Made by a program: the position numbers and the translations under genes. A stretch of 64,000 nt of DNA from Roseivivax sediminis. GTDB taxonomy: Bacteria > Pseudomonadota > Alphaproteobacteria > Rhodobacterales > Rhodobacteraceae. Position 1 is the stretch's first letter. Each line of letters opens with the position of its first letter. This document shows positions 1-64,000 of the stretch, piece after piece. The notes under the pieces are model-generated. The model had not been told where the DNA came from and did no database searches. It saw only the letters and a program-made list of their open reading frames with translations. The DNA lies in the NCBI RefSeq assembly GCF_900112685.1, contig NZ_FOMS01000004.1, positions 201,025 to 265,024 of the forward strand, read 5' to 3'.

Positions 1-459
1 ATCGCCTTCCGCCTGGCCGTGGCCATCGTGCAGATCGGCATTCTGCTGGGCGTGGGCAGCTTCATCGTCGACCTGACGCTTCTGCAATGGGTCCAGACCG
101 CCGGCCTCGCGCTCATGGGCGTGGTGATGCTGATCGCCGTTGGCTACGCGCTCTCGGGCCTCGCCAGCAGCACCGAATCCGGCATGGCCCTGATCATGAT
201 CGCGAACTTCACGCTCATGTTCGGCGGCAACATCTTCTGGGATCCCGAGGGCTCCACCGTGCTGATGGCGATCGCCCATGTGCTGCCGGTCAGCTACCTC
301 GCCGACGCCTTCCGGCAGGTCATCACGCATACCGACGGGCTGTGGCCGCTCTGGGTCGATCTCGTCGCCATCGTCGGCTGGACCGCTGCGATCCTCATGC
401 TCGCGACCCGCACGTTCTCGTTCGACATGCGCAGCGGAGACACCGCCCAACGCGCCTGA
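1..459 (+). CDS. ABC-2 type exporter permease, C-terminal part (cut by window start)
   Basis: The open frame runs from the first base, so the 5' part of the gene lies outside the window. The visible 152 residues are hydrophobic with about four membrane segments. They include a stretch with LPVSYLADAFRQVI near residue 100, the typical end of an ABC-2 (multidrug or antibiotic export) permease. It ends 58 nt before the SpaB_C-type gene on the same strand, so it probably belongs to the RiPP operon and exports the product or gives self-protection. Its ATPase would be upstream. A GTG at 19 is only an internal codon. The family call is from the hydrophobic pattern and context; the substrate is inferred. 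Confidence 0.7.
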   Translation: MAFRLAVAIVQIGILLGVGSFIVDLTLLQWVQTAGLALMGVVMLIAVGYALSGLASSTESGMALIMIANFTLMFGGNIFWDPEGSTVLMAIAHVLPVSYLADAFRQVITHTDGLWPLWVDLVAIVGWTAAILMLATRTFSFDMRSGDTAQRA

Positions 460-517
460 CATGCCGCGCCGTGCCAGGTGCGCGGCGCACGACCCCGACG
501 ACCCGAGGAGATGGCCC

Positions 518-1447
518 ATGACCGACGCCCCCGTGACCACCGACCCCAACTGGATCTTCCTCAAGATCTATCTCGGCGAAGCGGTCGACCGCATGGACTG
601 GATGATCGCCGAGGTCGCCCGGCTCACCGCCCGCCGCGACGATCTGCGGAAATGGTTCTTCCTGCGCTATATCGACGAGGACGGCATCCATGTCCGCCTG
701 CGCGTGCTGCCCGCCGACGAGGCAAGCGCCGACAAGATCCGGGCGGACCTGATCGACTCCACCGCCGACCGCCTCAGCCGCATCCACGCCCAGCCGCCCG
801 GCGATTACGCGCCGATGGTGTCGCTGCCCGGTTTCGAGGAGCAGATCGAGCAGGTCACCGCCGCCCACAACGACGTGCGCGTGGTCGAGGCCGCCTACGA
901 GCCCGAGTACGACAAGTTCGGCGGCGCCGCCGGCATGCCCATCGCCGAGACGCTGTTCTTCCGCAGCTCCGAGATCGCCGCACGGCTGATCGAGCTCGAC
1001 ACCGACGGCGCGCTGTCGCGCAAGAGCCTGATCCCGCGCCTCATGCACGAGACCTTCGAGGCGTTCCGCCCCGGCACCGACCCCGCCACCTTCTGGCGCG
1101 AATATTCCTATTACTGGCTCGGGGCGCGGACACCCGCGGCCGAGGATTGGCGCGACCGTTTCGCCGAGAAGGCCGCCGACCTCGCCGCCGACGGGATCTC
1201 GCCGCTGGCGCCGCACGGCACCGCGCAGGGCAAGTTCGATGCGCTGGTCTCGGACTGGCGCACGGCGCTGGACGCCGCCGCCGCGGATTACGCCGCGCTC
1301 GGCGGACAGGCCGGGATCAACGCCGAGGTGCTCGCCTTCACCTTCGCGCACCTGATGAACAACCGCCTCGGCATCGCCAGCCTCGAAGAGGCATACATGG
1401 CCGCGCTGGTCGAGCAAGCGGCCGAGCCCGGGAAGGAAGCGGCATGA
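518..1447 (+). CDS. Thiopeptide-type SpaB_C domain protein (LanB elimination partner)
   Basis: This 309-aa protein has the hallmarks of the stand-alone SpaB_C domain: an early W-I-F-L-K-I-Y segment, then KWFFLRYIDEDGIHVRLRV (residues about 45-63), the usual WFFIRY.D...HLRLR signature. In split class I dehydratases this domain eliminates glutamate from glutamylated Ser/Thr to give dehydroalanine or dehydrobutyrine. The glutamylating half is encoded at 6815-9364. Some relatives in thiopeptide clusters are instead [4+2] pyridine synthases. With only one such domain here, elimination is the simpler reading. The ATG at 518 is chosen because GAGGAG lies 7 nt upstream. The end overlaps the next gene by ATGA, indicating translational coupling. 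Confidence 0.88.
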   Translation: MTDAPVTTDPNWIFLKIYLGEAVDRMDWMIAEVARLTARRDDLRKWFFLRYIDEDGIHVRLRVLPADEASADKIRADLIDSTADRLSRIHAQPPGDYAPMVSLPGFEEQIEQVTAAHNDVRVVEAAYEPEYDKFGGAAGMPIAETLFFRSSEIAARLIELDTDGALSRKSLIPRLMHETFEAFRPGTDPATFWREYSYYWLGARTPAAEDWRDRFAEKAADLAADGISPLAPHGTAQGKFDALVSDWRTALDAAAADYAALGGQAGINAEVLAFTFAHLMNNRLGIASLEEAYMAALVEQAAEPGKEAA

Positions 1448-2790
1448 ACCCGGTTCTCGACCTCGACATGGATCATCTGCGGGCGCGCTACCCCTTCCAG
1501 CGCCTGCTGATGCCGCAGGGCGGGCTTCTGTCGGGTGCCAGCAAGATGGCGCCCGACCGCGGATCGCCCGACCTGCACGTCGCCGTCACCGACATCGGCA
1601 ACATGACCAAGGTCTTCCCGCATGTCATCAAGCCCGACGGCAACGACGTCGTGGACGAGCCGATGGGCGGCGCCGGCGCCGATCTCGACGAGGAGATGGC
1701 CTGGCTGCGCGCGGTCATGGAAGGCGCGGAACGCTACGCCAACATGGCCTATGAGAGCGAGGACGATTTCGTCGTCGCCAGCGGCAACGAGGTGGGTGAG
1801 CTGGGCATCGACCTCGACACCATCGCCCGCTGCTCGGACGCCGAATACGCCGACCCGGCCTGCCCGTTCAATCCGCCCGACAAGTCCCTGCCGATCCGCT
1901 GGACGCGTGGCTGGTCGCTCACCCACGAACGCGAGCGTTGGGTGCCGACGGTGATGACGCATCTCTACGCGCGCCCCTCGCGGAACGAACGGTTCTGGCA
2001 GGAGATCTCGACCGGGGTCGCGGCGCATGTCGACCTGTCCTCGGCGATCGTCTCGGCGCTCTGCGAGGTCATCGAACGCGACGCGCTGGCGATCCTGTGG
2101 CTGGCGCAACTGCCGCTGCCGCGGATCGAGGTGCCCGTGCCTCGTCCGCCGGCCCTGGCGGACAATCACCGGATGCTGGACCAGAGCCTCGTGCGGCAGC
2201 ATTTCTTCGACGCCACCAGCGACCTCGAAGTGCCGACCGTCTATTCGCTGCAACTGGTCGAGAACCACCCGAAGCTGGCGCAATACGTCAACTGCGCCAC
2301 CGGCTTCGATCCGGCAACGCTGGTGGCCAAGACGATCCGCGAGGCCGCGCCGGCCCGCCCCGTCCTGCAACAGCAGGCCAACATGCCCGAGAACTTCGAC
2401 GATTACCGGGCCCTGTCGGACGGCGCGGGGATGCTCGGCCGCCCCGAATGGCGGCAGGCGTTCGACTTCCTCACCCGGTCGCCCAACAGCATCGCGCTCG
2501 GCGAGATGACCGCGCCCGGGGCGGAGCGGCCGGCCGATCAGGTCCGCTACATCCTCGACCGCCTCTCGGCGCAGGGCTTCGAGGCGGTGATCTGCGATCT
2601 GACCACCGACGAGCTGCGCGACATGGGCATCTGGGTCGTGCGCGCCGTGATCCCCGGCCTCATGCCGATGAGCGTCGTCCAGAAGGGCCGCTTCCTCGGC
2701 ACTCCGCGGCTTTACGACTACCCGCGCCGCGCCGGGTTCGGCGCTCTGGACGAAGCCGACATCAACCCCCTGCCACAGCCGTTTGCATGA
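1444..2790 (+). CDS. YcaO cyclodehydratase (azoline-forming type)
   Basis: This 448-aa YcaO-domain protein belongs to the family that uses ATP to activate backbone amides of a precursor peptide. Two ATP/Mg-binding signatures are visible, MEGAERY (92-98) and CEVIERD (207-213). The protein ends in NPLPQPFA, a PxPxP tail. That tail is typical of YcaOs that make thiazoline or oxazoline from Cys, Ser or Thr, and it is absent from the second YcaO in this cluster. It overlaps its neighbours by 4 nt on both sides. Its natural partners are the following leader-binding protein and the SagB-like dehydrogenase, which would oxidise azolines to azoles. The enzyme class is strongly supported; which residues are cyclised cannot be told without the precursor. 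Confidence 0.92.
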   Translation: MNPVLDLDMDHLRARYPFQRLLMPQGGLLSGASKMAPDRGSPDLHVAVTDIGNMTKVFPHVIKPDGNDVVDEPMGGAGADLDEEMAWLRAVMEGAERYANMAYESEDDFVVASGNEVGELGIDLDTIARCSDAEYADPACPFNPPDKSLPIRWTRGWSLTHERERWVPTVMTHLYARPSRNERFWQEISTGVAAHVDLSSAIVSALCEVIERDALAILWLAQLPLPRIEVPVPRPPALADNHRMLDQSLVRQHFFDATSDLEVPTVYSLQLVENHPKLAQYVNCATGFDPATLVAKTIREAAPARPVLQQQANMPENFDDYRALSDGAGMLGRPEWRQAFDFLTRSPNSIALGEMTAPGAERPADQVRYILDRLSAQGFEAVICDLTTDELRDMGIWVVRAVIPGLMPMSVVQKGRFLGTPRLYDYPRRAGFGALDEADINPLPQPFA

Positions 2791-3425
2791 TGAAGACACT
2801 GTATCTCACTCTCGGACCTTTCGGTGCCGCGGTCGCGGATCGCGCCGCCTGCCCCGAAGACATCGTCCGGCCGTTTCCGCACGACGCGGCCGACATCGCC
2901 GCCGCGCTCGACACGCTCTTCGCGGAGGCCGACTTCGTGGCCGTCGCCGCGTGGCGGCCCGACGCGGGCGGCTTCATGGCCGTCGAAGAGGCCGCGCGCC
3001 GCACCGGAACGCCGTGGAGCCTTGCGGTCCTGACCGGCACGCACCTGTCGGTCGGCCCGCTCACGCATCCGGGCCGTCCCGGCTGCTACGGCTGCCACGT
3101 CAAGCGCGCCGGCACGCATCATCGCGCGCCCGGCCGCCAGTCGGTGCTCGAGCAGTTCTACCGCAAGCACCCGGAGGCGGGGCCCGAGGGCTTCACCCGC
3201 CCGATGGTCTCGCTCGCCGCCAACGCGCTGAAGGGCGATGCGGCGGCGGGCCTGCACCAGGCCGGACGCCTGCGCATCGTCGACGTCCTGACCGGACAGG
3301 TCACCCTCACCAAGGTCCTGCCCGTCCATGGCTGCCCGAGCTGCTTTGCCGACCGGGCGCAGGCGCAGCCCGGCGCGCGCTTCGTCCGCGACCTCGCCCC
3401 GGCGCTTTCGGAGATCCTGAGATGA
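2787..3425 (+). CDS. TOMM leader-peptide-binding / Ocin-ThiF-like partner protein with zinc knuckles
   Basis: This 212-aa protein resembles the E1/ThiF-derived partner ('C' or F protein) of azoline synthetases, which presents the leader peptide to YcaO. Visible support is the pair of CxxC motifs, C100-Y-G-C103 following HPGRPG and C183-P-S-C186 following VLPVHG. These are spaced like the structural zinc site of this family. It is far shorter than a full E1-like protein, so the adenylation core appears reduced. It may be completed by the N-terminal part of the next protein. ATG codons occur at 2787 and 2790; the first overlaps the ycaO stop by ATGA. Naming rests on the motifs and gene order. 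Confidence 0.75.
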   Translation: MMKTLYLTLGPFGAAVADRAACPEDIVRPFPHDAADIAAALDTLFAEADFVAVAAWRPDAGGFMAVEEAARRTGTPWSLAVLTGTHLSVGPLTHPGRPGCYGCHVKRAGTHHRAPGRQSVLEQFYRKHPEAGPEGFTRPMVSLAANALKGDAAAGLHQAGRLRIVDVLTGQVTLTKVLPVHGCPSCFADRAQAQPGARFVRDLAPALSEILR

Positions 3426-5749
3426 ACCAGATGAACAGCATCAGCGCCGACGTGATCGGCGGCAGCTTCCTGAACGATGCCGAACTCGCGCTGCCCGAAC
3501 GCCCGCGCGTGCCGCCCGAGATCCTGATGATCCCCTATGGCGCGCACGGCCTTCTGTTCGAGGGCGGCGACGGCAACCAGATCATCTCGGGACGCGGCGC
3601 GCGCAGCTTCATCCCGCGCCTCGTCGCCGTCCTCGACGGCACGCGCACCCTGCCCGAGATCCTCGCCGCGTTTCCGCGCGTCGACGATGCGAAGGTCTTC
3701 GGCGCGCTCGCGTTGCTCTACAGCCGCGGGCTGCTGGAGGACGGCCCCGGCGCGGCGGTGCCCGAGGCGCTGGAAGAGACGGCGCGATTCCTCGGCCGCT
3801 ACATCGACGCCACGCGCGTCAACGGCAATCGCGGCGCGGCGCTGGACCGGCTGGCCGGGACGCGCGTGGCGCTGGCCGGACGCGGCGCCGCGTGGCTCGC
3901 CGAGGCGCTGGACGGCGCGGGTCTGGCCGCGCTCGACACGCCCGCGACGCCGGCGGACCTCGACTCGGGCACCGGCCTGCTGCTTACGCTCTTCTCCGGC
4001 CCCGAACCGGACGCGCAGGACTGGCTCGATGCGGCATGGAATGCCGGCATCCGCATCCTGCACGCGCATGTCGGCGCCGAGACGGCCGAGATCGGCCCGC
4101 TCTTCGTGCCGGGCGCCTCTGCCAGCCCGACCTGCTTTCGCCGCCTGCGCCCCGAGGCCCCCACCGGCACGCCGGCCGATCCGGGGTTCTGGGCCGGCAC
4201 CTTGGCGATGTCGGCGCAGTCCCTCGTCAGCCGGATCGGCCGCGTGGAGCTTTTCGATCTGTGCCACGTTCACCAGGGCACGGCCTACGAGAGGTTGCAG
4301 CTCGCCCGGCTTCCCGGGTCCGAGGCGGCCGGGCTCGGCCATGTCGCGCCGCCCGAGACCGATCCGCACAACGTGGTCTGGCGGCTCCACAACGCCGCGA
4401 ACGCGATGCCCCCGCGCGAGCTTCTGGTGCCGCGCGACCACCAGATGCACTACTCGGCCTCCAACATCTCGACCGCGCAGGAGAAGCCGGACCCGCATCA
4501 TGGCGCGACGCCGATCGCACTGCCCGAGGACCGCCCGCTGACGGACGTCGCGCGCGATGCTCGGCTCGACCTGCCGACCCTCGGCACGATGCTGCGCCAT
4601 GCCGCCGGCTACGACGCGGACGGCACCCGCATCGCCCCGAGCGCGGGCGGCCTCGGCTCCGCCAACCTCTATCTCGTGGCGCGGGACGTGCCGGGGCTGC
4701 CGCGCGGCGCGATGTGCCATTACTACGCTCCGGCGCACCGGCTCGACTACCTCGGGACCCTCACAGACGAGGAGCTTTCCGGCGCGCTTGGCGCCAGCGC
4801 CGAGGATCTGCCCGCCGCGCTTCTCGTCGGTGCCTCGGACACCGACAAGACGCAGAAGAAATACAACAACTTCGCCTTCCGCTTCGCCCAGCTCGATTGC
4901 GGCGTGGCGCGGGCCTACCTGACCGATCTGGCCGGCCATTACGGCCTGCCGGTGCGGGATTATCCCGGCCTGCGCGACCGCAGCATGGCGCTTCTGCTGA
5001 AGCTCGGCATCCGCGCCGACCAGGAGATCGTCGCCTTCGCCGCCGGACTGGGCGAGATGGCGCACACCGCGCGCCGCCCCCTGCCCGCGCTGCGCCCGTT
5101 CCAGGCCGTCACCCAGCTGATCGAGCTGTCGGCGCAGGACGGGCCGGTTTCGGCCCCGGCGGCGATCGTGCCTCCGGCGCCGGTCTGGAGCGCGGCAGAC
5201 GATCCGGGGCATGTGCTGCGCACGCGGCGCTCGCGCCGGGTCTTCGATGGCGTCCCGCTCGGCTCGGCCGAGATCGGCCTGCTGTTCCGCGAGGCGCAGG
5301 TCATCGGCGACATCCTCGAGGCGACCGGCGCACGCCGTCTCAGACTGGGTTTCTGGGGCATCGCCGCCCGCACGGACGGCACCGCCGACATCCTGCGCCC
5401 CGGCGCGGACGCGCCGCAAGTTTTCCGGCCCGGCGTGGAGTTCGAACGGCTCGCGGATCTGACGATCCAGCCCAAGCTGATGGAAGCGCCCTTCGTGCTG
5501 CTCGTGACCGGAGATCTGCACGACGCCGTCGCACGGGCCGGCGCGCGTGGCTACCGCGACCTCGTCGGCCGTGCCGGTGCGATCGCGGGCCGGACGCTCA
5601 ATGCCGCGTGGGCCGCGGGCATCTCGGGCTGCCCTTGGGGCGGGATGTGCGAATCCGGCTGGGGCCCGCTTCTGGACATTGACCGCTACACCGACTGCCC
5701 GCTCTTCGGGATCAGCTTCGGCCGCACCGGGGAGGAGACGCATGGCTGA
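3422..5749 (+). CDS. SagB-like azoline dehydrogenase with N-terminal peptide-recognition region
   Basis: The 775-aa product is much longer than a typical SagB/McbC FMN dehydrogenase (about 250-500 aa). The first ~350 residues look like an Ocin-ThiF/RRE-type leader-binding region plus an E1-like remnant. They are followed by HYSASN and RIAPSAGGLGSANLYLVARD, the SagB substrate-domain signature. The C-terminal ~190 residues begin RTRRSRRVFDGVPL and end with a second nitroreductase-fold half containing ISGCPWGGMCESGWGP. In the family these enzymes use FMN to oxidise azolines to aromatic thiazole or oxazole. It overlaps the previous gene by ATGA and the next by 8 nt. The enzyme class is clear; the domain borders are read by eye. 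Confidence 0.87.
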   Translation: MNQMNSISADVIGGSFLNDAELALPERPRVPPEILMIPYGAHGLLFEGGDGNQIISGRGARSFIPRLVAVLDGTRTLPEILAAFPRVDDAKVFGALALLYSRGLLEDGPGAAVPEALEETARFLGRYIDATRVNGNRGAALDRLAGTRVALAGRGAAWLAEALDGAGLAALDTPATPADLDSGTGLLLTLFSGPEPDAQDWLDAAWNAGIRILHAHVGAETAEIGPLFVPGASASPTCFRRLRPEAPTGTPADPGFWAGTLAMSAQSLVSRIGRVELFDLCHVHQGTAYERLQLARLPGSEAAGLGHVAPPETDPHNVVWRLHNAANAMPPRELLVPRDHQMHYSASNISTAQEKPDPHHGATPIALPEDRPLTDVARDARLDLPTLGTMLRHAAGYDADGTRIAPSAGGLGSANLYLVARDVPGLPRGAMCHYYAPAHRLDYLGTLTDEELSGALGASAEDLPAALLVGASDTDKTQKKYNNFAFRFAQLDCGVARAYLTDLAGHYGLPVRDYPGLRDRSMALLLKLGIRADQEIVAFAAGLGEMAHTARRPLPALRPFQAVTQLIELSAQDGPVSAPAAIVPPAPVWSAADDPGHVLRTRRSRRVFDGVPLGSAEIGLLFREAQVIGDILEATGARRLRLGFWGIAARTDGTADILRPGADAPQVFRPGVEFERLADLTIQPKLMEAPFVLLVTGDLHDAVARAGARGYRDLVGRAGAIAGRTLNAAWAAGISGCPWGGMCESGWGPLLDIDRYTDCPLFGISFGRTGEETHG

Positions 5750-6791
5750 CATCGCATTCACCGACATGGCAGAGCCTGCCGCCGCGCCCTGCCTTGCCTT
5801 CAAGCCCGGCGTGGCCAAGGTCAAGCGCAAGAACACGACGGTGTTGGTGTCGCCCGAGGACGGCCGCTCGCTGCGCATCTCGAAACCGGCCGAGGCGCTG
5901 ATCCCGCTGCTGGCCGAGGGCGCGGACAAGCCGCGATTGCGCGAGGCGCTGGCTGACCGCTACCCGACGACGCCGCGCATCACGCGGCAGCTCGACCGCT
6001 TCCTGACACAATTGCGCGACGCGGGAATGCTCGAGACCGGCATCGCCGCGCCGACGGCCGATCGGTTCGACGAGAAACCGGTCGCGAAGATCGCGCTCGT
6101 CGACGTGGGCCCGGCGGCCGAAGCCGTCGCCGGGGCGATCCGCAGCGTGCCGCCGCGGCTCGCCTGGCTTGCGCTCGCCGCGCTCGTCGGTGGCGCGGTC
6201 CTTTGTATCGGGCTTCTCGCGTTCGACGCGCGCATGCCGCACCCGTCCGATTTCGTGTTCGACTTCCATGTCGCCGGCGTCCTGACCTACGCGCTGATCG
6301 GCGTTCCGCTGCACGAGTTTGCGCACGCGGTCGCCTGCCGCCTGATCGGGGCGGAGGTCGGCAAGGCCGGCATCGTCGCCCACGGCTTCACGCCGGGACC
6401 CTATGTCGAGACCCGCGGCGTCTACCGCATCCGCAACCGCTGGCACCGCTTCGCCGTCCCGGCGGCCGGACCAGCGACCGATCTCGTCGCCGCCGGGGCC
6501 GGAGCCGCGATGGTTCTGCTGGCGGCGAACGCCGATGGCGGGCTCGCCCATGCGGGCCAGACGCTGATGCTGACGGCGCTGCTCTTTCTCGCCTTCAACA
6601 CCAACCCGTTCATGCCCAGCGACGGCAGCCACATGGTCGAAGCCGTGCTCGACGATGAAATGGCGCGCAAATCGGCGCTGCGGCTGCGCGGCTCACCGCT
6701 CTCCGACCGGCGCGACGTCGCCTTCTACCGCGCCTACGCCTCGAGCCACCTGCAGGGCATCGCCTGCCTGCTTTGGTTCTGGTGGTTCTGA
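5742..6791 (+). CDS. PqqD-like / M50 zinc metalloprotease fusion membrane protein
   Basis: In this 349-aa protein residues about 15-100 form a small winged-helix PqqD-like domain (LRISKPAEALIPLLAEG followed by RQLDRFLTQLRDAGML). The rest is a membrane protein with the zinc-protease motif HEFAH (191-195) inside a helix. The matching NTNPFMPSDG segment (286-295) carries the third ligand Asp of M50/site-2 proteases. This order suggests that the PqqD part captures the leader and the membrane protease cuts it. It could thus be the leader peptidase of the RiPP pathway, or else a non-proteolytic maturation or immunity factor. The ATG at 5742 overlaps the dehydrogenase stop and is preceded by GGAGGAG. 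Confidence 0.85.
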   Translation: MADIAFTDMAEPAAAPCLAFKPGVAKVKRKNTTVLVSPEDGRSLRISKPAEALIPLLAEGADKPRLREALADRYPTTPRITRQLDRFLTQLRDAGMLETGIAAPTADRFDEKPVAKIALVDVGPAAEAVAGAIRSVPPRLAWLALAALVGGAVLCIGLLAFDARMPHPSDFVFDFHVAGVLTYALIGVPLHEFAHAVACRLIGAEVGKAGIVAHGFTPGPYVETRGVYRIRNRWHRFAVPAAGPATDLVAAGAGAAMVLLAANADGGLAHAGQTLMLTALLFLAFNTNPFMPSDGSHMVEAVLDDEMARKSALRLRGSPLSDRRDVAFYRAYASSHLQGIACLLWFWWF

Positions 6792-6814
6792 CGCGTGCAC
6801 CCCGGGAGGATGCC

Positions 6815-9364
6815 ATGACATTCGAAGCGAGATCACTGCAACGGCCCGCCCACGTGGCACGCCCGAGCGTCGTCGCCCCCTTCGCACTCCTGCGCGCGGC
6901 GACCCTGCCCATGGGTGCCCTCGACCGCCTGCGGCTTCCGCACACCGAGAGGCTTCTCGCGCGGATCGCGCAGGCGCAGGCGCGGATGGAAACCGTGCGC
7001 GCCGAGGTCGAGGCCGCGCTGCACGGGCTCGTCCCGGCGCTGGAGACGGAAAAGAAGCTGCGCCGCGCGGCGGTGAACCTCAAGCGCGACGTGCACAACG
7101 GGCGCGGCTCCAAGCTGTCGGACGAGGTCATCGCCAAGATCGCCGGCCGCCTCGGGCACGGGCCCGCCAGCGACGCGCTGGAGGACTGGCGCGGCGCAGC
7201 GCGCGACTATTCCGGGGCGCGCACCGCGCTGGACGAAACCGTGACCGAGGAGACCCAGAGCGTCCTGCGACCGGCCCTGCGCGCCGCGCTCGACGTGCCT
7301 CATTTCGCCCGCGCCGTGGCGCTGTCCAGCCCCCGCACCGCCCGGATGGCGGCGAAGGAAAAGAAACTGCCCAAAACGGCATGGCCCGACAAGCTGGAGC
7401 GCTCGCTTCTGGGCTACATCGCACGGGCCAGCGCCAAGACCAGCCCCTTCTCAAGCTTCATGTCGGTGTCGACGATCGCCGTCGACACGGCATCGCCGGC
7501 GCCGCCCCCGCAGGCGTCCGAGGCGGACTATGACAGCATCGCCGCCGCCAACCGCGGGATCGCCGCGCAACTTGAGCGTCTCGGGCGCGAGACGGCTTTG
7601 CGCGCCTCCGGCGACCGGTTGACCGTCAACCCGACGCTGCGCTCTGTGCGCAACGGCCGCTTCGTCGCGCTCTGCAACGAGGATGTGACCATGGCGGGCC
7701 GCGGATGGAGCGAGCAGCGGCTCGCGCAGTTCCGCTTCGGCGCGGCCCTGGGCGAGACCCTGACACCGGGCCTGTCGGACGATTGGGACGGCTGGGCCGG
7801 ACGGCTCGCCGCGGCGGGCGTGCCCCGCGACGACGCGGGCAAGATGATCTCCACGCTCCTGTCGCGCGGCGTTCTGACCGCGCAGCCGGTGATCGACGCC
7901 TTCACGGGCGATCCGCTGGATGCGCTGGCCGCGCATTGGCGCCACTGCGGAGACGACGCGCTGCACGCCGCCGCCTCGGACCTCGACACGATGGCAGACG
8001 CGGCCCGCGGCTTCGGCACGGCCGAGGGCAACGACCGCCTCGCCCGCCTCTCGCGGGTCGAGGAGACGGCCGCCGACCTGCGGAGCAGGCTTGCCGCCGG
8101 CGCACGCGCTCCCGACGCCCTGACCAACGCGGTGACCGAGGATTGCTGGCTCGGGAGCGCGGGCGGAACCCTCGGGGCCGATCTCATGGGGCCGCTGTCC
8201 GACCTCGACGACTTCCTGTCGTCGCAGGTCGCCGTGGCCCCGGCCTACACCCGCCTTGTCGAGGCTTTCGTGGAGACCTTCGGCGCGGGCGCCTCCTGCG
8301 ATACGGTGGTGGAGTTCCTGACCGGCGCCGCGCCGCACCTTGTCGACATCCCCGAATTCGGCGCGCGGGTCGAGGAAACCCCGCCCGAGGCGGCGCCCGA
8401 AGGCGCGCGCATCCCGGTCACGGCCCATTTCCAGATCGCGCACGATGCGACGCGCGGCGATACGCAATTCGTGATGAACCGCGTCTTCGACGGCGCGGGC
8501 TGGCTCGCCGCGCGCTTCACCCGCGCGGACCATCCGCAGGCCGACCGCCTGACCGGCGCGCTGGAAGGCTGGCTCGCCACGGTCGCGGACGGGGCCGAGC
8601 CTGTGGATCTGCCGGTCGCCGCGCACGCGTCGGACCTTCAGGCCCACCGCCGCGTCACACACCGCGCGCTGGGCTGGCCGGGCGAGCCCCTCACGCTTGG
8701 GGAGGAGCGCATCGTCGATCCCGCAGCGCTCCGGCTTCACCACGACCGCGCGACCAACCTTCTGTCGCTCACCGACGCCGAGGGGCGCCCGATCAGCCTG
8801 CAATACATCGGCAACACCTTCCCCATTCCGACCTGGGGCGTGCGCTATGCGCTGTCGATCCTGTCGCGGCCATTCGCCGTGGCCCGGCCGAGCGTCGATG
8901 TGCCCTCGCTGGCCTCGGACGTTCCGGTTCATCCCCGCCCCGCACGGCGCCACGGCAAGGTGGTGCTGACCCGGCCGGGCTGGTGGGTCTCCTCGGCGCA
9001 TATCCGCGAGACCTGGCTCGACGGCACGCCGGCCGAACAGCTTGTCGCCACGGCGCGCGACTGCGCGCGGCACGGCCTTCCGCCGTGCTTCTACGCGCAA
9101 ATCCACGTGCCGATGCAGAACGCCTCGCTGGTCAGCCAGGACATGCTCGACGCCAACCGAAAGCCGATCTGGATCGACACCCGGAACCCGTTCTGGCTGG
9201 CCATGCTGGAGCGGCTCGCCCGCAAGGCGGAGTGGCTGGTGTTCAGTGCGCCCTGCCCCGGCCCGGACGCGCTCTGGTTCGAGGTCGCCGGGCACAGACA
9301 CGTCAGCGAAATCCATCTCGAGATGCTGGTGCGCGCCGGACAGCGCCGCCGCGCCTCGGACTGA
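6815..9364 (+). CDS. Lantibiotic-type dehydratase LanB, glutamylation part
   Basis: The 849-aa protein matches the N-terminal (Lant_dehydr_N) portion of class I LanB enzymes in length and shows their hallmark YIARASAKTSPFSSF (residues about 201-215). Known relatives transfer glutamate from glutamyl-tRNA to Ser/Thr of the precursor. Elimination is then done by the SpaB_C protein, here encoded separately at 518-1447 as in thiopeptide and goadsporin-like clusters. The ATG at 6815 has GGGAGGA 4 nt upstream; an ATG at 6810 is out of frame. It lies between the M50 fusion and the exporter genes. tRNA-dependent activity is inferred from the family. Confidence 0.92.
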   Translation: MTFEARSLQRPAHVARPSVVAPFALLRAATLPMGALDRLRLPHTERLLARIAQAQARMETVRAEVEAALHGLVPALETEKKLRRAAVNLKRDVHNGRGSKLSDEVIAKIAGRLGHGPASDALEDWRGAARDYSGARTALDETVTEETQSVLRPALRAALDVPHFARAVALSSPRTARMAAKEKKLPKTAWPDKLERSLLGYIARASAKTSPFSSFMSVSTIAVDTASPAPPPQASEADYDSIAAANRGIAAQLERLGRETALRASGDRLTVNPTLRSVRNGRFVALCNEDVTMAGRGWSEQRLAQFRFGAALGETLTPGLSDDWDGWAGRLAAAGVPRDDAGKMISTLLSRGVLTAQPVIDAFTGDPLDALAAHWRHCGDDALHAAASDLDTMADAARGFGTAEGNDRLARLSRVEETAADLRSRLAAGARAPDALTNAVTEDCWLGSAGGTLGADLMGPLSDLDDFLSSQVAVAPAYTRLVEAFVETFGAGASCDTVVEFLTGAAPHLVDIPEFGARVEETPPEAAPEGARIPVTAHFQIAHDATRGDTQFVMNRVFDGAGWLAARFTRADHPQADRLTGALEGWLATVADGAEPVDLPVAAHASDLQAHRRVTHRALGWPGEPLTLGEERIVDPAALRLHHDRATNLLSLTDAEGRPISLQYIGNTFPIPTWGVRYALSILSRPFAVARPSVDVPSLASDVPVHPRPARRHGKVVLTRPGWWVSSAHIRETWLDGTPAEQLVATARDCARHGLPPCFYAQIHVPMQNASLVSQDMLDANRKPIWIDTRNPFWLAMLERLARKAEWLVFSAPCPGPDALWFEVAGHRHVSEIHLEMLVRAGQRRRASD

Positions 9365-9378
9365 GAAAGGAGACGGCC

Positions 9379-10101
9379 ATGACACTTCACGACCCCGAGA
9401 TCGCCCTCAAGGCCACCGAACAGACGGACGCGGCGCCTCTGGTCGTCATCGACCGTGTCTCGCGCGCCTACCGCAAGGGCAAGGTCGCGGTCCCCGTGCT
9501 TGAGCGGCACGCGATGACCATCGCGGCCGGCGAAATGCTCGCGCTCGTGGGCGCGTCCGGCTGCGGCAAGACGACCCTTCTGAACCTGATCGGCGGCGCG
9601 GACCGCCCCGACGCGGGCGAGATCACGGTGGGCGAGACGCGCATCACCTCGCTCTCCGATGGCGCGCTGACGGATTGGCGCGGCCGGAACGTCGGTTTCA
9701 TCTTCCAGTTCTACAACCTCCTGCCCGCCCTCTCGGCGCGCGCCAATGTCGAACTGCCGCTGCTGATCCACGATCTGCGGGCCGCCGAACGCCGGGCGCG
9801 CGTCGACAACGCCCTGAACCTCGTCGGCCTCGAGGACCGCGCCGACCACCGCCCCGAGGAGATGTCGGGCGGCCAGCAGCAGCGCGTCGCCATCGCGCGC
9901 GCCCTCGTGACCGATGCCGACCTGCTGCTCTGCGACGAGCCGACCGGCGATCTCGACCAGGATTCCGCGACCCGGATCATGGAGCTTCTGAGCCTTCTGA
10001 ACGAGGAATTCGGCAAGACCATCGTCGTCGTCACGCACGACCCCAACGTCGCGGCCTATGCCGCCCGCACGGTGCGTCTGACGCGCCCCGAAGCCGTCTG
10101 A
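9379..10101 (+). CDS. ABC transporter ATP-binding protein (MacB/LolD type)
   Basis: The 240-aa ATPase shows Walker A GASGCGKTT (58-66), a Q-loop in FIFQFYNLLP, signature SGGQQQR and Walker B LLLCDEPTGDLD. The FQFYNLLP and DEPTGDLD sequences are typical of the MacB/LolD/FtsE branch, which works with FtsX-like permeases. Two such permeases follow directly, and an HlyD-type adaptor is encoded at 15000, so the set probably forms a tripartite-style exporter for the modified peptide, or an immunity pump. The start is set by AAAGGAGA about 7 nt upstream of ATG 9379. The N-terminal ~20 residues extend beyond the usual ATPase core. Confidence 0.93.
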   Translation: MTLHDPEIALKATEQTDAAPLVVIDRVSRAYRKGKVAVPVLERHAMTIAAGEMLALVGASGCGKTTLLNLIGGADRPDAGEITVGETRITSLSDGALTDWRGRNVGFIFQFYNLLPALSARANVELPLLIHDLRAAERRARVDNALNLVGLEDRADHRPEEMSGGQQQRVAIARALVTDADLLLCDEPTGDLDQDSATRIMELLSLLNEEFGKTIVVVTHDPNVAAYAARTVRLTRPEAV

Positions 10102-10116
10102 GGGAGGCCCGAACCG

Positions 10117-11280
10117 ATGCGCCTTGTCTCGCTCATCCTCAGGAACGCCGCCCGCAGCCGCGCCCGGGTCGCGTTCACGCTCGGCTCGGTGGTCGTGGCC
10201 TTCCTGCTGCTCGGGCTCATGCTGCCGGTGCTGCGCGTGTTCGACAGCCGCGTCGACTTTGCCGATGCGAACCGTCTCATGGTGCTCAACAAGGCGTCGA
10301 TGATGCGGCCGCTGCCGATCAGCTACGGCGACCGGATCGCCGAGCTCGACAACGTGTCGGACGTCGGGCACTTCACCTATTTCGGCGCGTCCTACCGCGA
10401 TCCTGGCAACGAGATCCCGGCCATCGTCACCAATCCCGCGAAGTTCCCCGACCTGGTCGACGAGGTCGCCTTCCGCAACGAGGGCACGCTGTCGGACTGG
10501 CAATCCGACCCGTCGAGCATCGCCGTCGGGCGCGAGCTGGCCGACGAATACGGCTGGCAGGAGGGCGACCTCGTGCCGCTCTATTCCTCGATCTACACGC
10601 GGTCGGACGGCAACCCGGTCTGGACCTTCAGGGTCGGCACGATCTTCGACGGCGCGACCGAGGATTCGGTCACCAATTCGGTGGTGATCCCCTACGGCTT
10701 CTTCAACACCGAACGCAGCCGCGGCAAGGACACGGTGGGCTGGTATGCCGTCCGCATCGACGACGCCAATGCCGCCGAGACGACGGGCGAGGCCATCGAC
10801 GCGGTCTTCGAGAATTCTCCGAACGAGACCGCGACCACCACCGAACGCGCCTTCGCCAAGAGCTTCCTCAACCAGATCGGCGACTTCAAGACGATGATCG
10901 GCGCGGCGCTGATCCTCGTCTTCTGGACGCTCGTCCTGATCACCGCGAACGCGCAGATGCAGTCGATCCGCGAACGCTTCGGCGATTTCGCAGTCATGCG
11001 CATCCTCGGCTTTCGCAAGCGCCGCATCGCCGGGATGATCCTGTCGGAGAGCCTGTTGATGATGTTCGCCGGCGGCGTGATCGGCATGGCCGTCGCCGCC
11101 GTCGCGGTCGCCATCGTCGCGGCGAACGGCGAGGCGCTTCTCGCGCTTCTGAAGCTCGACTGGCGCGACTGGGCCATCGGCGCGGGCCTCATGGCCGGCA
11201 CCGGGCTGGTCGTGGCCGCCGTGCCCGCGACGCTCGCGGCGCGCCAGAAGATCACCGACGGACTGGCGGAGGCCCTGTGA
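10117..11280 (+). CDS. FtsX/MacB-type ABC permease, first copy
   Basis: This 387-aa protein has the MacB/FtsX layout: one N-terminal membrane helix (FTLGSVVVAFLLLGLMLPVL), a ~220-residue periplasmic domain, then three C-terminal helices. The cytoplasmic link RERFGDFAVMRILGFRKRRI before the penultimate helices is characteristic of FtsX-domain permeases. It follows the ATPase by 15 nt with a GGGAGG ribosome site. Its TGA overlaps the ATG of the second permease by one base. Together the two probably form a heterodimeric permease. The substrate is inferred to be the RiPP or its precursor. Confidence 0.9.
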   Translation: MRLVSLILRNAARSRARVAFTLGSVVVAFLLLGLMLPVLRVFDSRVDFADANRLMVLNKASMMRPLPISYGDRIAELDNVSDVGHFTYFGASYRDPGNEIPAIVTNPAKFPDLVDEVAFRNEGTLSDWQSDPSSIAVGRELADEYGWQEGDLVPLYSSIYTRSDGNPVWTFRVGTIFDGATEDSVTNSVVIPYGFFNTERSRGKDTVGWYAVRIDDANAAETTGEAIDAVFENSPNETATTTERAFAKSFLNQIGDFKTMIGAALILVFWTLVLITANAQMQSIRERFGDFAVMRILGFRKRRIAGMILSESLLMMFAGGVIGMAVAAVAVAIVAANGEALLALLKLDWRDWAIGAGLMAGTGLVVAAVPATLAARQKITDGLAEAL

Positions 11281-12449
11281 TGAAGACGTTCAAACGTATC
11301 CGCACCGCGCTTGTCATCTCGCTCAGGGGGCTGGGGCGGCGCTGGTGGGCCTCGCTCAACTCGGTCTTCGGCACCGCGGTCGTGGTCGCCGTCATGGTGG
11401 CGATCCTCGCCATCGGCGCGGGCTACAGCGAGGCCATGAAGATGGCCGAGGTGGACGACGCCTACATGATCCTCAAGGGCGGCGTGCGCTCGGAGATGGA
11501 AAGCACGCTCGAAGGGCCGGACGTGCGGCTGATCGAATCCGAACTCGGCGGCGACGCCGCGGCCGAGGTCTATGTCGTCACCTCCATCGAGGACAGCGAG
11601 GGCGAGCCGGTCAACGTCGCACTGCGCGGCATCGGCGCGGGGTCGGTCGACATACGTCCCGGCTGGACGCTGAGCGCCGGTCGAATGCCCCGAGAAGGCC
11701 GGCGCGAGATCGTCGTCGGCAAGCGCGCGCAGCAGCATTTCGGCGGCCTCGCCCTCGGCGACGCGATCCGGCTCGGCTCGGCCAGCTGGACGGTGGTCGG
11801 CATGTTCGAGACCGGCGGCTCGCTGACGGAATCCGAGATCTGGGCCGGCGCCACCCCCGTCCAGGACGCCTTCGACCGCCCCGACGCCTACCAGGTCGTC
11901 ATCGCGACCCCGCAGGACGGCGAAAGCCCGCAGGACATGCAGGCCCGCATCAATCGCGACGACCGGCTGAGCGTGTCGGTGGTGAGCATGGCCGACTACT
12001 ACGGCGAACAGGCCCGCGCGATGGAGCGATTCGTGTCGATCCTCGGATACGGGATCGGAAGCCTGATGGCGCTCGGCGCGATCTTCGCGGCGCTCAATAC
12101 GGGCCTTGGCCACATAAAGACCCGCGCCAAGGAGATCGCGACATTGTCGATCCTCGGCTGGACCCGCAGTTCGTTGACCGTCGCCCTCGCGATCGAGACG
12201 GTGCTGATGACGGTCCTCGGCGGCCTCATCGGCGTGGCGCTGGTCCACCTGATCTTCGACGACCGGCTGATCTCCACCCTCTTCTTCGCCGAGGACTTCA
12301 CCCAGATCGTCTTCGACTTCGAGGTGACGGCCGCGATCCTGTGGCAGGCGGTCGCGATGGCGGTGGTGATCGGCCTCTTGGGCTCGATCGGCCCGGCGAT
12401 GCAGCTGCGCCGCCTGCCGGTCGCGCAGATCCTGCTGCAGCGGCGCTGA
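11280..12449 (+). CDS. FtsX/MacB-type ABC permease, second copy
   Basis: A 389-aa paralogue of the preceding permease with the same arrangement. It has a first helix around AVVVAVMVAILAIGAGYSEA, a periplasmic domain (about residues 50-250), and three terminal helices. The link segment KTRAKEIATLSILGWTRSSL matches the FtsX signature, and the C-terminus LRRLPVAQILLQRR is typical of the family. It starts at the ATG inside the previous gene's stop (TGATG), which indicates coupled, probably stoichiometric translation. Heterodimer formation and peptide export are inferences from operon structure. Confidence 0.9.
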   Translation: MKTFKRIRTALVISLRGLGRRWWASLNSVFGTAVVVAVMVAILAIGAGYSEAMKMAEVDDAYMILKGGVRSEMESTLEGPDVRLIESELGGDAAAEVYVVTSIEDSEGEPVNVALRGIGAGSVDIRPGWTLSAGRMPREGRREIVVGKRAQQHFGGLALGDAIRLGSASWTVVGMFETGGSLTESEIWAGATPVQDAFDRPDAYQVVIATPQDGESPQDMQARINRDDRLSVSVVSMADYYGEQARAMERFVSILGYGIGSLMALGAIFAALNTGLGHIKTRAKEIATLSILGWTRSSLTVALAIETVLMTVLGGLIGVALVHLIFDDRLISTLFFAEDFTQIVFDFEVTAAILWQAVAMAVVIGLLGSIGPAMQLRRLPVAQILLQRR

Positions 12450-12461
12450 GGGAGGCACGAC

Positions 12462-13676
12462 ATGATCACGCTGCTCGGCCAACCCGCCAGCGCCGCCAAG
12501 GCGCATTTCGACGGCACCCACCGGACCCGCGCGCCCGAGGAGACCTTTGCCGACTACGCCCGGCACATGCCGGCAATGGGCATCACGCGGATCGGCAATG
12601 TCACCGGGCTCGACCGGATCGGCTTTCCGGTCTGCGTCGCGGTCCGCCCGAATGCCCGCGCCCTGTCGACCAGCCAGGGCAAGGGGCGCAGCCTGGCCGC
12701 CGCCCGGGTCTCGGCGCTCATGGAAGCGATCGAGACATGGCACGGCGAGCGCCCCGAGGGCGAGATCCGCATCGCGAGCCATGCCGAGCTGTCGCGCGAG
12801 GGCCCGGTGCCGCCGCTGCGCGATTTCCCGGTCCGGGCCGATGCGCACCTCTCCGAGCGCCACCCCATCCCGTGGATCCGCGGCTGGGACCTGATGGAAG
12901 AAGCGCCGGCATGGCTGCCGCTCGAGACGGTGTCGACCAATTTCGTGGAAGGCGGCAACCGGCCTGCCTTCCTGCGCTCCACCAACGGGCTCGCTTCGGG
13001 CAACCACGTACTCGAAGCGGTGGTGCACGCCCTCTGCGAGGTGATCGAACGCGATGCGCTGACGATGTCGGGGCTGCGCGGAAACCCGGTTCCGGTCGAT
13101 CCGCAGAGCGTGCCGGACCCGGAACTGCGCCAGCTTCTGGACGAGCTGGCCGAAAAGGCGGTCGCGGTCTTCCTGACGGACCTGACCTGCGACACCGGCG
13201 TGCCCACCTTCTCGTGCGAGCTCATCGACGATCCCGAGAGCCCGGCCTGGCGGGCGCTGCCGCAGGTCGACGGCCACGGCACGCACCTCGACTACCGCGT
13301 GGCGCTCAGCCGGGCGGTGACCGAGGCGATCCAGGCCCGCGCGACGGTGATCTCGGGCAGCCGCGACGACCTGTTCCCGCAGGATTATCGCGACGCGGTC
13401 AGCATCGAGGACCAGCTGGCCCGCGTCGAGAACCGCAGCGCCGCCCCTCTGGCGACCGTCCGGACCGACGCGACCGCGAGTTTCGAGGGCGACCTCGCGC
13501 TGCTGCTGGATCGCCTGCGCGCGGTCGGCGTGCGGCACGTGCTGGCCTGCGACCTTCGCCGGTCCGAAATCGGCATCCCGGTGGTCAAGGTGGTCGTTCC
13601 GGGGCTCGAGCCGGTGCGCACCCCGTTCTATCAGCCGGGCCCGCGCGCCCGCGCGATCCTGAAGGAGGCCGCATGA
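12462..13676 (+). CDS. YcaO protein of the TfuA-associated (thioamide-forming) type
   Basis: This second YcaO has 404 aa. ATP-binding signatures are SQGKGRSLAAARVSALMEA (71-89) and CEVIERD (192-198). The protein ends in ARAILKEAA and lacks the PxPxP tail of the first YcaO. It is immediately followed, with ATGA overlap, by tfuA. YcaO-TfuA pairs are known to install thioamides in RiPPs such as thioviridamide-like peptides and some thiopeptides, and in archaeal methyl-CoM reductase. So this copy is more likely a thioamide synthase than a second cyclodehydratase. It follows the permease genes by 12 nt with a GGGAGG site. The reaction is inferred from the pairing and the missing tail. Confidence 0.9.
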   Translation: MITLLGQPASAAKAHFDGTHRTRAPEETFADYARHMPAMGITRIGNVTGLDRIGFPVCVAVRPNARALSTSQGKGRSLAAARVSALMEAIETWHGERPEGEIRIASHAELSREGPVPPLRDFPVRADAHLSERHPIPWIRGWDLMEEAPAWLPLETVSTNFVEGGNRPAFLRSTNGLASGNHVLEAVVHALCEVIERDALTMSGLRGNPVPVDPQSVPDPELRQLLDELAEKAVAVFLTDLTCDTGVPTFSCELIDDPESPAWRALPQVDGHGTHLDYRVALSRAVTEAIQARATVISGSRDDLFPQDYRDAVSIEDQLARVENRSAAPLATVRTDATASFEGDLALLLDRLRAVGVRHVLACDLRRSEIGIPVVKVVVPGLEPVRTPFYQPGPRARAILKEAA

Positions 13677-15028
13677 CCGGACCGATCCTCATCTTCCTCG
13701 GCCCGACCCTGGCCGTCGACGCCGCGCGACGGCATCTCGACGCCACATACCTGCCGCCCTGCCGCATGGGCGACGTGTTCCGGGCGCTCGAGACCCACCG
13801 CCCGCGGGCCATCGGCATCGTCGACGGCTATTTCGAGGCAACGCCGGCGGTATGGCACAAGGAGATCCTCTACGCGCTGTCGCAGGGGGTGGCGGTCTTC
13901 GGCGCCTCCAGCATGGGCGCCCTGCGCGCGGCCGAACTGCACCCGTTCGGGATGGAAGGCGTCGGCGCGATCTTCGAGGCCTTCGCGCACGGCGATCTGA
14001 CGGACGACGACGAGGTGGCGGTGGCCCATGCCGAGGCGGCGGCGGGCTACGACCTCGCCTCCGATCCGATGGTCAATCTGCGCCGCGGGCTGGACCTCGC
14101 GAAGGGCGCGTCGGTGATCGCCGAAGACGACCGGACGCGGATCGTCGCCGCATTGAAGGCGCTGCCGTATCCGCAGCGCAGCTGGCAGGCCATCTGGGCC
14201 GGCGCGGGCGGCCTCGCGCAGGCCCGGCTGCGGGCGTTGCGCGACTTCGTCGAAACGACCGATTGCGACCTGAAGGCGCAGGACGCGCGCGCGCTTCTGG
14301 ACCGGATCGCGGAATGGGACGGGGCCGGCCGCGCGGCGCCCAAGGCAGATCATTTCGACTTCGAGCCGACCCTCTTCTGGGAGGAACTGATGCGGCTCAA
14401 CCGCCCCGAGGAGGCGACCGGCGGTGACGGCGGGCAGCGATTGCTCGACCATGTCCGCGTCTCGCCGGGCCGGGAGGCCGCGCTGTCGGGCGCGCTTTTG
14501 CACCATCTGGTCACGGATGCCGTGCGGCGGCTCGGCGTCACGGTTCCGGACGACCGCGTGGTTCTTGCCCGCTTCCGCCGCAAGCGGGGGCTGACCTCGC
14601 CTGCGGCCCTCGGGACCTGGATGGCCGACAACCGGATCGACCAGGCCGGGTGCCTCGACCTTGCGCGATACGAGGCACAGGTGCGGGCGCTTCTCCAGCG
14701 CACCATGCCGAGCCTCGGACCGGATGTCGCGGCCGCCCTGCGCGTGGCCGGAACCTACCCCGCGGCAGAGGCCGGCGCGCGGCGCACCGAGACGCATCTT
14801 GCGCGCGCGGGCATCGACGATCCGGGGCCGGACCACGTGGACGCGCTGGAGCCGGTGCTGGCCGACTACCAGCGCCGGACCGGACCTGTTCACACCGACC
14901 TCGACACCCACGCGGCCGAGCTTGGCTTCGGGTCGACGCGCCACTTCCTCCGGGCGCTGATCGGCGCCCATCTCGCAGCGGAATCCGAGGAGGCCGACGA
15001 TGACACACCTGCCAGACAGCACGCGTGA
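13673..15028 (+). CDS. tfuA: TfuA-like protein, thioamidation partner of YcaO
   Basis: The 451-aa product contains the TfuA core in its first ~200 residues. This comprises an N-terminal FLGPTLAVDAARR strand, VDGYFEATPAVWHKEILYAL, GVAVFGASSMGALRAAEL and GMEGVGAIFEAFAHGDLTDDDEVAV, all hallmark TfuA segments. The extra ~230 residues extend past the core and have no family I can name. Known TfuA proteins act with YcaO, probably in sulfur delivery for thioamide formation. The start overlaps the ycaO stop by ATGA, and its 3' end overlaps the adaptor gene by 29 nt, so the three are translationally linked. Confidence 0.9.
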   Translation: MTGPILIFLGPTLAVDAARRHLDATYLPPCRMGDVFRALETHRPRAIGIVDGYFEATPAVWHKEILYALSQGVAVFGASSMGALRAAELHPFGMEGVGAIFEAFAHGDLTDDDEVAVAHAEAAAGYDLASDPMVNLRRGLDLAKGASVIAEDDRTRIVAALKALPYPQRSWQAIWAGAGGLAQARLRALRDFVETTDCDLKAQDARALLDRIAEWDGAGRAAPKADHFDFEPTLFWEELMRLNRPEEATGGDGGQRLLDHVRVSPGREAALSGALLHHLVTDAVRRLGVTVPDDRVVLARFRRKRGLTSPAALGTWMADNRIDQAGCLDLARYEAQVRALLQRTMPSLGPDVAAALRVAGTYPAAEAGARRTETHLARAGIDDPGPDHVDALEPVLADYQRRTGPVHTDLDTHAAELGFGSTRHFLRALIGAHLAAESEEADDDTPARQHA

Positions 15029-16196
15029 GGCGCCGCGCAGGACCGAGCCCACCGGCGGGGCCTTCCGCAGCTATTCGGAAGCCGAGCGCGCCCGCATGCG
15101 CGGTATATTGCAGGACATGGGCACGCGCACGTCCTCGGCCGGGGCCGCGCCCGGCGGGCCGTCCCCCGACGGTCCGGCCCGGCCCCGGCGCGGTCTGCGC
15201 CGCATCGGATGGGCCGCGCTGGCGGGTGCGGCGGTCGCGGGGGTCTGGGCGTTCGCGCCGTCCCCCGACAGGATCGTCGCGGCCGCCGAAACCCGGCTGG
15301 CCGCCCTGATCGGCCCCGCCGAGCCGCCGGCAGACCCGGCCCCCGCGCAGCCGGCCGACCCGGCGGCCGAGCCGGGCGCCGCCGCACCGCCGCCCCCGGC
15401 GGCGGCCCCGACCCCGACGCTCGAGGCCAGCGGCAAGGTTGTCGCCCGCCGCGAGGCGACACTGTCGAGCGATCTGACCGGCCGGCTGGCCGAACTGCTC
15501 GTCTCCGAGGGTGACAGGATCGAGGCCGGCGACCCGGTCGCCCGTCTCGACGCCGAAGCGGCCGAGGCGCAGCTTGCCATCGCCAGCGCCAACGTCGCGG
15601 CGGCCGAGCAGGAGCGCGCCGTGGTCGCCGCCGAACTCGCGGCCATGGAGGACGACCTCGCCCGGACCCGGACCCTCACCGAACGTGGCGTGTCGTCGAA
15701 ACAGGCCCTGAGCGAGTTGCAGGGCCAGCACGCCGTGCTCGAGGCGCGGGCCGCCTCCAACGACAGCCGGATCGACGTCCAGCGGCGGCAGCTCGAAGCG
15801 ATGCGGCAAGACCTCGACAACACGCTGATCCGCGCGCCCTTCGACGGCGTGATCACCGAGATCACCGCCAATGTCGGCGAGATCGTCTCGCCCGTGTCCT
15901 CGGGCGGCTATACCCAGTCAGGCATCGCCACCGTGGTCGATCCCGGCTCCATCGTCGGCGAGGTCGACGTGAACGAGCAGTTCCTGTCGAAGGTGCGCCC
16001 GGGCCAGCCGGTCGAGATGACGGTGCCGGCCTGGCCCGACCGCACCTTTGCCGGCTCTGTCGACCTGATCACGCCCGTCGTCGACGACAGCACCGCCGCG
16101 GTCGAGGTCACGGTCGCCTTCGACGACGTGCCCGCCAGCGTCTATCCGGGAATGCGCCTCGATGTCGCGTTCCTCTCCGGTCCCGAAGAAAGCTGA
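15000..16196 (+). CDS. HlyD/RND-type periplasmic adaptor of an exporter
   Basis: This 398-aa membrane-fusion protein has a basic N-terminus and one membrane anchor (about residues 65-80, WAALAGAAVAGVWAFAP). A proline/alanine-rich linker follows, then a biotinyl-lipoyl half (ASGKVVARREATLSSDLTGR), a long alanine-rich helical hairpin, and a second lipoyl half (LIRAPFDGVITEITANVGE). A beta-barrel region completes it. It fits with the ATPase and two FtsX permeases to form a MacAB-like pump; no outer-membrane channel gene is present here. The start at 15000 lies within tfuA. The ~60-residue cytoplasmic tail before the anchor is unusually long. Confidence 0.9.
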   Translation: MTHLPDSTREAPRRTEPTGGAFRSYSEAERARMRGILQDMGTRTSSAGAAPGGPSPDGPARPRRGLRRIGWAALAGAAVAGVWAFAPSPDRIVAAAETRLAALIGPAEPPADPAPAQPADPAAEPGAAAPPPPAAAPTPTLEASGKVVARREATLSSDLTGRLAELLVSEGDRIEAGDPVARLDAEAAEAQLAIASANVAAAEQERAVVAAELAAMEDDLARTRTLTERGVSSKQALSELQGQHAVLEARAASNDSRIDVQRRQLEAMRQDLDNTLIRAPFDGVITEITANVGEIVSPVSSGGYTQSGIATVVDPGSIVGEVDVNEQFLSKVRPGQPVEMTVPAWPDRTFAGSVDLITPVVDDSTAAVEVTVAFDDVPASVYPGMRLDVAFLSGPEES

Positions 16197-16241
16197 TCCG
16201 CGCCTTCCGCGGTTCGGACTATCCCCAGAAGGAGACCCGAC

Positions 16242-17141
16242 ATGATCTTCACCCGACGAAGCCTGTGCTGCGCGTTGACTGCCGCCCTCGCACTGTCCCA
16301 TGTCGCACGGGCGGCCCCGCAGCTGGACGGCATGGACACCTTCGAGACCGATCGCATCACCATCGACAGCACGTCCGGCCCGGGACCGGACGTGATCCTT
16401 CTGCCCGGCCTCGCCACCCCGGGCGAGGTCTGGGACGGGGTCGTCGCGGATCTCGACGGACGCGCGCGGACCCATGTCGTGAACGTCAAGGGGTTCGGCC
16501 ACGGCGACGGAGCCGCCAACGCGGCGGGCGACCTGATGGCGGGCGTCCTGTCGGACATCGCCGTCTTCACACGCGACCGCGGGCTCGACCGGCCGGCGCT
16601 CGTGGGGCACAGCCTCGGCGGCACGCTTGCGCTGCAGGCGGGGATCGAGACGCCGGATCTTTACGGCAGGCTCATGGTGGTCGACGCGCTGCCTTTCGTG
16701 GCGCTGCTCTTCGATCCCGGCGCGACGAAGGACAGCGTCGAGGAACAGGCCGCCTCCATGCGCGACCGGATGGCCGAGGCGCCGGCCGGCGCGAACGCGG
16801 AGGCGACCGCCGAGCGCTATGCAATCGGCGAGGACGCACAGAAGCGCGTCGCGGAGTGGATCGCGGCCTCGGATCCGCAGACCGTCGCGCAGGCCTTCTA
16901 CGAGGACATGCAGACCGACCTGCGGCCCGCCCTCTCGGACATCGTCGCGCCGGTCCACTTAATTGTGCCGGTGCCGCCCGAGGCAGAAGGGCGAGACTTC
17001 CCCGCACAGTATGAGTCGCTTTACGGCGACGTGTCCAACTTCACCCTGCATCCGGTCGAGGAGGCTCGCCACTTCGTCATGCTTGATCAGCCAGACAGGA
17101 TGACGGCGCTGATCGAGGACTTCCTTAAGCTCTCTGACTAG
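16242..17141 (+). CDS. Exported alpha/beta hydrolase
   Basis: The 299-aa protein begins with a signal sequence containing TRRSLCCALTAALAL and a likely cut after ARA (residue about 24). The twin Arg resembles a weak Tat signal. The fold markers are VILLPGLATPGEVWDGV and the nucleophile elbow GHSLGG (Ser124). A late His lies in EEARHFVMLDQPDRM. It follows the adaptor by 45 nt with AAGGAG upstream of ATG. As the last gene of the RiPP operon it may hydrolyse a peptide or ester in the periplasm, or detoxify the product. No sequence feature fixes its substrate. Confidence 0.85.
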   Translation: MIFTRRSLCCALTAALALSHVARAAPQLDGMDTFETDRITIDSTSGPGPDVILLPGLATPGEVWDGVVADLDGRARTHVVNVKGFGHGDGAANAAGDLMAGVLSDIAVFTRDRGLDRPALVGHSLGGTLALQAGIETPDLYGRLMVVDALPFVALLFDPGATKDSVEEQAASMRDRMAEAPAGANAEATAERYAIGEDAQKRVAEWIAASDPQTVAQAFYEDMQTDLRPALSDIVAPVHLIVPVPPEAEGRDFPAQYESLYGDVSNFTLHPVEEARHFVMLDQPDRMTALIEDFLKLSD

Positions 17142-17223
17142 GGGTCTTGAATCACACGACGGGTGACCCCGGCAGACCAAAGCAACGTCCCCGGTATCAT
17201 CATCATGCGTGCATTTGGGGCGG

Positions 17224-17306
17224 CGCGACGCACTGTCGTCGTCAAGCTTGATCGGCCGGAGGGAATAACGGCGCGTTCCGAAGACTTCCTCACCCTTGCC
17301 GACCAA
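17224..17306 (+). pseudogene. Decayed duplicate of the hydrolase C-terminus
   Basis: Translation in one frame gives LDRPEGITARSEDFLTLAD, which matches LDQPDRMTALIEDFLKLSD at the end of the intact hydrolase. Over the shared 57 bases (about 17082-17138 against 17249-17305) I count 40 identities. The segment lacks the rest of the gene and has no ribosome site of its own. It is best read as a remnant of a tandem duplication or of a second hydrolase gene lost by recombination. It lies in the junction between the RiPP operon and the convergent btu operon. Confidence 0.6.
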
Positions 17307-17368
17307 TATGCGTCAGCCGCGCCGGGTGTTCCGGACGACTCGAGGATGGGCGCCCGCGTCGCGACACG

Positions 17369-18238
17369 CTACGATAGGTGCCCGTAGGTCTCTTGTCGGC
17401 TATCGCTTCCGCTGCGCCTGTCGTCTTCCGGCTTTGAACGGCAATGAGCCTGGAGCGAACGATGGCGGGCCGGTGGAGGCGCCACAGTGAAGTCGATCCG
17501 GAGGGTGCCGTGCCGGTCGTACCGCTGGGTGGCCTCCACCGCGAAGACATCGCGGATCAGCCCGGGTGTCAGCGTACCAGCCGGCAGGCCCTGAGTGACC
17601 AGCCGCCCCCGGTCCAGAACCGCGATGCAGTCGCAGAAGGCCGCGGCATGATCGAGATCGTGCAGGGCGATCACGCAGGTTGTCCGGAGGCTCCGCAGCA
17701 GGTCGAGCAGTTCGAGCTGATGGCGGATGTCCAGGTGGTTCGTGGGCTCGTCGAGCAGGATCTCGCGCGGCTCCTGGGCGAGGGCGCGCGCCACCTGGAC
17801 GCGCTGGCGCTCTCCGCCGGAGAGTGTGGACCAGGACTGGCCCGCACGGCCCGTCATGCCGGTCGTCTCGAGCGCGGCGGCCACCGCCGCCTCGTCGGCC
17901 GGTGTCCAGCCGCCCCAGGCGCCGCGATGGGGCGTGCGCCCCAGGCTGACCACGTCCCGCACGCGCAGTTGCATCTCGGTCGCGGAATGCTGCTCCACGA
18001 AGGCCAGCCGCCGGGCGAGCTCGGCGCGGCGAACCCTGCTGACCGGGCGCCCGTCCAGCAGCACGTCGCCCGCATCCGGGCGGCGCAGCCCGCCGAGCAG
18101 GCGCAGCAGGCTGGACTTGCCGGAGCCGTTCGGACCGACGAGCCCCAGCACACCTCCCGCCGGCGCCGTGACGCTCACGCCGTTGAGGATGCGCCGTCCT
18201 CCGGCGCTCCAGCTCACATCCCGGGCCGCGAGCGTCAT
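17369..18238 (-). CDS. btuD: Cobalamin/iron-type ABC importer ATPase (BtuD/FecE-like)
   Basis: The 289-aa ATPase has Walker A GPNGSGKSS, signature LSGGERQR and Walker B ILLDEPTNHLD, as in the FecCDE/BtuCD importer family. The last ~35 residues beyond FTVAPPPA are basic and low in structure. The normal stop may have been lost at the junction with the RiPP region. It is the third gene of an operon led by a cobalamin riboswitch, which makes corrinoid import more likely than iron-siderophore import. Its ATG overlaps the permease stop by ATGA. Family assignment is firm; substrate follows from the riboswitch. Confidence 0.88.
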   Translation of the reverse strand: MTLAARDVSWSAGGRRILNGVSVTAPAGGVLGLVGPNGSGKSSLLRLLGGLRRPDAGDVLLDGRPVSRVRRAELARRLAFVEQHSATEMQLRVRDVVSLGRTPHRGAWGGWTPADEAAVAAALETTGMTGRAGQSWSTLSGGERQRVQVARALAQEPREILLDEPTNHLDIRHQLELLDLLRSLRTTCVIALHDLDHAAAFCDCIAVLDRGRLVTQGLPAGTLTPGLIRDVFAVEATQRYDRHGTLRIDFTVAPPPARHRSLQAHCRSKPEDDRRSGSDSRQETYGHLS

Positions 18239-19263
18239 GAGGTCCTTCGCGACCGCCAGAGGATCGCCACGAAGGCGGGTGCTCCGAAAAGCGCCGTCAC
18301 CACGCCGATCGGCAGGACCTGCCCCGGAACCACGGTGCGCGAGAGCACGTCCGCCCCAACCATGAAGACCGCCCCGGCCAGCACCGTCGCCGGGATCAGT
18401 CGCTCGTGACCCGGACCGACAAGGAACCGAGTGGCATGGGGGACGACGAGCCCGACGAAGCCCACCGCTCCGATCAGGCTCACCATGGCGGCGGTGAGGA
18501 AGGCGGTGATGGCGAAGAGCTCGACCCGGACCTTGCCGGTCTCGATGCCGAGCGCCGCGGCGGCGTCCTCGCCAAAGGCGAAGGCATCGAGCGCCCGCGC
18601 GCGGCGCAGGCAGAGCAGGCCGCAGATCAGCACCACCGGCACCGCCAGCCCGGCGTCGGGCCAGCGGATGCCCCCGAGGCTGCCCAGCAGCCAGAACATG
18701 ATGCCGCGGGTCTGCTCTGCACTCGCCGAGGTCGTGACGATGAAGGAGGTCGCGGCGTTGAAGAGTTGCGAGCCGGCGATCCCCGCGAGGATGATCCGCT
18801 CGGTACCGCCTCCCGTACCCGTCGCGAGCAGGGCGACGAGCCCGAAGGCCGCCGCGGCACCGCCAAAGGCCCCGAGGGTGAGAGACACCGCGCCGGCACC
18901 CACGCCGAGGATAATCACCATGACCGCGCCGGTGGAGGCCCCGGCCGCTATGCCCAGCAGATAGGGCTCGGCCAGCGGGTTGCGCAACAAGGCCTGGAGG
19001 ACGCAGCCGCAGAGGGCAAGCGCCCCGCCCGCCGCGGCGGCCACCACCGCGCGGCTCAGGCGATAGTGCCAGACGATGCCTTCCCGGATCGGGTCCACCG
19101 TCAGGTCGAGCCCGAAGATCTGGCGTCCCAGTACCTTGAGGATCGCCGGCAGCGGAATGCGCACGTCACCGATCGAGATGGCTGCAGACCCGGCGGCGAG
19201 CAGTGCGGCTCCGGCCAGCAGCAGGAACCACCCCAGCGGGAAGCGGCGGCGGGGATAGCTCAC
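18235..19263 (-). CDS. btuC: Cobalamin-type ABC importer permease (FecCD/BtuC family)
   Basis: This is a 342-aa polytopic protein with the FecCD/BtuC pattern: an N-terminal helix (LGWFLLLAGAALLAAGSAAI), LSRAVVAAAAGGALALCGC, NPLAEPYLLGIAAGASTGAV, and GFVGLVVPHATRFLVGPGHE near the end. These are the conserved permease motifs that contact the ATPase and binding protein. The start is a GTG overlapping the stop of the binding-protein gene (GTGA). It is inferred to move corrinoids from the periplasm, because the operon is preceded by a B12 riboswitch. Confidence 0.9.
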   Translation of the reverse strand: MSYPRRRFPLGWFLLLAGAALLAAGSAAISIGDVRIPLPAILKVLGRQIFGLDLTVDPIREGIVWHYRLSRAVVAAAAGGALALCGCVLQALLRNPLAEPYLLGIAAGASTGAVMVIILGVGAGAVSLTLGAFGGAAAAFGLVALLATGTGGGTERIILAGIAGSQLFNAATSFIVTTSASAEQTRGIMFWLLGSLGGIRWPDAGLAVPVVLICGLLCLRRARALDAFAFGEDAAAALGIETGKVRVELFAITAFLTAAMVSLIGAVGFVGLVVPHATRFLVGPGHERLIPATVLAGAVFMVGADVLSRTVVPGQVLPIGVVTALFGAPAFVAILWRSRRTS

Positions 19264-20294
19264 CGCGTGAGGCCGAGGGCCGAGATGGCCTCAGCCAGCC
19301 GGGCCACGCCGTCGATCGCGCGCAGCGTAGGATTCATGGCATGGGCGTCGAGCTCCACCAGCCGGCCATCGTGCACCGCGGTCATCTGGCTGGTGAGTGG
19401 ATCGGTCTCGAGGAATTCGCGCTTGAGAGCCACATTGTCAGCCGGCTGGTTCCGCCGCTTCATCGTGCCCAGAACGATCACGTCCGGATCGTGGTCGGCA
19501 ATGGTTTCCCAGCCCACGAGCGGCCATTCCTCGTGGCTGTCGACGACATTGCGCAGACCGATCACGTTCGAGATCCACTGAGGCGCGCCGTAGCCGCCGG
19601 CCAACCAGGCCTCGCCGTCGATTTCGGGCGAAGAGAACCAGTAGACGACCGAGATCTCCTCGGCCGCCAATGCCTCGGCGTCCCGGGCCGCGGCGGCTTC
19701 GCGCTCCCGGCTATCGGCGATCAGGGCCTCGCCCTCCGAAGGCACACCGCCGATATCTGCCAGCTCCGCGACCTCCCGGTAAAGCAGGTCCGAACTCCAC
19801 GCCTCGGACCGGGCGCCGTCACCAGAGGCGGCGCCGAACTCGCTCTTGGCGCATTCCGCAGGCGAGACGTAGACGGGAATGCCGAAATCCTCGAACTGTG
19901 CGAAGGTTCCGACGCGCCCCTGCTCAGGCCCGATGTCGTTGATCCACTGGACGGCGACCATGTCGGGCCTCGTGCCGACAACCGCCTCGAAGCCAGGCGT
20001 ATTCTCGGCAATCCTCGGCAGGTTCGCCCCCGCTTCGGCAAGCTCCCCGGGCAGGTCACTGACCCAGGTCGCGGTTCCGGCGATCCGGTCGGCCAGCCCG
20101 AGCGAGAGCAGGATCTCGGTGGTGCCCTGCCCGATAGAGACGATGCGCTCGGGGGCTTCGTCGAATTCCAGCGTGCGGCCGCAATTCTCGATTGTCACGG
20201 CGGCACCGCCGACCTGCGCCAGCGCGGGAAACGCCAGGCCGGCGGCCATCAGGAGGGAAAGGCCGCCCACGGCGACCGGGATGTACTTGGTCAT
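19260..20294 (-). CDS. btuF: Periplasmic cobalamin-type substrate-binding protein (BtuF-like)
   Basis: The 344-aa product starts with a signal peptide ending LAFPALAQ (residues 1-27). It is followed by RIVSIGQGTTEILLSLGLADRI, the usual beginning of class III binding proteins (BtuF/FhuD), and DPDVIVLG with later helical lobes. The ATG at 20294 is preferred. An upstream in-frame extension of 96 codons is possible but would run through the riboswitch and would destroy the signal peptide. A ribosome site, GGAGAAGGACC, lies just upstream. It is the first gene of the btuFCD operon. Confidence 0.9.
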   Translation of the reverse strand: MTKYIPVAVGGLSLLMAAGLAFPALAQVGGAAVTIENCGRTLEFDEAPERIVSIGQGTTEILLSLGLADRIAGTATWVSDLPGELAEAGANLPRIAENTPGFEAVVGTRPDMVAVQWINDIGPEQGRVGTFAQFEDFGIPVYVSPAECAKSEFGAASGDGARSEAWSSDLLYREVAELADIGGVPSEGEALIADSREREAAAARDAEALAAEEISVVYWFSSPEIDGEAWLAGGYGAPQWISNVIGLRNVVDSHEEWPLVGWETIADHDPDVIVLGTMKRRNQPADNVALKREFLETDPLTSQMTAVHDGRLVELDAHAMNPTLRAIDGVARLAEAISALGLTR

Positions 20295-20364
20295 GTCTGG
20301 TCCTTCTCCGGACGCCCCGCCCGGATCGGTTGCGGTGACAGGCCGTGCCTCATGCCTCGGCCCG

Positions 20365-20560
20365 GAACGGCAGGTCTCCTGACTCGTGGCCTGTCGCGCC
20401 CCGATCCGCCTTCCCGCGCAGTGCGCGCAGTGGCTCCGGCATCGGCCGGAAGGAACGGAGCGGCCACTTACAGTTGCGGGGGCAGTCCCGGACTTGCGCC
20501 GAAGGGGCGCGCACCGGATTCCCTTTTGATCCCGAAGGAGCCGTTCCCGACCGGTTGAAT
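20365..20560 (-). promoter_or_regulatory. Cobalamin (B12) riboswitch
   Basis: Read on the - strand, the leader contains GGGAATCCGGTGCG, then CCCCGCAACTGTAA, the GCCACTG element, and the B12 box GAGTCAGGAGACCTGCC (20369-20385). These occur in the canonical order and spacing of cobalamin riboswitches. It ends about 70 nt before the btuF start. In the family, adenosylcobalamin binding turns down transport gene expression, so this links the downstream importer to B12 status. Borders are approximate. Confidence 0.95.
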
Positions 20561-20811
20561 AGTCTCTGCGTGGTGCTGTCAACGAGTTCGCGGCGCGGAG
20601 GCTCGGCTTGAAGGGAGATTGACCCCGCTCCGACAGACGCGCTGCGTAATCCCGGGGAGCCTCGGAAAATGCGTTCTATTCCATGGGGATGCTTGCGGTG
20701 TCGGCAGCATCCCCCGCATCGGGCACCGGTCTCGCGCGCAATTGGACCGGCGCCCATCGCCCGGCCAGGACGGGCATTCGCTTGACACGCTCGACGCTTC
20801 AGTACTAGCGT
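20561..20811. other. Divergent intergenic region between btu leader and iclR
   Basis: No gene is supported here. It must hold the promoter of the riboswitch transcript (- strand) and that of iclR (+ strand). A TTGACA at 20782-20787 followed by TACTAG at 20803-20808 (15-nt gap, shorter than ideal) is a possible iclR promoter. Confidence 0.4.
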
Positions 20812-20845
20812 GTTCGACATGATGCACATGTTCAACATACTGAAC
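20812..20845 (+). promoter_or_regulatory. Candidate IclR operator (two overlapping inverted repeats)
   Basis: GTTCGACATG (20812-20821) and CATGTTCAAC (20827-20836) form an 8-of-10 inverted repeat around ATGCA. The second arm overlaps a perfect GTTCA-N6-TGAAC repeat (20830-20845). Both end just before the iclR start at 20851, a position suited to autorepression. Binding by the IclR protein is inferred. Confidence 0.5.
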
Positions 20846-20850
20846 GATCG

Positions 20851-21588
20851 ATGAGTTCGGGTCGTGGCTCGGAGAGGGTGCTCCTCCTGCTGGAGTGGAT
20901 GGCGGAACAACCGGATTCCGTGTCCCTGGCGGCGGCAAGTGCGGCCCTTGGTGCGCCGAAATCGAGCGTTCTCAACCTGCTCAGGATGCTCGTCGACATG
21001 GGCTATGCAGAGAAGGCGTCTGAGCACAGCTACCGCCTGATCCGGCTGCCCGGAGAGGTCGGATCCGGTCGTGCGATGCACGGCACGCTCCTTCGGCAGA
21101 CCCGGCCTGCGCTCGAAGCCGCCGTGCAGCACTCGCAGGAAAGCGGCTTCGTCGCGGTCCTGGAGGACGGCCAGGTCCGATATCTGTGCAAGGTCCTGCC
21201 GGACCGGGAAATCCGCTACGACCGAGACATCACGGTCTTGAGAAACCCGTTTCGCGTGAGCAGCGGCATCGTCCTGCTGACCGGTCTCGAGAACACGGCA
21301 CTGACTGCCGCCGCACGGACTGCGGAGGCTCATGGCTACGGCGATCCCGCGAACCTCGTCGAACGGGTCGCCGAAGCGCACCGCGACGGCTACGCCGTGA
21401 CCCGCCGCGGCGTCGTCGAGGGTGCGGCCGGTGTAGCCGCGCCGATCTACGGCCCGAACTACGAGGTCGTTGCGGCACTCAACATTGCGGGGCCGGCGGA
21501 CCGGCTGGCGGACCATCTGACCGACATCATCGACATCACGACCACCAGCGCACGGGCCGCAAGCGCGGCCCTCGCGCGCCGCTCATGA
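20851..21588 (+). CDS. IclR family transcriptional regulator
   Basis: This 245-aa protein has an N-terminal winged helix (residues about 5-65, with LAAASAALGAPKSSVLNLLRML as the recognition part). The C-terminal effector domain contains RYLCKVLPDREIRYD, FRVSSGIVLLTGL and GVAAPIYGPNYEVVAALNIAGPADRL, the typical end of IclR sensors. It is encoded immediately upstream of, and in the same direction as, the tripartite transporter and CoA-transferase genes, so it probably controls them in response to their carboxylate substrate. The ATG at 20851 fits the domain start, though no strong ribosome site is seen. Confidence 0.92.
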   Translation: MSSGRGSERVLLLLEWMAEQPDSVSLAAASAALGAPKSSVLNLLRMLVDMGYAEKASEHSYRLIRLPGEVGSGRAMHGTLLRQTRPALEAAVQHSQESGFVAVLEDGQVRYLCKVLPDREIRYDRDITVLRNPFRVSSGIVLLTGLENTALTAAARTAEAHGYGDPANLVERVAEAHRDGYAVTRRGVVEGAAGVAAPIYGPNYEVVAALNIAGPADRLADHLTDIIDITTTSARAASAALARRS

Positions 21589-21652
21589 CATGACGGCGCA
21601 TACCGGAGTGCACGAGACGCGCTCCACGAACCAGTCTCCGAGGGAGGATACC

Positions 21653-22618
21653 TTGACCAAGATCACACTGACCGGAAGCATCGGTCTTGCAGGCATCGGT
21701 CTGATCGCACTCGCCGGCCCGATCGCCGCACAAGAGTTCCCCGAGCGCCCGATCGAGTTCGTCGCGGGCTACGGTCCCGGCGGTGGCCACGACACCATGC
21801 TGCGCACGATGGCGCGGCTGATCGAAGAACAGGATCTTGTCGATGTGCCGATCAACGTCGTGAACAAGGAAGGCGGCAGTTCCGCCGTGGCGATGGGCTA
21901 CCTGAACGCCCGCGCGGGCGATCCGCACTACCTGATGTCGATCACCTCATCGCACATCGCAACGCCGCTCACCTCGAACATCGGGCTGGATTACTCCGAT
22001 TTCACCCCGATCGCCCGGCTCGGCATCGACCCCGAACTGCTGGTGGTGAACGCGAGCAGCGACTTCGAAAGCCTCGAGCAACTCATGCAGGCCGAAGACA
22101 CGCTCAATGTCGGCGGTACCGCCACGGGCAGCATTGAGCACATCGTGACAATGCAACTCGCCGAAGCGACCGACCTCGACCTGAACTTCATCCCGTTCCA
22201 AGGGGACGGCGAGGTTGTGACGGCGCTCCTGTCGAACCAGATCGATCTTGCGATCGCGAACCCGGGCCCGGTCGCGGATTATCTGGACAGCGACCAGTTC
22301 CGCGCGCTGGCGATCAGCACGGAAGAACGGATCGACAACCTGCCCGACGTACCGACCTTTACCGAGCAGGGTGTCGACATCACGATCAGCCTGTTCCGTG
22401 GCCTGACAGCGGCGCCGGACATCTCGGACGAGGCGCGCGCGGCATTGACCGAAATGGTGACGACGCTCTTCGAGACCGAGCAATGGCAGGACGAGTATAT
22501 CGAACCGAATGCCGTCGTTCCGCTCGTGATCACCGGCGAGGAGTTTGCCGACTACCTCGGCAAAACCGAAGAGGTCTATCGCGAGACCTTGGGTGAACTG
22601 GACATGCTGAGCCAGTAA
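21653..22618 (+). CDS. Tripartite tricarboxylate transporter binding protein (TctC family)
   Basis: This 321-aa protein has a signal peptide ending GPIAAQ, then EFPERPIEFVAGYGPGGGHD. That is the Bug/TctC signature (the usual form is ERPI..VVP..PGG..D). Later segments include NKEGGSSAVAMGYL and LPDVPTFTEQGVD. It captures a carboxylate in the periplasm for the TctAB permease. The start is a TTG at 21653 because GGGAGG lies 5 nt upstream and it gives a clean signal peptide. An upstream ATG at 21590 would add 21 polar residues. It lies 64 nt after iclR. Confidence 0.92.
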   Translation: MTKITLTGSIGLAGIGLIALAGPIAAQEFPERPIEFVAGYGPGGGHDTMLRTMARLIEEQDLVDVPINVVNKEGGSSAVAMGYLNARAGDPHYLMSITSSHIATPLTSNIGLDYSDFTPIARLGIDPELLVVNASSDFESLEQLMQAEDTLNVGGTATGSIEHIVTMQLAEATDLDLNFIPFQGDGEVVTALLSNQIDLAIANPGPVADYLDSDQFRALAISTEERIDNLPDVPTFTEQGVDITISLFRGLTAAPDISDEARAALTEMVTTLFETEQWQDEYIEPNAVVPLVITGEEFADYLGKTEEVYRETLGELDMLSQ

Positions 22619-22696
22619 GGTATGCGCCCGGCCCCGGAAACGACGGGCCGGGCATCCCACAGACAGCGATACCGCTCAAACTCGCCGGAGGTTTCC

Positions 22697-23140
22697 ATGC
22701 GAGCGTCCGAACTCGTCCTACTGGTGACGATTGCCGGCTTCTCGGCCGTGCTTTGCGTCCAAAGTCTCGAATTCCGCTACACGTCGGCGCAAGGTTTCGG
22801 GCCGGGCTTCGTGCCCATGAACTTTGCAATCGCCACACTGGTCCTCGGTCTTTTGATCATGCTGAAGTCGCGAAAAGCGACCTCCGACGCGACGGCCCCG
22901 TCTGCCATCGGTGAAAGATTCAGGGCCGCCCTTCCCGCAGTCGCGGCGGCGGCGCTCCTCTTCGCCGCGACATATGTCATGCATCTCGGATCGGTCCTGC
23001 TGCCGCTGTTCGCGGTCATGGTCGTCATTTCGCTGACCATGCTGGGGCATTCGCTGATCCGGGCTCTCCTGCTCAATGCAATCACGCTCGCAGCCGTGTT
23101 CGCCATCTTCAATCTCTGGCTGAACATTCCGGTCACCTGA
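22697..23140 (+). CDS. Tripartite tricarboxylate transporter small membrane subunit (TctB family)
   Basis: This 147-aa protein has four predicted membrane helices: LVLLVTIAGFSAVLCVQSL, MNFAIATLVLGLLIMLKS, two central ones, and a C-terminal one. It also has the GFGPGFVP turn characteristic of TctB. It sits between the binding protein and the large subunit, the conserved order tctC-tctB-tctA. The ATG at 22697 has GGAGG 7 nt upstream. Confidence 0.9.
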   Translation: MRASELVLLVTIAGFSAVLCVQSLEFRYTSAQGFGPGFVPMNFAIATLVLGLLIMLKSRKATSDATAPSAIGERFRAALPAVAAAALLFAATYVMHLGSVLLPLFAVMVVISLTMLGHSLIRALLLNAITLAAVFAIFNLWLNIPVT

Positions 23141-23159
23141 TCAGAAAGGCGCTTTCCAC

Positions 23160-24671
23160 ATGGAAGCTCTAAGCAACCTGATGATTGGGTTCGGCGAAGT
23201 GCTGACCCCATTCAACATCGCCATCATCTTTGCCGCGGGCCTCATCGGAACCGTCGTTGGCGCACTTCCCGGTCTCGGACCGTCCGCGGGCATCGCCCTG
23301 ATGCTCCCGCTGACCTTCGGCATGAGCGAGGCGTCCGGCCTGTGCCTGCTGACCGGCGTCTACATGGGCACGATGTATGGGGGCCGGATCACCGCGATCC
23401 TGATCAACGCCCCCGGCGATGCGCCGGCCATCATCACCGCCCTCGAAGGCTATCCGATGATGCAGAAGGGCCGCGGCGCCATGGCGCTCGGCATTTCCGC
23501 CGTCGCGTCCTTCGTAGGGGGTCTCTTCGGGCTCGCGGTGCTCATCTTCCTGGCCCCTGTCATCGCCTCCTACGCCATCTACCTCGGCGCCCCGGAATAC
23601 TTCCTGCTGATGGCGGTCGGACTCGCCACGGTCATGCTTCTGGCAGGCGACAGCATGCTCAAGGCGTTCTTCGTGACATGCCTCGGCGTTCTGGTCAGCA
23701 CCTTCGGCAGTGACTACGTCTCCGGCCAGATCCGCTTCGCCTACGTGCCGGAACTCATCGAGGGCATCGATTTCGTCGCGATCATCATTGGCCTCTACGG
23801 CCTCGGCGAGGTTCTCTACAATCTCGAGAAGAAGGTGAAGCTCGAACTCGGCAAGCCGCGGTTCAGCATCCGGGAATTCGTGCCCGGTCGAAGCGAACTC
23901 GGCGAGGCCGCGGCTCCGACGATGCGCGGCTCGGTCCTCGGAACGCTGATCGGGATCGTTCCGGGCGCCGGTGCGACCGTGGCGACCTTTCTCGATTACG
24001 CACTGGAAAAACGGATTTCGAAGCGGCCGGAGAATTTCGGAAAAGGCGAAATCAGCGGCCTGGCCGGCCCGGAGGCCACAAACAACGCCGCGGTTCCCGG
24101 CTCGCTCATTCCGCTGATCACGCTTGGCATTCCCGGGTCCGGCGGAACCGCCATCATGCTCGGCGCGCTGATCATGTTCGGGATGAGGCCGGGGCCTCTC
24201 CTGATGACGACGTCGGGCGACATCGTGTGGGCCATGATCGCGGGCCTCGTGCTGGCCAACTTCTTCCTGCTGCTGTCGAACATTCTGCTGATCCCGGTCT
24301 TCATCAACCTGCTGCGGACCATTCAGAACAATCTGGCAAACGTCGTCATAGCGCTCTGCGTGGTTGGCGCCTTCTCCCTGAGCTACAGCCCCTTCAACAT
24401 CTGGATCATGCTGATCTTCGGCGTGCTGGGGTACCTGTTCAAGAAGAACGACTATCCGACCGGACCGTTCATTCTGGCGGTCGTTCTGGCGCCACTCGCC
24501 GAGAACTACTTCCGCCAGGCGGTGATGCTGGGCCAGGGCAGCGCCGCGATCTTCGTCGAGCGGCCGATCTCTCTCACCATCCTCATCCTGATGGTCCTTA
24601 TCGTCGCGGGGTCGGTTTTCGGTCGCCTTCGGGCCCGGAAGCTTCGCGAGATGCGCAACCCCGAAGAATGA
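23160..24671 (+). CDS. Tripartite tricarboxylate transporter large permease subunit (TctA family)
   Basis: The 503-aa polytopic protein contains the family hallmarks GTVVGALPGLGPSAGIALML near residue 30 and the internal repeat GTLIGIVPGAGATVATFLDY near residue 260. It also has MYGGRITAILINAPGDAPA and GLAGPEATNNAAVPGSLIP. It forms the channel with TctB for cation-driven uptake of a di- or tricarboxylate. It follows tctB by 19 nt. The substrate is not given by the sequence; the downstream CoA-transferase and lyase suggest an acid metabolised as its CoA thioester. Confidence 0.95.
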   Translation: MEALSNLMIGFGEVLTPFNIAIIFAAGLIGTVVGALPGLGPSAGIALMLPLTFGMSEASGLCLLTGVYMGTMYGGRITAILINAPGDAPAIITALEGYPMMQKGRGAMALGISAVASFVGGLFGLAVLIFLAPVIASYAIYLGAPEYFLLMAVGLATVMLLAGDSMLKAFFVTCLGVLVSTFGSDYVSGQIRFAYVPELIEGIDFVAIIIGLYGLGEVLYNLEKKVKLELGKPRFSIREFVPGRSELGEAAAPTMRGSVLGTLIGIVPGAGATVATFLDYALEKRISKRPENFGKGEISGLAGPEATNNAAVPGSLIPLITLGIPGSGGTAIMLGALIMFGMRPGPLLMTTSGDIVWAMIAGLVLANFFLLLSNILLIPVFINLLRTIQNNLANVVIALCVVGAFSLSYSPFNIWIMLIFGVLGYLFKKNDYPTGPFILAVVLAPLAENYFRQAVMLGQGSAAIFVERPISLTILILMVLIVAGSVFGRLRARKLREMRNPEE

Positions 24672-24681
24672 AAGAGACACC

Positions 24682-25911
24682 ATGAGCTGGCAGAAATTCA
24701 CTTTCGACGACACCACCGGAGGTCCGATGGCAGGCGTCCGGGTCGTGGATCTATCGCGCCTCGTGGCCGGGAACATGGCCTCGCTGCAACTGGCGGATTT
24801 CGGGGCCGACGTCATCAAGGTCGAACCGCTCCCGACGGGTGATCCGCTCAGGGCCTGGAAGCAAAGCGGAACGTCGACGTTCTGGAAGGTCTACGGGCGA
24901 AACAAGCGGAGCATCGGGGTGGACTTCCGAAAGGAGGGCGCGATCGATCTGCTCAGGAAGCTGATCGCAACCGCAGACGTGCTGATCGAGAGCTTTCGTC
25001 CGGGCACCCTGGAAAAGATGGGGCTCGGACCGGATGTTCTGCACGAACTGGCCCCGGGCCTCGTGATCCTTCGGGTTTCCGGTTTCGGTCAGACCGGCCC
25101 CTACTCGTCCCGTCCGGGCTTCGGCACTCTCGTCGAAGGCATGTCCGGCTTTGCATCCCGAAACGGGGAGGAAGGCGGTGATCCCCTGCTTCCCCCGCTC
25201 GCGCTCGCGGACATGATCGCCGGGATATACGGCTCGAACGCGGTTCTGATGTCTTTGCGCGCCCGCGAAGCCACGGGCCGTGGGCAGGTCGTCGATCTCG
25301 GATTGCTGGACGCTATGACCTCCGTGCTCGGCCCGGAGGCCCTGGACTTCCAACTCTCGCAGAAACCGAAGCCGAGACTTGGCAACGGTTCCAACCAGTC
25401 GAGCCCGCGCAACGTCTACCAGGCGAAGGACGGCGGCTATATCGCGCTCTCCGCCTCCATGCAGAAGACCGCGGAGCGCGTCTTCCGGTGCATCGGCCGG
25501 GAGGACCTGATCGACCATCCGGACTACTGCAACAACGAACGGCGCGTGGCTCGCAGGGGTGAAGTGGACCGGATCGTCGGCGACTGGATCGGCGCCCGCA
25601 CGACCGAGGACGTCCTGACCGTTTTCGACGAAAACGGAATAACCGCGGCGCCCGTCTACGACATGTCCGACATATCCTCGGACCCCCACTTCCGCGATCG
25701 AGGAATATACGTGGCGCTGCCCGACGATGAACTGGGATCCGTGTCGATGCACGCACCGGTGCCCCGATTGTCGGCCACACCCGGAGCCTTCCATCGCCCC
25801 GCACCGTCAATCTCCGAACATGCGCATCAGGTACTTGCGGACACCGGCATGGACGCACAGGAGGTTGCCGACCTGATGGAACGCGGCGTCGTCGGGAGGG
25901 CCCCGGAATGA
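24682..25911 (+). CDS. Family III CoA-transferase (CaiB/BaiF type)
   Basis: This 409-aa enzyme has the type III pattern: MAGVRVVDLSRLVAGNMASL at the start, GADVIKVEPLPTGDPLR, and SFRPGTLEKMGLG. A likely catalytic Asp lies in LALADMIAGIYGSNA (about residue 172), and FDENGITAAPVYDM near the end. It transfers CoA from an acyl donor such as succinyl-CoA to a carboxylate. The gene lies 10 nt after tctA and overlaps the lyase gene by ATGA, so it probably activates the imported acid for cleavage. The acid is unknown; mesaconate, citramalate, malate or itaconate relatives are possible. Confidence 0.92.
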   Translation: MSWQKFTFDDTTGGPMAGVRVVDLSRLVAGNMASLQLADFGADVIKVEPLPTGDPLRAWKQSGTSTFWKVYGRNKRSIGVDFRKEGAIDLLRKLIATADVLIESFRPGTLEKMGLGPDVLHELAPGLVILRVSGFGQTGPYSSRPGFGTLVEGMSGFASRNGEEGGDPLLPPLALADMIAGIYGSNAVLMSLRAREATGRGQVVDLGLLDAMTSVLGPEALDFQLSQKPKPRLGNGSNQSSPRNVYQAKDGGYIALSASMQKTAERVFRCIGREDLIDHPDYCNNERRVARRGEVDRIVGDWIGARTTEDVLTVFDENGITAAPVYDMSDISSDPHFRDRGIYVALPDDELGSVSMHAPVPRLSATPGAFHRPAPSISEHAHQVLADTGMDAQEVADLMERGVVGRAPE

Positions 25912-26774
25912 AGGGCAAGGCAGCGACGTGGCGCTCCCTCCTCTATGTGCCCGGCAATAACGAACGGTTCATCGCGAAGGCCCAGAGCCGCGGAGCCGAT
26001 GCGATCATCCTGGACCTGGAGGACAGCGTGCCTTCCGATCGCAAGGAAGACGCTGTCAAGCTCGTGTCCGAATGGCTCCCGTCCCTTGCAGCGGGACCAT
26101 CCGACATCTGTATCCGGGTCAATGGGGACCTGCTTCAACTGGCCCGGGACCTGCGTCTGCTCGGCCGCCAGGGCGTCTCGGCGATCCTTCTGCCGAAATG
26201 CGACGATGCCGGGAAAGTGCGGTTGGTGGCGGAGGCGTTGGATCTGCTCGACCCGGCGGGCCACGTCGGTATCGTTCCCCTGCTCGAAAGCCCCGAAGGC
26301 CTCAACAATGCCCACGCGATCGCCGCGGCATGCGATCGCGTGTGTGCACTTCTTCTCGGCAGCGAGGATTTCGCCGCAATTTGCGGGATCACCCCGTCCG
26401 AAGCCACGCTGCTCGGCGCCAAACAGCAGATCGTCTACGCGGCGCGCGCCGCCGGCATTGCGCCGCTAGGACTTCTCGACAGCATCGCCGCCTACGCGGG
26501 CCATGACATCGGCGCTTTGGCCGCAAGATCGTCGGCTTTCGGGTTTTCGGGCGCGACCGCAGTTCATCCTGACGCCATAGCCCCGCTGAACAGAGGCTTC
26601 GCACCGAGCGACGAAGACATCGAATGGGCAAAGTCGGTCGTGATTGCCATGGAGGATGCCGCGCACCGGGGTCTCGGGGCGGTCTCGCTCGGCGGCAAGA
26701 TGATCGACAAGCCTATCGCGGACCGCGCCAGGTCGACCCTTGCTCGCCAAGACGCTTTCCGTGGCAAGCGCTGA
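25908..26774 (+). CDS. HpcH/HpaI aldolase family, CitE-like acyl-CoA lyase
   Basis: The 288-aa protein has the CitE/malyl-CoA lyase barrel motifs: RSLLYVPGNNERFIAKA, ILDLEDSVPSDRKEDA, IRVNG, LLPKCD, PLLESPEGLNNA (metal-binding Glu) and LLGSEDFA. True citrate lyase alpha and gamma subunits are absent, so it is more likely a stand-alone lyase. Such an enzyme would split an acyl-CoA, for example malyl- or citramalyl-CoA, into two smaller acids. Pairing with the CoA-transferase supports an activate-then-cleave route. It ends 77 nt before the convergent aroE-like gene; I see no strong terminator between them. Confidence 0.9.
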   Translation: MKGKAATWRSLLYVPGNNERFIAKAQSRGADAIILDLEDSVPSDRKEDAVKLVSEWLPSLAAGPSDICIRVNGDLLQLARDLRLLGRQGVSAILLPKCDDAGKVRLVAEALDLLDPAGHVGIVPLLESPEGLNNAHAIAAACDRVCALLLGSEDFAAICGITPSEATLLGAKQQIVYAARAAGIAPLGLLDSIAAYAGHDIGALAARSSAFGFSGATAVHPDAIAPLNRGFAPSDEDIEWAKSVVIAMEDAAHRGLGAVSLGGKMIDKPIADRARSTLARQDAFRGKR

Positions 26775-26851
26775 ACTCCGCCGGCTCGGCCCGGTCGATA
26801 ACAGCGACATCTGCGAGTCCACGGCCTGCCCTGTGACGCGGCGCAGCGCGG

Positions 26852-27730
26852 TCAGGGGGAGAAGGCGTCGAAGGTCGTCCGCATCGCATCGGGACAGGCG
26901 GGCCGGCCGGTGAAGAGCTCGAAGGCATGCACCGCCTGGAATACCGCCATGCCGGCGCCCGGCAATACGGCGCAGCCGCGCACGCGCGCGGCTGCCAGCA
27001 GCGCGGTCTCGAGCGGGAAATAGACGATATCGGCGACCCATTGCCCGGCGGACAGAAGGCCCGGGTCGATCGCGGCGCCGGGCAGCTTGGCCATCCCCAT
27101 GGGCGTGGCGTTCACGATCCCGTCCGGCCGATCCGCGGCAAAGAGTTGCGCGGCCTCCGTCGCCAGCGCCGCGCGGCAGGGGGCGGGAGCGGCCTCGATG
27201 TCGGCGCAGAGCCGCTCCGCACGGGCCACATCCGTGTCGAGGATGGACAGGCGCAGGGCGCCGCTCTGCGCGAGCGCATGCGCCACCGCGACCCCGGCGC
27301 CGCCCGCGCCCAGCAGCAGGACATGGTCGCGCCGCGCCTCCGGCAGCCCCAGCGAGAAACTGCGGGCAAAGCCGGTCAGATCGGTATTGTGGCCGATCCG
27401 CCGTCCGCCGTCGAAAACGACGGTGTTGACCGCGCCGACCGAACGGGCCTCGGGCGAGAGCGCATGCAGATGCGCGATCACCTCGATCTTGCAGGGATAA
27501 GTGACGTTGAGGCCACAGAAGCCTGCCCCCTCTGCCCGGTCCACGATGTCCGCGAGGGTCGCGCCCGCAAGCTCCGGATCGTCGAGGTCGAAAAGGCGAT
27601 AGCTGCCTGGAATGCCCTGCCGGCGCGCCTCGGCCTCGTGCATCGCCGGAGTGCGCGACAGCGCGATGCCGCGCCCGACGAGGCCCGCGCGCAGCCCGGC
27701 GCGCCCGGAAGCTGGCGGTTTCGCCGTCAT
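26852..27730 (-). CDS. Shikimate/quinate dehydrogenase family protein (AroE-like)
   Basis: In this 292-aa protein the substrate domain shows RGIALSRTPAMHEAEARRQG and GLNVTYPCKIEVI, the latter holding the catalytic Lys. The nucleotide domain shows VLLLGAGGAGVAVAHAL. HNTDLTGF and AVNTVV are also conserved. The SRTPAMHEAEA pattern and YPCK resemble the quinate/shikimate subgroup more than the housekeeping AroE, so a catabolic role is possible. The ATG at 27730 is chosen for GGGAGGAT just upstream; the upstream in-frame start at 27772 adds 14 residues without homology. Confidence 0.88.
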   Translation of the reverse strand: MTAKPPASGRAGLRAGLVGRGIALSRTPAMHEAEARRQGIPGSYRLFDLDDPELAGATLADIVDRAEGAGFCGLNVTYPCKIEVIAHLHALSPEARSVGAVNTVVFDGGRRIGHNTDLTGFARSFSLGLPEARRDHVLLLGAGGAGVAVAHALAQSGALRLSILDTDVARAERLCADIEAAPAPCRAALATEAAQLFAADRPDGIVNATPMGMAKLPGAAIDPGLLSAGQWVADIVYFPLETALLAAARVRGCAVLPGAGMAVFQAVHAFELFTGRPACPDAMRTTFDAFSP

Positions 27731-28094
27731 CTGATCCTCCCGTCCACAGGCTGCGTCACCGGGCGACCGCAATGCAACGAGCGACGCGCGGACACAAGGG
27801 CGCGGCCCGTCTACGGCCCCGACCCGTACCGGTGGCGGGCCGAACGCAACAGCGCTGCGACACCGGTCGCATTGACGTCGCGGAGACAGCCGCGCCCGGT
27901 TGGAACAGGGTTGTGCAGCGTCGCGCGGGATCGGAAGAAGTGACTGTCCTCCCAGAGACTTATACTCCCCGGACAGATATGCATGAAGCGGGATGCCGGG
28001 ATGTAGTATGGTCGGTGGTGTACCAGAAGAGAGGCCCTTATCTGGCGGTCAAGCACAGGCACACTCGCCAAGTGCGGATGCAAGGAGATCCAAT
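27731..28094. other. Intergenic region between aroE-like gene and the DUF1127-like gene
   Basis: There are 364 bases with no supported gene on either strand. It must carry divergent promoters. The segment 27960-28094 is less GC-rich than its surroundings and includes AAGGAG, the ribosome site of the next gene. Confidence 0.4.
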
Positions 28095-28313
28095 ATGACC
28101 GCAACCGATTTCAACTCCGTTCCGCACCACACCTCCGAAGGTCGTGGACTCTTCGGGCGTATTGCGGATTTCTTCAGAACCGTCGCGGAATCGACCGAAC
28201 GGGTGCAGAGCATCCGCGTCCGGCACTCCCTCAGCGACGCAGAACTGGCCGCGCGCGGCCTGAAGCGCGAAGACCTCGCACAGTACGTGTACCGCGACAC
28301 GCTGCACGTCTGA
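28095..28313 (+). CDS. Small DUF1127-like protein
   Basis: The 72-aa product has a central amphipathic helix (FGRIADFFRTVAESTERVQ) and the C-terminal signature LSDAELAARGLKREDLAQYV. That signature matches the small Arg-rich DUF1127 proteins common in alphaproteobacteria (usual form LSD..LADIGL.R.DI). Some family members influence RNA turnover or phosphate and stress responses, but no role can be assigned here. ATG at 28095 follows AAGGAG by 7 nt. It is a single-gene unit ending before a strong terminator. Confidence 0.75.
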   Translation: MTATDFNSVPHHTSEGRGLFGRIADFFRTVAESTERVQSIRVRHSLSDAELAARGLKREDLAQYVYRDTLHV

Positions 28314-28426
28314 TAGGGGCCTCGGTGGCCGGGACGCCCAGGCATGGGCCGGGTACCCGCCCCTGAAATGAAATACGACAATCTGCGCATGCCTTCGCTA
28401 TGGCCGAAGATGCGCGGATTTCTTGA

Positions 28427-28450
28427 GGGCCGGCTCAGCCGGCCCTTTTT
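28427..28450. terminator. Rho-independent terminator
   Basis: GGGCCGGC-TCA-GCCGGCCC is a perfect 8-bp hairpin followed by TTTTT on the + strand. It ends the DUF1127-like transcript and lies about 50 nt past the end of the convergent tdm gene. Confidence 0.9.
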
Positions 28451-28499
28451 GCGTCCGGCCGCCCTGTCCGGGCCCGGGGCGGCCGCCCGCCGTCCCGTG

Positions 28500-30869
28500 T
28501 CAGGACCGCGGGCGCAGTTTCTTCGGGTCGTAATGCGACAGCGGCACGATGGTCGCCGGAAGCCGCTTCTGGTGGCCGTCGAGCTTGCCGATCTCGACCT
28601 CCGTGCCGGGCTCGTGATGCGCGACGTCGACCCGCGCCAGCGCAATGTTCTTGCCGAGGATCGGCGAGCGCATGGACGACGTGACCACGCCGATCTGCGC
28701 GCGTCCGATATGGATGCAATCGCCATGCGCGACCGACACGTTGCTGTCGATGTCGAGGCCCACGAACTTGCGCATCGGGTTTTCCTTGCGGCGGATCAAC
28801 GCCTCGCGGCCGATGAAGTCGTCGGTCTTGGACTTGAGCGGCACGGTGAAGCCGATGCCCGCCTCGAACGGGTCGGTCTCGTCGCTGAAATCGTAGCCCG
28901 CGAAGATCAGCCCGGCCTCGATCCTCAGCATGTCGAGCGCCTCGAGCCCCATCGGGGTGAGCCCGTGGCCCTGCCCCGCTTCCCACACCGCGTCGAAGAC
29001 CTCGCCCGCGTGTTTCGGGTGGCAGAAGACCTCGTAGCCCAGTTCCCCGGTATAGCCGGTGCGCGAGACGACGATGGGCGTGCCCTGATCGTCCCCGATC
29101 CGCGCGGGCGTGAAGCGGAACCAGTCGAGATCCATGAAATCGGGCTGATGCGGCGCGGTCCACACGACCTTGCGCAGGATGTCGCGGCTTTCGGGACCCT
29201 GCACGGCGATGTTGTGCATCATGTCGGTGGAGGAGCGGATCAGAACCTTCAGCCCCAGCGCCTCGGCCTGTTCGCGCAGCCAGTCGCCGCCGTAATCGGA
29301 CCCGCCGATCCAGCGGAAATTGTCCTGCCCGAGCCGGAACACGGTGCCGTCGTCGACCATGCCGCCGTGCGGGTAGCACATCGCGGTATAGACCACGCCG
29401 CCCACCGGCAGCGTCTTCATGTTCCGGGTGAAGACGTACTGGCACAAAGCCTCGCTGTCGGGGCCGGTGATCTCGAACTTCCTGAGGGCGCTGAGGTCCA
29501 TGACCACCGCCTTTTCGCGGCAGGCGTGGTATTCCTTGATCGGCCCTTCGGTGGACATGCAATTGGCAAGCCAGAAGCCGTTGTAGTCGATGAAGTTGTC
29601 GGTGAACCGGTCGAACCGGTCGTGAAAGCCTGTCTGCCGGGTCATCCGGGGCTCCGCGTCGGGCGTGGGGCGCCAGGCCACCGCGCGTTGGAATGTTTCG
29701 CTGCCGCTGTAGGTGCGCACGTGGATGTCGGTCGGGTTCCAGCCGTTCGCCGGCGAGGTGTCGTCCGGGCAGGCCGAGGACACGCAGACCAGATCGGTCA
29801 GCGCGCGCAGCAGCACGTAGTCGCCGGGGCGCGTCCACGGCTCGTCCGAATACATCACGCCGTGTTCGTCGAGGCCGGTGTTGAAGAAGAAGTTGATCGC
29901 CATCCAGCCGGCACGCGGCGTGACCCCGCGCGGGCCCAGCGCGCCGTTGAAATTGTCCGAACAGTTGACGTGACCGGGATAGCCGATGTCGTCGTAGTAT
30001 TTCGGATAGCAGGCCAGCGCGAAGGCGTCGTGCCGCCCGCAGGTGTCCTGCACCACCTCGATCAGCGGCAGCATGTCCTGGTCGTAGTATTTCCCGTGCA
30101 GCCCCGGCATCGGGTAGGCATGCCCCATGAGCGTCCGCGTCGTGGTCACGTCGAGCGCATGCTCGATCCCGCGGTCCAGCTTGCGGGCCGCGAAGCACTG
30201 GAAATCGGTGCATTGCCGGCCGTCGACGTCGAGAATCTGGATATAGTCACCGGCCTTCACGAAATAGGCCTCGGCGGTGGCGGAATGCACGCGGATGTCG
30301 CTGACCGGATCGACGAGCGGATCGGGCAGCTCGAATTTCGGCACGCGCTTGAGCGTGGCGCGGCGCACGAAGACGGTGAGCGGCGTCGCGGTGTCCTGCG
30401 CCTCGAAATCCATCGCGCCGCCGGGGGCGGCCACGATGACCGATCCCTCGCCCGTCGCGGTGAACTCCTGCGCCGTGCCGGCGGGCGTGGTTCTATCGAA
30501 GAGCCGGATCGCCTGCGCGCGCGCAAGGTCCAGCCCGCGCGCCTCGATCCCCATGCGCAGGCTGCGCAGCGACGGATCGTCCGACACAAGCAGCGCCTGA
30601 AGCCCGGCGGGCGCGGCGCCACCGGCCTCGCCCAGAAGGCCGGGATGCGATCGGCCCGCGCCATCGGCGCAGACCAGCTCGCACGGCTGGCCGCCCTCGG
30701 TGTTCACCACTTCAAGCCTGTCGCCTTCCTCCAGGCGCACGAACATCGCGCCGCAGCCGGGCACGACGTAGCGTTCGGTGCCCTGCGGCAGGGTGAAGAC
30801 GCTCGGCTCCCACATACCGCTCGGTTTTGGCGGGCCGGGCGTGACGGCGGGATAACGATCGTCCAGCAT
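28500..30869 (-). CDS. tdm: Trimethylamine N-oxide demethylase (DUF1989 + GcvT fusion)
   Basis: The 789-aa length and domain order match the Tdm enzymes of methylotrophs and roseobacters. Two DUF1989-type segments lie at about 20-190 (GCGAMFVRLEEGDRLEVVNT) and 195-400 (KAGDYIQILDVDGRQCTDFQ). The second has Cys-rich candidate metal sites in NCSDNFN and SSACPDD. A glycine-cleavage T-protein-like domain follows (about 410-785, with VVSRTGYTGELGYEVF). Tdm splits TMAO into dimethylamine and formaldehyde, and the folate-binding part can accept the C1 unit. It is encoded downstream of tmm with a 64-nt gap in one transcription unit. Confidence is high because both neighbours are in the same pathway. 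Confidence 0.93.
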   Translation of the reverse strand: MLDDRYPAVTPGPPKPSGMWEPSVFTLPQGTERYVVPGCGAMFVRLEEGDRLEVVNTEGGQPCELVCADGAGRSHPGLLGEAGGAAPAGLQALLVSDDPSLRSLRMGIEARGLDLARAQAIRLFDRTTPAGTAQEFTATGEGSVIVAAPGGAMDFEAQDTATPLTVFVRRATLKRVPKFELPDPLVDPVSDIRVHSATAEAYFVKAGDYIQILDVDGRQCTDFQCFAARKLDRGIEHALDVTTTRTLMGHAYPMPGLHGKYYDQDMLPLIEVVQDTCGRHDAFALACYPKYYDDIGYPGHVNCSDNFNGALGPRGVTPRAGWMAINFFFNTGLDEHGVMYSDEPWTRPGDYVLLRALTDLVCVSSACPDDTSPANGWNPTDIHVRTYSGSETFQRAVAWRPTPDAEPRMTRQTGFHDRFDRFTDNFIDYNGFWLANCMSTEGPIKEYHACREKAVVMDLSALRKFEITGPDSEALCQYVFTRNMKTLPVGGVVYTAMCYPHGGMVDDGTVFRLGQDNFRWIGGSDYGGDWLREQAEALGLKVLIRSSTDMMHNIAVQGPESRDILRKVVWTAPHQPDFMDLDWFRFTPARIGDDQGTPIVVSRTGYTGELGYEVFCHPKHAGEVFDAVWEAGQGHGLTPMGLEALDMLRIEAGLIFAGYDFSDETDPFEAGIGFTVPLKSKTDDFIGREALIRRKENPMRKFVGLDIDSNVSVAHGDCIHIGRAQIGVVTSSMRSPILGKNIALARVDVAHHEPGTEVEIGKLDGHQKRLPATIVPLSHYDPKKLRPRS

Positions 30870-30933
30870 CGCGCTGCTCCTTGGGATGGAAGTGAGACCG
30901 GCCGCGGCGCCGGGGCGCCGCGGCCATGGGCCG

Positions 30934-32280
30934 TCAGGTCTTCAGATAGGTCGCCATGCTGTCGTCGAGCGCGTCCTTCCACGGCGTGTGGTGGACCGGC
31001 GCCATGGTCCCCGTGATCACCGACTTGTAGCTGTTGTTGCGGAAGCCCATGATGTCCTCCATCTTGTGATACTTCCACTGCACGAAGGCCGCGCTCGCGC
31101 CGTCGAGGTCGAAGTCGGGATAGTCGGTCTCGGCCACCAGTTCCTTGATGTAATCGGCCTGGTAGTGGATCGCGTACTTCGCGTCGTCGCTCGCCTCCTC
31201 GCGCTCCTGCCGCTCCTTCACGTCGGCGAGCATCACCTCCTTGTCGGCCGGAATCTCGATCCGGCCCATGATCGCGTCGCGGACCCACCAGGCCTGCGCG
31301 TCGAACATGTTGAAGGTGAACCACTGGTCCTGCATGCCGAGGTAGAAGAGCTTCGGATTGTAGATCCACGCCACACCCTTGTAGAGGTCCGTGGTCGCCA
31401 GACGGTTGGCCGTCTTCAGGCGCAGATCGTCCGGCAGGAAGTTGAAGTGGTGCTTGTAGCCGGTGCACAGGATGATTGCGTCGATCTTCTTGCTGGTGCC
31501 GTCCTTGAAGTGCGCGACGTTGCCCTCGAGCTTGACCAGCGCTGGCTTCTCTTCCCAATTGTCGGGCCAGTCGAAACCCATGGGCGCAGAGCGGTAGCAC
31601 GAGGTGATCGACTTCGCGCCGTATTTCCAGCACTGCGAGCCGATGTCCTCGGCCGAGTAGGACGAGCCCATGACGAGGATGTCCTTGCCGGCGAACTCGC
31701 GCGCGTCGCGGAAGTCGTGGGCGTGCAGGATCCGGCCGTTGAAGGTCTCGAACCCCTCGTAATAGGGCACGTTCGGCGTGGAGAAGTGGCCCGAGGCGAC
31801 GATGACGTGATCAAAGTCCTCGGAATAGACGTAGTCCTTTTCGTGGTCGTGCACGGTGACGGTGAACATGCCGCTGTCGTTGTCGTAGGACACCCAGCGC
31901 ACCACGGTGTTGAAACGGATGAGGTCGCGCACCCCGGCCTTCTTCACCCGTCCCTCGATATAGTCGAAGAGCACGGCGCGCGGCGGGTAGGACGCGATCT
32001 GCTTGCCGAAATGTTCCTCGAAGGAATAGTCGGCGAATTCCAGGCCCTCCTTGGGGCCGTTGGACCACAGGTAGCGGTACATGGAGCCATGCACCGGCTC
32101 TCCGTTCACGTCGAGACCGGTGCGCCAGGTGTAGTTCCACAGCCCGCCCCATTCTTCCTGCTTCTCGAAGCACACCAGTTCCGGGATCTCCGCGCCCTTC
32201 TCGGCGGCGGACTGGAAGGCACGCAGCTGGGCAAGGCCGGACGGACCGGCGCCGATGATCGCGACACGTTTCTTGGTCAT
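30934..32280 (-). CDS. tmm: Trimethylamine monooxygenase (flavin-containing)
   Basis: In this 448-aa FMO-type enzyme, FAD binding is shown by [15 protein letters not shown] at the N-terminus. The FMO identifying motif is [11 protein letters not shown], and NADPH binding is [20 protein letters not shown]. It closely follows the bacterial Tmm pattern, including [14 protein letters not shown] and [19 protein letters not shown]. It oxidises trimethylamine to TMAO with NADPH and oxygen. ATG 32280 is preceded by GGGAGGAA; a 35-residue in-frame upstream extension is unsupported. It is transcribed with tdm, divergently from the binding-protein-like gene. A TTTGGT palindrome lies in its upstream region. 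Confidence 0.95.
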
Positions 32281-32306
32281 GGCAGTTCCTCCCTGTGAGG
32301 CGGACA

Positions 32307-32333
32307 ATTGGTTTGCTTTTGGTCTGAACCAAA
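32307..32333. promoter_or_regulatory. Candidate operator upstream of tmm
   Basis: TTTGGTCTGAACCAAA (32318-32333) is a perfect 6-bp inverted repeat with a 4-nt centre, 38 nt from the tmm start. An ATTGGT half-site precedes it at 32307-32312. The form resembles FadR/GntR-type operators, and a GntR regulator is encoded at 33753-34472. The region upstream of the Amt-like gene at 36066 contains ACCAAT (36160) and TTTGGT (36183), related half-sites. Confidence 0.55.
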
Positions 32334-32513
32334 TGGACAACCACAGGACCACACCTGTCAACGATTTTTCTTCGCAGGGCATCAATTTTCCCCTCGGGAA
32401 CGCTCGGGCTGCTTTCCCAGCGCGCAGCCGGCGGCTAGTCTATGCGCATGGTTCCATCGAGCTTCGCCCACCGCATCGCCGTTTCCTCGCTGTTCCCGCA
32501 GGACCAGGTCGGC

Positions 32514-33752
32514 ATGAAAGAACCGATCCGCATCGGTTTTCTCGCGCCGCTGACCGGGCCGGTCAGTTCCTGGGGACTGCCGGGGCTGAACGGCTGCCGG
32601 CTGTGGGAGGACTGGCTCAACCGCGCGGGCGGCATGCTGATCGGCGGACGGCGCTACCCGGTGCAGCTCGTCCCGTTCGATTGCGGCTACGAACCCGAGC
32701 GGGCGCTCGAAGGCGCGCGGCACCTGGTGCTTTCCGAGAAGGTGGCGCTGCTGATGATGCTGGGCGGGGACACGTTCACCCCGCTGCGCAGCTTTTTGTC
32801 GGACAGCCGGGTGCTGACCTCCACGCTGCTGCCGAGCGATCTTTCGCCCGACACCCGCTATCTCATCGCGCCGTCCGAGACGCACCCGATCTTCAACGTC
32901 ACCGGCGTCGACTGGATCGCACGGCACCGCCCTGACCTGCGCCGCGTCGCGCTCTGCAGCCAGCGCGACGCGCTCGGGCTGCCGTCGCTGGCGACCTACC
33001 GCGCGGCGTTCGAGGCGGCCGGGATCGAGATCGTGAAAGAGGTGATCTACGACCCCGAGGAGAGTGACGCCGCCGGGATCGTGCAACCGATGATAGACTC
33101 GGGCCCGGACCTTCTGTGCTGGTGCACGAGCCACACGCCCCACGTTCACGCGATGACGGAATATGCCTTCGGCGCGGGGTTCGGCGGCGCGATGCTGTCC
33201 TGCACCTTCGACAATTACCAGCGGCTCGTCGCGCGCACCTCGGCCGAGTTCATGGAGGGCAGCGTCTTCCAGTTCCCCGACTTCGACGACCCCAAGCTTG
33301 CCAAGAAGGCGTTCTTCTTCAACCGGCCCAGCACGTTCTTCCGCGAATACAACGCCCGCTACCCGGAAAGCTGGAGCGCGGTGAGCTGGGAATACGTCGC
33401 CATCCTCGACATCTGGCATGCGGCGGTGGAGAAGGTCGGATCGGTCCACCCCGCCTCCGTTCTCGCGACGATGAAGCAGATGGACCGCGTGACCCACGCC
33501 TTCGGCCCCGCGCGCTGGTGGGGCGAGACGATCTTCGGCATCGACAACGTGCTGATCGGCGACTGGCCGGTGGTGACGCTCCGCGAAGGCAAGGCGAGGA
33601 TCGCGGAGTTCGGGTCGATTCCCGGCTGGCTGGAGCGGCACGAGGAGCTTCTGAAACACCACATGGAGGCGCTCGGCCAGCTCTGGCAGCAGCGGCTGGA
33701 GACCGGCGGGCAAAGCACCGGGCTCGCCGCGCGCGGGGCCGCCTTCAGTTGA
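32514..33752 (+). CDS. Type 6 periplasmic-binding-fold protein (amide/urea ABC type), apparently without signal peptide
   Basis: From the ATG at 32514 the product is 412 aa and begins directly with IRIGFLAPLTGPVSSWG, the first strand of the branched-chain amino acid/amide binding fold (AmiC, UrtA relatives). It continues with GGRRYPVQLVPFDCGYEPERA and ends with an extended helical tail. Starting at 32442 adds 24 residues, but they do not form a convincing signal peptide. So the protein may be a cytoplasmic ligand sensor like AmiC, perhaps for a methylated amine, or an exported protein by another route. It is divergent from tmm and abuts the convergent gntR gene. Function is unproven. Confidence 0.75.
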   Translation: MKEPIRIGFLAPLTGPVSSWGLPGLNGCRLWEDWLNRAGGMLIGGRRYPVQLVPFDCGYEPERALEGARHLVLSEKVALLMMLGGDTFTPLRSFLSDSRVLTSTLLPSDLSPDTRYLIAPSETHPIFNVTGVDWIARHRPDLRRVALCSQRDALGLPSLATYRAAFEAAGIEIVKEVIYDPEESDAAGIVQPMIDSGPDLLCWCTSHTPHVHAMTEYAFGAGFGGAMLSCTFDNYQRLVARTSAEFMEGSVFQFPDFDDPKLAKKAFFFNRPSTFFREYNARYPESWSAVSWEYVAILDIWHAAVEKVGSVHPASVLATMKQMDRVTHAFGPARWWGETIFGIDNVLIGDWPVVTLREGKARIAEFGSIPGWLERHEELLKHHMEALGQLWQQRLETGGQSTGLAARGAAFS

Positions 33753-34472
33753 TCAGCGGTCGTGCAGGAAGAGCTTCTGCTCTTCCACCAGGTGCAGCTT
33801 CACGATCTCCACCGCCGCCTCGACGTCGCGGGTGGCGATGGCGTTGAAGAGCGAATTGAACCGGGTCTGGTAGTCCTGGATGCGGTCGGGCGTCAGGTGC
33901 TTGCGCATCAGCGCGGTGCGGAAGCTCTGGCGGCAGACCTCGATGGTCAGCTCGTAGCAGGATTCGAGCAGCGCGTTGCGGGTCGCGCGGGCGATCCGGC
34001 GGTAGAACTCCTCTTCGCAGCGCACGAATTCGGTCACGTCGGTGCGCACCGCCTCGATCTGCGCGACGGTGCGCGACAGCTCCTCGAGCTCCAGCGGGGT
34101 CATGTTCATCACCGCGAGGCGGAACATCTCGGGCTCGATGATCGAGCGCACGATGAGATGGTCGAGCGGGCTGGTGCGGTCGCCGAGCGACTGCCGGCGC
34201 GGCGGCTCGGGCCGTTCGGACTGGTAGATCACGAAGCTGCCACTGCCCTGCCGGCGGCGGATGATCTTGCGCGTCTCCAGCACGTCGAGCGCCTCGCGCA
34301 CGGTATTGCGCGACACGCTGAGTTCGGTGGCGAGCGCGCGTTCGCTCGGCAGGCGTGAATCGGGAGGATAATCGCCAGAGGTGATGCGCGCGAAAAGCGT
34401 GTCGATCACGATCCGCACGGTTTCCCCGACCGACTGCCCGATGGCGAGATCCGCGCTGGTCAACTGGTTCAT
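33753..34472 (-). CDS. GntR family regulator (FadR subfamily)
   Basis: This 239-aa protein has an N-terminal winged helix with DSRLPSERALATELSVSRNT and VREALDVLETRKIIRRRQGS (residues about 30-75). It is followed by the all-helical FCD domain with EFVRCEEEFYRRIARATRN and LFNAIATRDVEAAVEIVKLH. It sits beside tmm-tdm and the Amt-like gene. Its likely targets are the TTTGGT palindrome before tmm and similar half-sites before the Amt-like gene. ATG at 34472 is preferred because longer in-frame starts add low-complexity residues. Ligand unknown; a methylated amine or its product is an inference. Confidence 0.9.
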   Translation of the reverse strand: MNQLTSADLAIGQSVGETVRIVIDTLFARITSGDYPPDSRLPSERALATELSVSRNTVREALDVLETRKIIRRRQGSGSFVIYQSERPEPPRRQSLGDRTSPLDHLIVRSIIEPEMFRLAVMNMTPLELEELSRTVAQIEAVRTDVTEFVRCEEEFYRRIARATRNALLESCYELTIEVCRQSFRTALMRKHLTPDRIQDYQTRFNSLFNAIATRDVEAAVEIVKLHLVEEQKLFLHDR

Positions 34473-34695
34473 GTCCACTCCGGCAAGGCTGCGACGCCGC
34501 GAGGCCACGATACGGGAACGCGGCGGACGGCCACAAGCGGATCGTGCGGGAAGCCGGGGCTTTGGTGCATTGCCCGGAGCGAGCGGCGCGCAAGCCGCGC
34601 ATCGTCGGGCCGCGGCCCGGCGATGCGCGGCGGCCTTCGGCCTTGATTCCGCGCCGGGGCCCGAGCGCGCCGGGACCATTCCCGGCGCGCCTCCC

Positions 34696-36066
34696 TCAGC
34701 TGCGCGGCAAGCTGTCGGCGTGCGTCATCACGTCCGGCTCGAGATCCCAAAGCAGCTTGTCGAGCCCGTCGATCTGGTCGTCCTGCGCCACCCGCAGCCC
34801 GATCGTCTTGTCGAGGATGAACCCGAAGACCAGCCCCGTCACGGCCCCCACACCCACGCAGAGGGCGACGCCGGCCAACTGCATCACGAGGGAAATCTCG
34901 CCATGCTGGAAGGCATAGGCGCCCTCCTCGATGCCGAAATAGCCGCCGCGCGGCGTGCCGGCCTTGAAGATCCCCAGCACGATCAGCCCGTAGACCCCGG
35001 CCCCAAGAAACAGCGGGAACAGCTTGTGCTCGTCGATGCCGCGCTTGAGCGTGAACTCGTAGACGAGATAGGCCGCGACCGGCGCCGTCAGGCCCAGAAG
35101 AAGCGCCTGCCACGGCATGTAGACGTCGAAGCCCGAGGCCCCGGCAACATAGCCCGCCAGCGGCCCGAGCAGCGTGTAGGCGTAGTTCTTCGACATGTAG
35201 GCCAGCACGAGGCCGGTGAAGGCGCCGCCGGCCCAGACCAGCGCGTAGTTGTTCAGCGCCACGCCCACGCTTGTGTCCGCCATGGTCACGCTCACGCCCA
35301 GCGCCTCGGGGTCGAAGAAGAACATGCACGACAGGATCACCATCGGCAGCCCCGCGAAGATCAGCAGCAGGCCGGGCGCACAGAGCCCGATGCTCGGCGC
35401 AAGATAGGCCGCGACGCGCGGATGCGGCGACATCATGCCGGGCCGGGCGCCGAGCTGCATGGTCAGCGCCAGCGCCATGCCCGCCGGGAAGAGGTAGACG
35501 AAGCCGACGCCGAAGAAGTCGTGAAAGCCGGCATTGGTGAGCGGCCCGACCGAGCCCCAGGTCGCCCAGCTCAGCGCAGAGGACACCACCGCGGCGACCG
35601 CGCAGAGGATGAAATAGGGTGCCGCCTTCATCCGTTCGGACACCGAGAAGTGAAACAGGATGTTGATGATGCCGGCGAAGACGGCGAGGAAAAAGACGAA
35701 GATCTGGAACGTGTTGAGGCCCGGAAACACGCCCGGATCGACGTTCTGCGCCAGCACGTTGACCATGGCACCACCGATCCACCAGTCGCGGATCGAGTCC
35801 ATCATCGTGGCGCCTTCCATGATGTAGTATTGCGACGCCCAGAGGCCGAAGCCGATCAGGTAATAGGTCCCGAAGCCGATGAAGAAGCCGAGCGACTTCT
35901 CGATCGTCGAGTTGAACAGGTTCTTGCGCCGCGCCGTGCCCGCGTCGATCAGCAGGAGCCCGACGACGACGAGGATGGCCCCCACCGTCCCCGAGGCATA
36001 GAGCAGGTTCTGAACGAGCGAATTCAGGCTGACCTGATCCGCGAAGATGGATCCTTCTGGTGGCAT
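34696..36066 (-). CDS. Amt-family membrane protein lacking both pore histidines
   Basis: This 456-aa protein has about eleven membrane helices and recognisable Amt segments such as AGFHDFFGVGFVYLFPAG and KRGIDEHKLFPLFLGAGVYG. Aligned by eye to the other two Amts of this window, the first pore His becomes Tyr191 and the second becomes Leu354. These twin His are normally conserved and central to ammonium conduction. The protein therefore probably differs in substrate or acts as a sensor. It lies within the methylamine island, between gntR and the divergent mgdABCD operon, which suggests methylamine or other methylated-amine handling. GGAGGAG lies upstream of ATG 36066. Family call firm, function inferred. 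Confidence 0.85.
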   Translation of the reverse strand: MPPEGSIFADQVSLNSLVQNLLYASGTVGAILVVVGLLLIDAGTARRKNLFNSTIEKSLGFFIGFGTYYLIGFGLWASQYYIMEGATMMDSIRDWWIGGAMVNVLAQNVDPGVFPGLNTFQIFVFFLAVFAGIINILFHFSVSERMKAAPYFILCAVAAVVSSALSWATWGSVGPLTNAGFHDFFGVGFVYLFPAGMALALTMQLGARPGMMSPHPRVAAYLAPSIGLCAPGLLLIFAGLPMVILSCMFFFDPEALGVSVTMADTSVGVALNNYALVWAGGAFTGLVLAYMSKNYAYTLLGPLAGYVAGASGFDVYMPWQALLLGLTAPVAAYLVYEFTLKRGIDEHKLFPLFLGAGVYGLIVLGIFKAGTPRGGYFGIEEGAYAFQHGEISLVMQLAGVALCVGVGAVTGLVFGFILDKTIGLRVAQDDQIDGLDKLLWDLEPDVMTHADSLPRS

Positions 36067-36515
36067 CTTGTGTCTCCTCCCAATGATGGCCTTGTCGTTT
36101 GCCCGGCGCTTGCTGCGCCGGTTGCACCCTCGGCCGCGCCGGCCGGGCGCAGCCGTAGTACCAATCAGACCTCTTTTGGGCCTTTGGTCCGGGAGCATGC
36201 GACGGATTGGCTTACGCACAAAGCAATTTTTTACGGACCGGAAAATTTTTTGCCTTGAGGCGGCGATACGGTACCCAGGACACGGGGGTCGGCCGCTGCC
36301 CCCTCGCGTCCAAGCAGGAACAGGCCCCAAGTGGTTCTTCCGGCTGGATAACCGCCGCGTGCCGGGCCGGGCCGCCAATCCCGTGAGCCGCCCGCCATGC
36401 CCGGTACGGTATCGGACCCAGAGACCCCGATGTCCGATCTTGTCCCGAACATGTCCGATGCGGCCATGACCGGACGCGCCATGCCTGAGATGCTGGCCCA
36501 AAGGAGTTCGAATCG
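36067..36515. other. Divergent control region between the Amt-like gene and mgdA
   Basis: No gene is supported in these 449 bases. The part 36160-36260 is AT-rich for this genome and carries ACCAAT (36160-36165) and TTTGGT (36183-36188). Runs of A/T near 36225-36253 suggest the promoters. AAGGAG at about 36501 serves mgdA. Confidence 0.45.
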
Positions 36516-37766
36516 ATGCGATACTCGGGATTCAAGGTCATACGCGAAGCGCTGCACGGCCATCGCGGCTGGGGCCCGGCCTGGCGGGACGCGGCGCCTG
36601 CGTCCGATTACGACTACGTCATCATCGGCGGCGGCGGCCACGGGCTCGCCACCGCCTACTACCTCGCGAAGGAATTCGGCGAGAGCCGTATCGCGGTTCT
36701 CGAGAAAGGCTGGATCGGCGGCGGCAATGTCGGGCGCAACACCACCATCATCCGCTCCAACTACGAGCGCGACGGCAACGAGCCGTTCTACGAGTTCTCC
36801 CTGAAGCTCTGGGAGGGGCTGGAGCAGGAGCTGAACTACAACGCAATGGTCAGCCAGCGCGGCATCCTCAACCTGATCCACTCGGACGCGCAGCGCGACG
36901 CCTTCGTGCGCCGCGGCAACGCCATGCGCCTGCACGGCGCGGACGCCGAGCTGATGAGCACCGAGCAGATCCTGGCAAAGTACCCATTCCTGAACGTCGA
37001 CAACGCCCGTTTCCCGATCAAGGGCGGGCTGGCGCAGCACCGCGGCGGCACCGTGCGCCACGACGCGGTCGCCTGGGGCTATGCCCGCGCCGCCGATGCG
37101 CGCGGCGTCGACATCATCCAGAACTGCGAGGTCACCGGCTTCCGGATGGAGAACGGCCGCTGCACGGGTGTCGAAACCACCCGAGGCACCATCGGCGCGA
37201 AGAAGGTCGCGGCCTGTGTCGCAGGCTCCTCCTCGCGGCTGATGGAGAAGGCCGGGATGCGCCTGCCGATCGAGAGCCACGTGCTCCAGGCCTTCGTGTC
37301 CGAAGGGCTGAAGCCGGTCCTGCCGGGGGTCATCACCTTCGGCGCCGGCCACTTCTATTGCAGCCAGTCCGACAAGGGCGGGCTGGTCTTCGGCGGCGAT
37401 ATCGACGGCTACAATTCCTACGCCCAGCGCGGCAACCTGCCGGTGGTCGAGGACGTCTGCGAAGGCGGCATGGCGATCTTCCCGATGCTCGGGCGCGCAC
37501 GGCTTCTGCGGATGTGGGGCGGCGTCGTGGACATGTCGATGGACGGCTCCCCGATCATCGACCGCACGCATATCGACGGGCTCTATTTCAACGGCGGCTG
37601 GTGCTACGGCGGTTTCAAGGCGACGCCCGCCTCGGGCTTTGCCTACGCGCACCTTCTGGCCACCGATCGCCCGCACGAGATCGCCACCGCCTACCGCTTC
37701 GACAGGTTCCAGAAGGGCCTGATGATCGACGAGAAGGGCATGGGCAACCAGCCCAACCTGCACTGA
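36516..37766 (+). CDS. mgdA: N-methylglutamate dehydrogenase subunit A (sarcosine oxidase beta-like)
   Basis: The 416-aa flavoprotein resembles the beta subunit of heterotetrameric sarcosine oxidase. The dinucleotide motif is YVIIGGGGHGLATAYYL (about 34-50), followed by GGGNVGRNTTIIRSNY and later WGGVVDMSMDGSPII and FNGGWCYGGFK. With the next three genes it forms the MgdABCD complex. That complex oxidises N-methylglutamate to glutamate and transfers the methyl group to tetrahydrofolate. The choice of N-methylglutamate over sarcosine rests on the nearby gmaS and mgsABC genes. It follows an AAGGAG site. Confidence 0.87.
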   Translation: MRYSGFKVIREALHGHRGWGPAWRDAAPASDYDYVIIGGGGHGLATAYYLAKEFGESRIAVLEKGWIGGGNVGRNTTIIRSNYERDGNEPFYEFSLKLWEGLEQELNYNAMVSQRGILNLIHSDAQRDAFVRRGNAMRLHGADAELMSTEQILAKYPFLNVDNARFPIKGGLAQHRGGTVRHDAVAWGYARAADARGVDIIQNCEVTGFRMENGRCTGVETTRGTIGAKKVAACVAGSSSRLMEKAGMRLPIESHVLQAFVSEGLKPVLPGVITFGAGHFYCSQSDKGGLVFGGDIDGYNSYAQRGNLPVVEDVCEGGMAIFPMLGRARLLRMWGGVVDMSMDGSPIIDRTHIDGLYFNGGWCYGGFKATPASGFAYAHLLATDRPHEIATAYRFDRFQKGLMIDEKGMGNQPNLH

Positions 37767-37779
37767 GAGGAGGCCGGAC

Positions 37780-38067
37780 ATGCTCATCGACCACCCCATC
37801 CTCGGCCCCCGCGACGCCAGCGAATTCGTCTACAAGGGCGACGCGAACCTGATCCATCGCCCGGACTGGCAGGCGGAGGACGCGGCCGCGCAATTCTTCG
37901 AATACGGCTATCTGCGCGATAACCCCGCCGGCCCGCACCGCGAGCTGTGGTTCCACGAACAGGGCGACCGGTCCTGGCTCGTGGTGACGCGCGACACACG
38001 AACCCACGAGATAACGAAGGTAGAGCTGGCGCGCGACGTCGCCCGGCGGGAAGGACGTTCGAAATGA
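37780..38067 (+). CDS. mgdB: N-methylglutamate dehydrogenase subunit B (sarcosine oxidase delta-like)
   Basis: This 95-aa SoxD-like subunit has LGPRDASEFVYKGDAN, the conserved start, and WLVVTRDTRTHEI, the conserved end. Known SoxD proteins bind zinc through two Cys near the N-terminus plus a His and a Cys further on. This protein contains no Cys at all, so that zinc site is lost. It lies between subunits A and C, and its stop overlaps the mgdC start by ATGA. Assignment rests on order and the conserved segments. Confidence 0.85.
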   Translation: MLIDHPILGPRDASEFVYKGDANLIHRPDWQAEDAAAQFFEYGYLRDNPAGPHRELWFHEQGDRSWLVVTRDTRTHEITKVELARDVARREGRSK

Positions 38068-41018
38068 CCGAGGTAAACCGCGTCGACGGCGGCCTCATCG
38101 ACCGCACCCGCCCCATGCGCTTCCGTTTCGACGGCAAGGAGATGACCGGCTACCAGGGCGACACGCTCGCCTCCGCGCTCCTGGCCAACGGCGTCCGGCT
38201 GATGGGCCGCTCGTTCAAGTACCACCGCCCGCGCGGGCCGCTGACCGCCGGCTCGGAAGAGCCGAACGCGCTGGTCGAATTGCGCGAGGGCGCACGGAAA
38301 GAGCCCAACACCCGCGCCACCACCGCGGAGCTGTTCGACGGGCTCGTCGCCCAGTCGCAGAACCGCTGGCCGTCGCTCGCCTTCGACGCGCTGGCGATCA
38401 ATGACGGGCTCGCGCCGCTTTTCGCGGCGGGGTTCTACTACAAGACCTTCATGTGGCCGGCCTCGTTCTGGGAAAAGCTCTACGAGCCGATCATCCGCCG
38501 CGCGGCGGGGCTGGGATCGCTCAGCCTGAAGGACGATCCCGACGAGTACGACAAGGGTTTCCTGCACTGCGACGTGCTGGTGATCGGCGGCGGACCGGCG
38601 GGTCTGGCCGCGGCGCTCCGCGCCGGTGAAGCCGGGGCGCGCGTGATCCTCGCCGACGAGGATTTCGTCATCGGCGGGCGCCTCAACGCGGAGACTTACG
38701 AGGTCGGCGGCGGCGCAGGCCACGCCTGGGCGGCGGAGGCGGCGGGCAAGCTCGCCGCGATGCCGAACGTGCGGGTGATGCCCCGGACCACGATCCTCGG
38801 CGCCTTCGACCACGGCGTCTACGGCGCGCTGGAGCGGGTGAGCGATCACCTGCCCGTCCCGCCGGACGGCAAGCCGCGCCAGATGCTCTGGCGGATCTAC
38901 GCTCAGCGCTCCATCCTCGCGGCGGGCGCGACCGAGCGGCCGGTGGTCTTTGACAACAACGACCGCCCCGGCATCATGCTGGCGAGCGCAATGCGCGCCT
39001 ACGTCAACCGCTGGGGCGCGGCGCCCGCGCGGCGGGTGGCGGTCTTCACCAACAACGACGACGGCCACCGCACGGCGGCCGACCTCGCGGCGCGCGGCGT
39101 GACCGTCGCAGCAGTGATTGACACCCGCGAGAACGCGCCGTCCGGCACCGGCTACGAGGTGATCTCGGGCGCCTACGTCACCGACACGGCCGGACGGCGC
39201 GGGCTGTCCTCCATCGAGGTGCGCACACCGGACGGCGGGTCGCGGCGGATCGAGTGCGGCGCGCTCGGGGTGTCGGGCGGCTGGAATCCCAACGTCCACC
39301 TGACCTGCCACCAGCGCGGACGCCCGACATGGGACGAGTCGCTCCACGCCTTCGTGCCGGGCGGCACCCTGCCCCCGGGCATGAGCGTGGCGGGCGCGGC
39401 CTCTGGCGCGTTCTCCACCCACGCGGCGCTGCGCTCGGGCGCGGAGATCGCCGGTACGGTGCTGGAGGGCCTCGGCCGCAGGGTCCCTGCCCCGGATCTG
39501 CCGGAGGCGGAGGACGCGCCGGTGAACATCGCGCCGTTCTGGGTCGTCGAAGGCGCAAATCGCGCCTGGGTCGACCAGCAGAACGACGTGACCGCCAAGG
39601 ACGTGCGGCTGGCGCATCAGGAAAACTTCGTCTCGGTCGAGCATCTCAAGCGCTACACCACGCTCGGCATGGCCACCGACCAGGGCAAGACCTCGAACAT
39701 GGCGGGCCTTGCGATCATGGCGCAGGTCGCGGGCAAGAACATCGCCGATGTCGGCACCACCATGTTCCGCCCGCCCTACACGCCCACCGCCATCGGCGCC
39801 TTCGCGGGCCGCTCGCGCGGCAAGGACTTCCGCCCGGTGCGCAAGACCCCCAGCCACAAATGGGCCGAGGAACAGGGCGCGCCCTTCGTCGAGGTCGGCA
39901 TGTGGCTGCGCGCGCAGTACTTCCCCCAGCCCGGAGAAACCCAATGGCGCCAGAGCGTCGACCGCGAGGCGCTGGCGGTACGCAACTCGGTCGGGATCTG
40001 CGACGTGACCACGCTCGGCAAGGTGGACGTGCAGGGCGCGGACGCGGCGGAGTTCCTCAACCGCATCTACGCCAACGGCTTTGCCAAGCTCGCCGTGGGC
40101 AAGACGCGCTACGGCCTGATGCTGCGCGAGGACGGCATCGCCATGGACGACGGCACCGCCGCGCGGCTGGCGGAGGATCACTTCGTGGTCACCACCACCA
40201 CCGCCAACGCCGTGCCGGTCTATCGGCACATGGAGTTCGTACGCCAGTGCCTTTACCCGGATATGGACGTGCAGCTTATCTCCACCACCGAGGCATGGGC
40301 ACAGTTCGCGGTGGCCGGGCCCAATTCGCGCAAGCTCCTGCAGAAGATCGTCGATCCCGACTTCGACCTCTCGAACGAGGGCTTTCCGTTCATGGCATGC
40401 GGCGAAGTCACGGTCTGCGGCGGCCTGCGCGCGCGGCTCTTCCGGATCTCTTTCTCGGGGGAGCTTGCCTTCGAGATCGCGGTGCCCACGCGCTACGGCG
40501 ATGCGCTGGTGCGCCGGCTGATGCAGGCGGGCGAGGAATTCGGCGCGGTGCCCTACGGGACCGAGGCGCTCGGCGTTCTTCGGATCGAGAAAGGGCACGC
40601 CGCGGGCAGCGAGCTCAACGGTACGATCACGGCGCACAACCTCGGCATGGGCAAGATGGTGTCAAAGAAGAAGGACTCCATCGGCTCCACCCTGTCGGAA
40701 CGCGAGGGGCTGAACACTCCGGACGCGCTGAAACTGGTGGGTCTGAAGGCGCTCGATGCAGGCAGCCCGGTGCCGGCGGGTGCGCACCTGATGACACGCG
40801 GCAGCGCCGTCGATGCGGCGCACGATCAGGGCTATGTCACCTCGGCCTGCTATTCGCCGAACCTCGGCTGTCACATCGGCCTCGCCTTCCTCAAGTCCGG
40901 CGACGAACGGACCGGGGAACGGGTGCGGCTGGTCAGCCCGCTGACCGGGATCGACCACGAGGTCGAGGTGGTCAGCCCCCATTTCGTCGACCCCGAAGGA
41001 GGCCGCCTCCGTGCATGA
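38064..41018 (+). CDS. mgdC: N-methylglutamate dehydrogenase subunit C (sarcosine oxidase alpha-like)
   Basis: This 984-aa subunit has an N-terminal ferredoxin-like region (FDGKEMTGYQGDTLASALLA) followed by an NAD/FAD domain with LVIGGGPAGLAAALRAGEAG (about 172-191). The C-terminal half is GcvT-like and folate-binding (residues about 600-980, with VTTLGKVDVQGADAAEFLNR and RISFSGELAFEIAV). Its length and domain order equal those of the SoxA family. The GcvT part would accept the methyl carbon as methylene-tetrahydrofolate. It overlaps mgdB by 4 nt and mgdD by 8 nt. Confidence 0.9.
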   Translation: MTEVNRVDGGLIDRTRPMRFRFDGKEMTGYQGDTLASALLANGVRLMGRSFKYHRPRGPLTAGSEEPNALVELREGARKEPNTRATTAELFDGLVAQSQNRWPSLAFDALAINDGLAPLFAAGFYYKTFMWPASFWEKLYEPIIRRAAGLGSLSLKDDPDEYDKGFLHCDVLVIGGGPAGLAAALRAGEAGARVILADEDFVIGGRLNAETYEVGGGAGHAWAAEAAGKLAAMPNVRVMPRTTILGAFDHGVYGALERVSDHLPVPPDGKPRQMLWRIYAQRSILAAGATERPVVFDNNDRPGIMLASAMRAYVNRWGAAPARRVAVFTNNDDGHRTAADLAARGVTVAAVIDTRENAPSGTGYEVISGAYVTDTAGRRGLSSIEVRTPDGGSRRIECGALGVSGGWNPNVHLTCHQRGRPTWDESLHAFVPGGTLPPGMSVAGAASGAFSTHAALRSGAEIAGTVLEGLGRRVPAPDLPEAEDAPVNIAPFWVVEGANRAWVDQQNDVTAKDVRLAHQENFVSVEHLKRYTTLGMATDQGKTSNMAGLAIMAQVAGKNIADVGTTMFRPPYTPTAIGAFAGRSRGKDFRPVRKTPSHKWAEEQGAPFVEVGMWLRAQYFPQPGETQWRQSVDREALAVRNSVGICDVTTLGKVDVQGADAAEFLNRIYANGFAKLAVGKTRYGLMLREDGIAMDDGTAARLAEDHFVVTTTTANAVPVYRHMEFVRQCLYPDMDVQLISTTEAWAQFAVAGPNSRKLLQKIVDPDFDLSNEGFPFMACGEVTVCGGLRARLFRISFSGELAFEIAVPTRYGDALVRRLMQAGEEFGAVPYGTEALGVLRIEKGHAAGSELNGTITAHNLGMGKMVSKKKDSIGSTLSEREGLNTPDALKLVGLKALDAGSPVPAGAHLMTRGSAVDAAHDQGYVTSACYSPNLGCHIGLAFLKSGDERTGERVRLVSPLTGIDHEVEVVSPHFVDPEGGRLRA

Positions 41019-41571
41019 TCTCGCCCCCCTGACCCCGCTCGGCGCGGCCAAGCCCCGCACCGACACCATCGGCGACTGGACCCTGACCGAGGTCACGGAC
41101 CGCGCCCTCGCCTCCGTCGCGGCCCGGCTCGGCCGCGAGGAGGAGGCCGCCCGCATCGTCGCGGACCTCCTCGGCGCTGAGGCGCCTGCACCGTCCCGCC
41201 TCAGCGGCGGAGAGATCGCCGCGTTCTGGTCCGGCCCCGATCAATGGATGATCGAGGCGCCGCTGAAGACGCACGAGGCCCTCGCCGCGCAGCTTTCCGC
41301 CCGCGCGGGCGGCGCGATCAGCGTGACCGAACAGACCGACGCCTGGTGCCGGTTCGACCTGACCGGCCCGGACCTGCCCCGCGTTCTCGAACGGCTCTGC
41401 CCGGTCGACGTCCACCGCCTTGTCGGCGGCGAGGCGATTCGCACGACGATGGAGCACATGGGCTGCTTCCTCATCTGTCGCACCCCCGTGCATGTCTCGA
41501 TCCTCGGCCCGCGCTCTTCCGCCGGATCGCTGCATCATGCGCTCGAGACGGCGATGCGCGCGGCCAAGTGA
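41011..41571 (+). CDS. mgdD: N-methylglutamate dehydrogenase subunit D (sarcosine oxidase gamma-like)
   Basis: This is a 186-aa SoxG-like subunit with FWSGPDQWMIEAP in the middle, then CRFDLTGPDLPRVLERLCPV and FLICRTPVHVSILGPRSSAG, as in gamma subunits of sarcosine oxidase. It starts with GTG at 41011, inside the end of mgdC, with GAAGGAGG about 9 nt upstream. It is the last gene of the mgdABCD operon and is followed by a hairpin. Confidence 0.85.
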   Translation: MHDLAPLTPLGAAKPRTDTIGDWTLTEVTDRALASVAARLGREEEAARIVADLLGAEAPAPSRLSGGEIAAFWSGPDQWMIEAPLKTHEALAAQLSARAGGAISVTEQTDAWCRFDLTGPDLPRVLERLCPVDVHRLVGGEAIRTTMEHMGCFLICRTPVHVSILGPRSSAGSLHHALETAMRAAK

Positions 41572-41614
41572 CCCGCCGCAATGGGGGCGTTCCCGTGTCC
41601 CCGCGGCGCTGGCA

Positions 41615-41648
41615 GGCGGCCGGTCCCCCCTCTCCCGGGCCGGCCGCC
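41615..41648. terminator. Hairpin between convergent mgdD and glxA-like genes
   Basis: GGCGGCCGG (41615-41623) pairs perfectly with CCGGCCGCC (41640-41648) across a 16-nt loop. No T-run follows, so it may act in both directions weakly or rely on Rho. Confidence 0.5.
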
Positions 41649-41656
41649 GACGTCTC

Positions 41657-42658
41657 TCAGACCGAGGGGACCGGCAGGTTGCCCTCCACCCGGTAAAGGT
41701 TGATCCGCGCGCGATCCTCCTGCGGGGTCAGGCCGAAGGCGGCGCGGTAATGGCGCACCAGCGACTTCACGCTGCCGTAGCCCACGGCCGCCGCCACGTC
41801 GGCGATGCGGTCGTTGGAATACATGACGATCTGGCGCGCGGCCTTCATGCGCATGCCCCGCAGGTAATGGCTGGGGTTCTGCCCGGTCGCCGCCTTGAAC
41901 AGCCGTTCGAGGTGGCGCGGCGTGACGTCCAGATCGCGGGCGATGTCGGCCACCGCGACCGGCTCCGACAGGTCGCGCGCGGCGATGGCGATGGCGCGGG
42001 CGACAATCGGCGGCAAGTCCGCTTGCGCGTGATCGGTGCCGATCGTCGGCACCGCCTGCTGGACGCCGGACTTGCGCATCATCGGATGCTGGAACCAGCA
42101 GGCGACCTCCGTCGCGACGGCGTCACCGAGCGATTCGCCGATCATGTGGAGCGCAAGGTCGAACGCGGCGGCGGCGCCCGACGCGGTGACCCGGCGCGGC
42201 GCGATCTCGATCACCCTGTCGCTGCGCGGCACGCCCGGAAACTCCGCCGCGAAGGCCGCCTCGTAGCACCAGTGGACCGATAGCGGCGCGGTGTGCGCGA
42301 TGCCGCTGCGCACCAACGGGAAGACCCCGCCGCTGATCGCGCCGAGCGTCGTGCCGTGCCGTTCGATCCGCCGCAGATGCGCCGGCGTGCGCGGGTCGGC
42401 GAAGGCCGCGCCGGGCGCCGAGAGAAGCAGCAGGTAGTCGTAGTCGCCGCCCTCCTCCAGGCGTTCGTTGGCGTCGAAGGCGACCTCGGCGCTCGACACC
42501 GGGCGCTGCCCGGTCTCGGCCAACAGCCGCCATTCGAAGGTGCGCGTGCCGGAAATCTCGTTCGCCGCGCGCAGAGGCTCGATCACCGAGGTCAGGCAGG
42601 CCATCGGGAAGCCGGGAAAGAGCAGGAAGCCCACCCGGATAAGGCCATCCGCGTTCAT
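41657..42658 (-). CDS. GlxA family AraC-type regulator (DJ-1/PfpI + HTH)
   Basis: In this 333-aa protein residues about 8-190 form a DJ-1/PfpI-like domain starting RVGFLLFPGFPMACLTSVIE. Residues 215-325 are a double AraC helix-turn-helix with VAVADIARDLDVTPRHLERL and RIADVAAAVGYGSVKSLVRH. This architecture is typical of regulators of glycine-betaine and methylated-amine catabolism (GbdR, SouR relatives). It lies next to mgdABCD and divergent from the XRE-cupin gene, so control of methylamine genes is likely. Ligand unknown. Confidence 0.9.
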   Translation of the reverse strand: MNADGLIRVGFLLFPGFPMACLTSVIEPLRAANEISGTRTFEWRLLAETGQRPVSSAEVAFDANERLEEGGDYDYLLLLSAPGAAFADPRTPAHLRRIERHGTTLGAISGGVFPLVRSGIAHTAPLSVHWCYEAAFAAEFPGVPRSDRVIEIAPRRVTASGAAAAFDLALHMIGESLGDAVATEVACWFQHPMMRKSGVQQAVPTIGTDHAQADLPPIVARAIAIAARDLSEPVAVADIARDLDVTPRHLERLFKAATGQNPSHYLRGMRMKAARQIVMYSNDRIADVAAAVGYGSVKSLVRHYRAAFGLTPQEDRARINLYRVEGNLPVPSV

Positions 42659-42787
42659 GCCGTGCCCCCTATTCGGCTGCGACGCGGCAACATTTGCACA
42701 TCATGAAAAAAGCATGCACTTTGAAGAAAAACCGGACAAGCCTGGCGCGATGTGGCACCGGCCGGCGAAGAATTGTAGGATGCAGCG

Positions 42788-43444
42788 ATGTCGAACATGA
42801 AAGCCTCGGGGACAGAGTTGGTCACGAAGCTCACGCAAGATCCGCACAAGGTCCGCGACGAGCGAGAGAAGGTTCTCGAGGTGGCGATCGGACGCAAGGT
42901 CCGTGCCTTCCGCAAGCAGAAGAACTTTACCGTGGCAGAGTTGTCGAGGCTGACGGACATCTCCATAGGCATGCTCTCCAAGATCGAGAACGGCAACACC
43001 TCGCCGTCGCTGACCACGCTGCAGACGCTGGCGCATGCGTTGTCGGTGCCGCTGACGTCGCTCTTCAAGGGCTACGAGGAACGGCGCGAGGCGGTCCATA
43101 CCAAGGCCGGCGAGGGCCTGGAGATCGAGCGCGAAGGCACGCGGGCGGGCCACCAGTACAACCTCCTGGGCCATATCGGCTCCAATTCCAGCGGCGTGAT
43201 GGTGGAGCCTTACCTGATCGAGCTGACCAAGGAATCCGATACGTTCAAGACCTTCCAGCACGAGGGGATCGAGATGATCTACATGCTGGAAGGCGAGGTC
43301 GGCTACCGCCACGGGTCGGAGCATTACACGCTCCAGGCGGGCGATACGCTGTTCTTCGACGCCGACGCGCCGCACGGGCCCGAGATCCTGCTGAAGCTGC
43401 CGATCCGCTACCTGTCGATCATCACCTACCCGCGCGACCGCTAG
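42788..43444 (+). CDS. XRE family regulator with C-terminal cupin domain
   Basis: This 218-aa protein has an HTH at about 35-90 (VRAFRKQKNFTVAELSRLTD then IGMLSKIENGNTSPSLTTLQ). It also has a cupin_2 sensor at about 140-215 (YLIELTKES, EGEVGYRHGSEHYTLQAGDT, DADAPHGPEIL). Such XRE-cupin proteins control amine and amino acid catabolic genes. It is convergent with the dmm operon and divergent from the glxA-like gene. A sequence of form TTTGC-N7-GAAAA lies about 80 nt upstream of its start and recurs in two other promoters of the island. Confidence 0.92.
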   Translation: MSNMKASGTELVTKLTQDPHKVRDEREKVLEVAIGRKVRAFRKQKNFTVAELSRLTDISIGMLSKIENGNTSPSLTTLQTLAHALSVPLTSLFKGYEERREAVHTKAGEGLEIEREGTRAGHQYNLLGHIGSNSSGVMVEPYLIELTKESDTFKTFQHEGIEMIYMLEGEVGYRHGSEHYTLQAGDTLFFDADAPHGPEILLKLPIRYLSIITYPRDR

Positions 43445-43465
43445 GCGGCGGCGCGGGCGGGCGCG

Positions 43466-44533
43466 TCATTTCTGCAGAGGCGGCTCGGTCTCGAGGTCGG
43501 GCCAGACGCCCGGTGAAGTCGGCAGCCCGTCATCGTATTGCGACAGGTAGTCGAGCATCAGCGGCCGGTTGGCAATGAAGCCCTTGTAGTCCGCCAGATC
43601 CTCGGGGAGGTCGCGGACGACGCGGTGCAGGCGGCGGCCCCATTTCGGCACCGTCACGATGTCCTGGAAGGCGATCAGGTAGCAGCGGATCGGGAAGACC
43701 AGCGCGTTGGAGCGCGGCAGGCGGAAGAAGGTCTGAAGTTCCACCCGCAGATGCTGCTTGGCGCCGATGTTTTCGGGTGTGAGCGTGGTCTTCTCGACGC
43801 CCCACTTATGGTAATTCTCGGGGCTCGTATCGAGGCGCGGATTGACCGTCATGGTCCAGTTCAGCCGCCGCGCGGGCGACCCCTGCTGGACGTTCAGCAG
43901 GAATTTCAGCGCCCGCTTGAAGATGCCCATCTCGTGCGCCCGCGGCACCGGCGCGTGCCATTCGAAGAAGTTCATGCCGATGTCGAAATCGAGCGACCAG
44001 TCCGCCTGCGTCGTCACCATGCCGGCATCCATCCACAGGTTCTCCTCGCGCTGGTCGAGCACTGCGAAATCGCCCTGGGTCTGCCGGGTGATGTATTCCA
44101 TCGGCCCGTAGGGCAACGTCGTCTCGTCGAGGAAGGTGAAGGTGTCGTCGATGCCGAGCGGCTTGTTGATCCAGCGCCACTGGTTGCCGTCGCGGTGAAG
44201 CTCGAAGAGGTCCGGGTAATCCTCGGACTTCGACACCATGATGAGCTCGAGAAGATCCCAGCCCGCCAGCGTCATGTGCGGCAGCGACTGGCAGCGCAGC
44301 GGATCCTCGGCCAGCACCAGCGCGCGGTCGTGCATTTCGGAAACGTAGTGTTCGTCGACGTCGAAACGCTTCTCGTAGACCGATCCTTCCGGGCCGCCGC
44401 GGTGCTGCTCCATGTTCACCGAATACATGTAGCTGTCTTCGTGGAACGGGAACGGGAACCGCCGGATCGCCCAGTCGGAGTTGCGGAAGGAATAATCGTC
44501 GCGGAACGTCTCGGTGTTGAACTGCATGGTCAT
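43466..44533 (-). CDS. dmmC: Dimethylamine monooxygenase subunit, DUF3445 heme-dependent N-demethylase type
   Basis: The 355-aa product matches the DUF3445 (heme-dependent oxidative N-demethylase) family, with DWAIRRFPFPFHED, VLAEDPLRCQSLPHMTLAGW and RVELQTFFRLPRSNALVFPI. In roseobacters this is one subunit of dimethylamine monooxygenase, which converts dimethylamine to methylamine plus formaldehyde. The gene order here (GcvT-like, zinc protein, reductase, DUF3445) equals the described dmmDABC order; the symbol follows from that. ATG at 44533 is chosen for GGAGG upstream; the longer frame adds 51 unrelated residues. Confidence 0.85.
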   Translation of the reverse strand: MTMQFNTETFRDDYSFRNSDWAIRRFPFPFHEDSYMYSVNMEQHRGGPEGSVYEKRFDVDEHYVSEMHDRALVLAEDPLRCQSLPHMTLAGWDLLELIMVSKSEDYPDLFELHRDGNQWRWINKPLGIDDTFTFLDETTLPYGPMEYITRQTQGDFAVLDQREENLWMDAGMVTTQADWSLDFDIGMNFFEWHAPVPRAHEMGIFKRALKFLLNVQQGSPARRLNWTMTVNPRLDTSPENYHKWGVEKTTLTPENIGAKQHLRVELQTFFRLPRSNALVFPIRCYLIAFQDIVTVPKWGRRLHRVVRDLPEDLADYKGFIANRPLMLDYLSQYDDGLPTSPGVWPDLETEPPLQK

Positions 44534-44544
44534 TTCGGGACCTC

Positions 44545-45531
44545 CTATCGATCCAGCACGAGCTTCTTGCCGGCAAAGCGGCTGACGCAGGGCATGATCT
44601 TCTTGCCGCTGGCCTTCTGGTCGTCCTCGAGCCAGTGGTCGGCGTGGATGAGTTCGCCGTCCGCCTCGATCACGTCGGTCTCGCACTGTCCGCAGGCGCC
44701 GCCGCGGCAGAGGAACGGCGCATCGACGCCGGCGCGTTCGATCGCCTCCAGCAGGCTTTCATGCGGTTCGACATGCACGTCGATGCCCGACCGCGCGAGA
44801 TGCACATCGAACGGATCGCCCGGCTGCGGGGCGAGGAATTCCTCGGCATGGACGGCGTCGCCGGGCCAGCCGTGGTCGGCGGCCGTGGTCTTGACCCAGT
44901 CGATCATGCCCTTCGGCCCGCAGACATAGACATGCGTGCCGAGCGGCTGACCGTCGAGCAGATCTTCCAGCGGCAACGCCTCCTTGCGATCACTGTAGTA
45001 GACGTGGACCTTGTTCGCATGCCGTCCGGTGAGATCGTCGGCATAACTCGCCAGCGACTCGCTGCGGCAGGCATAGTGCAACTCCCACCGGCCGCCCTGG
45101 CGTTCGAGCTGCGCGATCATCGACAGGAACGGCGTGATGCCGATGCCGCCGGCGAGGAACACGTGCTTGCGCGCGCGCAGATCGAGCGGGAAGAGGTTCA
45201 CCGGGTAGCTCACCGAGAGCCGGTCGCCGACCGAGACGGCCGTATGCAGGAAGCGCGATCCGCCCCGCCCCTCGTCGTCGCGGCGCACCGATATGGCGTA
45301 GTGCGAGGTATCCGACGGGTCGGACATCAGCGAATAGGGGTTCTTCCGCGGGCGGCCGTCGTCGTTCATCTCCACGATGGTGTGCGCCCCGGGCGAGAAC
45401 GGCGGAAACGGCGCGCCGTCCGGGCGCTCGAACTCGAACCGGGTGACCAGATCGTTCAGCGGCACGATGGCGCGGACGACGACGTCGATCGTACCGCCGC
45501 CGGCCTTGGCTTTCTGGGGTGCGGCGCTCAT
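44545..45531 (-). CDS. dmmB: Dimethylamine monooxygenase reductase subunit (ferredoxin reductase type)
   Basis: This 328-aa protein of the phthalate dioxygenase reductase class has an FMN/FAD domain (FSPGAHTIVEMN, KNPYSLMSDPSD) and an NAD domain (VFLAGGIGITPFLSMIAQLE, YVCGPKGMIDW). A C-terminal plant-type [2Fe-2S] domain has CRGGACGQCETDV and a fourth Cys in IMPCVSR. It passes electrons from NAD(P)H to the demethylase. The ATG at 45531 overlaps the dmmA stop by 4 nt. Confidence 0.9.
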   Translation of the reverse strand: MSAAPQKAKAGGGTIDVVVRAIVPLNDLVTRFEFERPDGAPFPPFSPGAHTIVEMNDDGRPRKNPYSLMSDPSDTSHYAISVRRDDEGRGGSRFLHTAVSVGDRLSVSYPVNLFPLDLRARKHVFLAGGIGITPFLSMIAQLERQGGRWELHYACRSESLASYADDLTGRHANKVHVYYSDRKEALPLEDLLDGQPLGTHVYVCGPKGMIDWVKTTAADHGWPGDAVHAEEFLAPQPGDPFDVHLARSGIDVHVEPHESLLEAIERAGVDAPFLCRGGACGQCETDVIEADGELIHADHWLEDDQKASGKKIMPCVSRFAGKKLVLDR

Positions 45532-46136
45532 TGGTACAGCTCCACGGGATCGGGGACGTTGCCGGGGTCCTCGGCATCGACGCGCACGCCCTGGAACGCG
45601 GCGAGCCGGCGCGAGTAGTGATCGCGCACGAAGAGGTGCAGGCCGCAATGCGCGCAGACGAACGGGTCGGTGGTCACGTCCTCCGTGATGCCCTTGCAGT
45701 GCACGCATTGCATCCGCCGCGCGACGGAGCCGCGATGCTCGCGCTGGATCGACCGCTGCGGCAGGCCGTGCTCGATCGCCTCGCTCATGGCCTGGCCCAT
45801 CAGCCCCTCGGTCCCGGCGAGGTAGAGCTGCAGGCCCATATGCGCATCGGTCAGCACCCGGCGCAGGCGCGGCACGCTCGCCTCGTAGCTCGGCGCGACG
45901 TGGAACTGCGCGGGTCCGCACATCTCGAGCCGGGGGACATAGCTCTCGCCCGTGCCCTTGGGGATGTAGATGATGTGTGCCGCGCGCACCAGCGCGGGGT
46001 CGCGGACAGCGAGGTCGAGAAGCGCCTCGGCGCCCTCGGCATCCGCGATCATCAGGTGCGCCTTGCCCGGGCGCGGCTCCAGCGTGCCGTAGACCGGACG
46101 GCTCGCGATACTCTCTGGAAACTGGAAACGCGACAT
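45528..46136 (-). CDS. dmmA: Dimethylamine monooxygenase subunit DmmA-like, zinc-knuckle protein
   Basis: This 202-aa protein has an N-terminal region of mixed alpha/beta character (HLMIADAEGAEALLDLAVRD, ALVRAAHIIYIPKGTGESY). The C-terminal rubredoxin-like zinc site is made by CVHCKGITEDV and CAHCGLHLFVRDHYSRR. It is encoded between dmmD and dmmB, as in roseobacter dmmDABC clusters. It is probably an electron-transfer or assembly subunit; the exact role is not shown by sequence. It overlaps dmmB by 4 nt. Confidence 0.82.
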   Translation of the reverse strand: MSRFQFPESIASRPVYGTLEPRPGKAHLMIADAEGAEALLDLAVRDPALVRAAHIIYIPKGTGESYVPRLEMCGPAQFHVAPSYEASVPRLRRVLTDAHMGLQLYLAGTEGLMGQAMSEAIEHGLPQRSIQREHRGSVARRMQCVHCKGITEDVTTDPFVCAHCGLHLFVRDHYSRRLAAFQGVRVDAEDPGNVPDPVELYQ

Positions 46137-46209
46137 TGCGCCTGTTCTCCCGTGCTGTCGTGTCGGTCCGGTGGTCGGGGCGCGCCGCGGCGCCCCGACC
46201 GGGCTGCAC

Positions 46210-47355
46210 TCAGCCCTTGGCGGTGCGGATCTTCTTGTCCTTGTCGTAGAACGGCATCTCGTCGGTGGTGCAGGGAATTTCCGTGCCGTCGTCGTTCACC
46301 ACGGTCAGTTTCGTGCCGGGCACGGCGCAGTCGACCGGGATCCGGGCGATACCCACGTTGTGCTCGTTGAGGCTCGAATACATCCCGAAGGTCACGACGC
46401 CGACCTCCTTGCCGTCCTTGAGAAGCTTGGCACCGATATCCGCCGGTGTCTTGCCCTCGAGCCGCACGCCGTAGATCTTGAACCGCTCGCGGCCCTTGGC
46501 GGCGTAATGGTTCTCCGCCCCGCGAAAGCCGGTCTTGTCGGGCGAGACGGTGAAGTCGAGGCCGAGCTCCCACAGGGTGTCGCCCGCCGGCTCGTCCGGG
46601 AACGGGAACGTCTCTGAATTGTCGCCGGGATAGAACAGCAGGTAGCTTTCCGTGCGCAGCAGATCGAGCGTGGAGAACTGCACCGGGCGGATGCCCATGT
46701 CCTTGCCCTTCTCGAGGATCGCGTCCCACATCGCGACGGCGTGGCGCGCCTCCACGAACAGCTCATAGCCGCGTTCCCCGGTATAGCCGGTGCGCGAGAT
46801 CATCACCGGCATCCCGAAGAGCTTGGTCTGCACGATGCCGAAATAGGCCAGATCGCGGATGCCCGGCACATGCTCCGCCAGGAAATCCACGGCGACCGGC
46901 CCCTGCAGCGACAGATCGTGCAGGTCGTCGTCGAAGATCATCGCGACGCTCTTGCCCTGCGCGGCCATGACGAGCGATTCGTGCCCGGTGCCGGTGCCGT
47001 GCACCACCATCCAGTGATTCACCGAGAGGCGGTAGATGACGCAATCGTCGATGAACTTGCCCTCGTCGTTGAGGAAACAGGCGTAGGTCGCCCGGCCCGG
47101 CATGATCTTGTCGACGTTGCGGGTGGTGGCTCGGTCGATCACCGACGCCGCGTGCGGCCCGACAAGATGCACCTTCTTGAGGCCCGAGACATCCATCAGA
47201 CCGGCCTTCGTGCGCACCGCCAGGTAGTCCGCCTCGGCCCGCTCCGGGCTGTGGTCGTAGAACCACGCGGTGCCCATGCCGTTCCAGTCTTCCAGCTCTC
47301 CGCCGATCTCGGCGTGGCGCTGTGCCAGAGCGGATGTCCGATAGATGATCGCCAT
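46210..47355 (-). CDS. dmmD: Aminomethyltransferase (GcvT) family protein of the dmm operon
   Basis: This 381-aa T-protein-like, folate-binding protein has DVSGLKKVHLVGPHAASVID, MISRTGYTGERGYELFVEAR and FSTLDLLRTESYLL. In the dmmDABC set it probably captures the formaldehyde-level carbon released in dimethylamine demethylation onto tetrahydrofolate. It heads the operon and is transcribed divergently from the ammonium transporter. ATG 47355 has GGGAGG upstream; the 12-residue longer frame is unsupported. The name follows gene order. Confidence 0.83.
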   Translation of the reverse strand: MAIIYRTSALAQRHAEIGGELEDWNGMGTAWFYDHSPERAEADYLAVRTKAGLMDVSGLKKVHLVGPHAASVIDRATTRNVDKIMPGRATYACFLNDEGKFIDDCVIYRLSVNHWMVVHGTGTGHESLVMAAQGKSVAMIFDDDLHDLSLQGPVAVDFLAEHVPGIRDLAYFGIVQTKLFGMPVMISRTGYTGERGYELFVEARHAVAMWDAILEKGKDMGIRPVQFSTLDLLRTESYLLFYPGDNSETFPFPDEPAGDTLWELGLDFTVSPDKTGFRGAENHYAAKGRERFKIYGVRLEGKTPADIGAKLLKDGKEVGVVTFGMYSSLNEHNVGIARIPVDCAVPGTKLTVVNDDGTEIPCTTDEMPFYDKDKKIRTAKG

Positions 47356-47598
47356 GCTGTGACCTCCCAAGGTTGCCTCGTTTCGGCGCATTCAGACGCA
47401 TCCGATTTCAAAAATCAACACTTTCGTTCATAACTTTTTCCCGTGGGGAAATTTTTGCCGGCTGTGCGGGAAGATGCCCAAGCAAAGGGCGGTTTTTGCC
47501 TAATGCGAAAAAAAATTGACAGAAATGAATGTTCACGTTTGCCTACGGGAAAAACTTTTCAGCAAGAATAAACGGCCGGCAACGGCAAGGGAGGAGAA
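47356..47598. promoter_or_regulatory. Divergent dmmD / amt control region with repeated TTTSCC-type sites
   Basis: This 243-bp AT-rich stretch contains several related elements. TTTCCC-GTG-GGGAAA (47437-47451) is a perfect palindrome. TTTGCC-TAC-GGGAAA lies around 47539-47553. TTTGC-N7-GAAAA is at 47495-47511. The exact 10-mers TTTTTCCCGT (47435-47444) and ACGGGAAAAA (47545-47554) are inverted repeats near the two promoters. These are likely regulator sites for both operons; the regulator is not known. Confidence 0.6.
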
Positions 47599-48972
47599 AT
47601 GGACGGCAATCTGAACGCACTGACCACTGTGTTCACCGAGTTCTATTACTGGGTGACCGTGGTCTTCATGTTCCTCATCCACGTGGGGTTCTGCATGTAC
47701 GAGGTCGGCGCCAGCCGGCGGCGTAACCACATGCATACGCTGATGAAGAACGTCATGGTGATCCCGCTGGTCACGGTCACCTTCTTCTTCTTCGGATGGT
47801 GGATCTACTGGGCCTTCCCGATGTTCCCGTTCTTCGGCGGGCTCGACCACGAAATGGCCAACGCCAACCGGCCCTGGGCAGAGACGATGGCGCCGAACCT
47901 CGATGATCGAATCACCGGCGTGTTCTGGGCGGCCTTCCTGCTGTTCTCCTGGACCGCGGCCTCGATCGTGTCGGGGTCGGTGATCGAGAGGATCCGCTCC
48001 TCGGCGCTCTGGGTGCACGCGGTGCTGATCGGGTCCGTCTGGTGGATCATCGACGCCGCCTGGGGCTGGCACTACGGCGGCTGGATGGTGCAGTATCTCG
48101 GCTACCATGACGCCTATGCCTCGGGCGTGATCCATGCCATCGCGGGCGGCTACGCGCTCGGCGTGATCTGGGTGCTGGGGCCTCGGCTCGGCAAGTTCGC
48201 GCCGGACGGCACCCCGCGCGACATTCCCCCGCACAACCCCTGGATGCTCACCATCGGGCTGTTCCTGATCTATACCGGCTTCTGGGGCTTCTATGCGGCC
48301 TGTAATGTCCCCGTCATATCGCCCGAGGCGATCGGCGGCGAGATTACCGGCACCACCTGGACCGCGACGAACATTTACCTCGCGCCGACCTCGCTGTCGG
48401 GGATCACGTTCAACTTCCTGATGTCGCTCTCGGGCGGCCTGATGGCGGCCTATCTGGTGTCCAAGGGCGATGCGTTCTGGACCTTCTCGGGCGGTCTGGC
48501 CGGCATCATCACCGCGTCGGCGGGCAACGACCTCTATCACCCGGTGCAGGCGATGATCATCGCCGCCATCGGCGTGGTGATCGTCTACAACCTGCACTTC
48601 TGGGTGGAGCGGCGCTTCAAGCTCGATGACGCGGTCGGCGCGGTTGCGGTGCACGGCTATGCCGGCGTCGTCGGCCTGGTGATCGCGGGCTTCGTGCTCT
48701 GGGGCGCGCCGTCCTCGCCGTTCGAGGGCTACGCCACGATCAACCCGGTCGGCCAGATCCTCGGCGCGGCGATCATGTTCGTCGGGCTGGGCTTCCTGCC
48801 CGCCTACATCGTGGCCCGCTTGCAGAAGGCCGCCGGCGTGCTGCGCATCCCGGAGGAGGTCGAGCTCGAGGGGCTCGATTACGCCGAACACACTGCCTAC
48901 GAGGAGGCCAAGGCATCAATCATCGAAGCCGACAAGGCCCACCTCGCCCAGAAAACCATGCCCGCGGAGTGA
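47599..48972 (+). CDS. amt: Ammonium transporter (Amt family)
   Basis: In this 457-aa polytopic Amt protein, twin pore histidines are present in DAYASGVIHAIAGG and DDAVGAVAVHGYAGVVG. N-terminal helix FYYWVTVVFMFLIHVGFCMY and C-terminal cytoplasmic tail with LRIPEEVELEGLDYAEHTAY are like those of the other canonical Amt here. It lies in the methylamine island upstream of mgsABC-gmaS. It probably imports ammonium or methylammonium, a well-known Amt analogue substrate. GGGAGGAG precedes the ATG. Confidence 0.93.
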   Translation: MDGNLNALTTVFTEFYYWVTVVFMFLIHVGFCMYEVGASRRRNHMHTLMKNVMVIPLVTVTFFFFGWWIYWAFPMFPFFGGLDHEMANANRPWAETMAPNLDDRITGVFWAAFLLFSWTAASIVSGSVIERIRSSALWVHAVLIGSVWWIIDAAWGWHYGGWMVQYLGYHDAYASGVIHAIAGGYALGVIWVLGPRLGKFAPDGTPRDIPPHNPWMLTIGLFLIYTGFWGFYAACNVPVISPEAIGGEITGTTWTATNIYLAPTSLSGITFNFLMSLSGGLMAAYLVSKGDAFWTFSGGLAGIITASAGNDLYHPVQAMIIAAIGVVIVYNLHFWVERRFKLDDAVGAVAVHGYAGVVGLVIAGFVLWGAPSSPFEGYATINPVGQILGAAIMFVGLGFLPAYIVARLQKAAGVLRIPEEVELEGLDYAEHTAYEEAKASIIEADKAHLAQKTMPAE

Positions 48973-48984
48973 GGAGAGACCGAG

Positions 48985-49203
48985 ATGTCGACTATCGGAT
49001 ACGAAAGCTGGGCCGTCGATCTGGCCGAGGTAGGACCGATCTATCCCTTCCAGGGATGGGAGATCGCGATGGTGATCGTCGGTGTGCTGTTCTGGCTTGG
49101 CTGGCACCGGATCCAGTTCAAGCGTGAGAGCGAACACCTCGAACGCGCGAAGCGCCGTGCGCGCGATCACGCGGACATCATGAGCAATATCGAACGGTAC
49201 TGA
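48985..49203 (+). CDS. Small one-helix membrane protein after amt
   Basis: The 72-aa product has a single membrane helix (WEIAMVIVGVLFWLGW, about 25-40) and a basic, charged C-terminal tail (RIQFKRESEHLERAKRRARD). It starts 12 nt after the amt stop with GAGGAGA and ends before a hairpin, so it is probably co-expressed with the transporter. I do not recognise a family. A similar small membrane protein (56 aa) follows the other canonical amt at 54741-54911, suggesting a transporter accessory subunit. Confidence 0.8.
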   Translation: MSTIGYESWAVDLAEVGPIYPFQGWEIAMVIVGVLFWLGWHRIQFKRESEHLERAKRRARDHADIMSNIERY

Positions 49204-49216
49204 CGTACTGCGATGC

Positions 49217-49237
49217 GGGCGGGCGAGATGCCCGCCC
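49217..49237 (+). terminator. Hairpin terminator after the amt unit
   Basis: GGGCGGGC-GAGAT-GCCCGCCC is a perfect 8-bp stem followed by AATATTG. The missing T-run makes it weaker than a standard terminator. It separates amt from the mgs promoter. Confidence 0.6.
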
Positions 49238-49348
49238 AATATTGCCTCTAATGAAAATTTATTTCCCTTAGTTGATAGTTCAGGATGTGGGTGATAGCGT
49301 CTGGACAGACGCCCGAGTGGCAGAATCATGAATGGAGGCACTGGTTGA

Positions 49349-50275
49349 ATGTGCGGGATTGTCGGACTTTTCCTGAAGGACAGCGCGCTGGAGCCCCAGC
49401 TCGGCGCGATGCTCACGGACATGCTCGTGACCATGACGGATCGCGGCCCGGACAGCGCCGGCATCGCCATCTACGGCGATGACGACGGCGCGAACACGAA
49501 ACTGACGGTCCAGTCGGACCAGCCCGACGCGGCGTTCGCGGATCTCGACAAGACGCTGTCGCAGGCGCTCGGCGCGCCGGTCACGCTGGAGCGGCGCGAC
49601 ACCCACGCGGTGCTGCGCCTGCCCCGCGACAAGGAGATGGACGCGGTGCGGATCCTGCGCGACGCGGGCGAGGTGCGCCTCATGTCGGCAGGCTCCACGC
49701 TGGAGATCTACAAGGAAGTCGGTCTGCCCAAGGACGTGGCGGCGCGCTTCGACATCGCCTCCATGGCCGGCACACACGGTATCGGCCACACGCGGATGGC
49801 GACGGAATCGGCAGTCACCACGCTCGGTGCCCATCCGTTCAACACCGGCGCCGACCAATGCCTCGTGCACAACGGATCGCTGTCGAACCACAACTCCCTG
49901 CGCCGCAAGCTGCAGCGCATGGGCGTGCATATCGAGACCCAGAACGACACCGAGGTCGGCGCCGCCTACCTCACCTGGCGGATGCAGAACGGCGCCAGCC
50001 TCGGCGAGGCGCTGGAAAGCGCGCTCGACGATCTCGACGGCTTCTTCACCTTCGTCGTCGGCACCAAGGACGGCTTCGGCGTGGTGCGCGACCCGATCGC
50101 GTGCAAGCCCGCGGTGATGGCCGAGACCGACCAATACGTCGCCTTCGGATCGGAGTACCGGGCGCTGGTGAACCTGCCGGGCATCGACGAGGCCCGCGTG
50201 TGGGAGCCCGAGCCTGCCACGGTCTACTTCTGGAAACATTCGGACCCGCAGGTCCCGACGGGAAAGGCCGCCTGA
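49349..50275 (+). CDS. mgsA: N-methylglutamate synthase subunit A (class II glutamine amidotransferase)
   Basis: This 308-aa protein starts MCGIVGLFL, giving the catalytic Cys2 of Ntn-type amidotransferases. Later it shows GIGHTRMATESAVT, HNGSLSNHNSLRRKL and NDTEVGAAYL, as in the GltB N-terminal domain. In MgsABC it would act on gamma-glutamylmethylamide and deliver methylamine to the synthase centre. It is separated by 1 nt from mgsB. GGAGG lies upstream of the ATG. The assignment over plain glutamate synthase rests on the split three-gene form and the gmaS neighbour. Confidence 0.9.
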   Translation: MCGIVGLFLKDSALEPQLGAMLTDMLVTMTDRGPDSAGIAIYGDDDGANTKLTVQSDQPDAAFADLDKTLSQALGAPVTLERRDTHAVLRLPRDKEMDAVRILRDAGEVRLMSAGSTLEIYKEVGLPKDVAARFDIASMAGTHGIGHTRMATESAVTTLGAHPFNTGADQCLVHNGSLSNHNSLRRKLQRMGVHIETQNDTEVGAAYLTWRMQNGASLGEALESALDDLDGFFTFVVGTKDGFGVVRDPIACKPAVMAETDQYVAFGSEYRALVNLPGIDEARVWEPEPATVYFWKHSDPQVPTGKAA

Positions 50276-50276
50276 C

Positions 50277-50954
50277 ATGCAGACCATAGATCTGGGCACC
50301 ACCGCCCTGCGCGAGCTGAACGCCTCCCTGCACGCGCAGGCCGCCGACACCAACCAGACCGCGTGGGAAATCGTCAATCCGCGCGGCAGCCACGCCGTCG
50401 CCGTGGGCCTCGACGCACCGATCGAGGTCTACGTGAAGGGCTCCACCGGCTATTACACCGCCGGCATGAACAAGCAGGCGACCGTGCATGTCCACGGCTC
50501 GGCCGGGCCGGGCGTGGCCGAGAACATGATCTCGGGCACCGTCATCGTCGACGGCGACGCCTCCCAGTACGCCGGCGCCACCGGGCATGGCGGCACGCTG
50601 GTCATCAAGGGCAACGCCTCCTCGCGCTGCGGCATCTCCATGAAGGGGATCGACATCGTCGTGCACGGCAATGTCGGGCACATGTCGGCGTTCATGGCGC
50701 AGTCCGGCAACCTCGTCGTCTGCGGCGACGCGGGCGAGGCGCTCGGCGATTCGATCTACGAGGCGCGTCTATTCGTGCGCGGATCGGTGAAATCACTCGG
50801 CGCCGACTGCATCGAGAAGGAGATGCGCCCCGAGCATCTGGAGATCCTGCGCGATCTTCTGGAGCGCGGCGGCTGCGACGCCAGACCCGAAGAGTTCCGC
50901 CGCTACGGCTCGGCCCGGCAGCTCTACAACTTCAACATCGACAACGCGTATTGA
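50277..50954 (+). CDS. mgsB: N-methylglutamate synthase subunit B (GltB domain-3-like)
   Basis: The 225-aa protein has the right-handed beta-helix repeats of the GXGXG domain of glutamate synthase. Glycine-rich turns such as GPGVAENMISGTVIVDGDAS, GGTLVIKGNASSRCGISMKG and GDAGEALGDSIYEARLFVRG are visible. It is the structural part linking the amidotransferase and FMN domains. It lies 1 nt after mgsA and 7 nt before mgsC. Confidence 0.9.
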   Translation: MQTIDLGTTALRELNASLHAQAADTNQTAWEIVNPRGSHAVAVGLDAPIEVYVKGSTGYYTAGMNKQATVHVHGSAGPGVAENMISGTVIVDGDASQYAGATGHGGTLVIKGNASSRCGISMKGIDIVVHGNVGHMSAFMAQSGNLVVCGDAGEALGDSIYEARLFVRGSVKSLGADCIEKEMRPEHLEILRDLLERGGCDARPEEFRRYGSARQLYNFNIDNAY

Positions 50955-50961
50955 GGGGCAG

Positions 50962-52314
50962 ATGACGATGAAGGACACAAAGCACGACGGCCCCCCGCGG
51001 ACCCCGCCGAGGCAGTCGGCGACCTTCACCCAGGACGTCAACGCCGAGATCCGCCGCGCCGCGGCGACCGGCATCTACGACATCCGCGGCGGCGGCGCCA
51101 AGCGCAAGGTCCCGCATTTCGACGACCTGCTGTTCCTCGGCGCGTCGATCTCGCGTTATCCGCTGGAAGGCTATCGCGAACGCTGCGGCACCGACGTCAC
51201 GCTCGGCACCCGCCACGCCAAGAACCCGATCAAGCTCGACATTCCCGTGACCATCGCGGGCATGAGCTTCGGCGCGCTCTCGGGCGCGGCGAAGGAGGCG
51301 CTGGGGCGCGGCGCATCGGCGGCGGGCACCTCGACCACCACCGGCGACGGCGGCATGACCCAGGAAGAGCGCGGGCATTCGTCCAAGCTGGTCTACCAGT
51401 ACCTGCCCTCGCGCTACGGCATGAACCCTGACGATCTGCGCAAGGCGGATGCGATCGAGGTCGTCGTCGGCCAGGGCGCCAAGCCCGGCGGCGGCGGCAT
51501 GCTGCTGGGCCAGAAGATCTCCGACCGGGTGGCGCAGATGCGCAACCTGCCCCAGGGGATCGACCAGCGCTCGGCCTGCCGGCACCCGGACTGGACCGGA
51601 CCCGACGATCTCGAGATCAAGATCCTCGAGCTGCGCGAGATCACCGGCTGGAAGGTGCCGATCTACATCAAGGTCGGCGGCGCCCGCCCCTATTTCGATA
51701 CCACGCTGGCGATCAAGGCGGGCGCGGACGTCGTCGTCCTCGACGGCATGCAGGGCGGCACCGCGGCGACGCAGGACGTGTTCATCGAGCATGTCGGCCA
51801 GCCGATCCTCGCCTGTATCCGCGAATCCGTGCGCGCGCTGCAGGACATGAACATGCACCGCGAGGTGCAGCTCATCGTCTCGGGCGGCATCCGCTCTGGC
51901 GCGGACGTGGCCAAGTGCATGGCGCTCGGCGCGGACGCGGTGGCCATCGGCACCGCCGCGCTGATCGCGCTCGGCGACAACGACCCGCGCTGGGAAGAGG
52001 AATACCAGAAGCTCGGCACCACCGCCGGGGCCTACGACGACTGGCACGAGGGGCGCGACCCCGCCGGCATCACCACGCAGGACCCCGAGTTGGCCGCGCG
52101 CTTCGACCCGATCGAGGGGGGACGGCGGCTCAACAACTTCCTCAAGGTGATGACGCTGGAGGCGCAGACCATCGCGCGCGCCTGCGGCAAGAACCACCTG
52201 CACAACCTCGAGCCCGAGGATCTGTGCGCCATCACCATGGAGGCGGCGGCGATGGCCAAGGTGCCGCTTGCCGGCACCGACTGGTGGCCCGGCAAACCCG
52301 GCACCGGCTTCTGA
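50962..52314 (+). CDS. mgsC: N-methylglutamate synthase subunit C (FMN glutamate-synthase domain)
   Basis: The 450-aa TIM-barrel protein has the FMN-binding glutamate synthase signatures IAGMSFGALSGAAKEALGRG, GQGAKPGGGGMLLG, KVGGARPYFDTTLAIKAGAD, VVLDGMQGGTAATQ and SGGIRSGADVAKCMALGADA. It would combine 2-oxoglutarate with methylamine to give N-methylglutamate. It is the third cistron of mgsABC, directly before gmaS. Confidence 0.92.
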   Translation: MTMKDTKHDGPPRTPPRQSATFTQDVNAEIRRAAATGIYDIRGGGAKRKVPHFDDLLFLGASISRYPLEGYRERCGTDVTLGTRHAKNPIKLDIPVTIAGMSFGALSGAAKEALGRGASAAGTSTTTGDGGMTQEERGHSSKLVYQYLPSRYGMNPDDLRKADAIEVVVGQGAKPGGGGMLLGQKISDRVAQMRNLPQGIDQRSACRHPDWTGPDDLEIKILELREITGWKVPIYIKVGGARPYFDTTLAIKAGADVVVLDGMQGGTAATQDVFIEHVGQPILACIRESVRALQDMNMHREVQLIVSGGIRSGADVAKCMALGADAVAIGTAALIALGDNDPRWEEEYQKLGTTAGAYDDWHEGRDPAGITTQDPELAARFDPIEGGRRLNNFLKVMTLEAQTIARACGKNHLHNLEPEDLCAITMEAAAMAKVPLAGTDWWPGKPGTGF

Positions 52315-52392
52315 ATCGGCTCACCGGCGCGTCCCGACACCGGGGCGCGCCGAATGCGTCAAGAAACGAACTCCACGAACAGGGACCGAAAC

Positions 52393-53721
52393 ATGACACA
52401 GGACCTCGCCGAATTCGCGGCGAAGAACGGCGTGAAGTACTTCATGATCTCGTTCACCGACCTCTTCGGCTACCAGCGCGCAAAGCTGGTGCCGGCCCAG
52501 GCGATCGCGGACATGCAGAAGGACGGCGCCGGCTTCGCAGGCTTCGCCACCTGGCTCGACCTCACCCCGGCGCATCCCGACATGCTGGCGGTGCCCGACC
52601 CGTCCTCGGTGATCCAGCTGCCCTGGAAGCCCGAGGTCGCGTGGCTAGCCAGCAATTGCGTGATGGAGGACGCGCCCGTCGCACAAGCCCCGCGCAACGT
52701 GCTCTCGCGCCTGATCGACGAGGCCGCCGAAGAGGGGCTGCACGTCAAGACCGGCGTCGAGGCGGAGTTCTTCCTGCTGACGCCCGAAGGCGACGAGATC
52801 AGCGACCCCTTCGATACCGCCGCCAAGCCCTGCTACGACCAGCAGGCGGTGATGCGCCGCTACGAGGTGGTGCGCGAGATCTGCGACTACATGCTGGAGC
52901 TCGGCTGGAACCCCTACCAGAACGATCACGAGGACGCGAACGGCCAGTTCGAGATGAACTGGGATTTCGACGACGTGATGAAGACCGCTGACAAGCATTC
53001 GTTCTTCAAGTTCATGACCAAGTCGGTGGCCGAGAAGCACGGCTTCCGCGCGACCTTCATGCCCAAGCCCATCGAGGGGCTGACCGGCAACGGCTGCCAC
53101 GCGCATATCTCGGTCTGGGACGAGCCGGGCGACAAGGCGAAGACCAACGTCTTCGCCGGCGAGGGCGAGGGCCAGACCGGCGAGGTCGGCCTGTCGGAGC
53201 GCGGCAAGCACTTCCTCGGCGGGATCATGAAGCACGCCAGCGCGCTGGCGGCGATCACCAATCCGACGGTGAACAGCTACAAGCGCATCAACGCGCCGCG
53301 CACCACCTCGGGCGCGACCTGGGCGCCCAACACCGTCACCTGGACCGGCAACAACCGCACCCACATGGTGCGCGTGCCCGGCCCCGGCCGGTTCGAGCTG
53401 CGCCTGCCGGACGGCGCCGCCAACCCCTACCTGCTGCAGGCGGTCATCATCGCCGCGGGTCTGTCGGGCATCCGCAGCAAGGCCGATCCGGGCAAGCGCC
53501 ACGACATCGACATGTATGCCGAGGGCCACAAGGTCCGCGGCGCGCCGAAACTGCCGCTCAACATGCTCGACGCGCTACGCGACTACGACCGCGACAAGGA
53601 GCTGAAGGCGGCCATGGGCGAGGACTTCTCGCGCGCTTACCTGAAGATGAAGCGCGAGGAATGGAATTCCTTCGTGCAGCACTTCAGCCGCTGGGAACGC
53701 GAGCACACGCTCGACATCTGA
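52393..53721 (+). CDS. gmaS: Gamma-glutamylmethylamide synthetase (glutamine synthetase family)
   Basis: This 442-aa GS-fold enzyme has GVEAEFFLLTPEGDEISDPF (metal-binding Glu), NGCHAHISVW, and NPTVNSYKRINAPRT. It also has FELRLPDGAANPYLLQAV with the Arg and Glu of the GS active site. It ligates methylamine to glutamate with ATP. In this family a housekeeping GlnA is longer and differs near the C-terminus; the position after mgsABC identifies it as GmaS. ATG at 52393 was chosen to match the conserved TQDLAEFAAKNGVKYFMISF start; the upstream in-frame ATG adds 13 residues. Confidence 0.93.
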   Translation: MTQDLAEFAAKNGVKYFMISFTDLFGYQRAKLVPAQAIADMQKDGAGFAGFATWLDLTPAHPDMLAVPDPSSVIQLPWKPEVAWLASNCVMEDAPVAQAPRNVLSRLIDEAAEEGLHVKTGVEAEFFLLTPEGDEISDPFDTAAKPCYDQQAVMRRYEVVREICDYMLELGWNPYQNDHEDANGQFEMNWDFDDVMKTADKHSFFKFMTKSVAEKHGFRATFMPKPIEGLTGNGCHAHISVWDEPGDKAKTNVFAGEGEGQTGEVGLSERGKHFLGGIMKHASALAAITNPTVNSYKRINAPRTTSGATWAPNTVTWTGNNRTHMVRVPGPGRFELRLPDGAANPYLLQAVIIAAGLSGIRSKADPGKRHDIDMYAEGHKVRGAPKLPLNMLDALRDYDRDKELKAAMGEDFSRAYLKMKREEWNSFVQHFSRWEREHTLDI

Positions 53722-53752
53722 CGCCCTCGGGCGTCCCTGAGAACCCGCGACA

Positions 53753-53780
53753 GGCGCCCGCATCAAGCGGGCGCCGTTTT
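53753..53780 (+). terminator. Rho-independent terminator after gmaS
   Basis: GGCGCCCG (53753-53760) pairs with CGGGCGCC (53768-53775) around CATCAAG and is followed by GTTTT. It ends the mgsABC-gmaS transcript. Confidence 0.85.
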
Positions 53781-53818
53781 CCGTCCGCCCCACCGGACAC
53801 GACCAAGGAGACCGGCCC

Positions 53819-54664
53819 ATGTCCTCTCTCGGCTTCGGCCTGATCGCGGCGTTCTGCTGGGGATTGCATGACATCGCGATCCGCTATCTCAGCCGCACCG
53901 TGCCGCTTCTGGGTGCGCTCTTCGTGGTACTGATCGCCGGCGCGGTCTTCCAGGGCGGCGCGCTGGTCCTGCGCGCAGGGGATCTTGCGCTCGGCCCCGA
54001 GGCGCTGGTCCTCTCGGCGCTGTCGGGAGCGACCTTCCTCGTCGCGAGCATCGGGCTCTACTTCGCGTTCGAGCGTGGACCGGTGCGGCTCGTCAGCCCG
54101 ATCATCGGCGCCTATCCCCTGCTGTCGCTCGTCTTCGAGGCGATGCAGGGCCGTCCCGTCGGAAGCGGCCAGATCGTCGCCGTGCTCTGCGTCATCGCCG
54201 GCGTGGCGGTGGTGGCGATGCTGTCGGACCGCTCGGACGGCACCGATCCGCCGCGCGGTCCGACGATCCTGCTTGCGCTGATGTCGGGGGCGGGCTTCGC
54301 CTCCACCTTCAAGCTCGGCCAGATGGCGGCGGAGATCGACGGAGAGCTGCCGACGACGCTCGCCGCGCGCACCATCGCGGTCACTCTTCTCGCCGCGTTT
54401 CTTCTCTGGCGCCGCGCCCCGGTCTGGCCGGGCCGGCGCGCGCTCCTGCCGCTCATGGCGATGGGGGCGCTTGACGGGGTCGCGCTGCTCTCGGTGATCT
54501 CGGCGGCGACGCTGGCGCACCCGCAGCTCGCCGCGGTCGCCGCCTCCATGTTCGGCTTGTTCACCATCGTTCTGGCCTGGGGCCTCTTGAGCGAGCGCAT
54601 GACGGCCGGGCAATGGGCCGGCTGCCTCGTCGCCTTCCTCGGCATCGGCTACCTCGCCCTCTGA
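53819..54664 (+). CDS. EamA/DMT-family membrane transporter
   Basis: This 281-aa protein has about ten membrane helices in two EamA repeats. The first begins FGLIAAFCWGLHDIAIRYL and includes GPVRLVSPIIGAYPLLSLVF. The second ends LLSERMTAGQWAGCLVAFLG IGY-like, as in DMT exporters. Such proteins move amino acids or amines. Its place at the end of the gmaS group suggests export or uptake of a methylated-amine product, but the substrate is unknown. GGAGAC precedes the ATG. Confidence 0.88.
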   Translation: MSSLGFGLIAAFCWGLHDIAIRYLSRTVPLLGALFVVLIAGAVFQGGALVLRAGDLALGPEALVLSALSGATFLVASIGLYFAFERGPVRLVSPIIGAYPLLSLVFEAMQGRPVGSGQIVAVLCVIAGVAVVAMLSDRSDGTDPPRGPTILLALMSGAGFASTFKLGQMAAEIDGELPTTLAARTIAVTLLAAFLLWRRAPVWPGRRALLPLMAMGALDGVALLSVISAATLAHPQLAAVAASMFGLFTIVLAWGLLSERMTAGQWAGCLVAFLGIGYLAL

Positions 54665-54688
54665 CGCTCCGAAGGCAGCCAAGAAAAA

Positions 54689-54718
54689 GGGCCGGAGCGG
54701 GCATCCCCGCTCCGGCCC
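54689..54718. terminator. Strong bidirectional terminator
   Basis: GGGCCGGAGCGGG-CATC-CCCGCTCCGGCCC is a perfect 13-bp stem with A-rich sequence before it and AATTCTT after. It lies between the convergent EamA gene and the 56-aa gene. The A-run on the left gives a U-run for the - strand transcript. Confidence 0.92.
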
Positions 54719-54740
54719 AATTCTTGCCGCCTGCGCGGCG

Positions 54741-54911
54741 TTACTTCTTCGCGACCTCGCGATAGGCGTGTTTCTCGTGGCGGTTGCCCATCCAGAGCGC
54801 GATCACCACGAGCGCGGCGGAAGCGATCAGCCAGATCGCCTCGAACCCGCCGAAGCCGGTATAGAAGGCCCCGGTGAAGCCGTCCCAGGTTCCGTTGGTC
54901 ACAGGGTTCAT
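54741..54911 (-). CDS. 56-aa one-helix membrane protein after amt
   Basis: The - strand reads ATG at 54911 to TAA at 54741. The product has a Gly/Phe/Thr-rich N-terminus (GTWDGFTGAFYTGFGGFE), one helix (AIWLIASAALVVIALWMG, about 25-42) and a basic tail NRHEKHAYREVAKK. AAAGGAC lies 7 nt upstream. It follows the amt gene by 31 nt on the same strand and precedes a strong terminator, so it is likely co-transcribed. It parallels the 72-aa protein after the other amt. No family recognised; a transporter accessory role is inferred. Confidence 0.8.
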   Translation of the reverse strand: MNPVTNGTWDGFTGAFYTGFGGFEAIWLIASAALVVIALWMGNRHEKHAYREVAKK

Positions 54912-54942
54912 GGGTCAGTCCTTTCCTTGCTGAACGTGGCCG

Positions 54943-56325
54943 TCATTCGGCCGGAGTGGCGGAGGCGTGGATGCCTTCGGGGTAGGCGGAGGCCGGCACC
55001 TTGGTCAGGTCGAGGCCGACGATCTCGGCCTCTTCGGGCACCCGCAGCATGCCGGTCACCTTGAGCACCAGCGACACCACGTAACCCGGCACGAAACCCA
55101 GGAGCGCCATGACGATGCCGCCGAGGAGCTGACCGAAGAAGCTGATCTCGATCACGTCAGAGGCGCCGAACATGGCCGGATAGCCGGTGCCGACGATGCC
55201 CACGGCGATCACACCCCAGAGGCCCAGCGCCCCGTGCACGGTGAAGGCGCCGACCGCGTCGTCGATGCCCATCTTCTCGACCGTCGTGGCGATGAACGGC
55301 ATCGCGGAGGCGCCGAGAAAGCCGATCACGAAGGCCAGCGGCGGCCACCACAGGTCGATCCCCGCGGCGCAGGAGATGATGCCGCCGAGCGCGCCGGACA
55401 TCATCCAGAACGGATCGCGCGTGGTCATCCAGGCGCCGATGATGCCGCCCGAGAAGCCCATCAGGATGTTGAAGGTCATCCCCGACATGGTCATCGGCGT
55501 GCCGTAGATCGACGCCTCGATGCTGCTCGACCAGGACCAGGCCTCGCCGGGGACGATCACGCAGCCCATCAGGAAGCCCCAGAAACCGGCGATGATCAGC
55601 ATCAGCCCGATCAGCGTCATCGGCATGGAATGCCCCGCCAGGTGGTTGGCGCTGCCGTCGGCGTTGAACTTGCCGATCCGCGGCCCGAGATTGATGAGCA
55701 CCCCGAGGCAGAAGAACCCGGCGATCATGTGCACGACGCCCGCGGCGCCGAAATCATGGTAGCCGAACTGCGTCACCAGCCAGCCGTCCGCGTGCCAGCC
55801 CCAGGCCGCCGCGAGGATCCATACGAAGGCGCCCAGCACCACCGCGAGGATGATGAACCCGATGAGCTGGATGCGCTCGATCACGCCGCCCGACAGGATC
55901 GACGCCGTCGTCGCGGCGAACAGCACGAAGGCCCCCCAGAACACGCCCGAAGAGCGGTCATCGAGGTTCGGCCCCATGTACTGGCTGAGCGGGCTCGCCA
56001 CCTCGTTGGCATAGGCCAGCCCGGAGATGCCCATGGCGCCCTCGGACAGCGACAGCCCGGTCGGAAAGGCCCAGTAGATCCACCAGCCGACATAGTAGAA
56101 GAACGGCACGATCATCGCGAAGGCGAGGATGTTCTTGATTCCCGAGGCCAGCGCGTTCTTCGACCGCGACGCGCCCATCTCGTAGGCCAGAAAACCGACA
56201 TGGATGAGCACCATGAGCGGAATGGTGAGATAGTAAAAGACTTCGGAGAACATCGTGCCGTTCGAGGCCGATTTCGCCTGAAGCTCGGCGACCGTGGCCG
56301 CCAATGTTGCTAGATCCTGTTCCAC
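54943..56325 (-). CDS. amt: Ammonium transporter (Amt family), with short N-terminal extension
   Basis: In this 460-aa Amt protein, the twin His are present in GAAGVVHMIAG and GAFTVHGALGLWG. ASRSKNALASGIKNILAFAM and LRVPEEAEIVGLDLTKVPAS (C-terminal tail) also fit. The start is a GTG at 56325 with GAGGA 8 nt upstream, giving a 25-residue polar N-terminal helix (EQDLATLAATVAELQAKSAS) before the first membrane segment. No ATG start is available nearby. It is the second canonical Amt in the window. Confidence 0.9.
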   Translation of the reverse strand: MEQDLATLAATVAELQAKSASNGTMFSEVFYYLTIPLMVLIHVGFLAYEMGASRSKNALASGIKNILAFAMIVPFFYYVGWWIYWAFPTGLSLSEGAMGISGLAYANEVASPLSQYMGPNLDDRSSGVFWGAFVLFAATTASILSGGVIERIQLIGFIILAVVLGAFVWILAAAWGWHADGWLVTQFGYHDFGAAGVVHMIAGFFCLGVLINLGPRIGKFNADGSANHLAGHSMPMTLIGLMLIIAGFWGFLMGCVIVPGEAWSWSSSIEASIYGTPMTMSGMTFNILMGFSGGIIGAWMTTRDPFWMMSGALGGIISCAAGIDLWWPPLAFVIGFLGASAMPFIATTVEKMGIDDAVGAFTVHGALGLWGVIAVGIVGTGYPAMFGASDVIEISFFGQLLGGIVMALLGFVPGYVVSLVLKVTGMLRVPEEAEIVGLDLTKVPASAYPEGIHASATPAE

Positions 56326-56824
56326 TTGATCTGTCCTCGCTGTTGTCTGGATCTTGTCTCCGGGGCGACGCGGCGGTGCCCGGATTTGGCGGGCGCAATT
56401 GCCCCGGAGGCGACAGCCACCCGGACGCGGACGCGTGACCCGGCCCGTCCTGCCTCCATGTGTCCTGCCATGCCTCTTGGCCCCCTGCCCCGAGATACGC
56501 CGGACGCGGTCCGGACCGGTTGGCAAAATTGGTCTCCGAGACGCCGGTGCGCGACCGCATCTCCGCCATAATGGTCAAATATTTTTCTTCGGAAGAATAA
56601 ATTGGTGCCTCGCGGCCCTCGGGATATGCTGATGGCCCCGCGTGCCGGATTTCTGGGCGCTCGCGCCCCTTCGCGCTGACGAATTGGTCCGATCCGAAGC
56701 GCCGCACGTGGCGGCGACGAATCGGCTACGCGCCCCGGCCGGCCGCAAATGTTCCCGCGTCCAAGGGAACTGCCGGCCCCGTCCGCACATTGTGAAGGCA
56801 GACTGCGATCACAGGAGCGTTAAC
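56326..56824. promoter_or_regulatory. Divergent region upstream of amt, with TTCTTC palindrome
   Basis: The 499 bases hold no long gene. TTCTTC-G-GAAGAA (56585-56597) is a perfect palindrome in an AT-rich island. Three ATTGGT copies occur at 56528, 56601 and 56683. The 11-mer ATTTTTCTTCG (56581-56591) occurs again upstream of tmm at 32364-32374. These may be regulator sites for amt. Confidence 0.5.
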
Positions 56825-56893
56825 GTGCATAATATCATCTATCTCGTCGGACTCGTCGTCATCGTCGTGGCCATCGTCGGCTTCGTCCTCTGA
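56825..56893 (+). CDS. 22-aa hydrophobic microprotein
   Basis: A GTG at 56825 opens a 22-residue frame, MHNIIYLVGLVVIVVAIVG then FVL, almost wholly one membrane helix. AGGAG (56813-56817) lies 7 nt upstream, an ideal ribosome site, and the frame ends in TGA. Longer in-frame versions upstream would have no such site. It is probably a real single-span peptide inserted in the inner membrane. No known function. Confidence 0.65.
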   Translation: MHNIIYLVGLVVIVVAIVGFVL

Positions 56894-56968
56894 CGACCGT
56901 TCCCTGCCGCTTGTCCGGCCCCCGACCGATTGCTAAGCGGTCGCGACCGCACGTTCGAGGGGCCGGCC

Positions 56969-58105
56969 ATGCGCGCAGCCATCGCCACAGGCGACTACCA
57001 CAAGATGGGCGAGACCTTCGTCAATCGCCACATCGAACACCTGTTCGGCGGCGACACGGTAATCGTCGTCGGCCGTAGCAACGGCGACGACCCATACGGC
57101 AAACCGCTTTTCATGCGCCGGCGTCGTTTCGGCCCCGCCGACCGCGCTCTCCTCCCCTATTTCACACTGCGAAACGCGCTGGTGCACGCCACCTCCCGCG
57201 TGCCGTTCGGACAGGGCAAGCACGAATTGCGGGAATTCCTGCGCACCCAGCGCGTCGAGGTGATCCTGGCCGAGTTCGGGACCCAGGCGCTGGCCGTGGC
57301 GCCGCTCGGCGCCGAGATGGGCCTGCCGGTATTCTCCTATTTCAGGGGCACCGACGCTTCCAAGCACCTCAGATCGCGTCGCATCCGCCGCGCTTACCGG
57401 CTGATGATGCCGCATCTCGCGGGCATCGTGTCGGTCTCGCAATTCCTCCTGGACAATCTCGCCGCGGCCGGGGTCACGCATCCCAATGCTCACGTCATCC
57501 CCTCGGGCGTCGACGTGCGGCGCTTCCGCCCTGGCGACAAGCGGCCCGGCAGCTGCCTCGCTGTCGGCCGCTTCGTGGAGAAGAAGGCGCCGCTGACCAC
57601 GCTGCGCAGTTTTGCCGAGGCGACGCGCGACCACCCCGAGGCGCGGCTCGACTTCGTCGGAGACGGCCCGCTCCTCGCCCCCGCGCAGCGCCTCGCGGAG
57701 GATCTCGGCGTCGCGGAGAAGGTCACGTTCCACGGCGCCCGGCCGCACGAATTCGTCCGCAAACAACTTGAAAGCGCACAATATTTCCTCCAGCACTCGG
57801 TAACCGCGAAAGACGGCAACACCGAGGGCCTGCCAACCGCGATCCAGGAGGCGATGGCCGCCGGCTGCATCACCGTGTCCACTCGCCACGCCGGCATCCC
57901 TGAAGCGATCGACGAGGGAGAGACCGGTTTTCTCGTCCCCGAGGGCGACGCGCCGGGCTTCACCACTGCGATCGCCCGCGCCTTCGCCATCTCCGATCCC
58001 GCCGCCATGGCGGTGCGCGCGCGGAGCGTGGCCGAGACGCGCTTCGACAACGACCGCCTGCTGGCGCGGCTGGAGGACGTGATCCGGAGCACGGTGCGAG
58101 CATGA
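56969..58105 (+). CDS. GT4-family glycosyltransferase
   Basis: The 378-aa protein has the GT-B fold of group 1 glycosyltransferases. A central VIPSGVDVRRFRPGDKRPGS leads into the nucleotide-sugar domain with CLAVGRFVEKKAPLTTLRSF. The donor-binding EGLPTAIQEAMAAGCITVS and GIPEAIDEGETGFLVPEGD come later. The ATG at 56969 follows GAGGGG; an earlier TTG adds 13 residues. It lies before the Kdo transferase gene, so a surface polysaccharide or lipid-A-core role is plausible, but the sugar is unknown. Confidence 0.9.
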   Translation: MRAAIATGDYHKMGETFVNRHIEHLFGGDTVIVVGRSNGDDPYGKPLFMRRRRFGPADRALLPYFTLRNALVHATSRVPFGQGKHELREFLRTQRVEVILAEFGTQALAVAPLGAEMGLPVFSYFRGTDASKHLRSRRIRRAYRLMMPHLAGIVSVSQFLLDNLAAAGVTHPNAHVIPSGVDVRRFRPGDKRPGSCLAVGRFVEKKAPLTTLRSFAEATRDHPEARLDFVGDGPLLAPAQRLAEDLGVAEKVTFHGARPHEFVRKQLESAQYFLQHSVTAKDGNTEGLPTAIQEAMAAGCITVSTRHAGIPEAIDEGETGFLVPEGDAPGFTTAIARAFAISDPAAMAVRARSVAETRFDNDRLLARLEDVIRSTVRA

Positions 58106-58259
58106 ACGCCTGTGGACGAGATCGTGGAAAAACCGGGGGCAGGTCGTGTATATGCCGGCGAAGGACGGCTCAGCGCCTTCGCGCCGCGCATTCCCGTCGG
58201 GATCGTGCAATTGTCACGCGCATGGCTTCCTGGCCGATCACCCGCTTCCAGGACCCCCG

Positions 58260-59462
58260 ATGCACCTCTACCGCTTCCTGATCTCGCTCTTCGCCGCGGG
58301 CGTCGCGACCCGGCTCGCCCTGCGCCGCGACCGGTCCGCGCTGGCGGCGCGGCTCGGCTTCGGGGATGGCGGCGCGGGCCGTCACGTCTGGCTGCACGCC
58401 GCCTCCAACGGGGAGCTGGCCTCTGCCCGCCCGATCCTCGAGGCATGGCGCACCGCGCGTCCCGACCTGCCGCTGGTCATCACCTGCAATTCCGAAAGCG
58501 GCGTCGCGCTCGCGCGCGATCTCGGCTTTGCCGCGACGCTGGCACCGCTCGACCTGGCCCATGCCGTACGGCGGTTCTGCGAGCGCTGGCAGGTGATCGG
58601 CCATATCGCCATGGAATCAGAGCTCTGGCCGCATCGCTTCACCCAGGTGCCGGGCCCGGTCGTGCTGCTTGGCGCGCGCCTGTCGCCGCGCACGGCGCGC
58701 ACCTGGGCACGGCTGCCGCGCCTCGCCCGCAAGGTGCTGGGGCGGGTCGCGTTCGCCTCGGCGCAGGACTCCGGCTCGCGCGATCGCCTCGCCGCGCTCG
58801 GTGTGCCGCGAGACGCGCTCGGCCCGGTGGTGGATCTCAAGTCCTTCTATACGCCTCCTGAGGTCGCGCCGACGCCCGGTCTCGACCGGGACGACACATG
58901 GCTCGCTGCCTCGACCCATCCCGGCGACGAGGCGCTGGTGCTCGAGGCCCATGAAGCGGCGCGGAAGCGCCGCCCCGACCTCACCCTCATCCTCGCGCCG
59001 CGCCACCCCCGGCGGGGCGACGAGGTCGCCCGGCTCATCGCGGCGCGCGGGCTCGCCTTCACCCGCCGCTCCGCCGGCGGCGCCCCCCGGCCCGGCGCCG
59101 TGCACCTAGCCGATACGCTGGGCGAGATGCCGCTGTGGTACGCCAGCGCCGGCACGGTTTTCATCGGCGGCACGCTGTCGGATCGCGGCGGACACACCCC
59201 CTACGAGCCCGCGGCCTTCGGCGCGGCGCTGATCCATGGCCCCGACACCCGCAATTTCCGCGCCGCCTTCGACACGCTCGATGCCGCCGGGGCCGCGTTG
59301 CGGATCACCGACGCCGCCACACTCGCCGACACGCTCGTCACGCTCGGCGCGCCCGGCCGCCGCGCCGCGCTGGCCAGCGCGGCGCAGACCGCGCTGCGCC
59401 CCGAAACGGGGCCCGAAGCGCTGGTCGGCGCGCTTCTGGCGCATTTCGGAACTGCGACATAA
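58260..59462 (+). CDS. waaA: 3-deoxy-D-manno-octulosonic-acid (Kdo) transferase
   Basis: This 400-aa protein has the WaaA/KdtA pattern: a short membrane-associated N-terminus, VWLHAASNGELASARPI with the catalytic Glu, and AMESELWPH. In the C-terminal donor domain it has GGTLSDRGGHTPYEPAAFGA. It adds Kdo to lipid A precursor at the inner membrane. ATG 58260 matches the family start; upstream in-frame ATGs add 38 residues of no homology. It lies about 150 nt after the glycosyltransferase gene. Confidence 0.92.
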   Translation: MHLYRFLISLFAAGVATRLALRRDRSALAARLGFGDGGAGRHVWLHAASNGELASARPILEAWRTARPDLPLVITCNSESGVALARDLGFAATLAPLDLAHAVRRFCERWQVIGHIAMESELWPHRFTQVPGPVVLLGARLSPRTARTWARLPRLARKVLGRVAFASAQDSGSRDRLAALGVPRDALGPVVDLKSFYTPPEVAPTPGLDRDDTWLAASTHPGDEALVLEAHEAARKRRPDLTLILAPRHPRRGDEVARLIAARGLAFTRRSAGGAPRPGAVHLADTLGEMPLWYASAGTVFIGGTLSDRGGHTPYEPAAFGAALIHGPDTRNFRAAFDTLDAAGAALRITDAATLADTLVTLGAPGRRAALASAAQTALRPETGPEALVGALLAHFGTAT

Positions 59463-59544
59463 GATACCGCCTGCATTAGCAAAATCTTGAAATGCACGGT
59501 CCAGGCTGTAGGCATGATCCGACCAGACCAGGATCCGGCCACAG

Positions 59545-59997
59545 ATGATTCGATACACGCTCAGATGCGCCCGTGGGCACGAGTTCGACAGCTGGTTCGG
59601 CTCTGCCGCCGCCTATGACGCCCTTGCCGCCGCCGGCCATCTCGGCTGCGCGGTCTGCGGCTCGGCCGAGGTCGGCAAGAGCGTGATGGCCCCGCGCCTC
59701 GGCGGCGACGCGCGGGATGCGGCCGCACCGGATACCGGTCCGCAAGAAGCGCAGCGCCCGCTCTCCGCCGCGCCGACGCCGCGCGAGCGCGCGCTGGCCG
59801 ATCTGCGCCGGCACATCGAGGCCACATCCGAGGATGTTGGCCGCAACTTCGTGCACGAGGCGCGCGCGATGCATCTCGGCGATGCCCCGGATCGCCCGAT
59901 CCGCGGCGAGGCCACCTTCGAAGAGGCCCGCGGCCTCGCCGAGGACGGCATCCCTGTCGCCCCGTTGCCCTTCCGTCCGGACCGCAAGAGCAACTGA
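59545..59997 (+). CDS. DUF1178 family protein
   Basis: This 150-aa protein begins MIRYTLRCARGHEFDSWFGS and includes LGCAVCGSAEVGKSVMAPRL, then FVHEARAMHLGDAPDRPIRG and PVAPLPFRPDRK. All are diagnostic of the conserved DUF1178 family of alphaproteobacteria. The Cys pairs suggest a zinc site in the N-terminal part. Function is not known for the family. Confidence 0.93.
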   Translation: MIRYTLRCARGHEFDSWFGSAAAYDALAAAGHLGCAVCGSAEVGKSVMAPRLGGDARDAAAPDTGPQEAQRPLSAAPTPRERALADLRRHIEATSEDVGRNFVHEARAMHLGDAPDRPIRGEATFEEARGLAEDGIPVAPLPFRPDRKSN

Positions 59998-60115
59998 CCG
60001 CCGCCCAGGCTTCGTCTGCCCGCAAAAATCCCGGTGAGTCCGCGGGGCGCCGCATCTTGCGCCGCGCCGCCGGCTTGCCTTAAGGAGCCGAAGCGAAAGC
60101 CTCGGGAGGCGCGGG

Positions 60116-61372
60116 ATGCCCGTTCTGGTGATGAAATTCGGCGGCACGTCGGTCGCCACGCTCGACCGCATCCGCCGCGCGGCCAAGCGTGTCGGCACCG
60201 AGGTCGCGAAGGGCTACGACGTGATCGTCATCGTTTCGGCGATGGCCGGCAAGACCAACGAACTGGTCGGCTGGGTGAACGAGACCTCGCCCTTCTACGA
60301 CGCCCGCGAATACGACGCGGTGGTCTCGTCGGGCGAAAACGTGACCGCCGGCCTCATGGCGCTGACCCTGCAGGAGATGGAGGTGCCGGCGCGGTCCTGG
60401 CAGGGCTGGCAGGTGCCGCTGATGACCACCTCGGCCCACGGCGCCGCGCGGATCGAGGATATCCCGCCCGCCAACATCACCCAGAAATTCGCCGAAGGCA
60501 TGCGCGTCGCGGTGATCGCCGGCTTCCAGGGGGTCAGCCCCGAGGGCCGGATCACCACGCTCGGCCGCGGCGGATCGGACACCAGCGCCGTCGCCTTCGC
60601 CGCCGCCTTCGGCGCGGAGCGCTGCGATATCTACACCGACGTCGACGGCGTCTATACCACCGACCCGCGGGTCTGCGCCAAGGCCCGCAAGCTCGACCGC
60701 ATCGCCTTCGAGGAGATGCTGGAGCTCGCCTCGCTCGGCGCCAAGGTGCTGCAGACCCGCTCGGTCGAGCTGGCGATGCGCTACAACGTGAAGCTGCGCG
60801 TCCTGTCGAGCTTCGAGGAACAGTCCGACGAGGCCGGCACGCTCGTCTGCGGAGAGGATCTGATCATGGAATCGAACGTCGTCTCGGGGGTCGCCTTCTC
60901 GCGCGAGGAGGCCAAGGTCACCATCGTCACCGTCGCCGACACGCCCGGCATCGCGGCGTCGATCTTCGGCACGCTCTCGGACGCGGGCGTGAACGTCGAC
61001 ATGATCGTGCAGAACGTGTCGGAAACCGGCTACGGCAGCCATGACGAGCTGGTCACCGACATGACCTTCTCCTGCCCGAACGAGCAACTGGCGCGCGCGG
61101 AAAAGGCGCTGGAGGGTGCGCGGGCGGACGGAACGCTCGCCTTCGAGCGACTGGAGACCGAGACCGAGGTCGCCAAGGTGTCGGTGGTGGGCATCGGCAT
61201 GCGTTCGCAATCGGGCGTCGCGGCGCGGATGTTCCGCACGCTCGCGGCCGAAGGCATCAACATCAAGGTGATCGCCACGTCGGAAATCAAGATCTCCGTG
61301 CTCGTGGACCGCAAGTACATGGAACTCGCCGTGCAGGCGCTGCACGACGCGTTCGAGCTGGAGCGCGCCTGA
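60116..61372 (+). CDS. lysC: Aspartate kinase
   Basis: This 418-aa enzyme starts with VLVMKFGGTSVATLDRIR, the kinase motif. TTLGRGGSDTSAVAFAAAF and YTDVDGVYTTDPRV are conserved substrate and ATP contacts. The C-terminal ~150 residues hold two ACT domains (VADTPGIAASIFGTLSDAGV and GMRSQSGVAARMFRTLAAEG) for feedback control by lysine or threonine. It phosphorylates aspartate for Lys, Met, Thr and diaminopimelate synthesis. It stands before ptsP, a common alphaproteobacterial order. Confidence 0.97.
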   Translation: MPVLVMKFGGTSVATLDRIRRAAKRVGTEVAKGYDVIVIVSAMAGKTNELVGWVNETSPFYDAREYDAVVSSGENVTAGLMALTLQEMEVPARSWQGWQVPLMTTSAHGAARIEDIPPANITQKFAEGMRVAVIAGFQGVSPEGRITTLGRGGSDTSAVAFAAAFGAERCDIYTDVDGVYTTDPRVCAKARKLDRIAFEEMLELASLGAKVLQTRSVELAMRYNVKLRVLSSFEEQSDEAGTLVCGEDLIMESNVVSGVAFSREEAKVTIVTVADTPGIAASIFGTLSDAGVNVDMIVQNVSETGYGSHDELVTDMTFSCPNEQLARAEKALEGARADGTLAFERLETETEVAKVSVVGIGMRSQSGVAARMFRTLAAEGINIKVIATSEIKISVLVDRKYMELAVQALHDAFELERA

Positions 61373-61583
61373 CGCGCGGCCGGTGTGGCGTGGGCAGTTT
61401 TGTCCATGCTGCAGCCCCCGGGGCCAGGCGAACGCACCGCGCCCGAAGCTCGCCCGCGGGGACGGGGAACATGCCCGGAGCGTCGGCATCCGGTGCCAAT
61501 CGCCCGTGGCGCTTCGGCTTTCCCTTTCCTCGCCCCGCTCCCCTGCCCTATAGCTGGTCCGCCGGATCACGAGGACGGACCAA

Positions 61584-63821
61584 ATGTCGGACCGCACCGA
61601 GAGCGAAAGCCGCAAACTGCTGGGGCGCCTGCGCGACACCATGGCCGAGGAAGCCGCGGGACAGGCGCGCCTCGACAAGATCACCCATCTGACGGCGGAT
61701 TCGATGGGCACCGAAGTGTGCTCCATCTACCTCTTCCGCGATGAGGACACGCTCGAGCTCTGCGCCACGGAGGGCCTGAAGTCCGAGGCCGTGCACCAGA
61801 CGCGGATGCGCCTCGGCGAGGGGCTCGTCGGCCGCGTCGCACGGTCGGGCAAGATCGTGAACGCCGCCGACGCGCCCTCGGCCCGCGGCTTCCGCTACAT
61901 GCCCGAGACCGGGGAGGAAATCTATTCGTCCTTCCTCGGCGTGCCGATCCAGCGGCTGGGCGAGAAGCTGGGCGTTCTGGTGGTGCAGTCCAAGCAGGCG
62001 CGCGAGTTCACCGCCGACGAGGTCTACGCGCTCGAGGTCGTGGCGATGGTGCTGGCCGAGATGGCCGAGCTCGGCGCCTTCGTCGGCGAGGGCGCGGCGC
62101 TGAAGGCCCGGCACACCCAGCCGGTGCTGATCCGCGGCACCCAGGGCCAGGAAGGCGCGGCGGAGGGCCATGTCTGGCTGCACGAGCCGCGCGTGGTGGT
62201 CACCAACCTAGTCGCCGACGACCCGGAAAAGGAGATGGAGCGCCTGCACAAGGCGGTCGAGAGCCTGCGCGTGAGCGTCGACGGCATCCTCGCCAACGCC
62301 TCGGACCCCGAACAGGTGCAGGTGCTCGAGGCGTACCGGATGTTCGCCAATTCCAAGGGCTGGCTGAAGCGCATGGAAGAGGACATCGAGCGCGGCCTCT
62401 CGGCCGAATCGGCGGTCGAGAAGGAGCAGTCGAACGCCCGCGCGCGCATGTCCCAGGTGACCGACGCCTACCTGCGCGAACGGTTGCAGGATCTCGACGA
62501 CCTGTCGAACCGGCTCTTGCGGATTCTCACCGGCCAGGGCGCCGAGACCGGCGCCGATCTGCCGGCCAACCCGGTTCTTGTGGCGCGCAATATCGGACCG
62601 GGCGAGCTTCTGGAATACGGCAGATCCCTGAAGGGCGTGGTGCTGGAAGAGGGCTCCGTCGGCAGCCATGCGGCGATCGTCGCCCGGGCTCTGGCGATCC
62701 CGCTGGTGATCCATGCCGGGCGGATCACGACAGAGGCGTTGAATGGCGATCACATCATGGTGGACGGCGATCAGGGCCTGGTGCACCTGCGACCCGACGA
62801 CAGCGTGGTAAGCGCCTTCCGCGACAAGATGGCCATGCAGGCCGAGGCGCTGGAACGCTACGCCTCGATCCGCGAGACGCCCTGCGTGTCGGCCTGCGGC
62901 GCACGGATCGGCCTGCACATGAACGCCGGGCTGATGGCCGACCTGCCGTCGCTGTCCAATTCCGGCGCGGAGGGCGTCGGCCTCTTCCGCACCGAGCTGC
63001 AGTTCCTCGTGCGCAACCAGATGCCGCGGCGGATGGAGCTGGCGGCGCTCTATGCACGCGTGCTCGACGCTGCCGGGGGGCGGCAGGTGATCTTCCGCAC
63101 GCTCGACATCGGCTCGGACAAGGTGCTGCCCTACATGAAGCCGAACGACGAGCCGAACCCGGCGCTCGGCTGGCGGGCGATCCGCGTGGGGCTCGACAAG
63201 CCGGGCGTGCTGCGCATGCAGCTCCAGGCGCTCCTGCGCGCGGCCAACGGCCGGTCGCTGACGGTGATGTTCCCGTTCGTCGCGCAGCTCGACGAGTTCC
63301 GCGCCGCCCGGGCGGAGATGGACAAGGCCATCGCGCGGGAGGAAAGGCTCGGCCACGTGCTGCCCGAGAGGATCGAGGTGGGCACGATGCTGGAGACGCC
63401 GAGCCTGGCCTATGCGCCGGACGGGTTCTTCCGCGAGGTCGACTTCGTGTCCATCGGCGGCAACGACCTCAAGCAGTTCTTCTTCGCCGCCGACCGCGAG
63501 AACGAGCGCGTGCGGCGGCGCTACGACACGCTCAATACCTCCTTCCTGACCTTCATCGAACGCATCGTGCAGCGCTGCGAGGCTGCGGGCACGCCGTTGT
63601 CCTTCTGCGGCGAGGATGCGGGCCGCCCGATCGAGGCGCTTTGCCTCGCCGCCATCGGGCTGCGCTCGCTGTCGATGCGCGCGCCATCGATCGGACCGGT
63701 CAAGCATCTGCTTTTGCGCTCGAACCTCGACGAGGTGCGCAAGGTGATCCTCGACGCCCGCGACAGCGACGCCCAATCGGTACGTCCGGCGGTGATGGAG
63801 TACCTGCGCGGGGCCGGCTGA
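61584..63821 (+). CDS. ptsP: Phosphoenolpyruvate-protein phosphotransferase, nitrogen type (EI-Ntr)
   Basis: In this 745-aa protein residues 1-165 form a GAF domain (LDKITHLTADSMGTEVCSIY), which distinguishes PtsP from the carbohydrate enzyme I. The phosphohistidine is His362 in EEGSVGSHAAIVARALAIPL. The PEP-binding barrel has FRTELQFLVRNQMP, FRTLDIGSDK and SFCGEDAGRP with the active Cys. It takes phosphate from PEP to NPr in the nitrogen PTS, sensing nitrogen and potassium state. A TATAGC-like -10 lies about 35 nt before the ATG. Confidence 0.97.
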   Translation: MSDRTESESRKLLGRLRDTMAEEAAGQARLDKITHLTADSMGTEVCSIYLFRDEDTLELCATEGLKSEAVHQTRMRLGEGLVGRVARSGKIVNAADAPSARGFRYMPETGEEIYSSFLGVPIQRLGEKLGVLVVQSKQAREFTADEVYALEVVAMVLAEMAELGAFVGEGAALKARHTQPVLIRGTQGQEGAAEGHVWLHEPRVVVTNLVADDPEKEMERLHKAVESLRVSVDGILANASDPEQVQVLEAYRMFANSKGWLKRMEEDIERGLSAESAVEKEQSNARARMSQVTDAYLRERLQDLDDLSNRLLRILTGQGAETGADLPANPVLVARNIGPGELLEYGRSLKGVVLEEGSVGSHAAIVARALAIPLVIHAGRITTEALNGDHIMVDGDQGLVHLRPDDSVVSAFRDKMAMQAEALERYASIRETPCVSACGARIGLHMNAGLMADLPSLSNSGAEGVGLFRTELQFLVRNQMPRRMELAALYARVLDAAGGRQVIFRTLDIGSDKVLPYMKPNDEPNPALGWRAIRVGLDKPGVLRMQLQALLRAANGRSLTVMFPFVAQLDEFRAARAEMDKAIAREERLGHVLPERIEVGTMLETPSLAYAPDGFFREVDFVSIGGNDLKQFFFAADRENERVRRRYDTLNTSFLTFIERIVQRCEAAGTPLSFCGEDAGRPIEALCLAAIGLRSLSMRAPSIGPVKHLLLRSNLDEVRKVILDARDSDAQSVRPAVMEYLRGAG

Positions 63822-64000
63822 AGGCGCGGCTTCCGAGGCAGACCGTGACGGCCGTCTTTCATCTTCGGCCGCACCGTCTTCTCCGTGCCGCCGTGCGGTG
63901 ACGCGCCTTCCACGGAGCCACCGCAGGTGCCGGGCGGTCGGTGCCCCCTTCGACCCGGCCGGGGCCACCTGTCGGAAGGGGGCCCGGCGGACAGATCATC
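63822..64000. other. 3' flank, no feature recognised
   Basis: No gene, hairpin with T-run or RNA is supported in the last 179 bases; long open frames here are GC-driven. Confidence 0.4.

Follow-up and report, generated by a model that had tools for sequence, protein, structure and literature searches.

The + strand genes at the start of this stretch raise the question of whether azole formation, dehydration and thioamidation are joined in one pathway, and what kind of product such a pathway would make. The first-pass annotation had named the enzyme families, placed them in a single operon and suspected an undescribed class of RiPP. Domain and family models, together with motifs, identify all of the named families on the + strand, in a unit of 18 co-directional genes whose intergenic gaps are at most 69 nt, except for 251 nt after the precursor gene. 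Hairpins are predicted between the precursor and thiS; these are strong in Roseivivax and P. onubensis, and P. aminophilus has a different fold. The window (the whole 64,000-nucleotide stretch analyzed) cuts across this unit. The start of the cluster, with the precursor and sulfur-carrier genes, lies ~3.6 kb before the first base of the window, and the 64-aa precursor, the ThiS/MoaD carrier, the MoeB-rhodanese protein and an ABC ATPase are encoded outside the window. The gene set first proposed stands, but its coordinates omitted this upstream part. In the following list, L003 denotes the extended locus (L003 position = window position + 11000); all other coordinates are those of the window.

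L003 6374-7072, upstream of the precursor: GntR-family gene (GntR 62 bits)
L003 7391-7585, + strand: precursor peptide, 64 aa (NF033482 23.8 bits, cut-off 25)
L003 7837-8115, + strand: ThiS/MoaD protein (ThiS 44 bits)
L003 8119-9288, + strand: MoeB-rhodanese protein (ThiF 268 bits, Rhodanese 44.9 bits)
L003 9358-10386, + strand: ABC ATPase (ABC_tran 122 bits)
1..459 (gene start L003:10383, window -617), + strand: ABC-2 permease, 3' part in window (ABC2_membrane_3 92 bits)
518..1447, + strand: Lant_dehydr_C (SpaB_C) protein, 309 aa (PF14028 116 bits; TIGR03891 98.5 bits)
1444..2790, + strand: YcaO1, predicted azoline-forming cyclodehydratase (PF02624 224 bits; TIGR03604 SagD family 282 bits, cut-off 219)
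2790..3425, + strand: TOMM leader-binding/E1-like partner, 211 aa (TIGR03882 51.9 bits, cut-off 36.9)
3422..5749, + strand: SagB-type dehydrogenase with second nitroreductase-type domain, 775 aa (TIGR03605 63.1 bits, cut-off 78.4; PF00881 38.5 bits)
5742..6791, + strand: PqqD-M50 site-2-type metalloprotease (PF02163 30.8 bits; PF05402 26.8 bits; HEFAH)
6815..9364, + strand: LanB N-domain homologue, GodF/TbtB-like, 849 aa (profile against PDB chains)
9379..10101, + strand: MacB/LolD-type ABC ATPase (ABC_tran 123.7 bits; LolD and MacB models below cut-off)
10117..11280, + strand: FtsX/MacB-type permease 1 (FtsX 46.3 bits)
11280..12449, + strand: FtsX/MacB-type permease 2 (MacB_PCD 60.2 bits, FtsX 44.3 bits)
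12462-13676, + strand: YcaO2 (PF02624 268.7 bits)
13673-15028, + strand: TfuA protein with C-terminal extension (PF07812 149.8 bits; NF033432 200 bits, cut-off 235)
15000..16196, + strand: HlyD/MacA-type periplasmic adaptor (HlyD_D23 78.6 bits; TIGR01730 135.7 bits)
16242..17141, + strand: alpha/beta hydrolase, last syntenic gene, in 5/5 cluster copies (Abhydrolase_6 58.7 bits)

A database search for the same gene set, as the first-pass annotation had proposed, returned four further copies in Roseivivax and Paracoccus. Roseivivax halodurans, Paracoccus onubensis strain A and the P. aminophilus plasmid pAMI4 each carry all 18 genes with their order unchanged; in P. onubensis strain B the contig starts partway through the cluster and covers 17 genes, also in order. 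With the order kept in three further genomes, and for 17 genes in a fourth, the grouping is not due to chance. Because the order holds across both genera, two unrelated operons are ruled out, and the azole, dehydration and thioamidation enzymes do belong to one operon.

The cluster is rare in the genomes searched, where the counts come from samples with a loose first look rather than from a census. The LanB half was found in 1/394 family genomes, its profile in 1/398 phylum genomes and the YcaO1 profile (E<=1e-60) in 1/385 class genomes, each time in the host itself. The precursor was present in 2/9 genomes of the genus Roseivivax, and YcaO1 (E<=1e-3) in 19/125 of the Paracoccus genus group, three of them at >=69% identity. 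Among plasmids, the SagB protein matched 2 of 72,556 records and the LanB half 3 records; the precursor search of plasmids is void, as it misses the known pAMI4 copy (likely through low-complexity filtering). A YcaO2 search returned 22 loci, only 3 of which carry neighboring cluster genes in the stretch examined. Eighteen were rejected as cluster members, having YcaO2 and TfuA without the rest of the set, and one has no TfuA match at the point where its contig ends.

The C-terminus of YcaO1, INPLPQPFA (PLPQP), is identical in 5/5 cluster copies, and the two CxxC motifs of the TIGR03882 partner and the HExxH of the PqqD-M50 protein are present in all five. Azoline oxidation is the predicted role of the 775-aa SagB/nitroreductase protein, and leader removal that of the PqqD-M50 protease.

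The dehydration genes bear on the architecture of the product. The LanB-N-like protein has no Pfam match of its own at E<=1, although PF04738 is found in 3/6 of its homologues. The family named in the first reading is right, but the protein was identified through a six-homologue profile, which matched the solved chains of GodF (9jhq, E 4.1e-62), its best solved relative, and TbtB (6ec7, E 2.1e-29). This half is predicted to glutamylate Ser/Thr, and the Lant_dehydr_C protein to be the glutamate-elimination half of a split LanB. By homology, the YcaO cyclodehydratase, dehydrogenase and split LanB of thiopeptides are all present, and a true thioamidated thiopeptide (a thiopeptin-like macrocycle) could result if the Lant_dehydr_C protein or an unrecognized enzyme performed a [4+2] cycloaddition. 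We regard this as unlikely. The separate pyridine synthase of thiopeptides was not found in the five cluster genomes, as its model, NF045556, had no match at E<=1 (0/5), whereas it matched the positive control at E 3e-18. This control was the thiopeptide cluster of plasmid pBac115, which we take to be that of a micrococcin P1 producer, and on which the TclK/TclL/TclM-like labels were assigned here from gene order and model matches. Weak NF045556 matches mean little, because 4/14 named control genomes match at E<=1, none above the cut-off. A TclM-like query also found nothing at E<=1 in the 26 kb around the cluster. The Lant_dehydr_C family profile resembles the TclL-like protein of pBac115 (E 3.8e-26; hhalign 98.9%) rather than the TclM-like one (E 0.43; hhalign 0.2%), and the rest of the unit is assigned to other families. 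Four cluster genomes each encode one PF14028 domain, but this count was dropped as an argument against a [4+2] enzyme because PF14028 misses the TclM-like control. What is present, by homology only, is a goadsporin-type set of GodF-like glutamylation and separate elimination proteins with no cycloaddition enzyme. Since the LanB half is GodF-like, the Lant_dehydr_C protein is of the elimination type and NF045556 has no match, we predict a linear product.

YcaO1 and YcaO2 belong to different families. YcaO2 scores 222 bits with TIGR03266 (McrA-glycine thioamidation; cut-off 365), vs. 134 with the SagD family, and is predicted to be thioamide-forming. Its gene (12462-13676) overlaps tfuA (13673-15028) and a precursor lies in the cluster, which is the gene content of a TfuA-type thioamidated RiPP. 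The ThiS tail MAGG and the rhodanese Cys loop are kept in 5/5 cluster copies; the host genome holds 3 ThiS genes and, scoring above the cut-off, 4 ThiF genes, and the cluster copies are therefore extra. Sulfide delivery by ThiS and TfuA has been described (PMC13063428), and YcaO2, TfuA, ThiS and MoeB are predicted to act together as a thioamidation module equipped with a dedicated sulfur source. The four proteins might instead act on a non-core target such as a host protein, like the YcaOs acting on McrA and uL16, given that YcaO2 resembles the McrA family and protein-directed YcaOs exist (PMC13063428). The four genes, however, occupy fixed places among the azole/LanB genes in 5/5 cluster copies, and the same source describes TfuA as not encoded near suspected uL16-modifying YcaOs, making such a target very unlikely indeed.

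The precursor is present in 4/4 cluster copies whose contig covers its place. It has the leader motif LDLFAEELPEQ and a core of about C38-G64. If these core borders are assumed, the calculated mass before modification is 2435.883 Da in Roseivivax, 2445.958 Da in P. onubensis and 2459.974 Da in P. aminophilus; an azole would shift it by -20.03 Da (five thiazoles by -100.13 Da), a Dha by -18.01 Da and a thioamide by +15.98 Da. The NCBI thiocillin-family precursor model NF033482 (cut-off 25) gives values near the cut-off, 23.8 for the window cluster, 25.5 in P. onubensis and 21.7 in P. aminophilus, and 25.0 and 42 for two Anoxybacillus precursors. Between the window and P. aminophilus, 24/27 core residues and 16/16 core Ser/Thr/Cys are identical, while the other 17 cluster proteins are 34-69% identical and share 291/746 Ser/Thr/Cys, with no run of 16 such residues fully kept (0/495). 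As all modifiable core residues are fixed amid this divergence, these data point to selection acting on the product itself, and a bioactive molecule is therefore plausible. They also bear on whether the cluster is degenerate or silent, with no product today, as might be supposed from its rarity (1/394 family genomes for the LanB half) and from a phage-integrase-like frame near a tRNA-Thr upstream. With 18/18 reading frames intact, the tested motifs kept in 5/5 copies and the core retained while the other proteins diverge, we consider this very unlikely. The integrase-like frame near this tRNA might mark a genomic island, but further matches to the tRNA-Thr end are of 12 bases only.

Overall, the 18 genes probably form a complete operon, covering biosynthesis, processing and export, whose product would be a linear RiPP with one or more backbone thioamides, dehydroalanines, thiazoles and possibly oxazoles. 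What has been observed is the gene content, with its domains, motifs, synteny and conserved core; each chemical step, the order of steps, the modified sites and the linearity of the product are inferences. First, the TIGR03882 partner would mediate binding of the 64-aa precursor. YcaO1 would then cyclize Cys and some Ser/Thr of the core, and the SagB/nitroreductase protein would oxidize the rings. In a third step, the GodF-like half would use Glu-tRNA to glutamylate Ser, and elimination of the glutamate by the Lant_dehydr_C protein would leave Dha; the likeliest sites are Ser residues that immediately precede an azole (dyads S40-S41, S43-S44, S46-C47, and S62-C63). MoeB-rhodanese would load the ThiS-like carrier as a thiocarboxylate, from which TfuA would free sulfide for thioamide installation by YcaO2. 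Finally, leader removal would fall to the PqqD-M50 protease, and both product export and self-protection of the producer may be tasks of the ABC-2 and MacAB-type pumps.

Thioamitides (thioviridamide-like) employ an AviMeCys-forming cysteine decarboxylase; neither a thioamitide-type flavoprotein decarboxylase nor a goadsporin-type GNAT acetyltransferase had a Pfam match among the 18 gene products. The Anoxybacillus amylolyticus plasmid pDSM15939_1 (NZ_CP015439.1) shares YcaO1 (36% identical), the partner, SagB and nitroreductase proteins (two separate genes there, fused in the window), PqqD-M50, the LanB half (22% identical), a single Lant_dehydr_C protein, the ABC pair and two precursors with a similar AEE(L/M)PEQ leader. 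Its 31.6-kb stretch has no second YcaO, TfuA, ThiS/MoeB or MacAB-type pump annotated, and no description of its product was found. Goadsporin (god) of Streptomyces likewise combines a YcaO, a dehydrogenase and split LanB (GodF/GodG), with Dha adjoining an azole (PMC5303826) and without a [4+2] protein (PMC4603692); unlike the window cluster, it has no TfuA module described in these sources. Dehydrazoles (carnazolamide) also place Dha before an azole, but by a LanM-type dehydratase rather than a split tRNA-dependent LanB, and one predicted Nakamurella dehydrazole cluster adds YcaO-TfuA (PMC10676384).

No described product with the same gene set was found. A new class is nevertheless not warranted, because azoles, dehydroamino acids and a TfuA/YcaO thioamide already occur together in the thioamidated thiopeptides thiopeptin, saalfelduracin and Sch 18640, and mining reported in 2021 had turned up thiopeptide-like TfuA clusters (PMC8120280). 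As presented there, ring closure in thiopeptides is by a [4+2] enzyme, not found in our cluster genomes, and known TfuA products are actinobacterial, whereas the present host is a marine alphaproteobacterium. Among the TfuA clusters that Malit et al. (2021; PMC8120280) predict to be of LAP/thiopeptide type, some encode a split lanthipeptide dehydratase; as a separate observation, thiopeptide-like precursors are described there for proteobacterial TfuA clusters, and two figure legends name MoeB and ThiS. The main text of that study has 0 occurrences of Paracoccus or Roseivivax, and its supplementary tables may list the family. The present cluster differs in its predicted linear design and dedicated ThiS/MoeB supply.

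We thus lean, with some reserve, toward a family of linear goadsporin-like RiPPs in Gram-negative Rhodobacterales in which azoles and Dha would occur together with a backbone thioamide. A self-contained thioamidation cassette (ThiS and MoeB-rhodanese next to the precursor, YcaO-TfuA distal) would there have been joined, along with a MacAB-type pump, to an azole/LanB module also seen alone on a Bacillota plasmid. If so, the whole operon, its precursor already identified, would be available in P. aminophilus JCM 7686, R. halodurans JCM 10272 and P. onubensis. These strains would offer ThiS, MoeB, TfuA and YcaO in their natural combination for following sulfur into thioamides, and a setting in which to ask how a single core rich in Ser/Thr/Cys is divided among three modification systems that compete for its residues.

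The cluster, in the window G000:C4:201025-265024 (genome size 4.62 Mb), is cut by the window edge, as the upstream sequence shows, and comprises 18 genes. L003 below denotes the longer stretch that includes the upstream DNA.

Gene order of the unit and positions of neighboring features
Genes 1-5, + strand: precursor (64 aa), ThiS/MoaD (92 aa), MoeB-rhodanese (389 aa), ABC ATPase, ABC-2 permease
Genes 6-11, + strand: Lant_dehydr_C, YcaO1, TIGR03882 partner, SagB/nitroreductase, PqqD-M50, LanB N half
Genes 12-18, + strand: MacB-type ATPase, two FtsX permeases, YcaO2, TfuA (tfuA, window 13673-15028), HlyD, alpha/beta hydrolase
L003:4258-4332, then L003:4554-5375 (together window -6742 to -5625): tRNA-Thr, then phage-integrase-like open frame
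L003:7586-7836 (window -3414 to -3164): precursor-thiS spacer
Window 17369-20582, - strand: FecCD-type ABC importer, directly after the cluster

Genes of the unit overlap or lie at most 69 nt apart, except for 251 nt 3' of the precursor. In this spacer, strong tandem hairpins are predicted (without a shuffle control), with energies ranging from -53 to -59 kcal/mol over 110 nt for the Roseivivax and P. onubensis sequences, and one stem has, by eye, a matching change on both sides; P. aminophilus has a different fold (-39 kcal/mol). Upstream, on the same strand, lies a GntR-family gene. R. halodurans has retained it (97%), as has P. onubensis strain A (51%); a 40-kb stretch from P. aminophilus yielded no hit at E<=1e-3. 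The integrase-like frame (PF00589, 27.8 bits, barely above the cut-off of 27.1) ends ~1 kb before the GntR gene, and with the tRNA-Thr possibly marks an old integration site. In the importer, the ATPase and permease were recognized by Pfam and the binding protein by eye. The R. halodurans match to the window extends ~100 bases beyond the last cluster gene, stopping before the importer; the downstream border is weakly tested, as that contig ends ~385 bases further.

All 18 genes recur in the same order in R. halodurans JCM 10272 (92-100% identity, tblastn best segments) and P. onubensis strain A (61-92%), as well as on plasmid pAMI4 of P. aminophilus JCM 7686 (NC_022049.1; precursor 75%, others about 40-69%). 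P. onubensis strain B has 17, from thiS onward, on a contig that begins just before thiS. The public pAMI4 annotation lists MoaD/ThiS, MoeB, thiopeptide-type bacteriocin protein, YcaO-like, TOMM leader-binding, nitroreductase, site-2 protease and TfuA-like products, and leaves the LanB half and precursor as hypothetical.

The precursor is MSIKASALDTHVFDLHADDDLDLFAEELPEQVQLVSDCASSASSASCCTCTGSFGSMGSVVSCG. The NCBI thiocillin-family model scores the precursors near its cut-off of 25 (23.8 bits window, 25.5 P. onubensis, 21.7 P. aminophilus), and the leader motif AEE(L/M)PEQ is common to the window precursor and two precursors of an Anoxybacillus cluster (BLASTP E 1e-7 and 7e-6, 15-protein set). 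With the leader/core border assumed by us at 37/38, Roseivivax and P. aminophilus differ at 12 of 37 leader positions and 3 of 27 core positions (39, 57, 61). All 16 core Ser/Thr/Cys are fixed, versus 291 of 746 in the other 17 proteins, where no run of 16 is fully kept (0/495) and 139 of 6248 27-residue stretches (2.2%) are conserved like the core. In the nearer P. onubensis comparison the core is unexceptional, 892/6248 stretches (14%) being equally conserved.

YcaO1 matches the SagD family at 282 bits, and its C-terminus reads PLPQPFA; YcaO2 scores 222 bits, below the cut-off, with the McrA thioamidation family, and its gene overlaps tfuA. In all five cluster copies ThiS ends in MAGG and MoeB keeps its CxxC and rhodanese Cys loop. 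Since the genome holds two further ThiS-family and three further over-cut-off ThiF-family genes, these are extra copies. In organisms from outside high-sulfide habitats, YcaOs that form thioamides tend to rely on TfuA hydrolase together with a thiocarboxylated ThiS homologue (PMC13063428), and the location of ThiS and MoeB in one operon with TfuA and YcaO2 is consistent with this route. Of the 451 residues of the TfuA protein, its TfuA domain covers just 51-170. The C-terminal part gives a weak match (26.6 bits) to TIGR04500, a peptide-maturation family, and can be aligned with TfuA proteins of other alphaproteobacteria.

Azole, dehydroamino acid and thioamide are known together in thiopeptin-type thiopeptides (PMC8120280) and predicted together in other clusters (PMC8120280; PMC10676384). 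Searches of open-licence papers (main text) yielded no described product for the Roseivivax cluster, none for the Paracoccus cluster among the titles listed, and no matching goadsporin-like thioamidated split-LanB/TfuA product among the papers listed. The first-pass annotation had suggested an undescribed RiPP class; because the three chemistries already co-occur and no described product was found, we regard the cluster as a variation on known chemistry.

Dha arises at the Ser directly preceding an azole in goadsporin (PMC5303826) and likewise in carnazolamide (PMC10676384), and dyads of this kind occur in the core (S40-S41, S43-S44, S46-C47 and S62-C63). The predicted product has at most five thiazoles and at least one thioamide, with some of the dyad Ser converted to Dha. 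By analogy, it may be antibacterial; no self-resistance target gene was seen among the 18 genes.

The Anoxybacillus cluster with the shared leader motif, on Anoxybacillus amylolyticus plasmid pDSM15939_1 (L048:13037-24518), combines azole and split-LanB genes with two thiocillin-family precursors; one Lant_dehydr_C protein is annotated, a second is absent from the annotation, and nothing on it was found in open-licence literature. Another, on a Streptomyces sp. NBC_00316 plasmid (L051:7104-19981), holds two TOMM leader-binding proteins, SagB, lantibiotic dehydratase, one thiopeptide-type protein and an ABC pair. Among azole clusters with LanB, those of goadsporin and coryneazolisins have no [4+2] protein (PMC4603692). 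Here, the pyridine-synthase model NF045556 matched nothing at E<=1 in the five cluster genomes, while it did match the thiopeptide-cluster plasmid pBac115 used as control. The product is thus probably a linear peptide with azoles, Dha and thioamide, and a true thioamidated thiopeptide, formed by [4+2] cycloaddition, is improbable. Because of this control, the linear reading and the linear-family reading gain slightly and the thiopeptide loses slightly. On balance, these clusters seem to represent a family of linear goadsporin-like Rhodobacterales RiPPs, in which a thioamidation cassette and a MacAB-type pump would be joined to an azole/LanB module.
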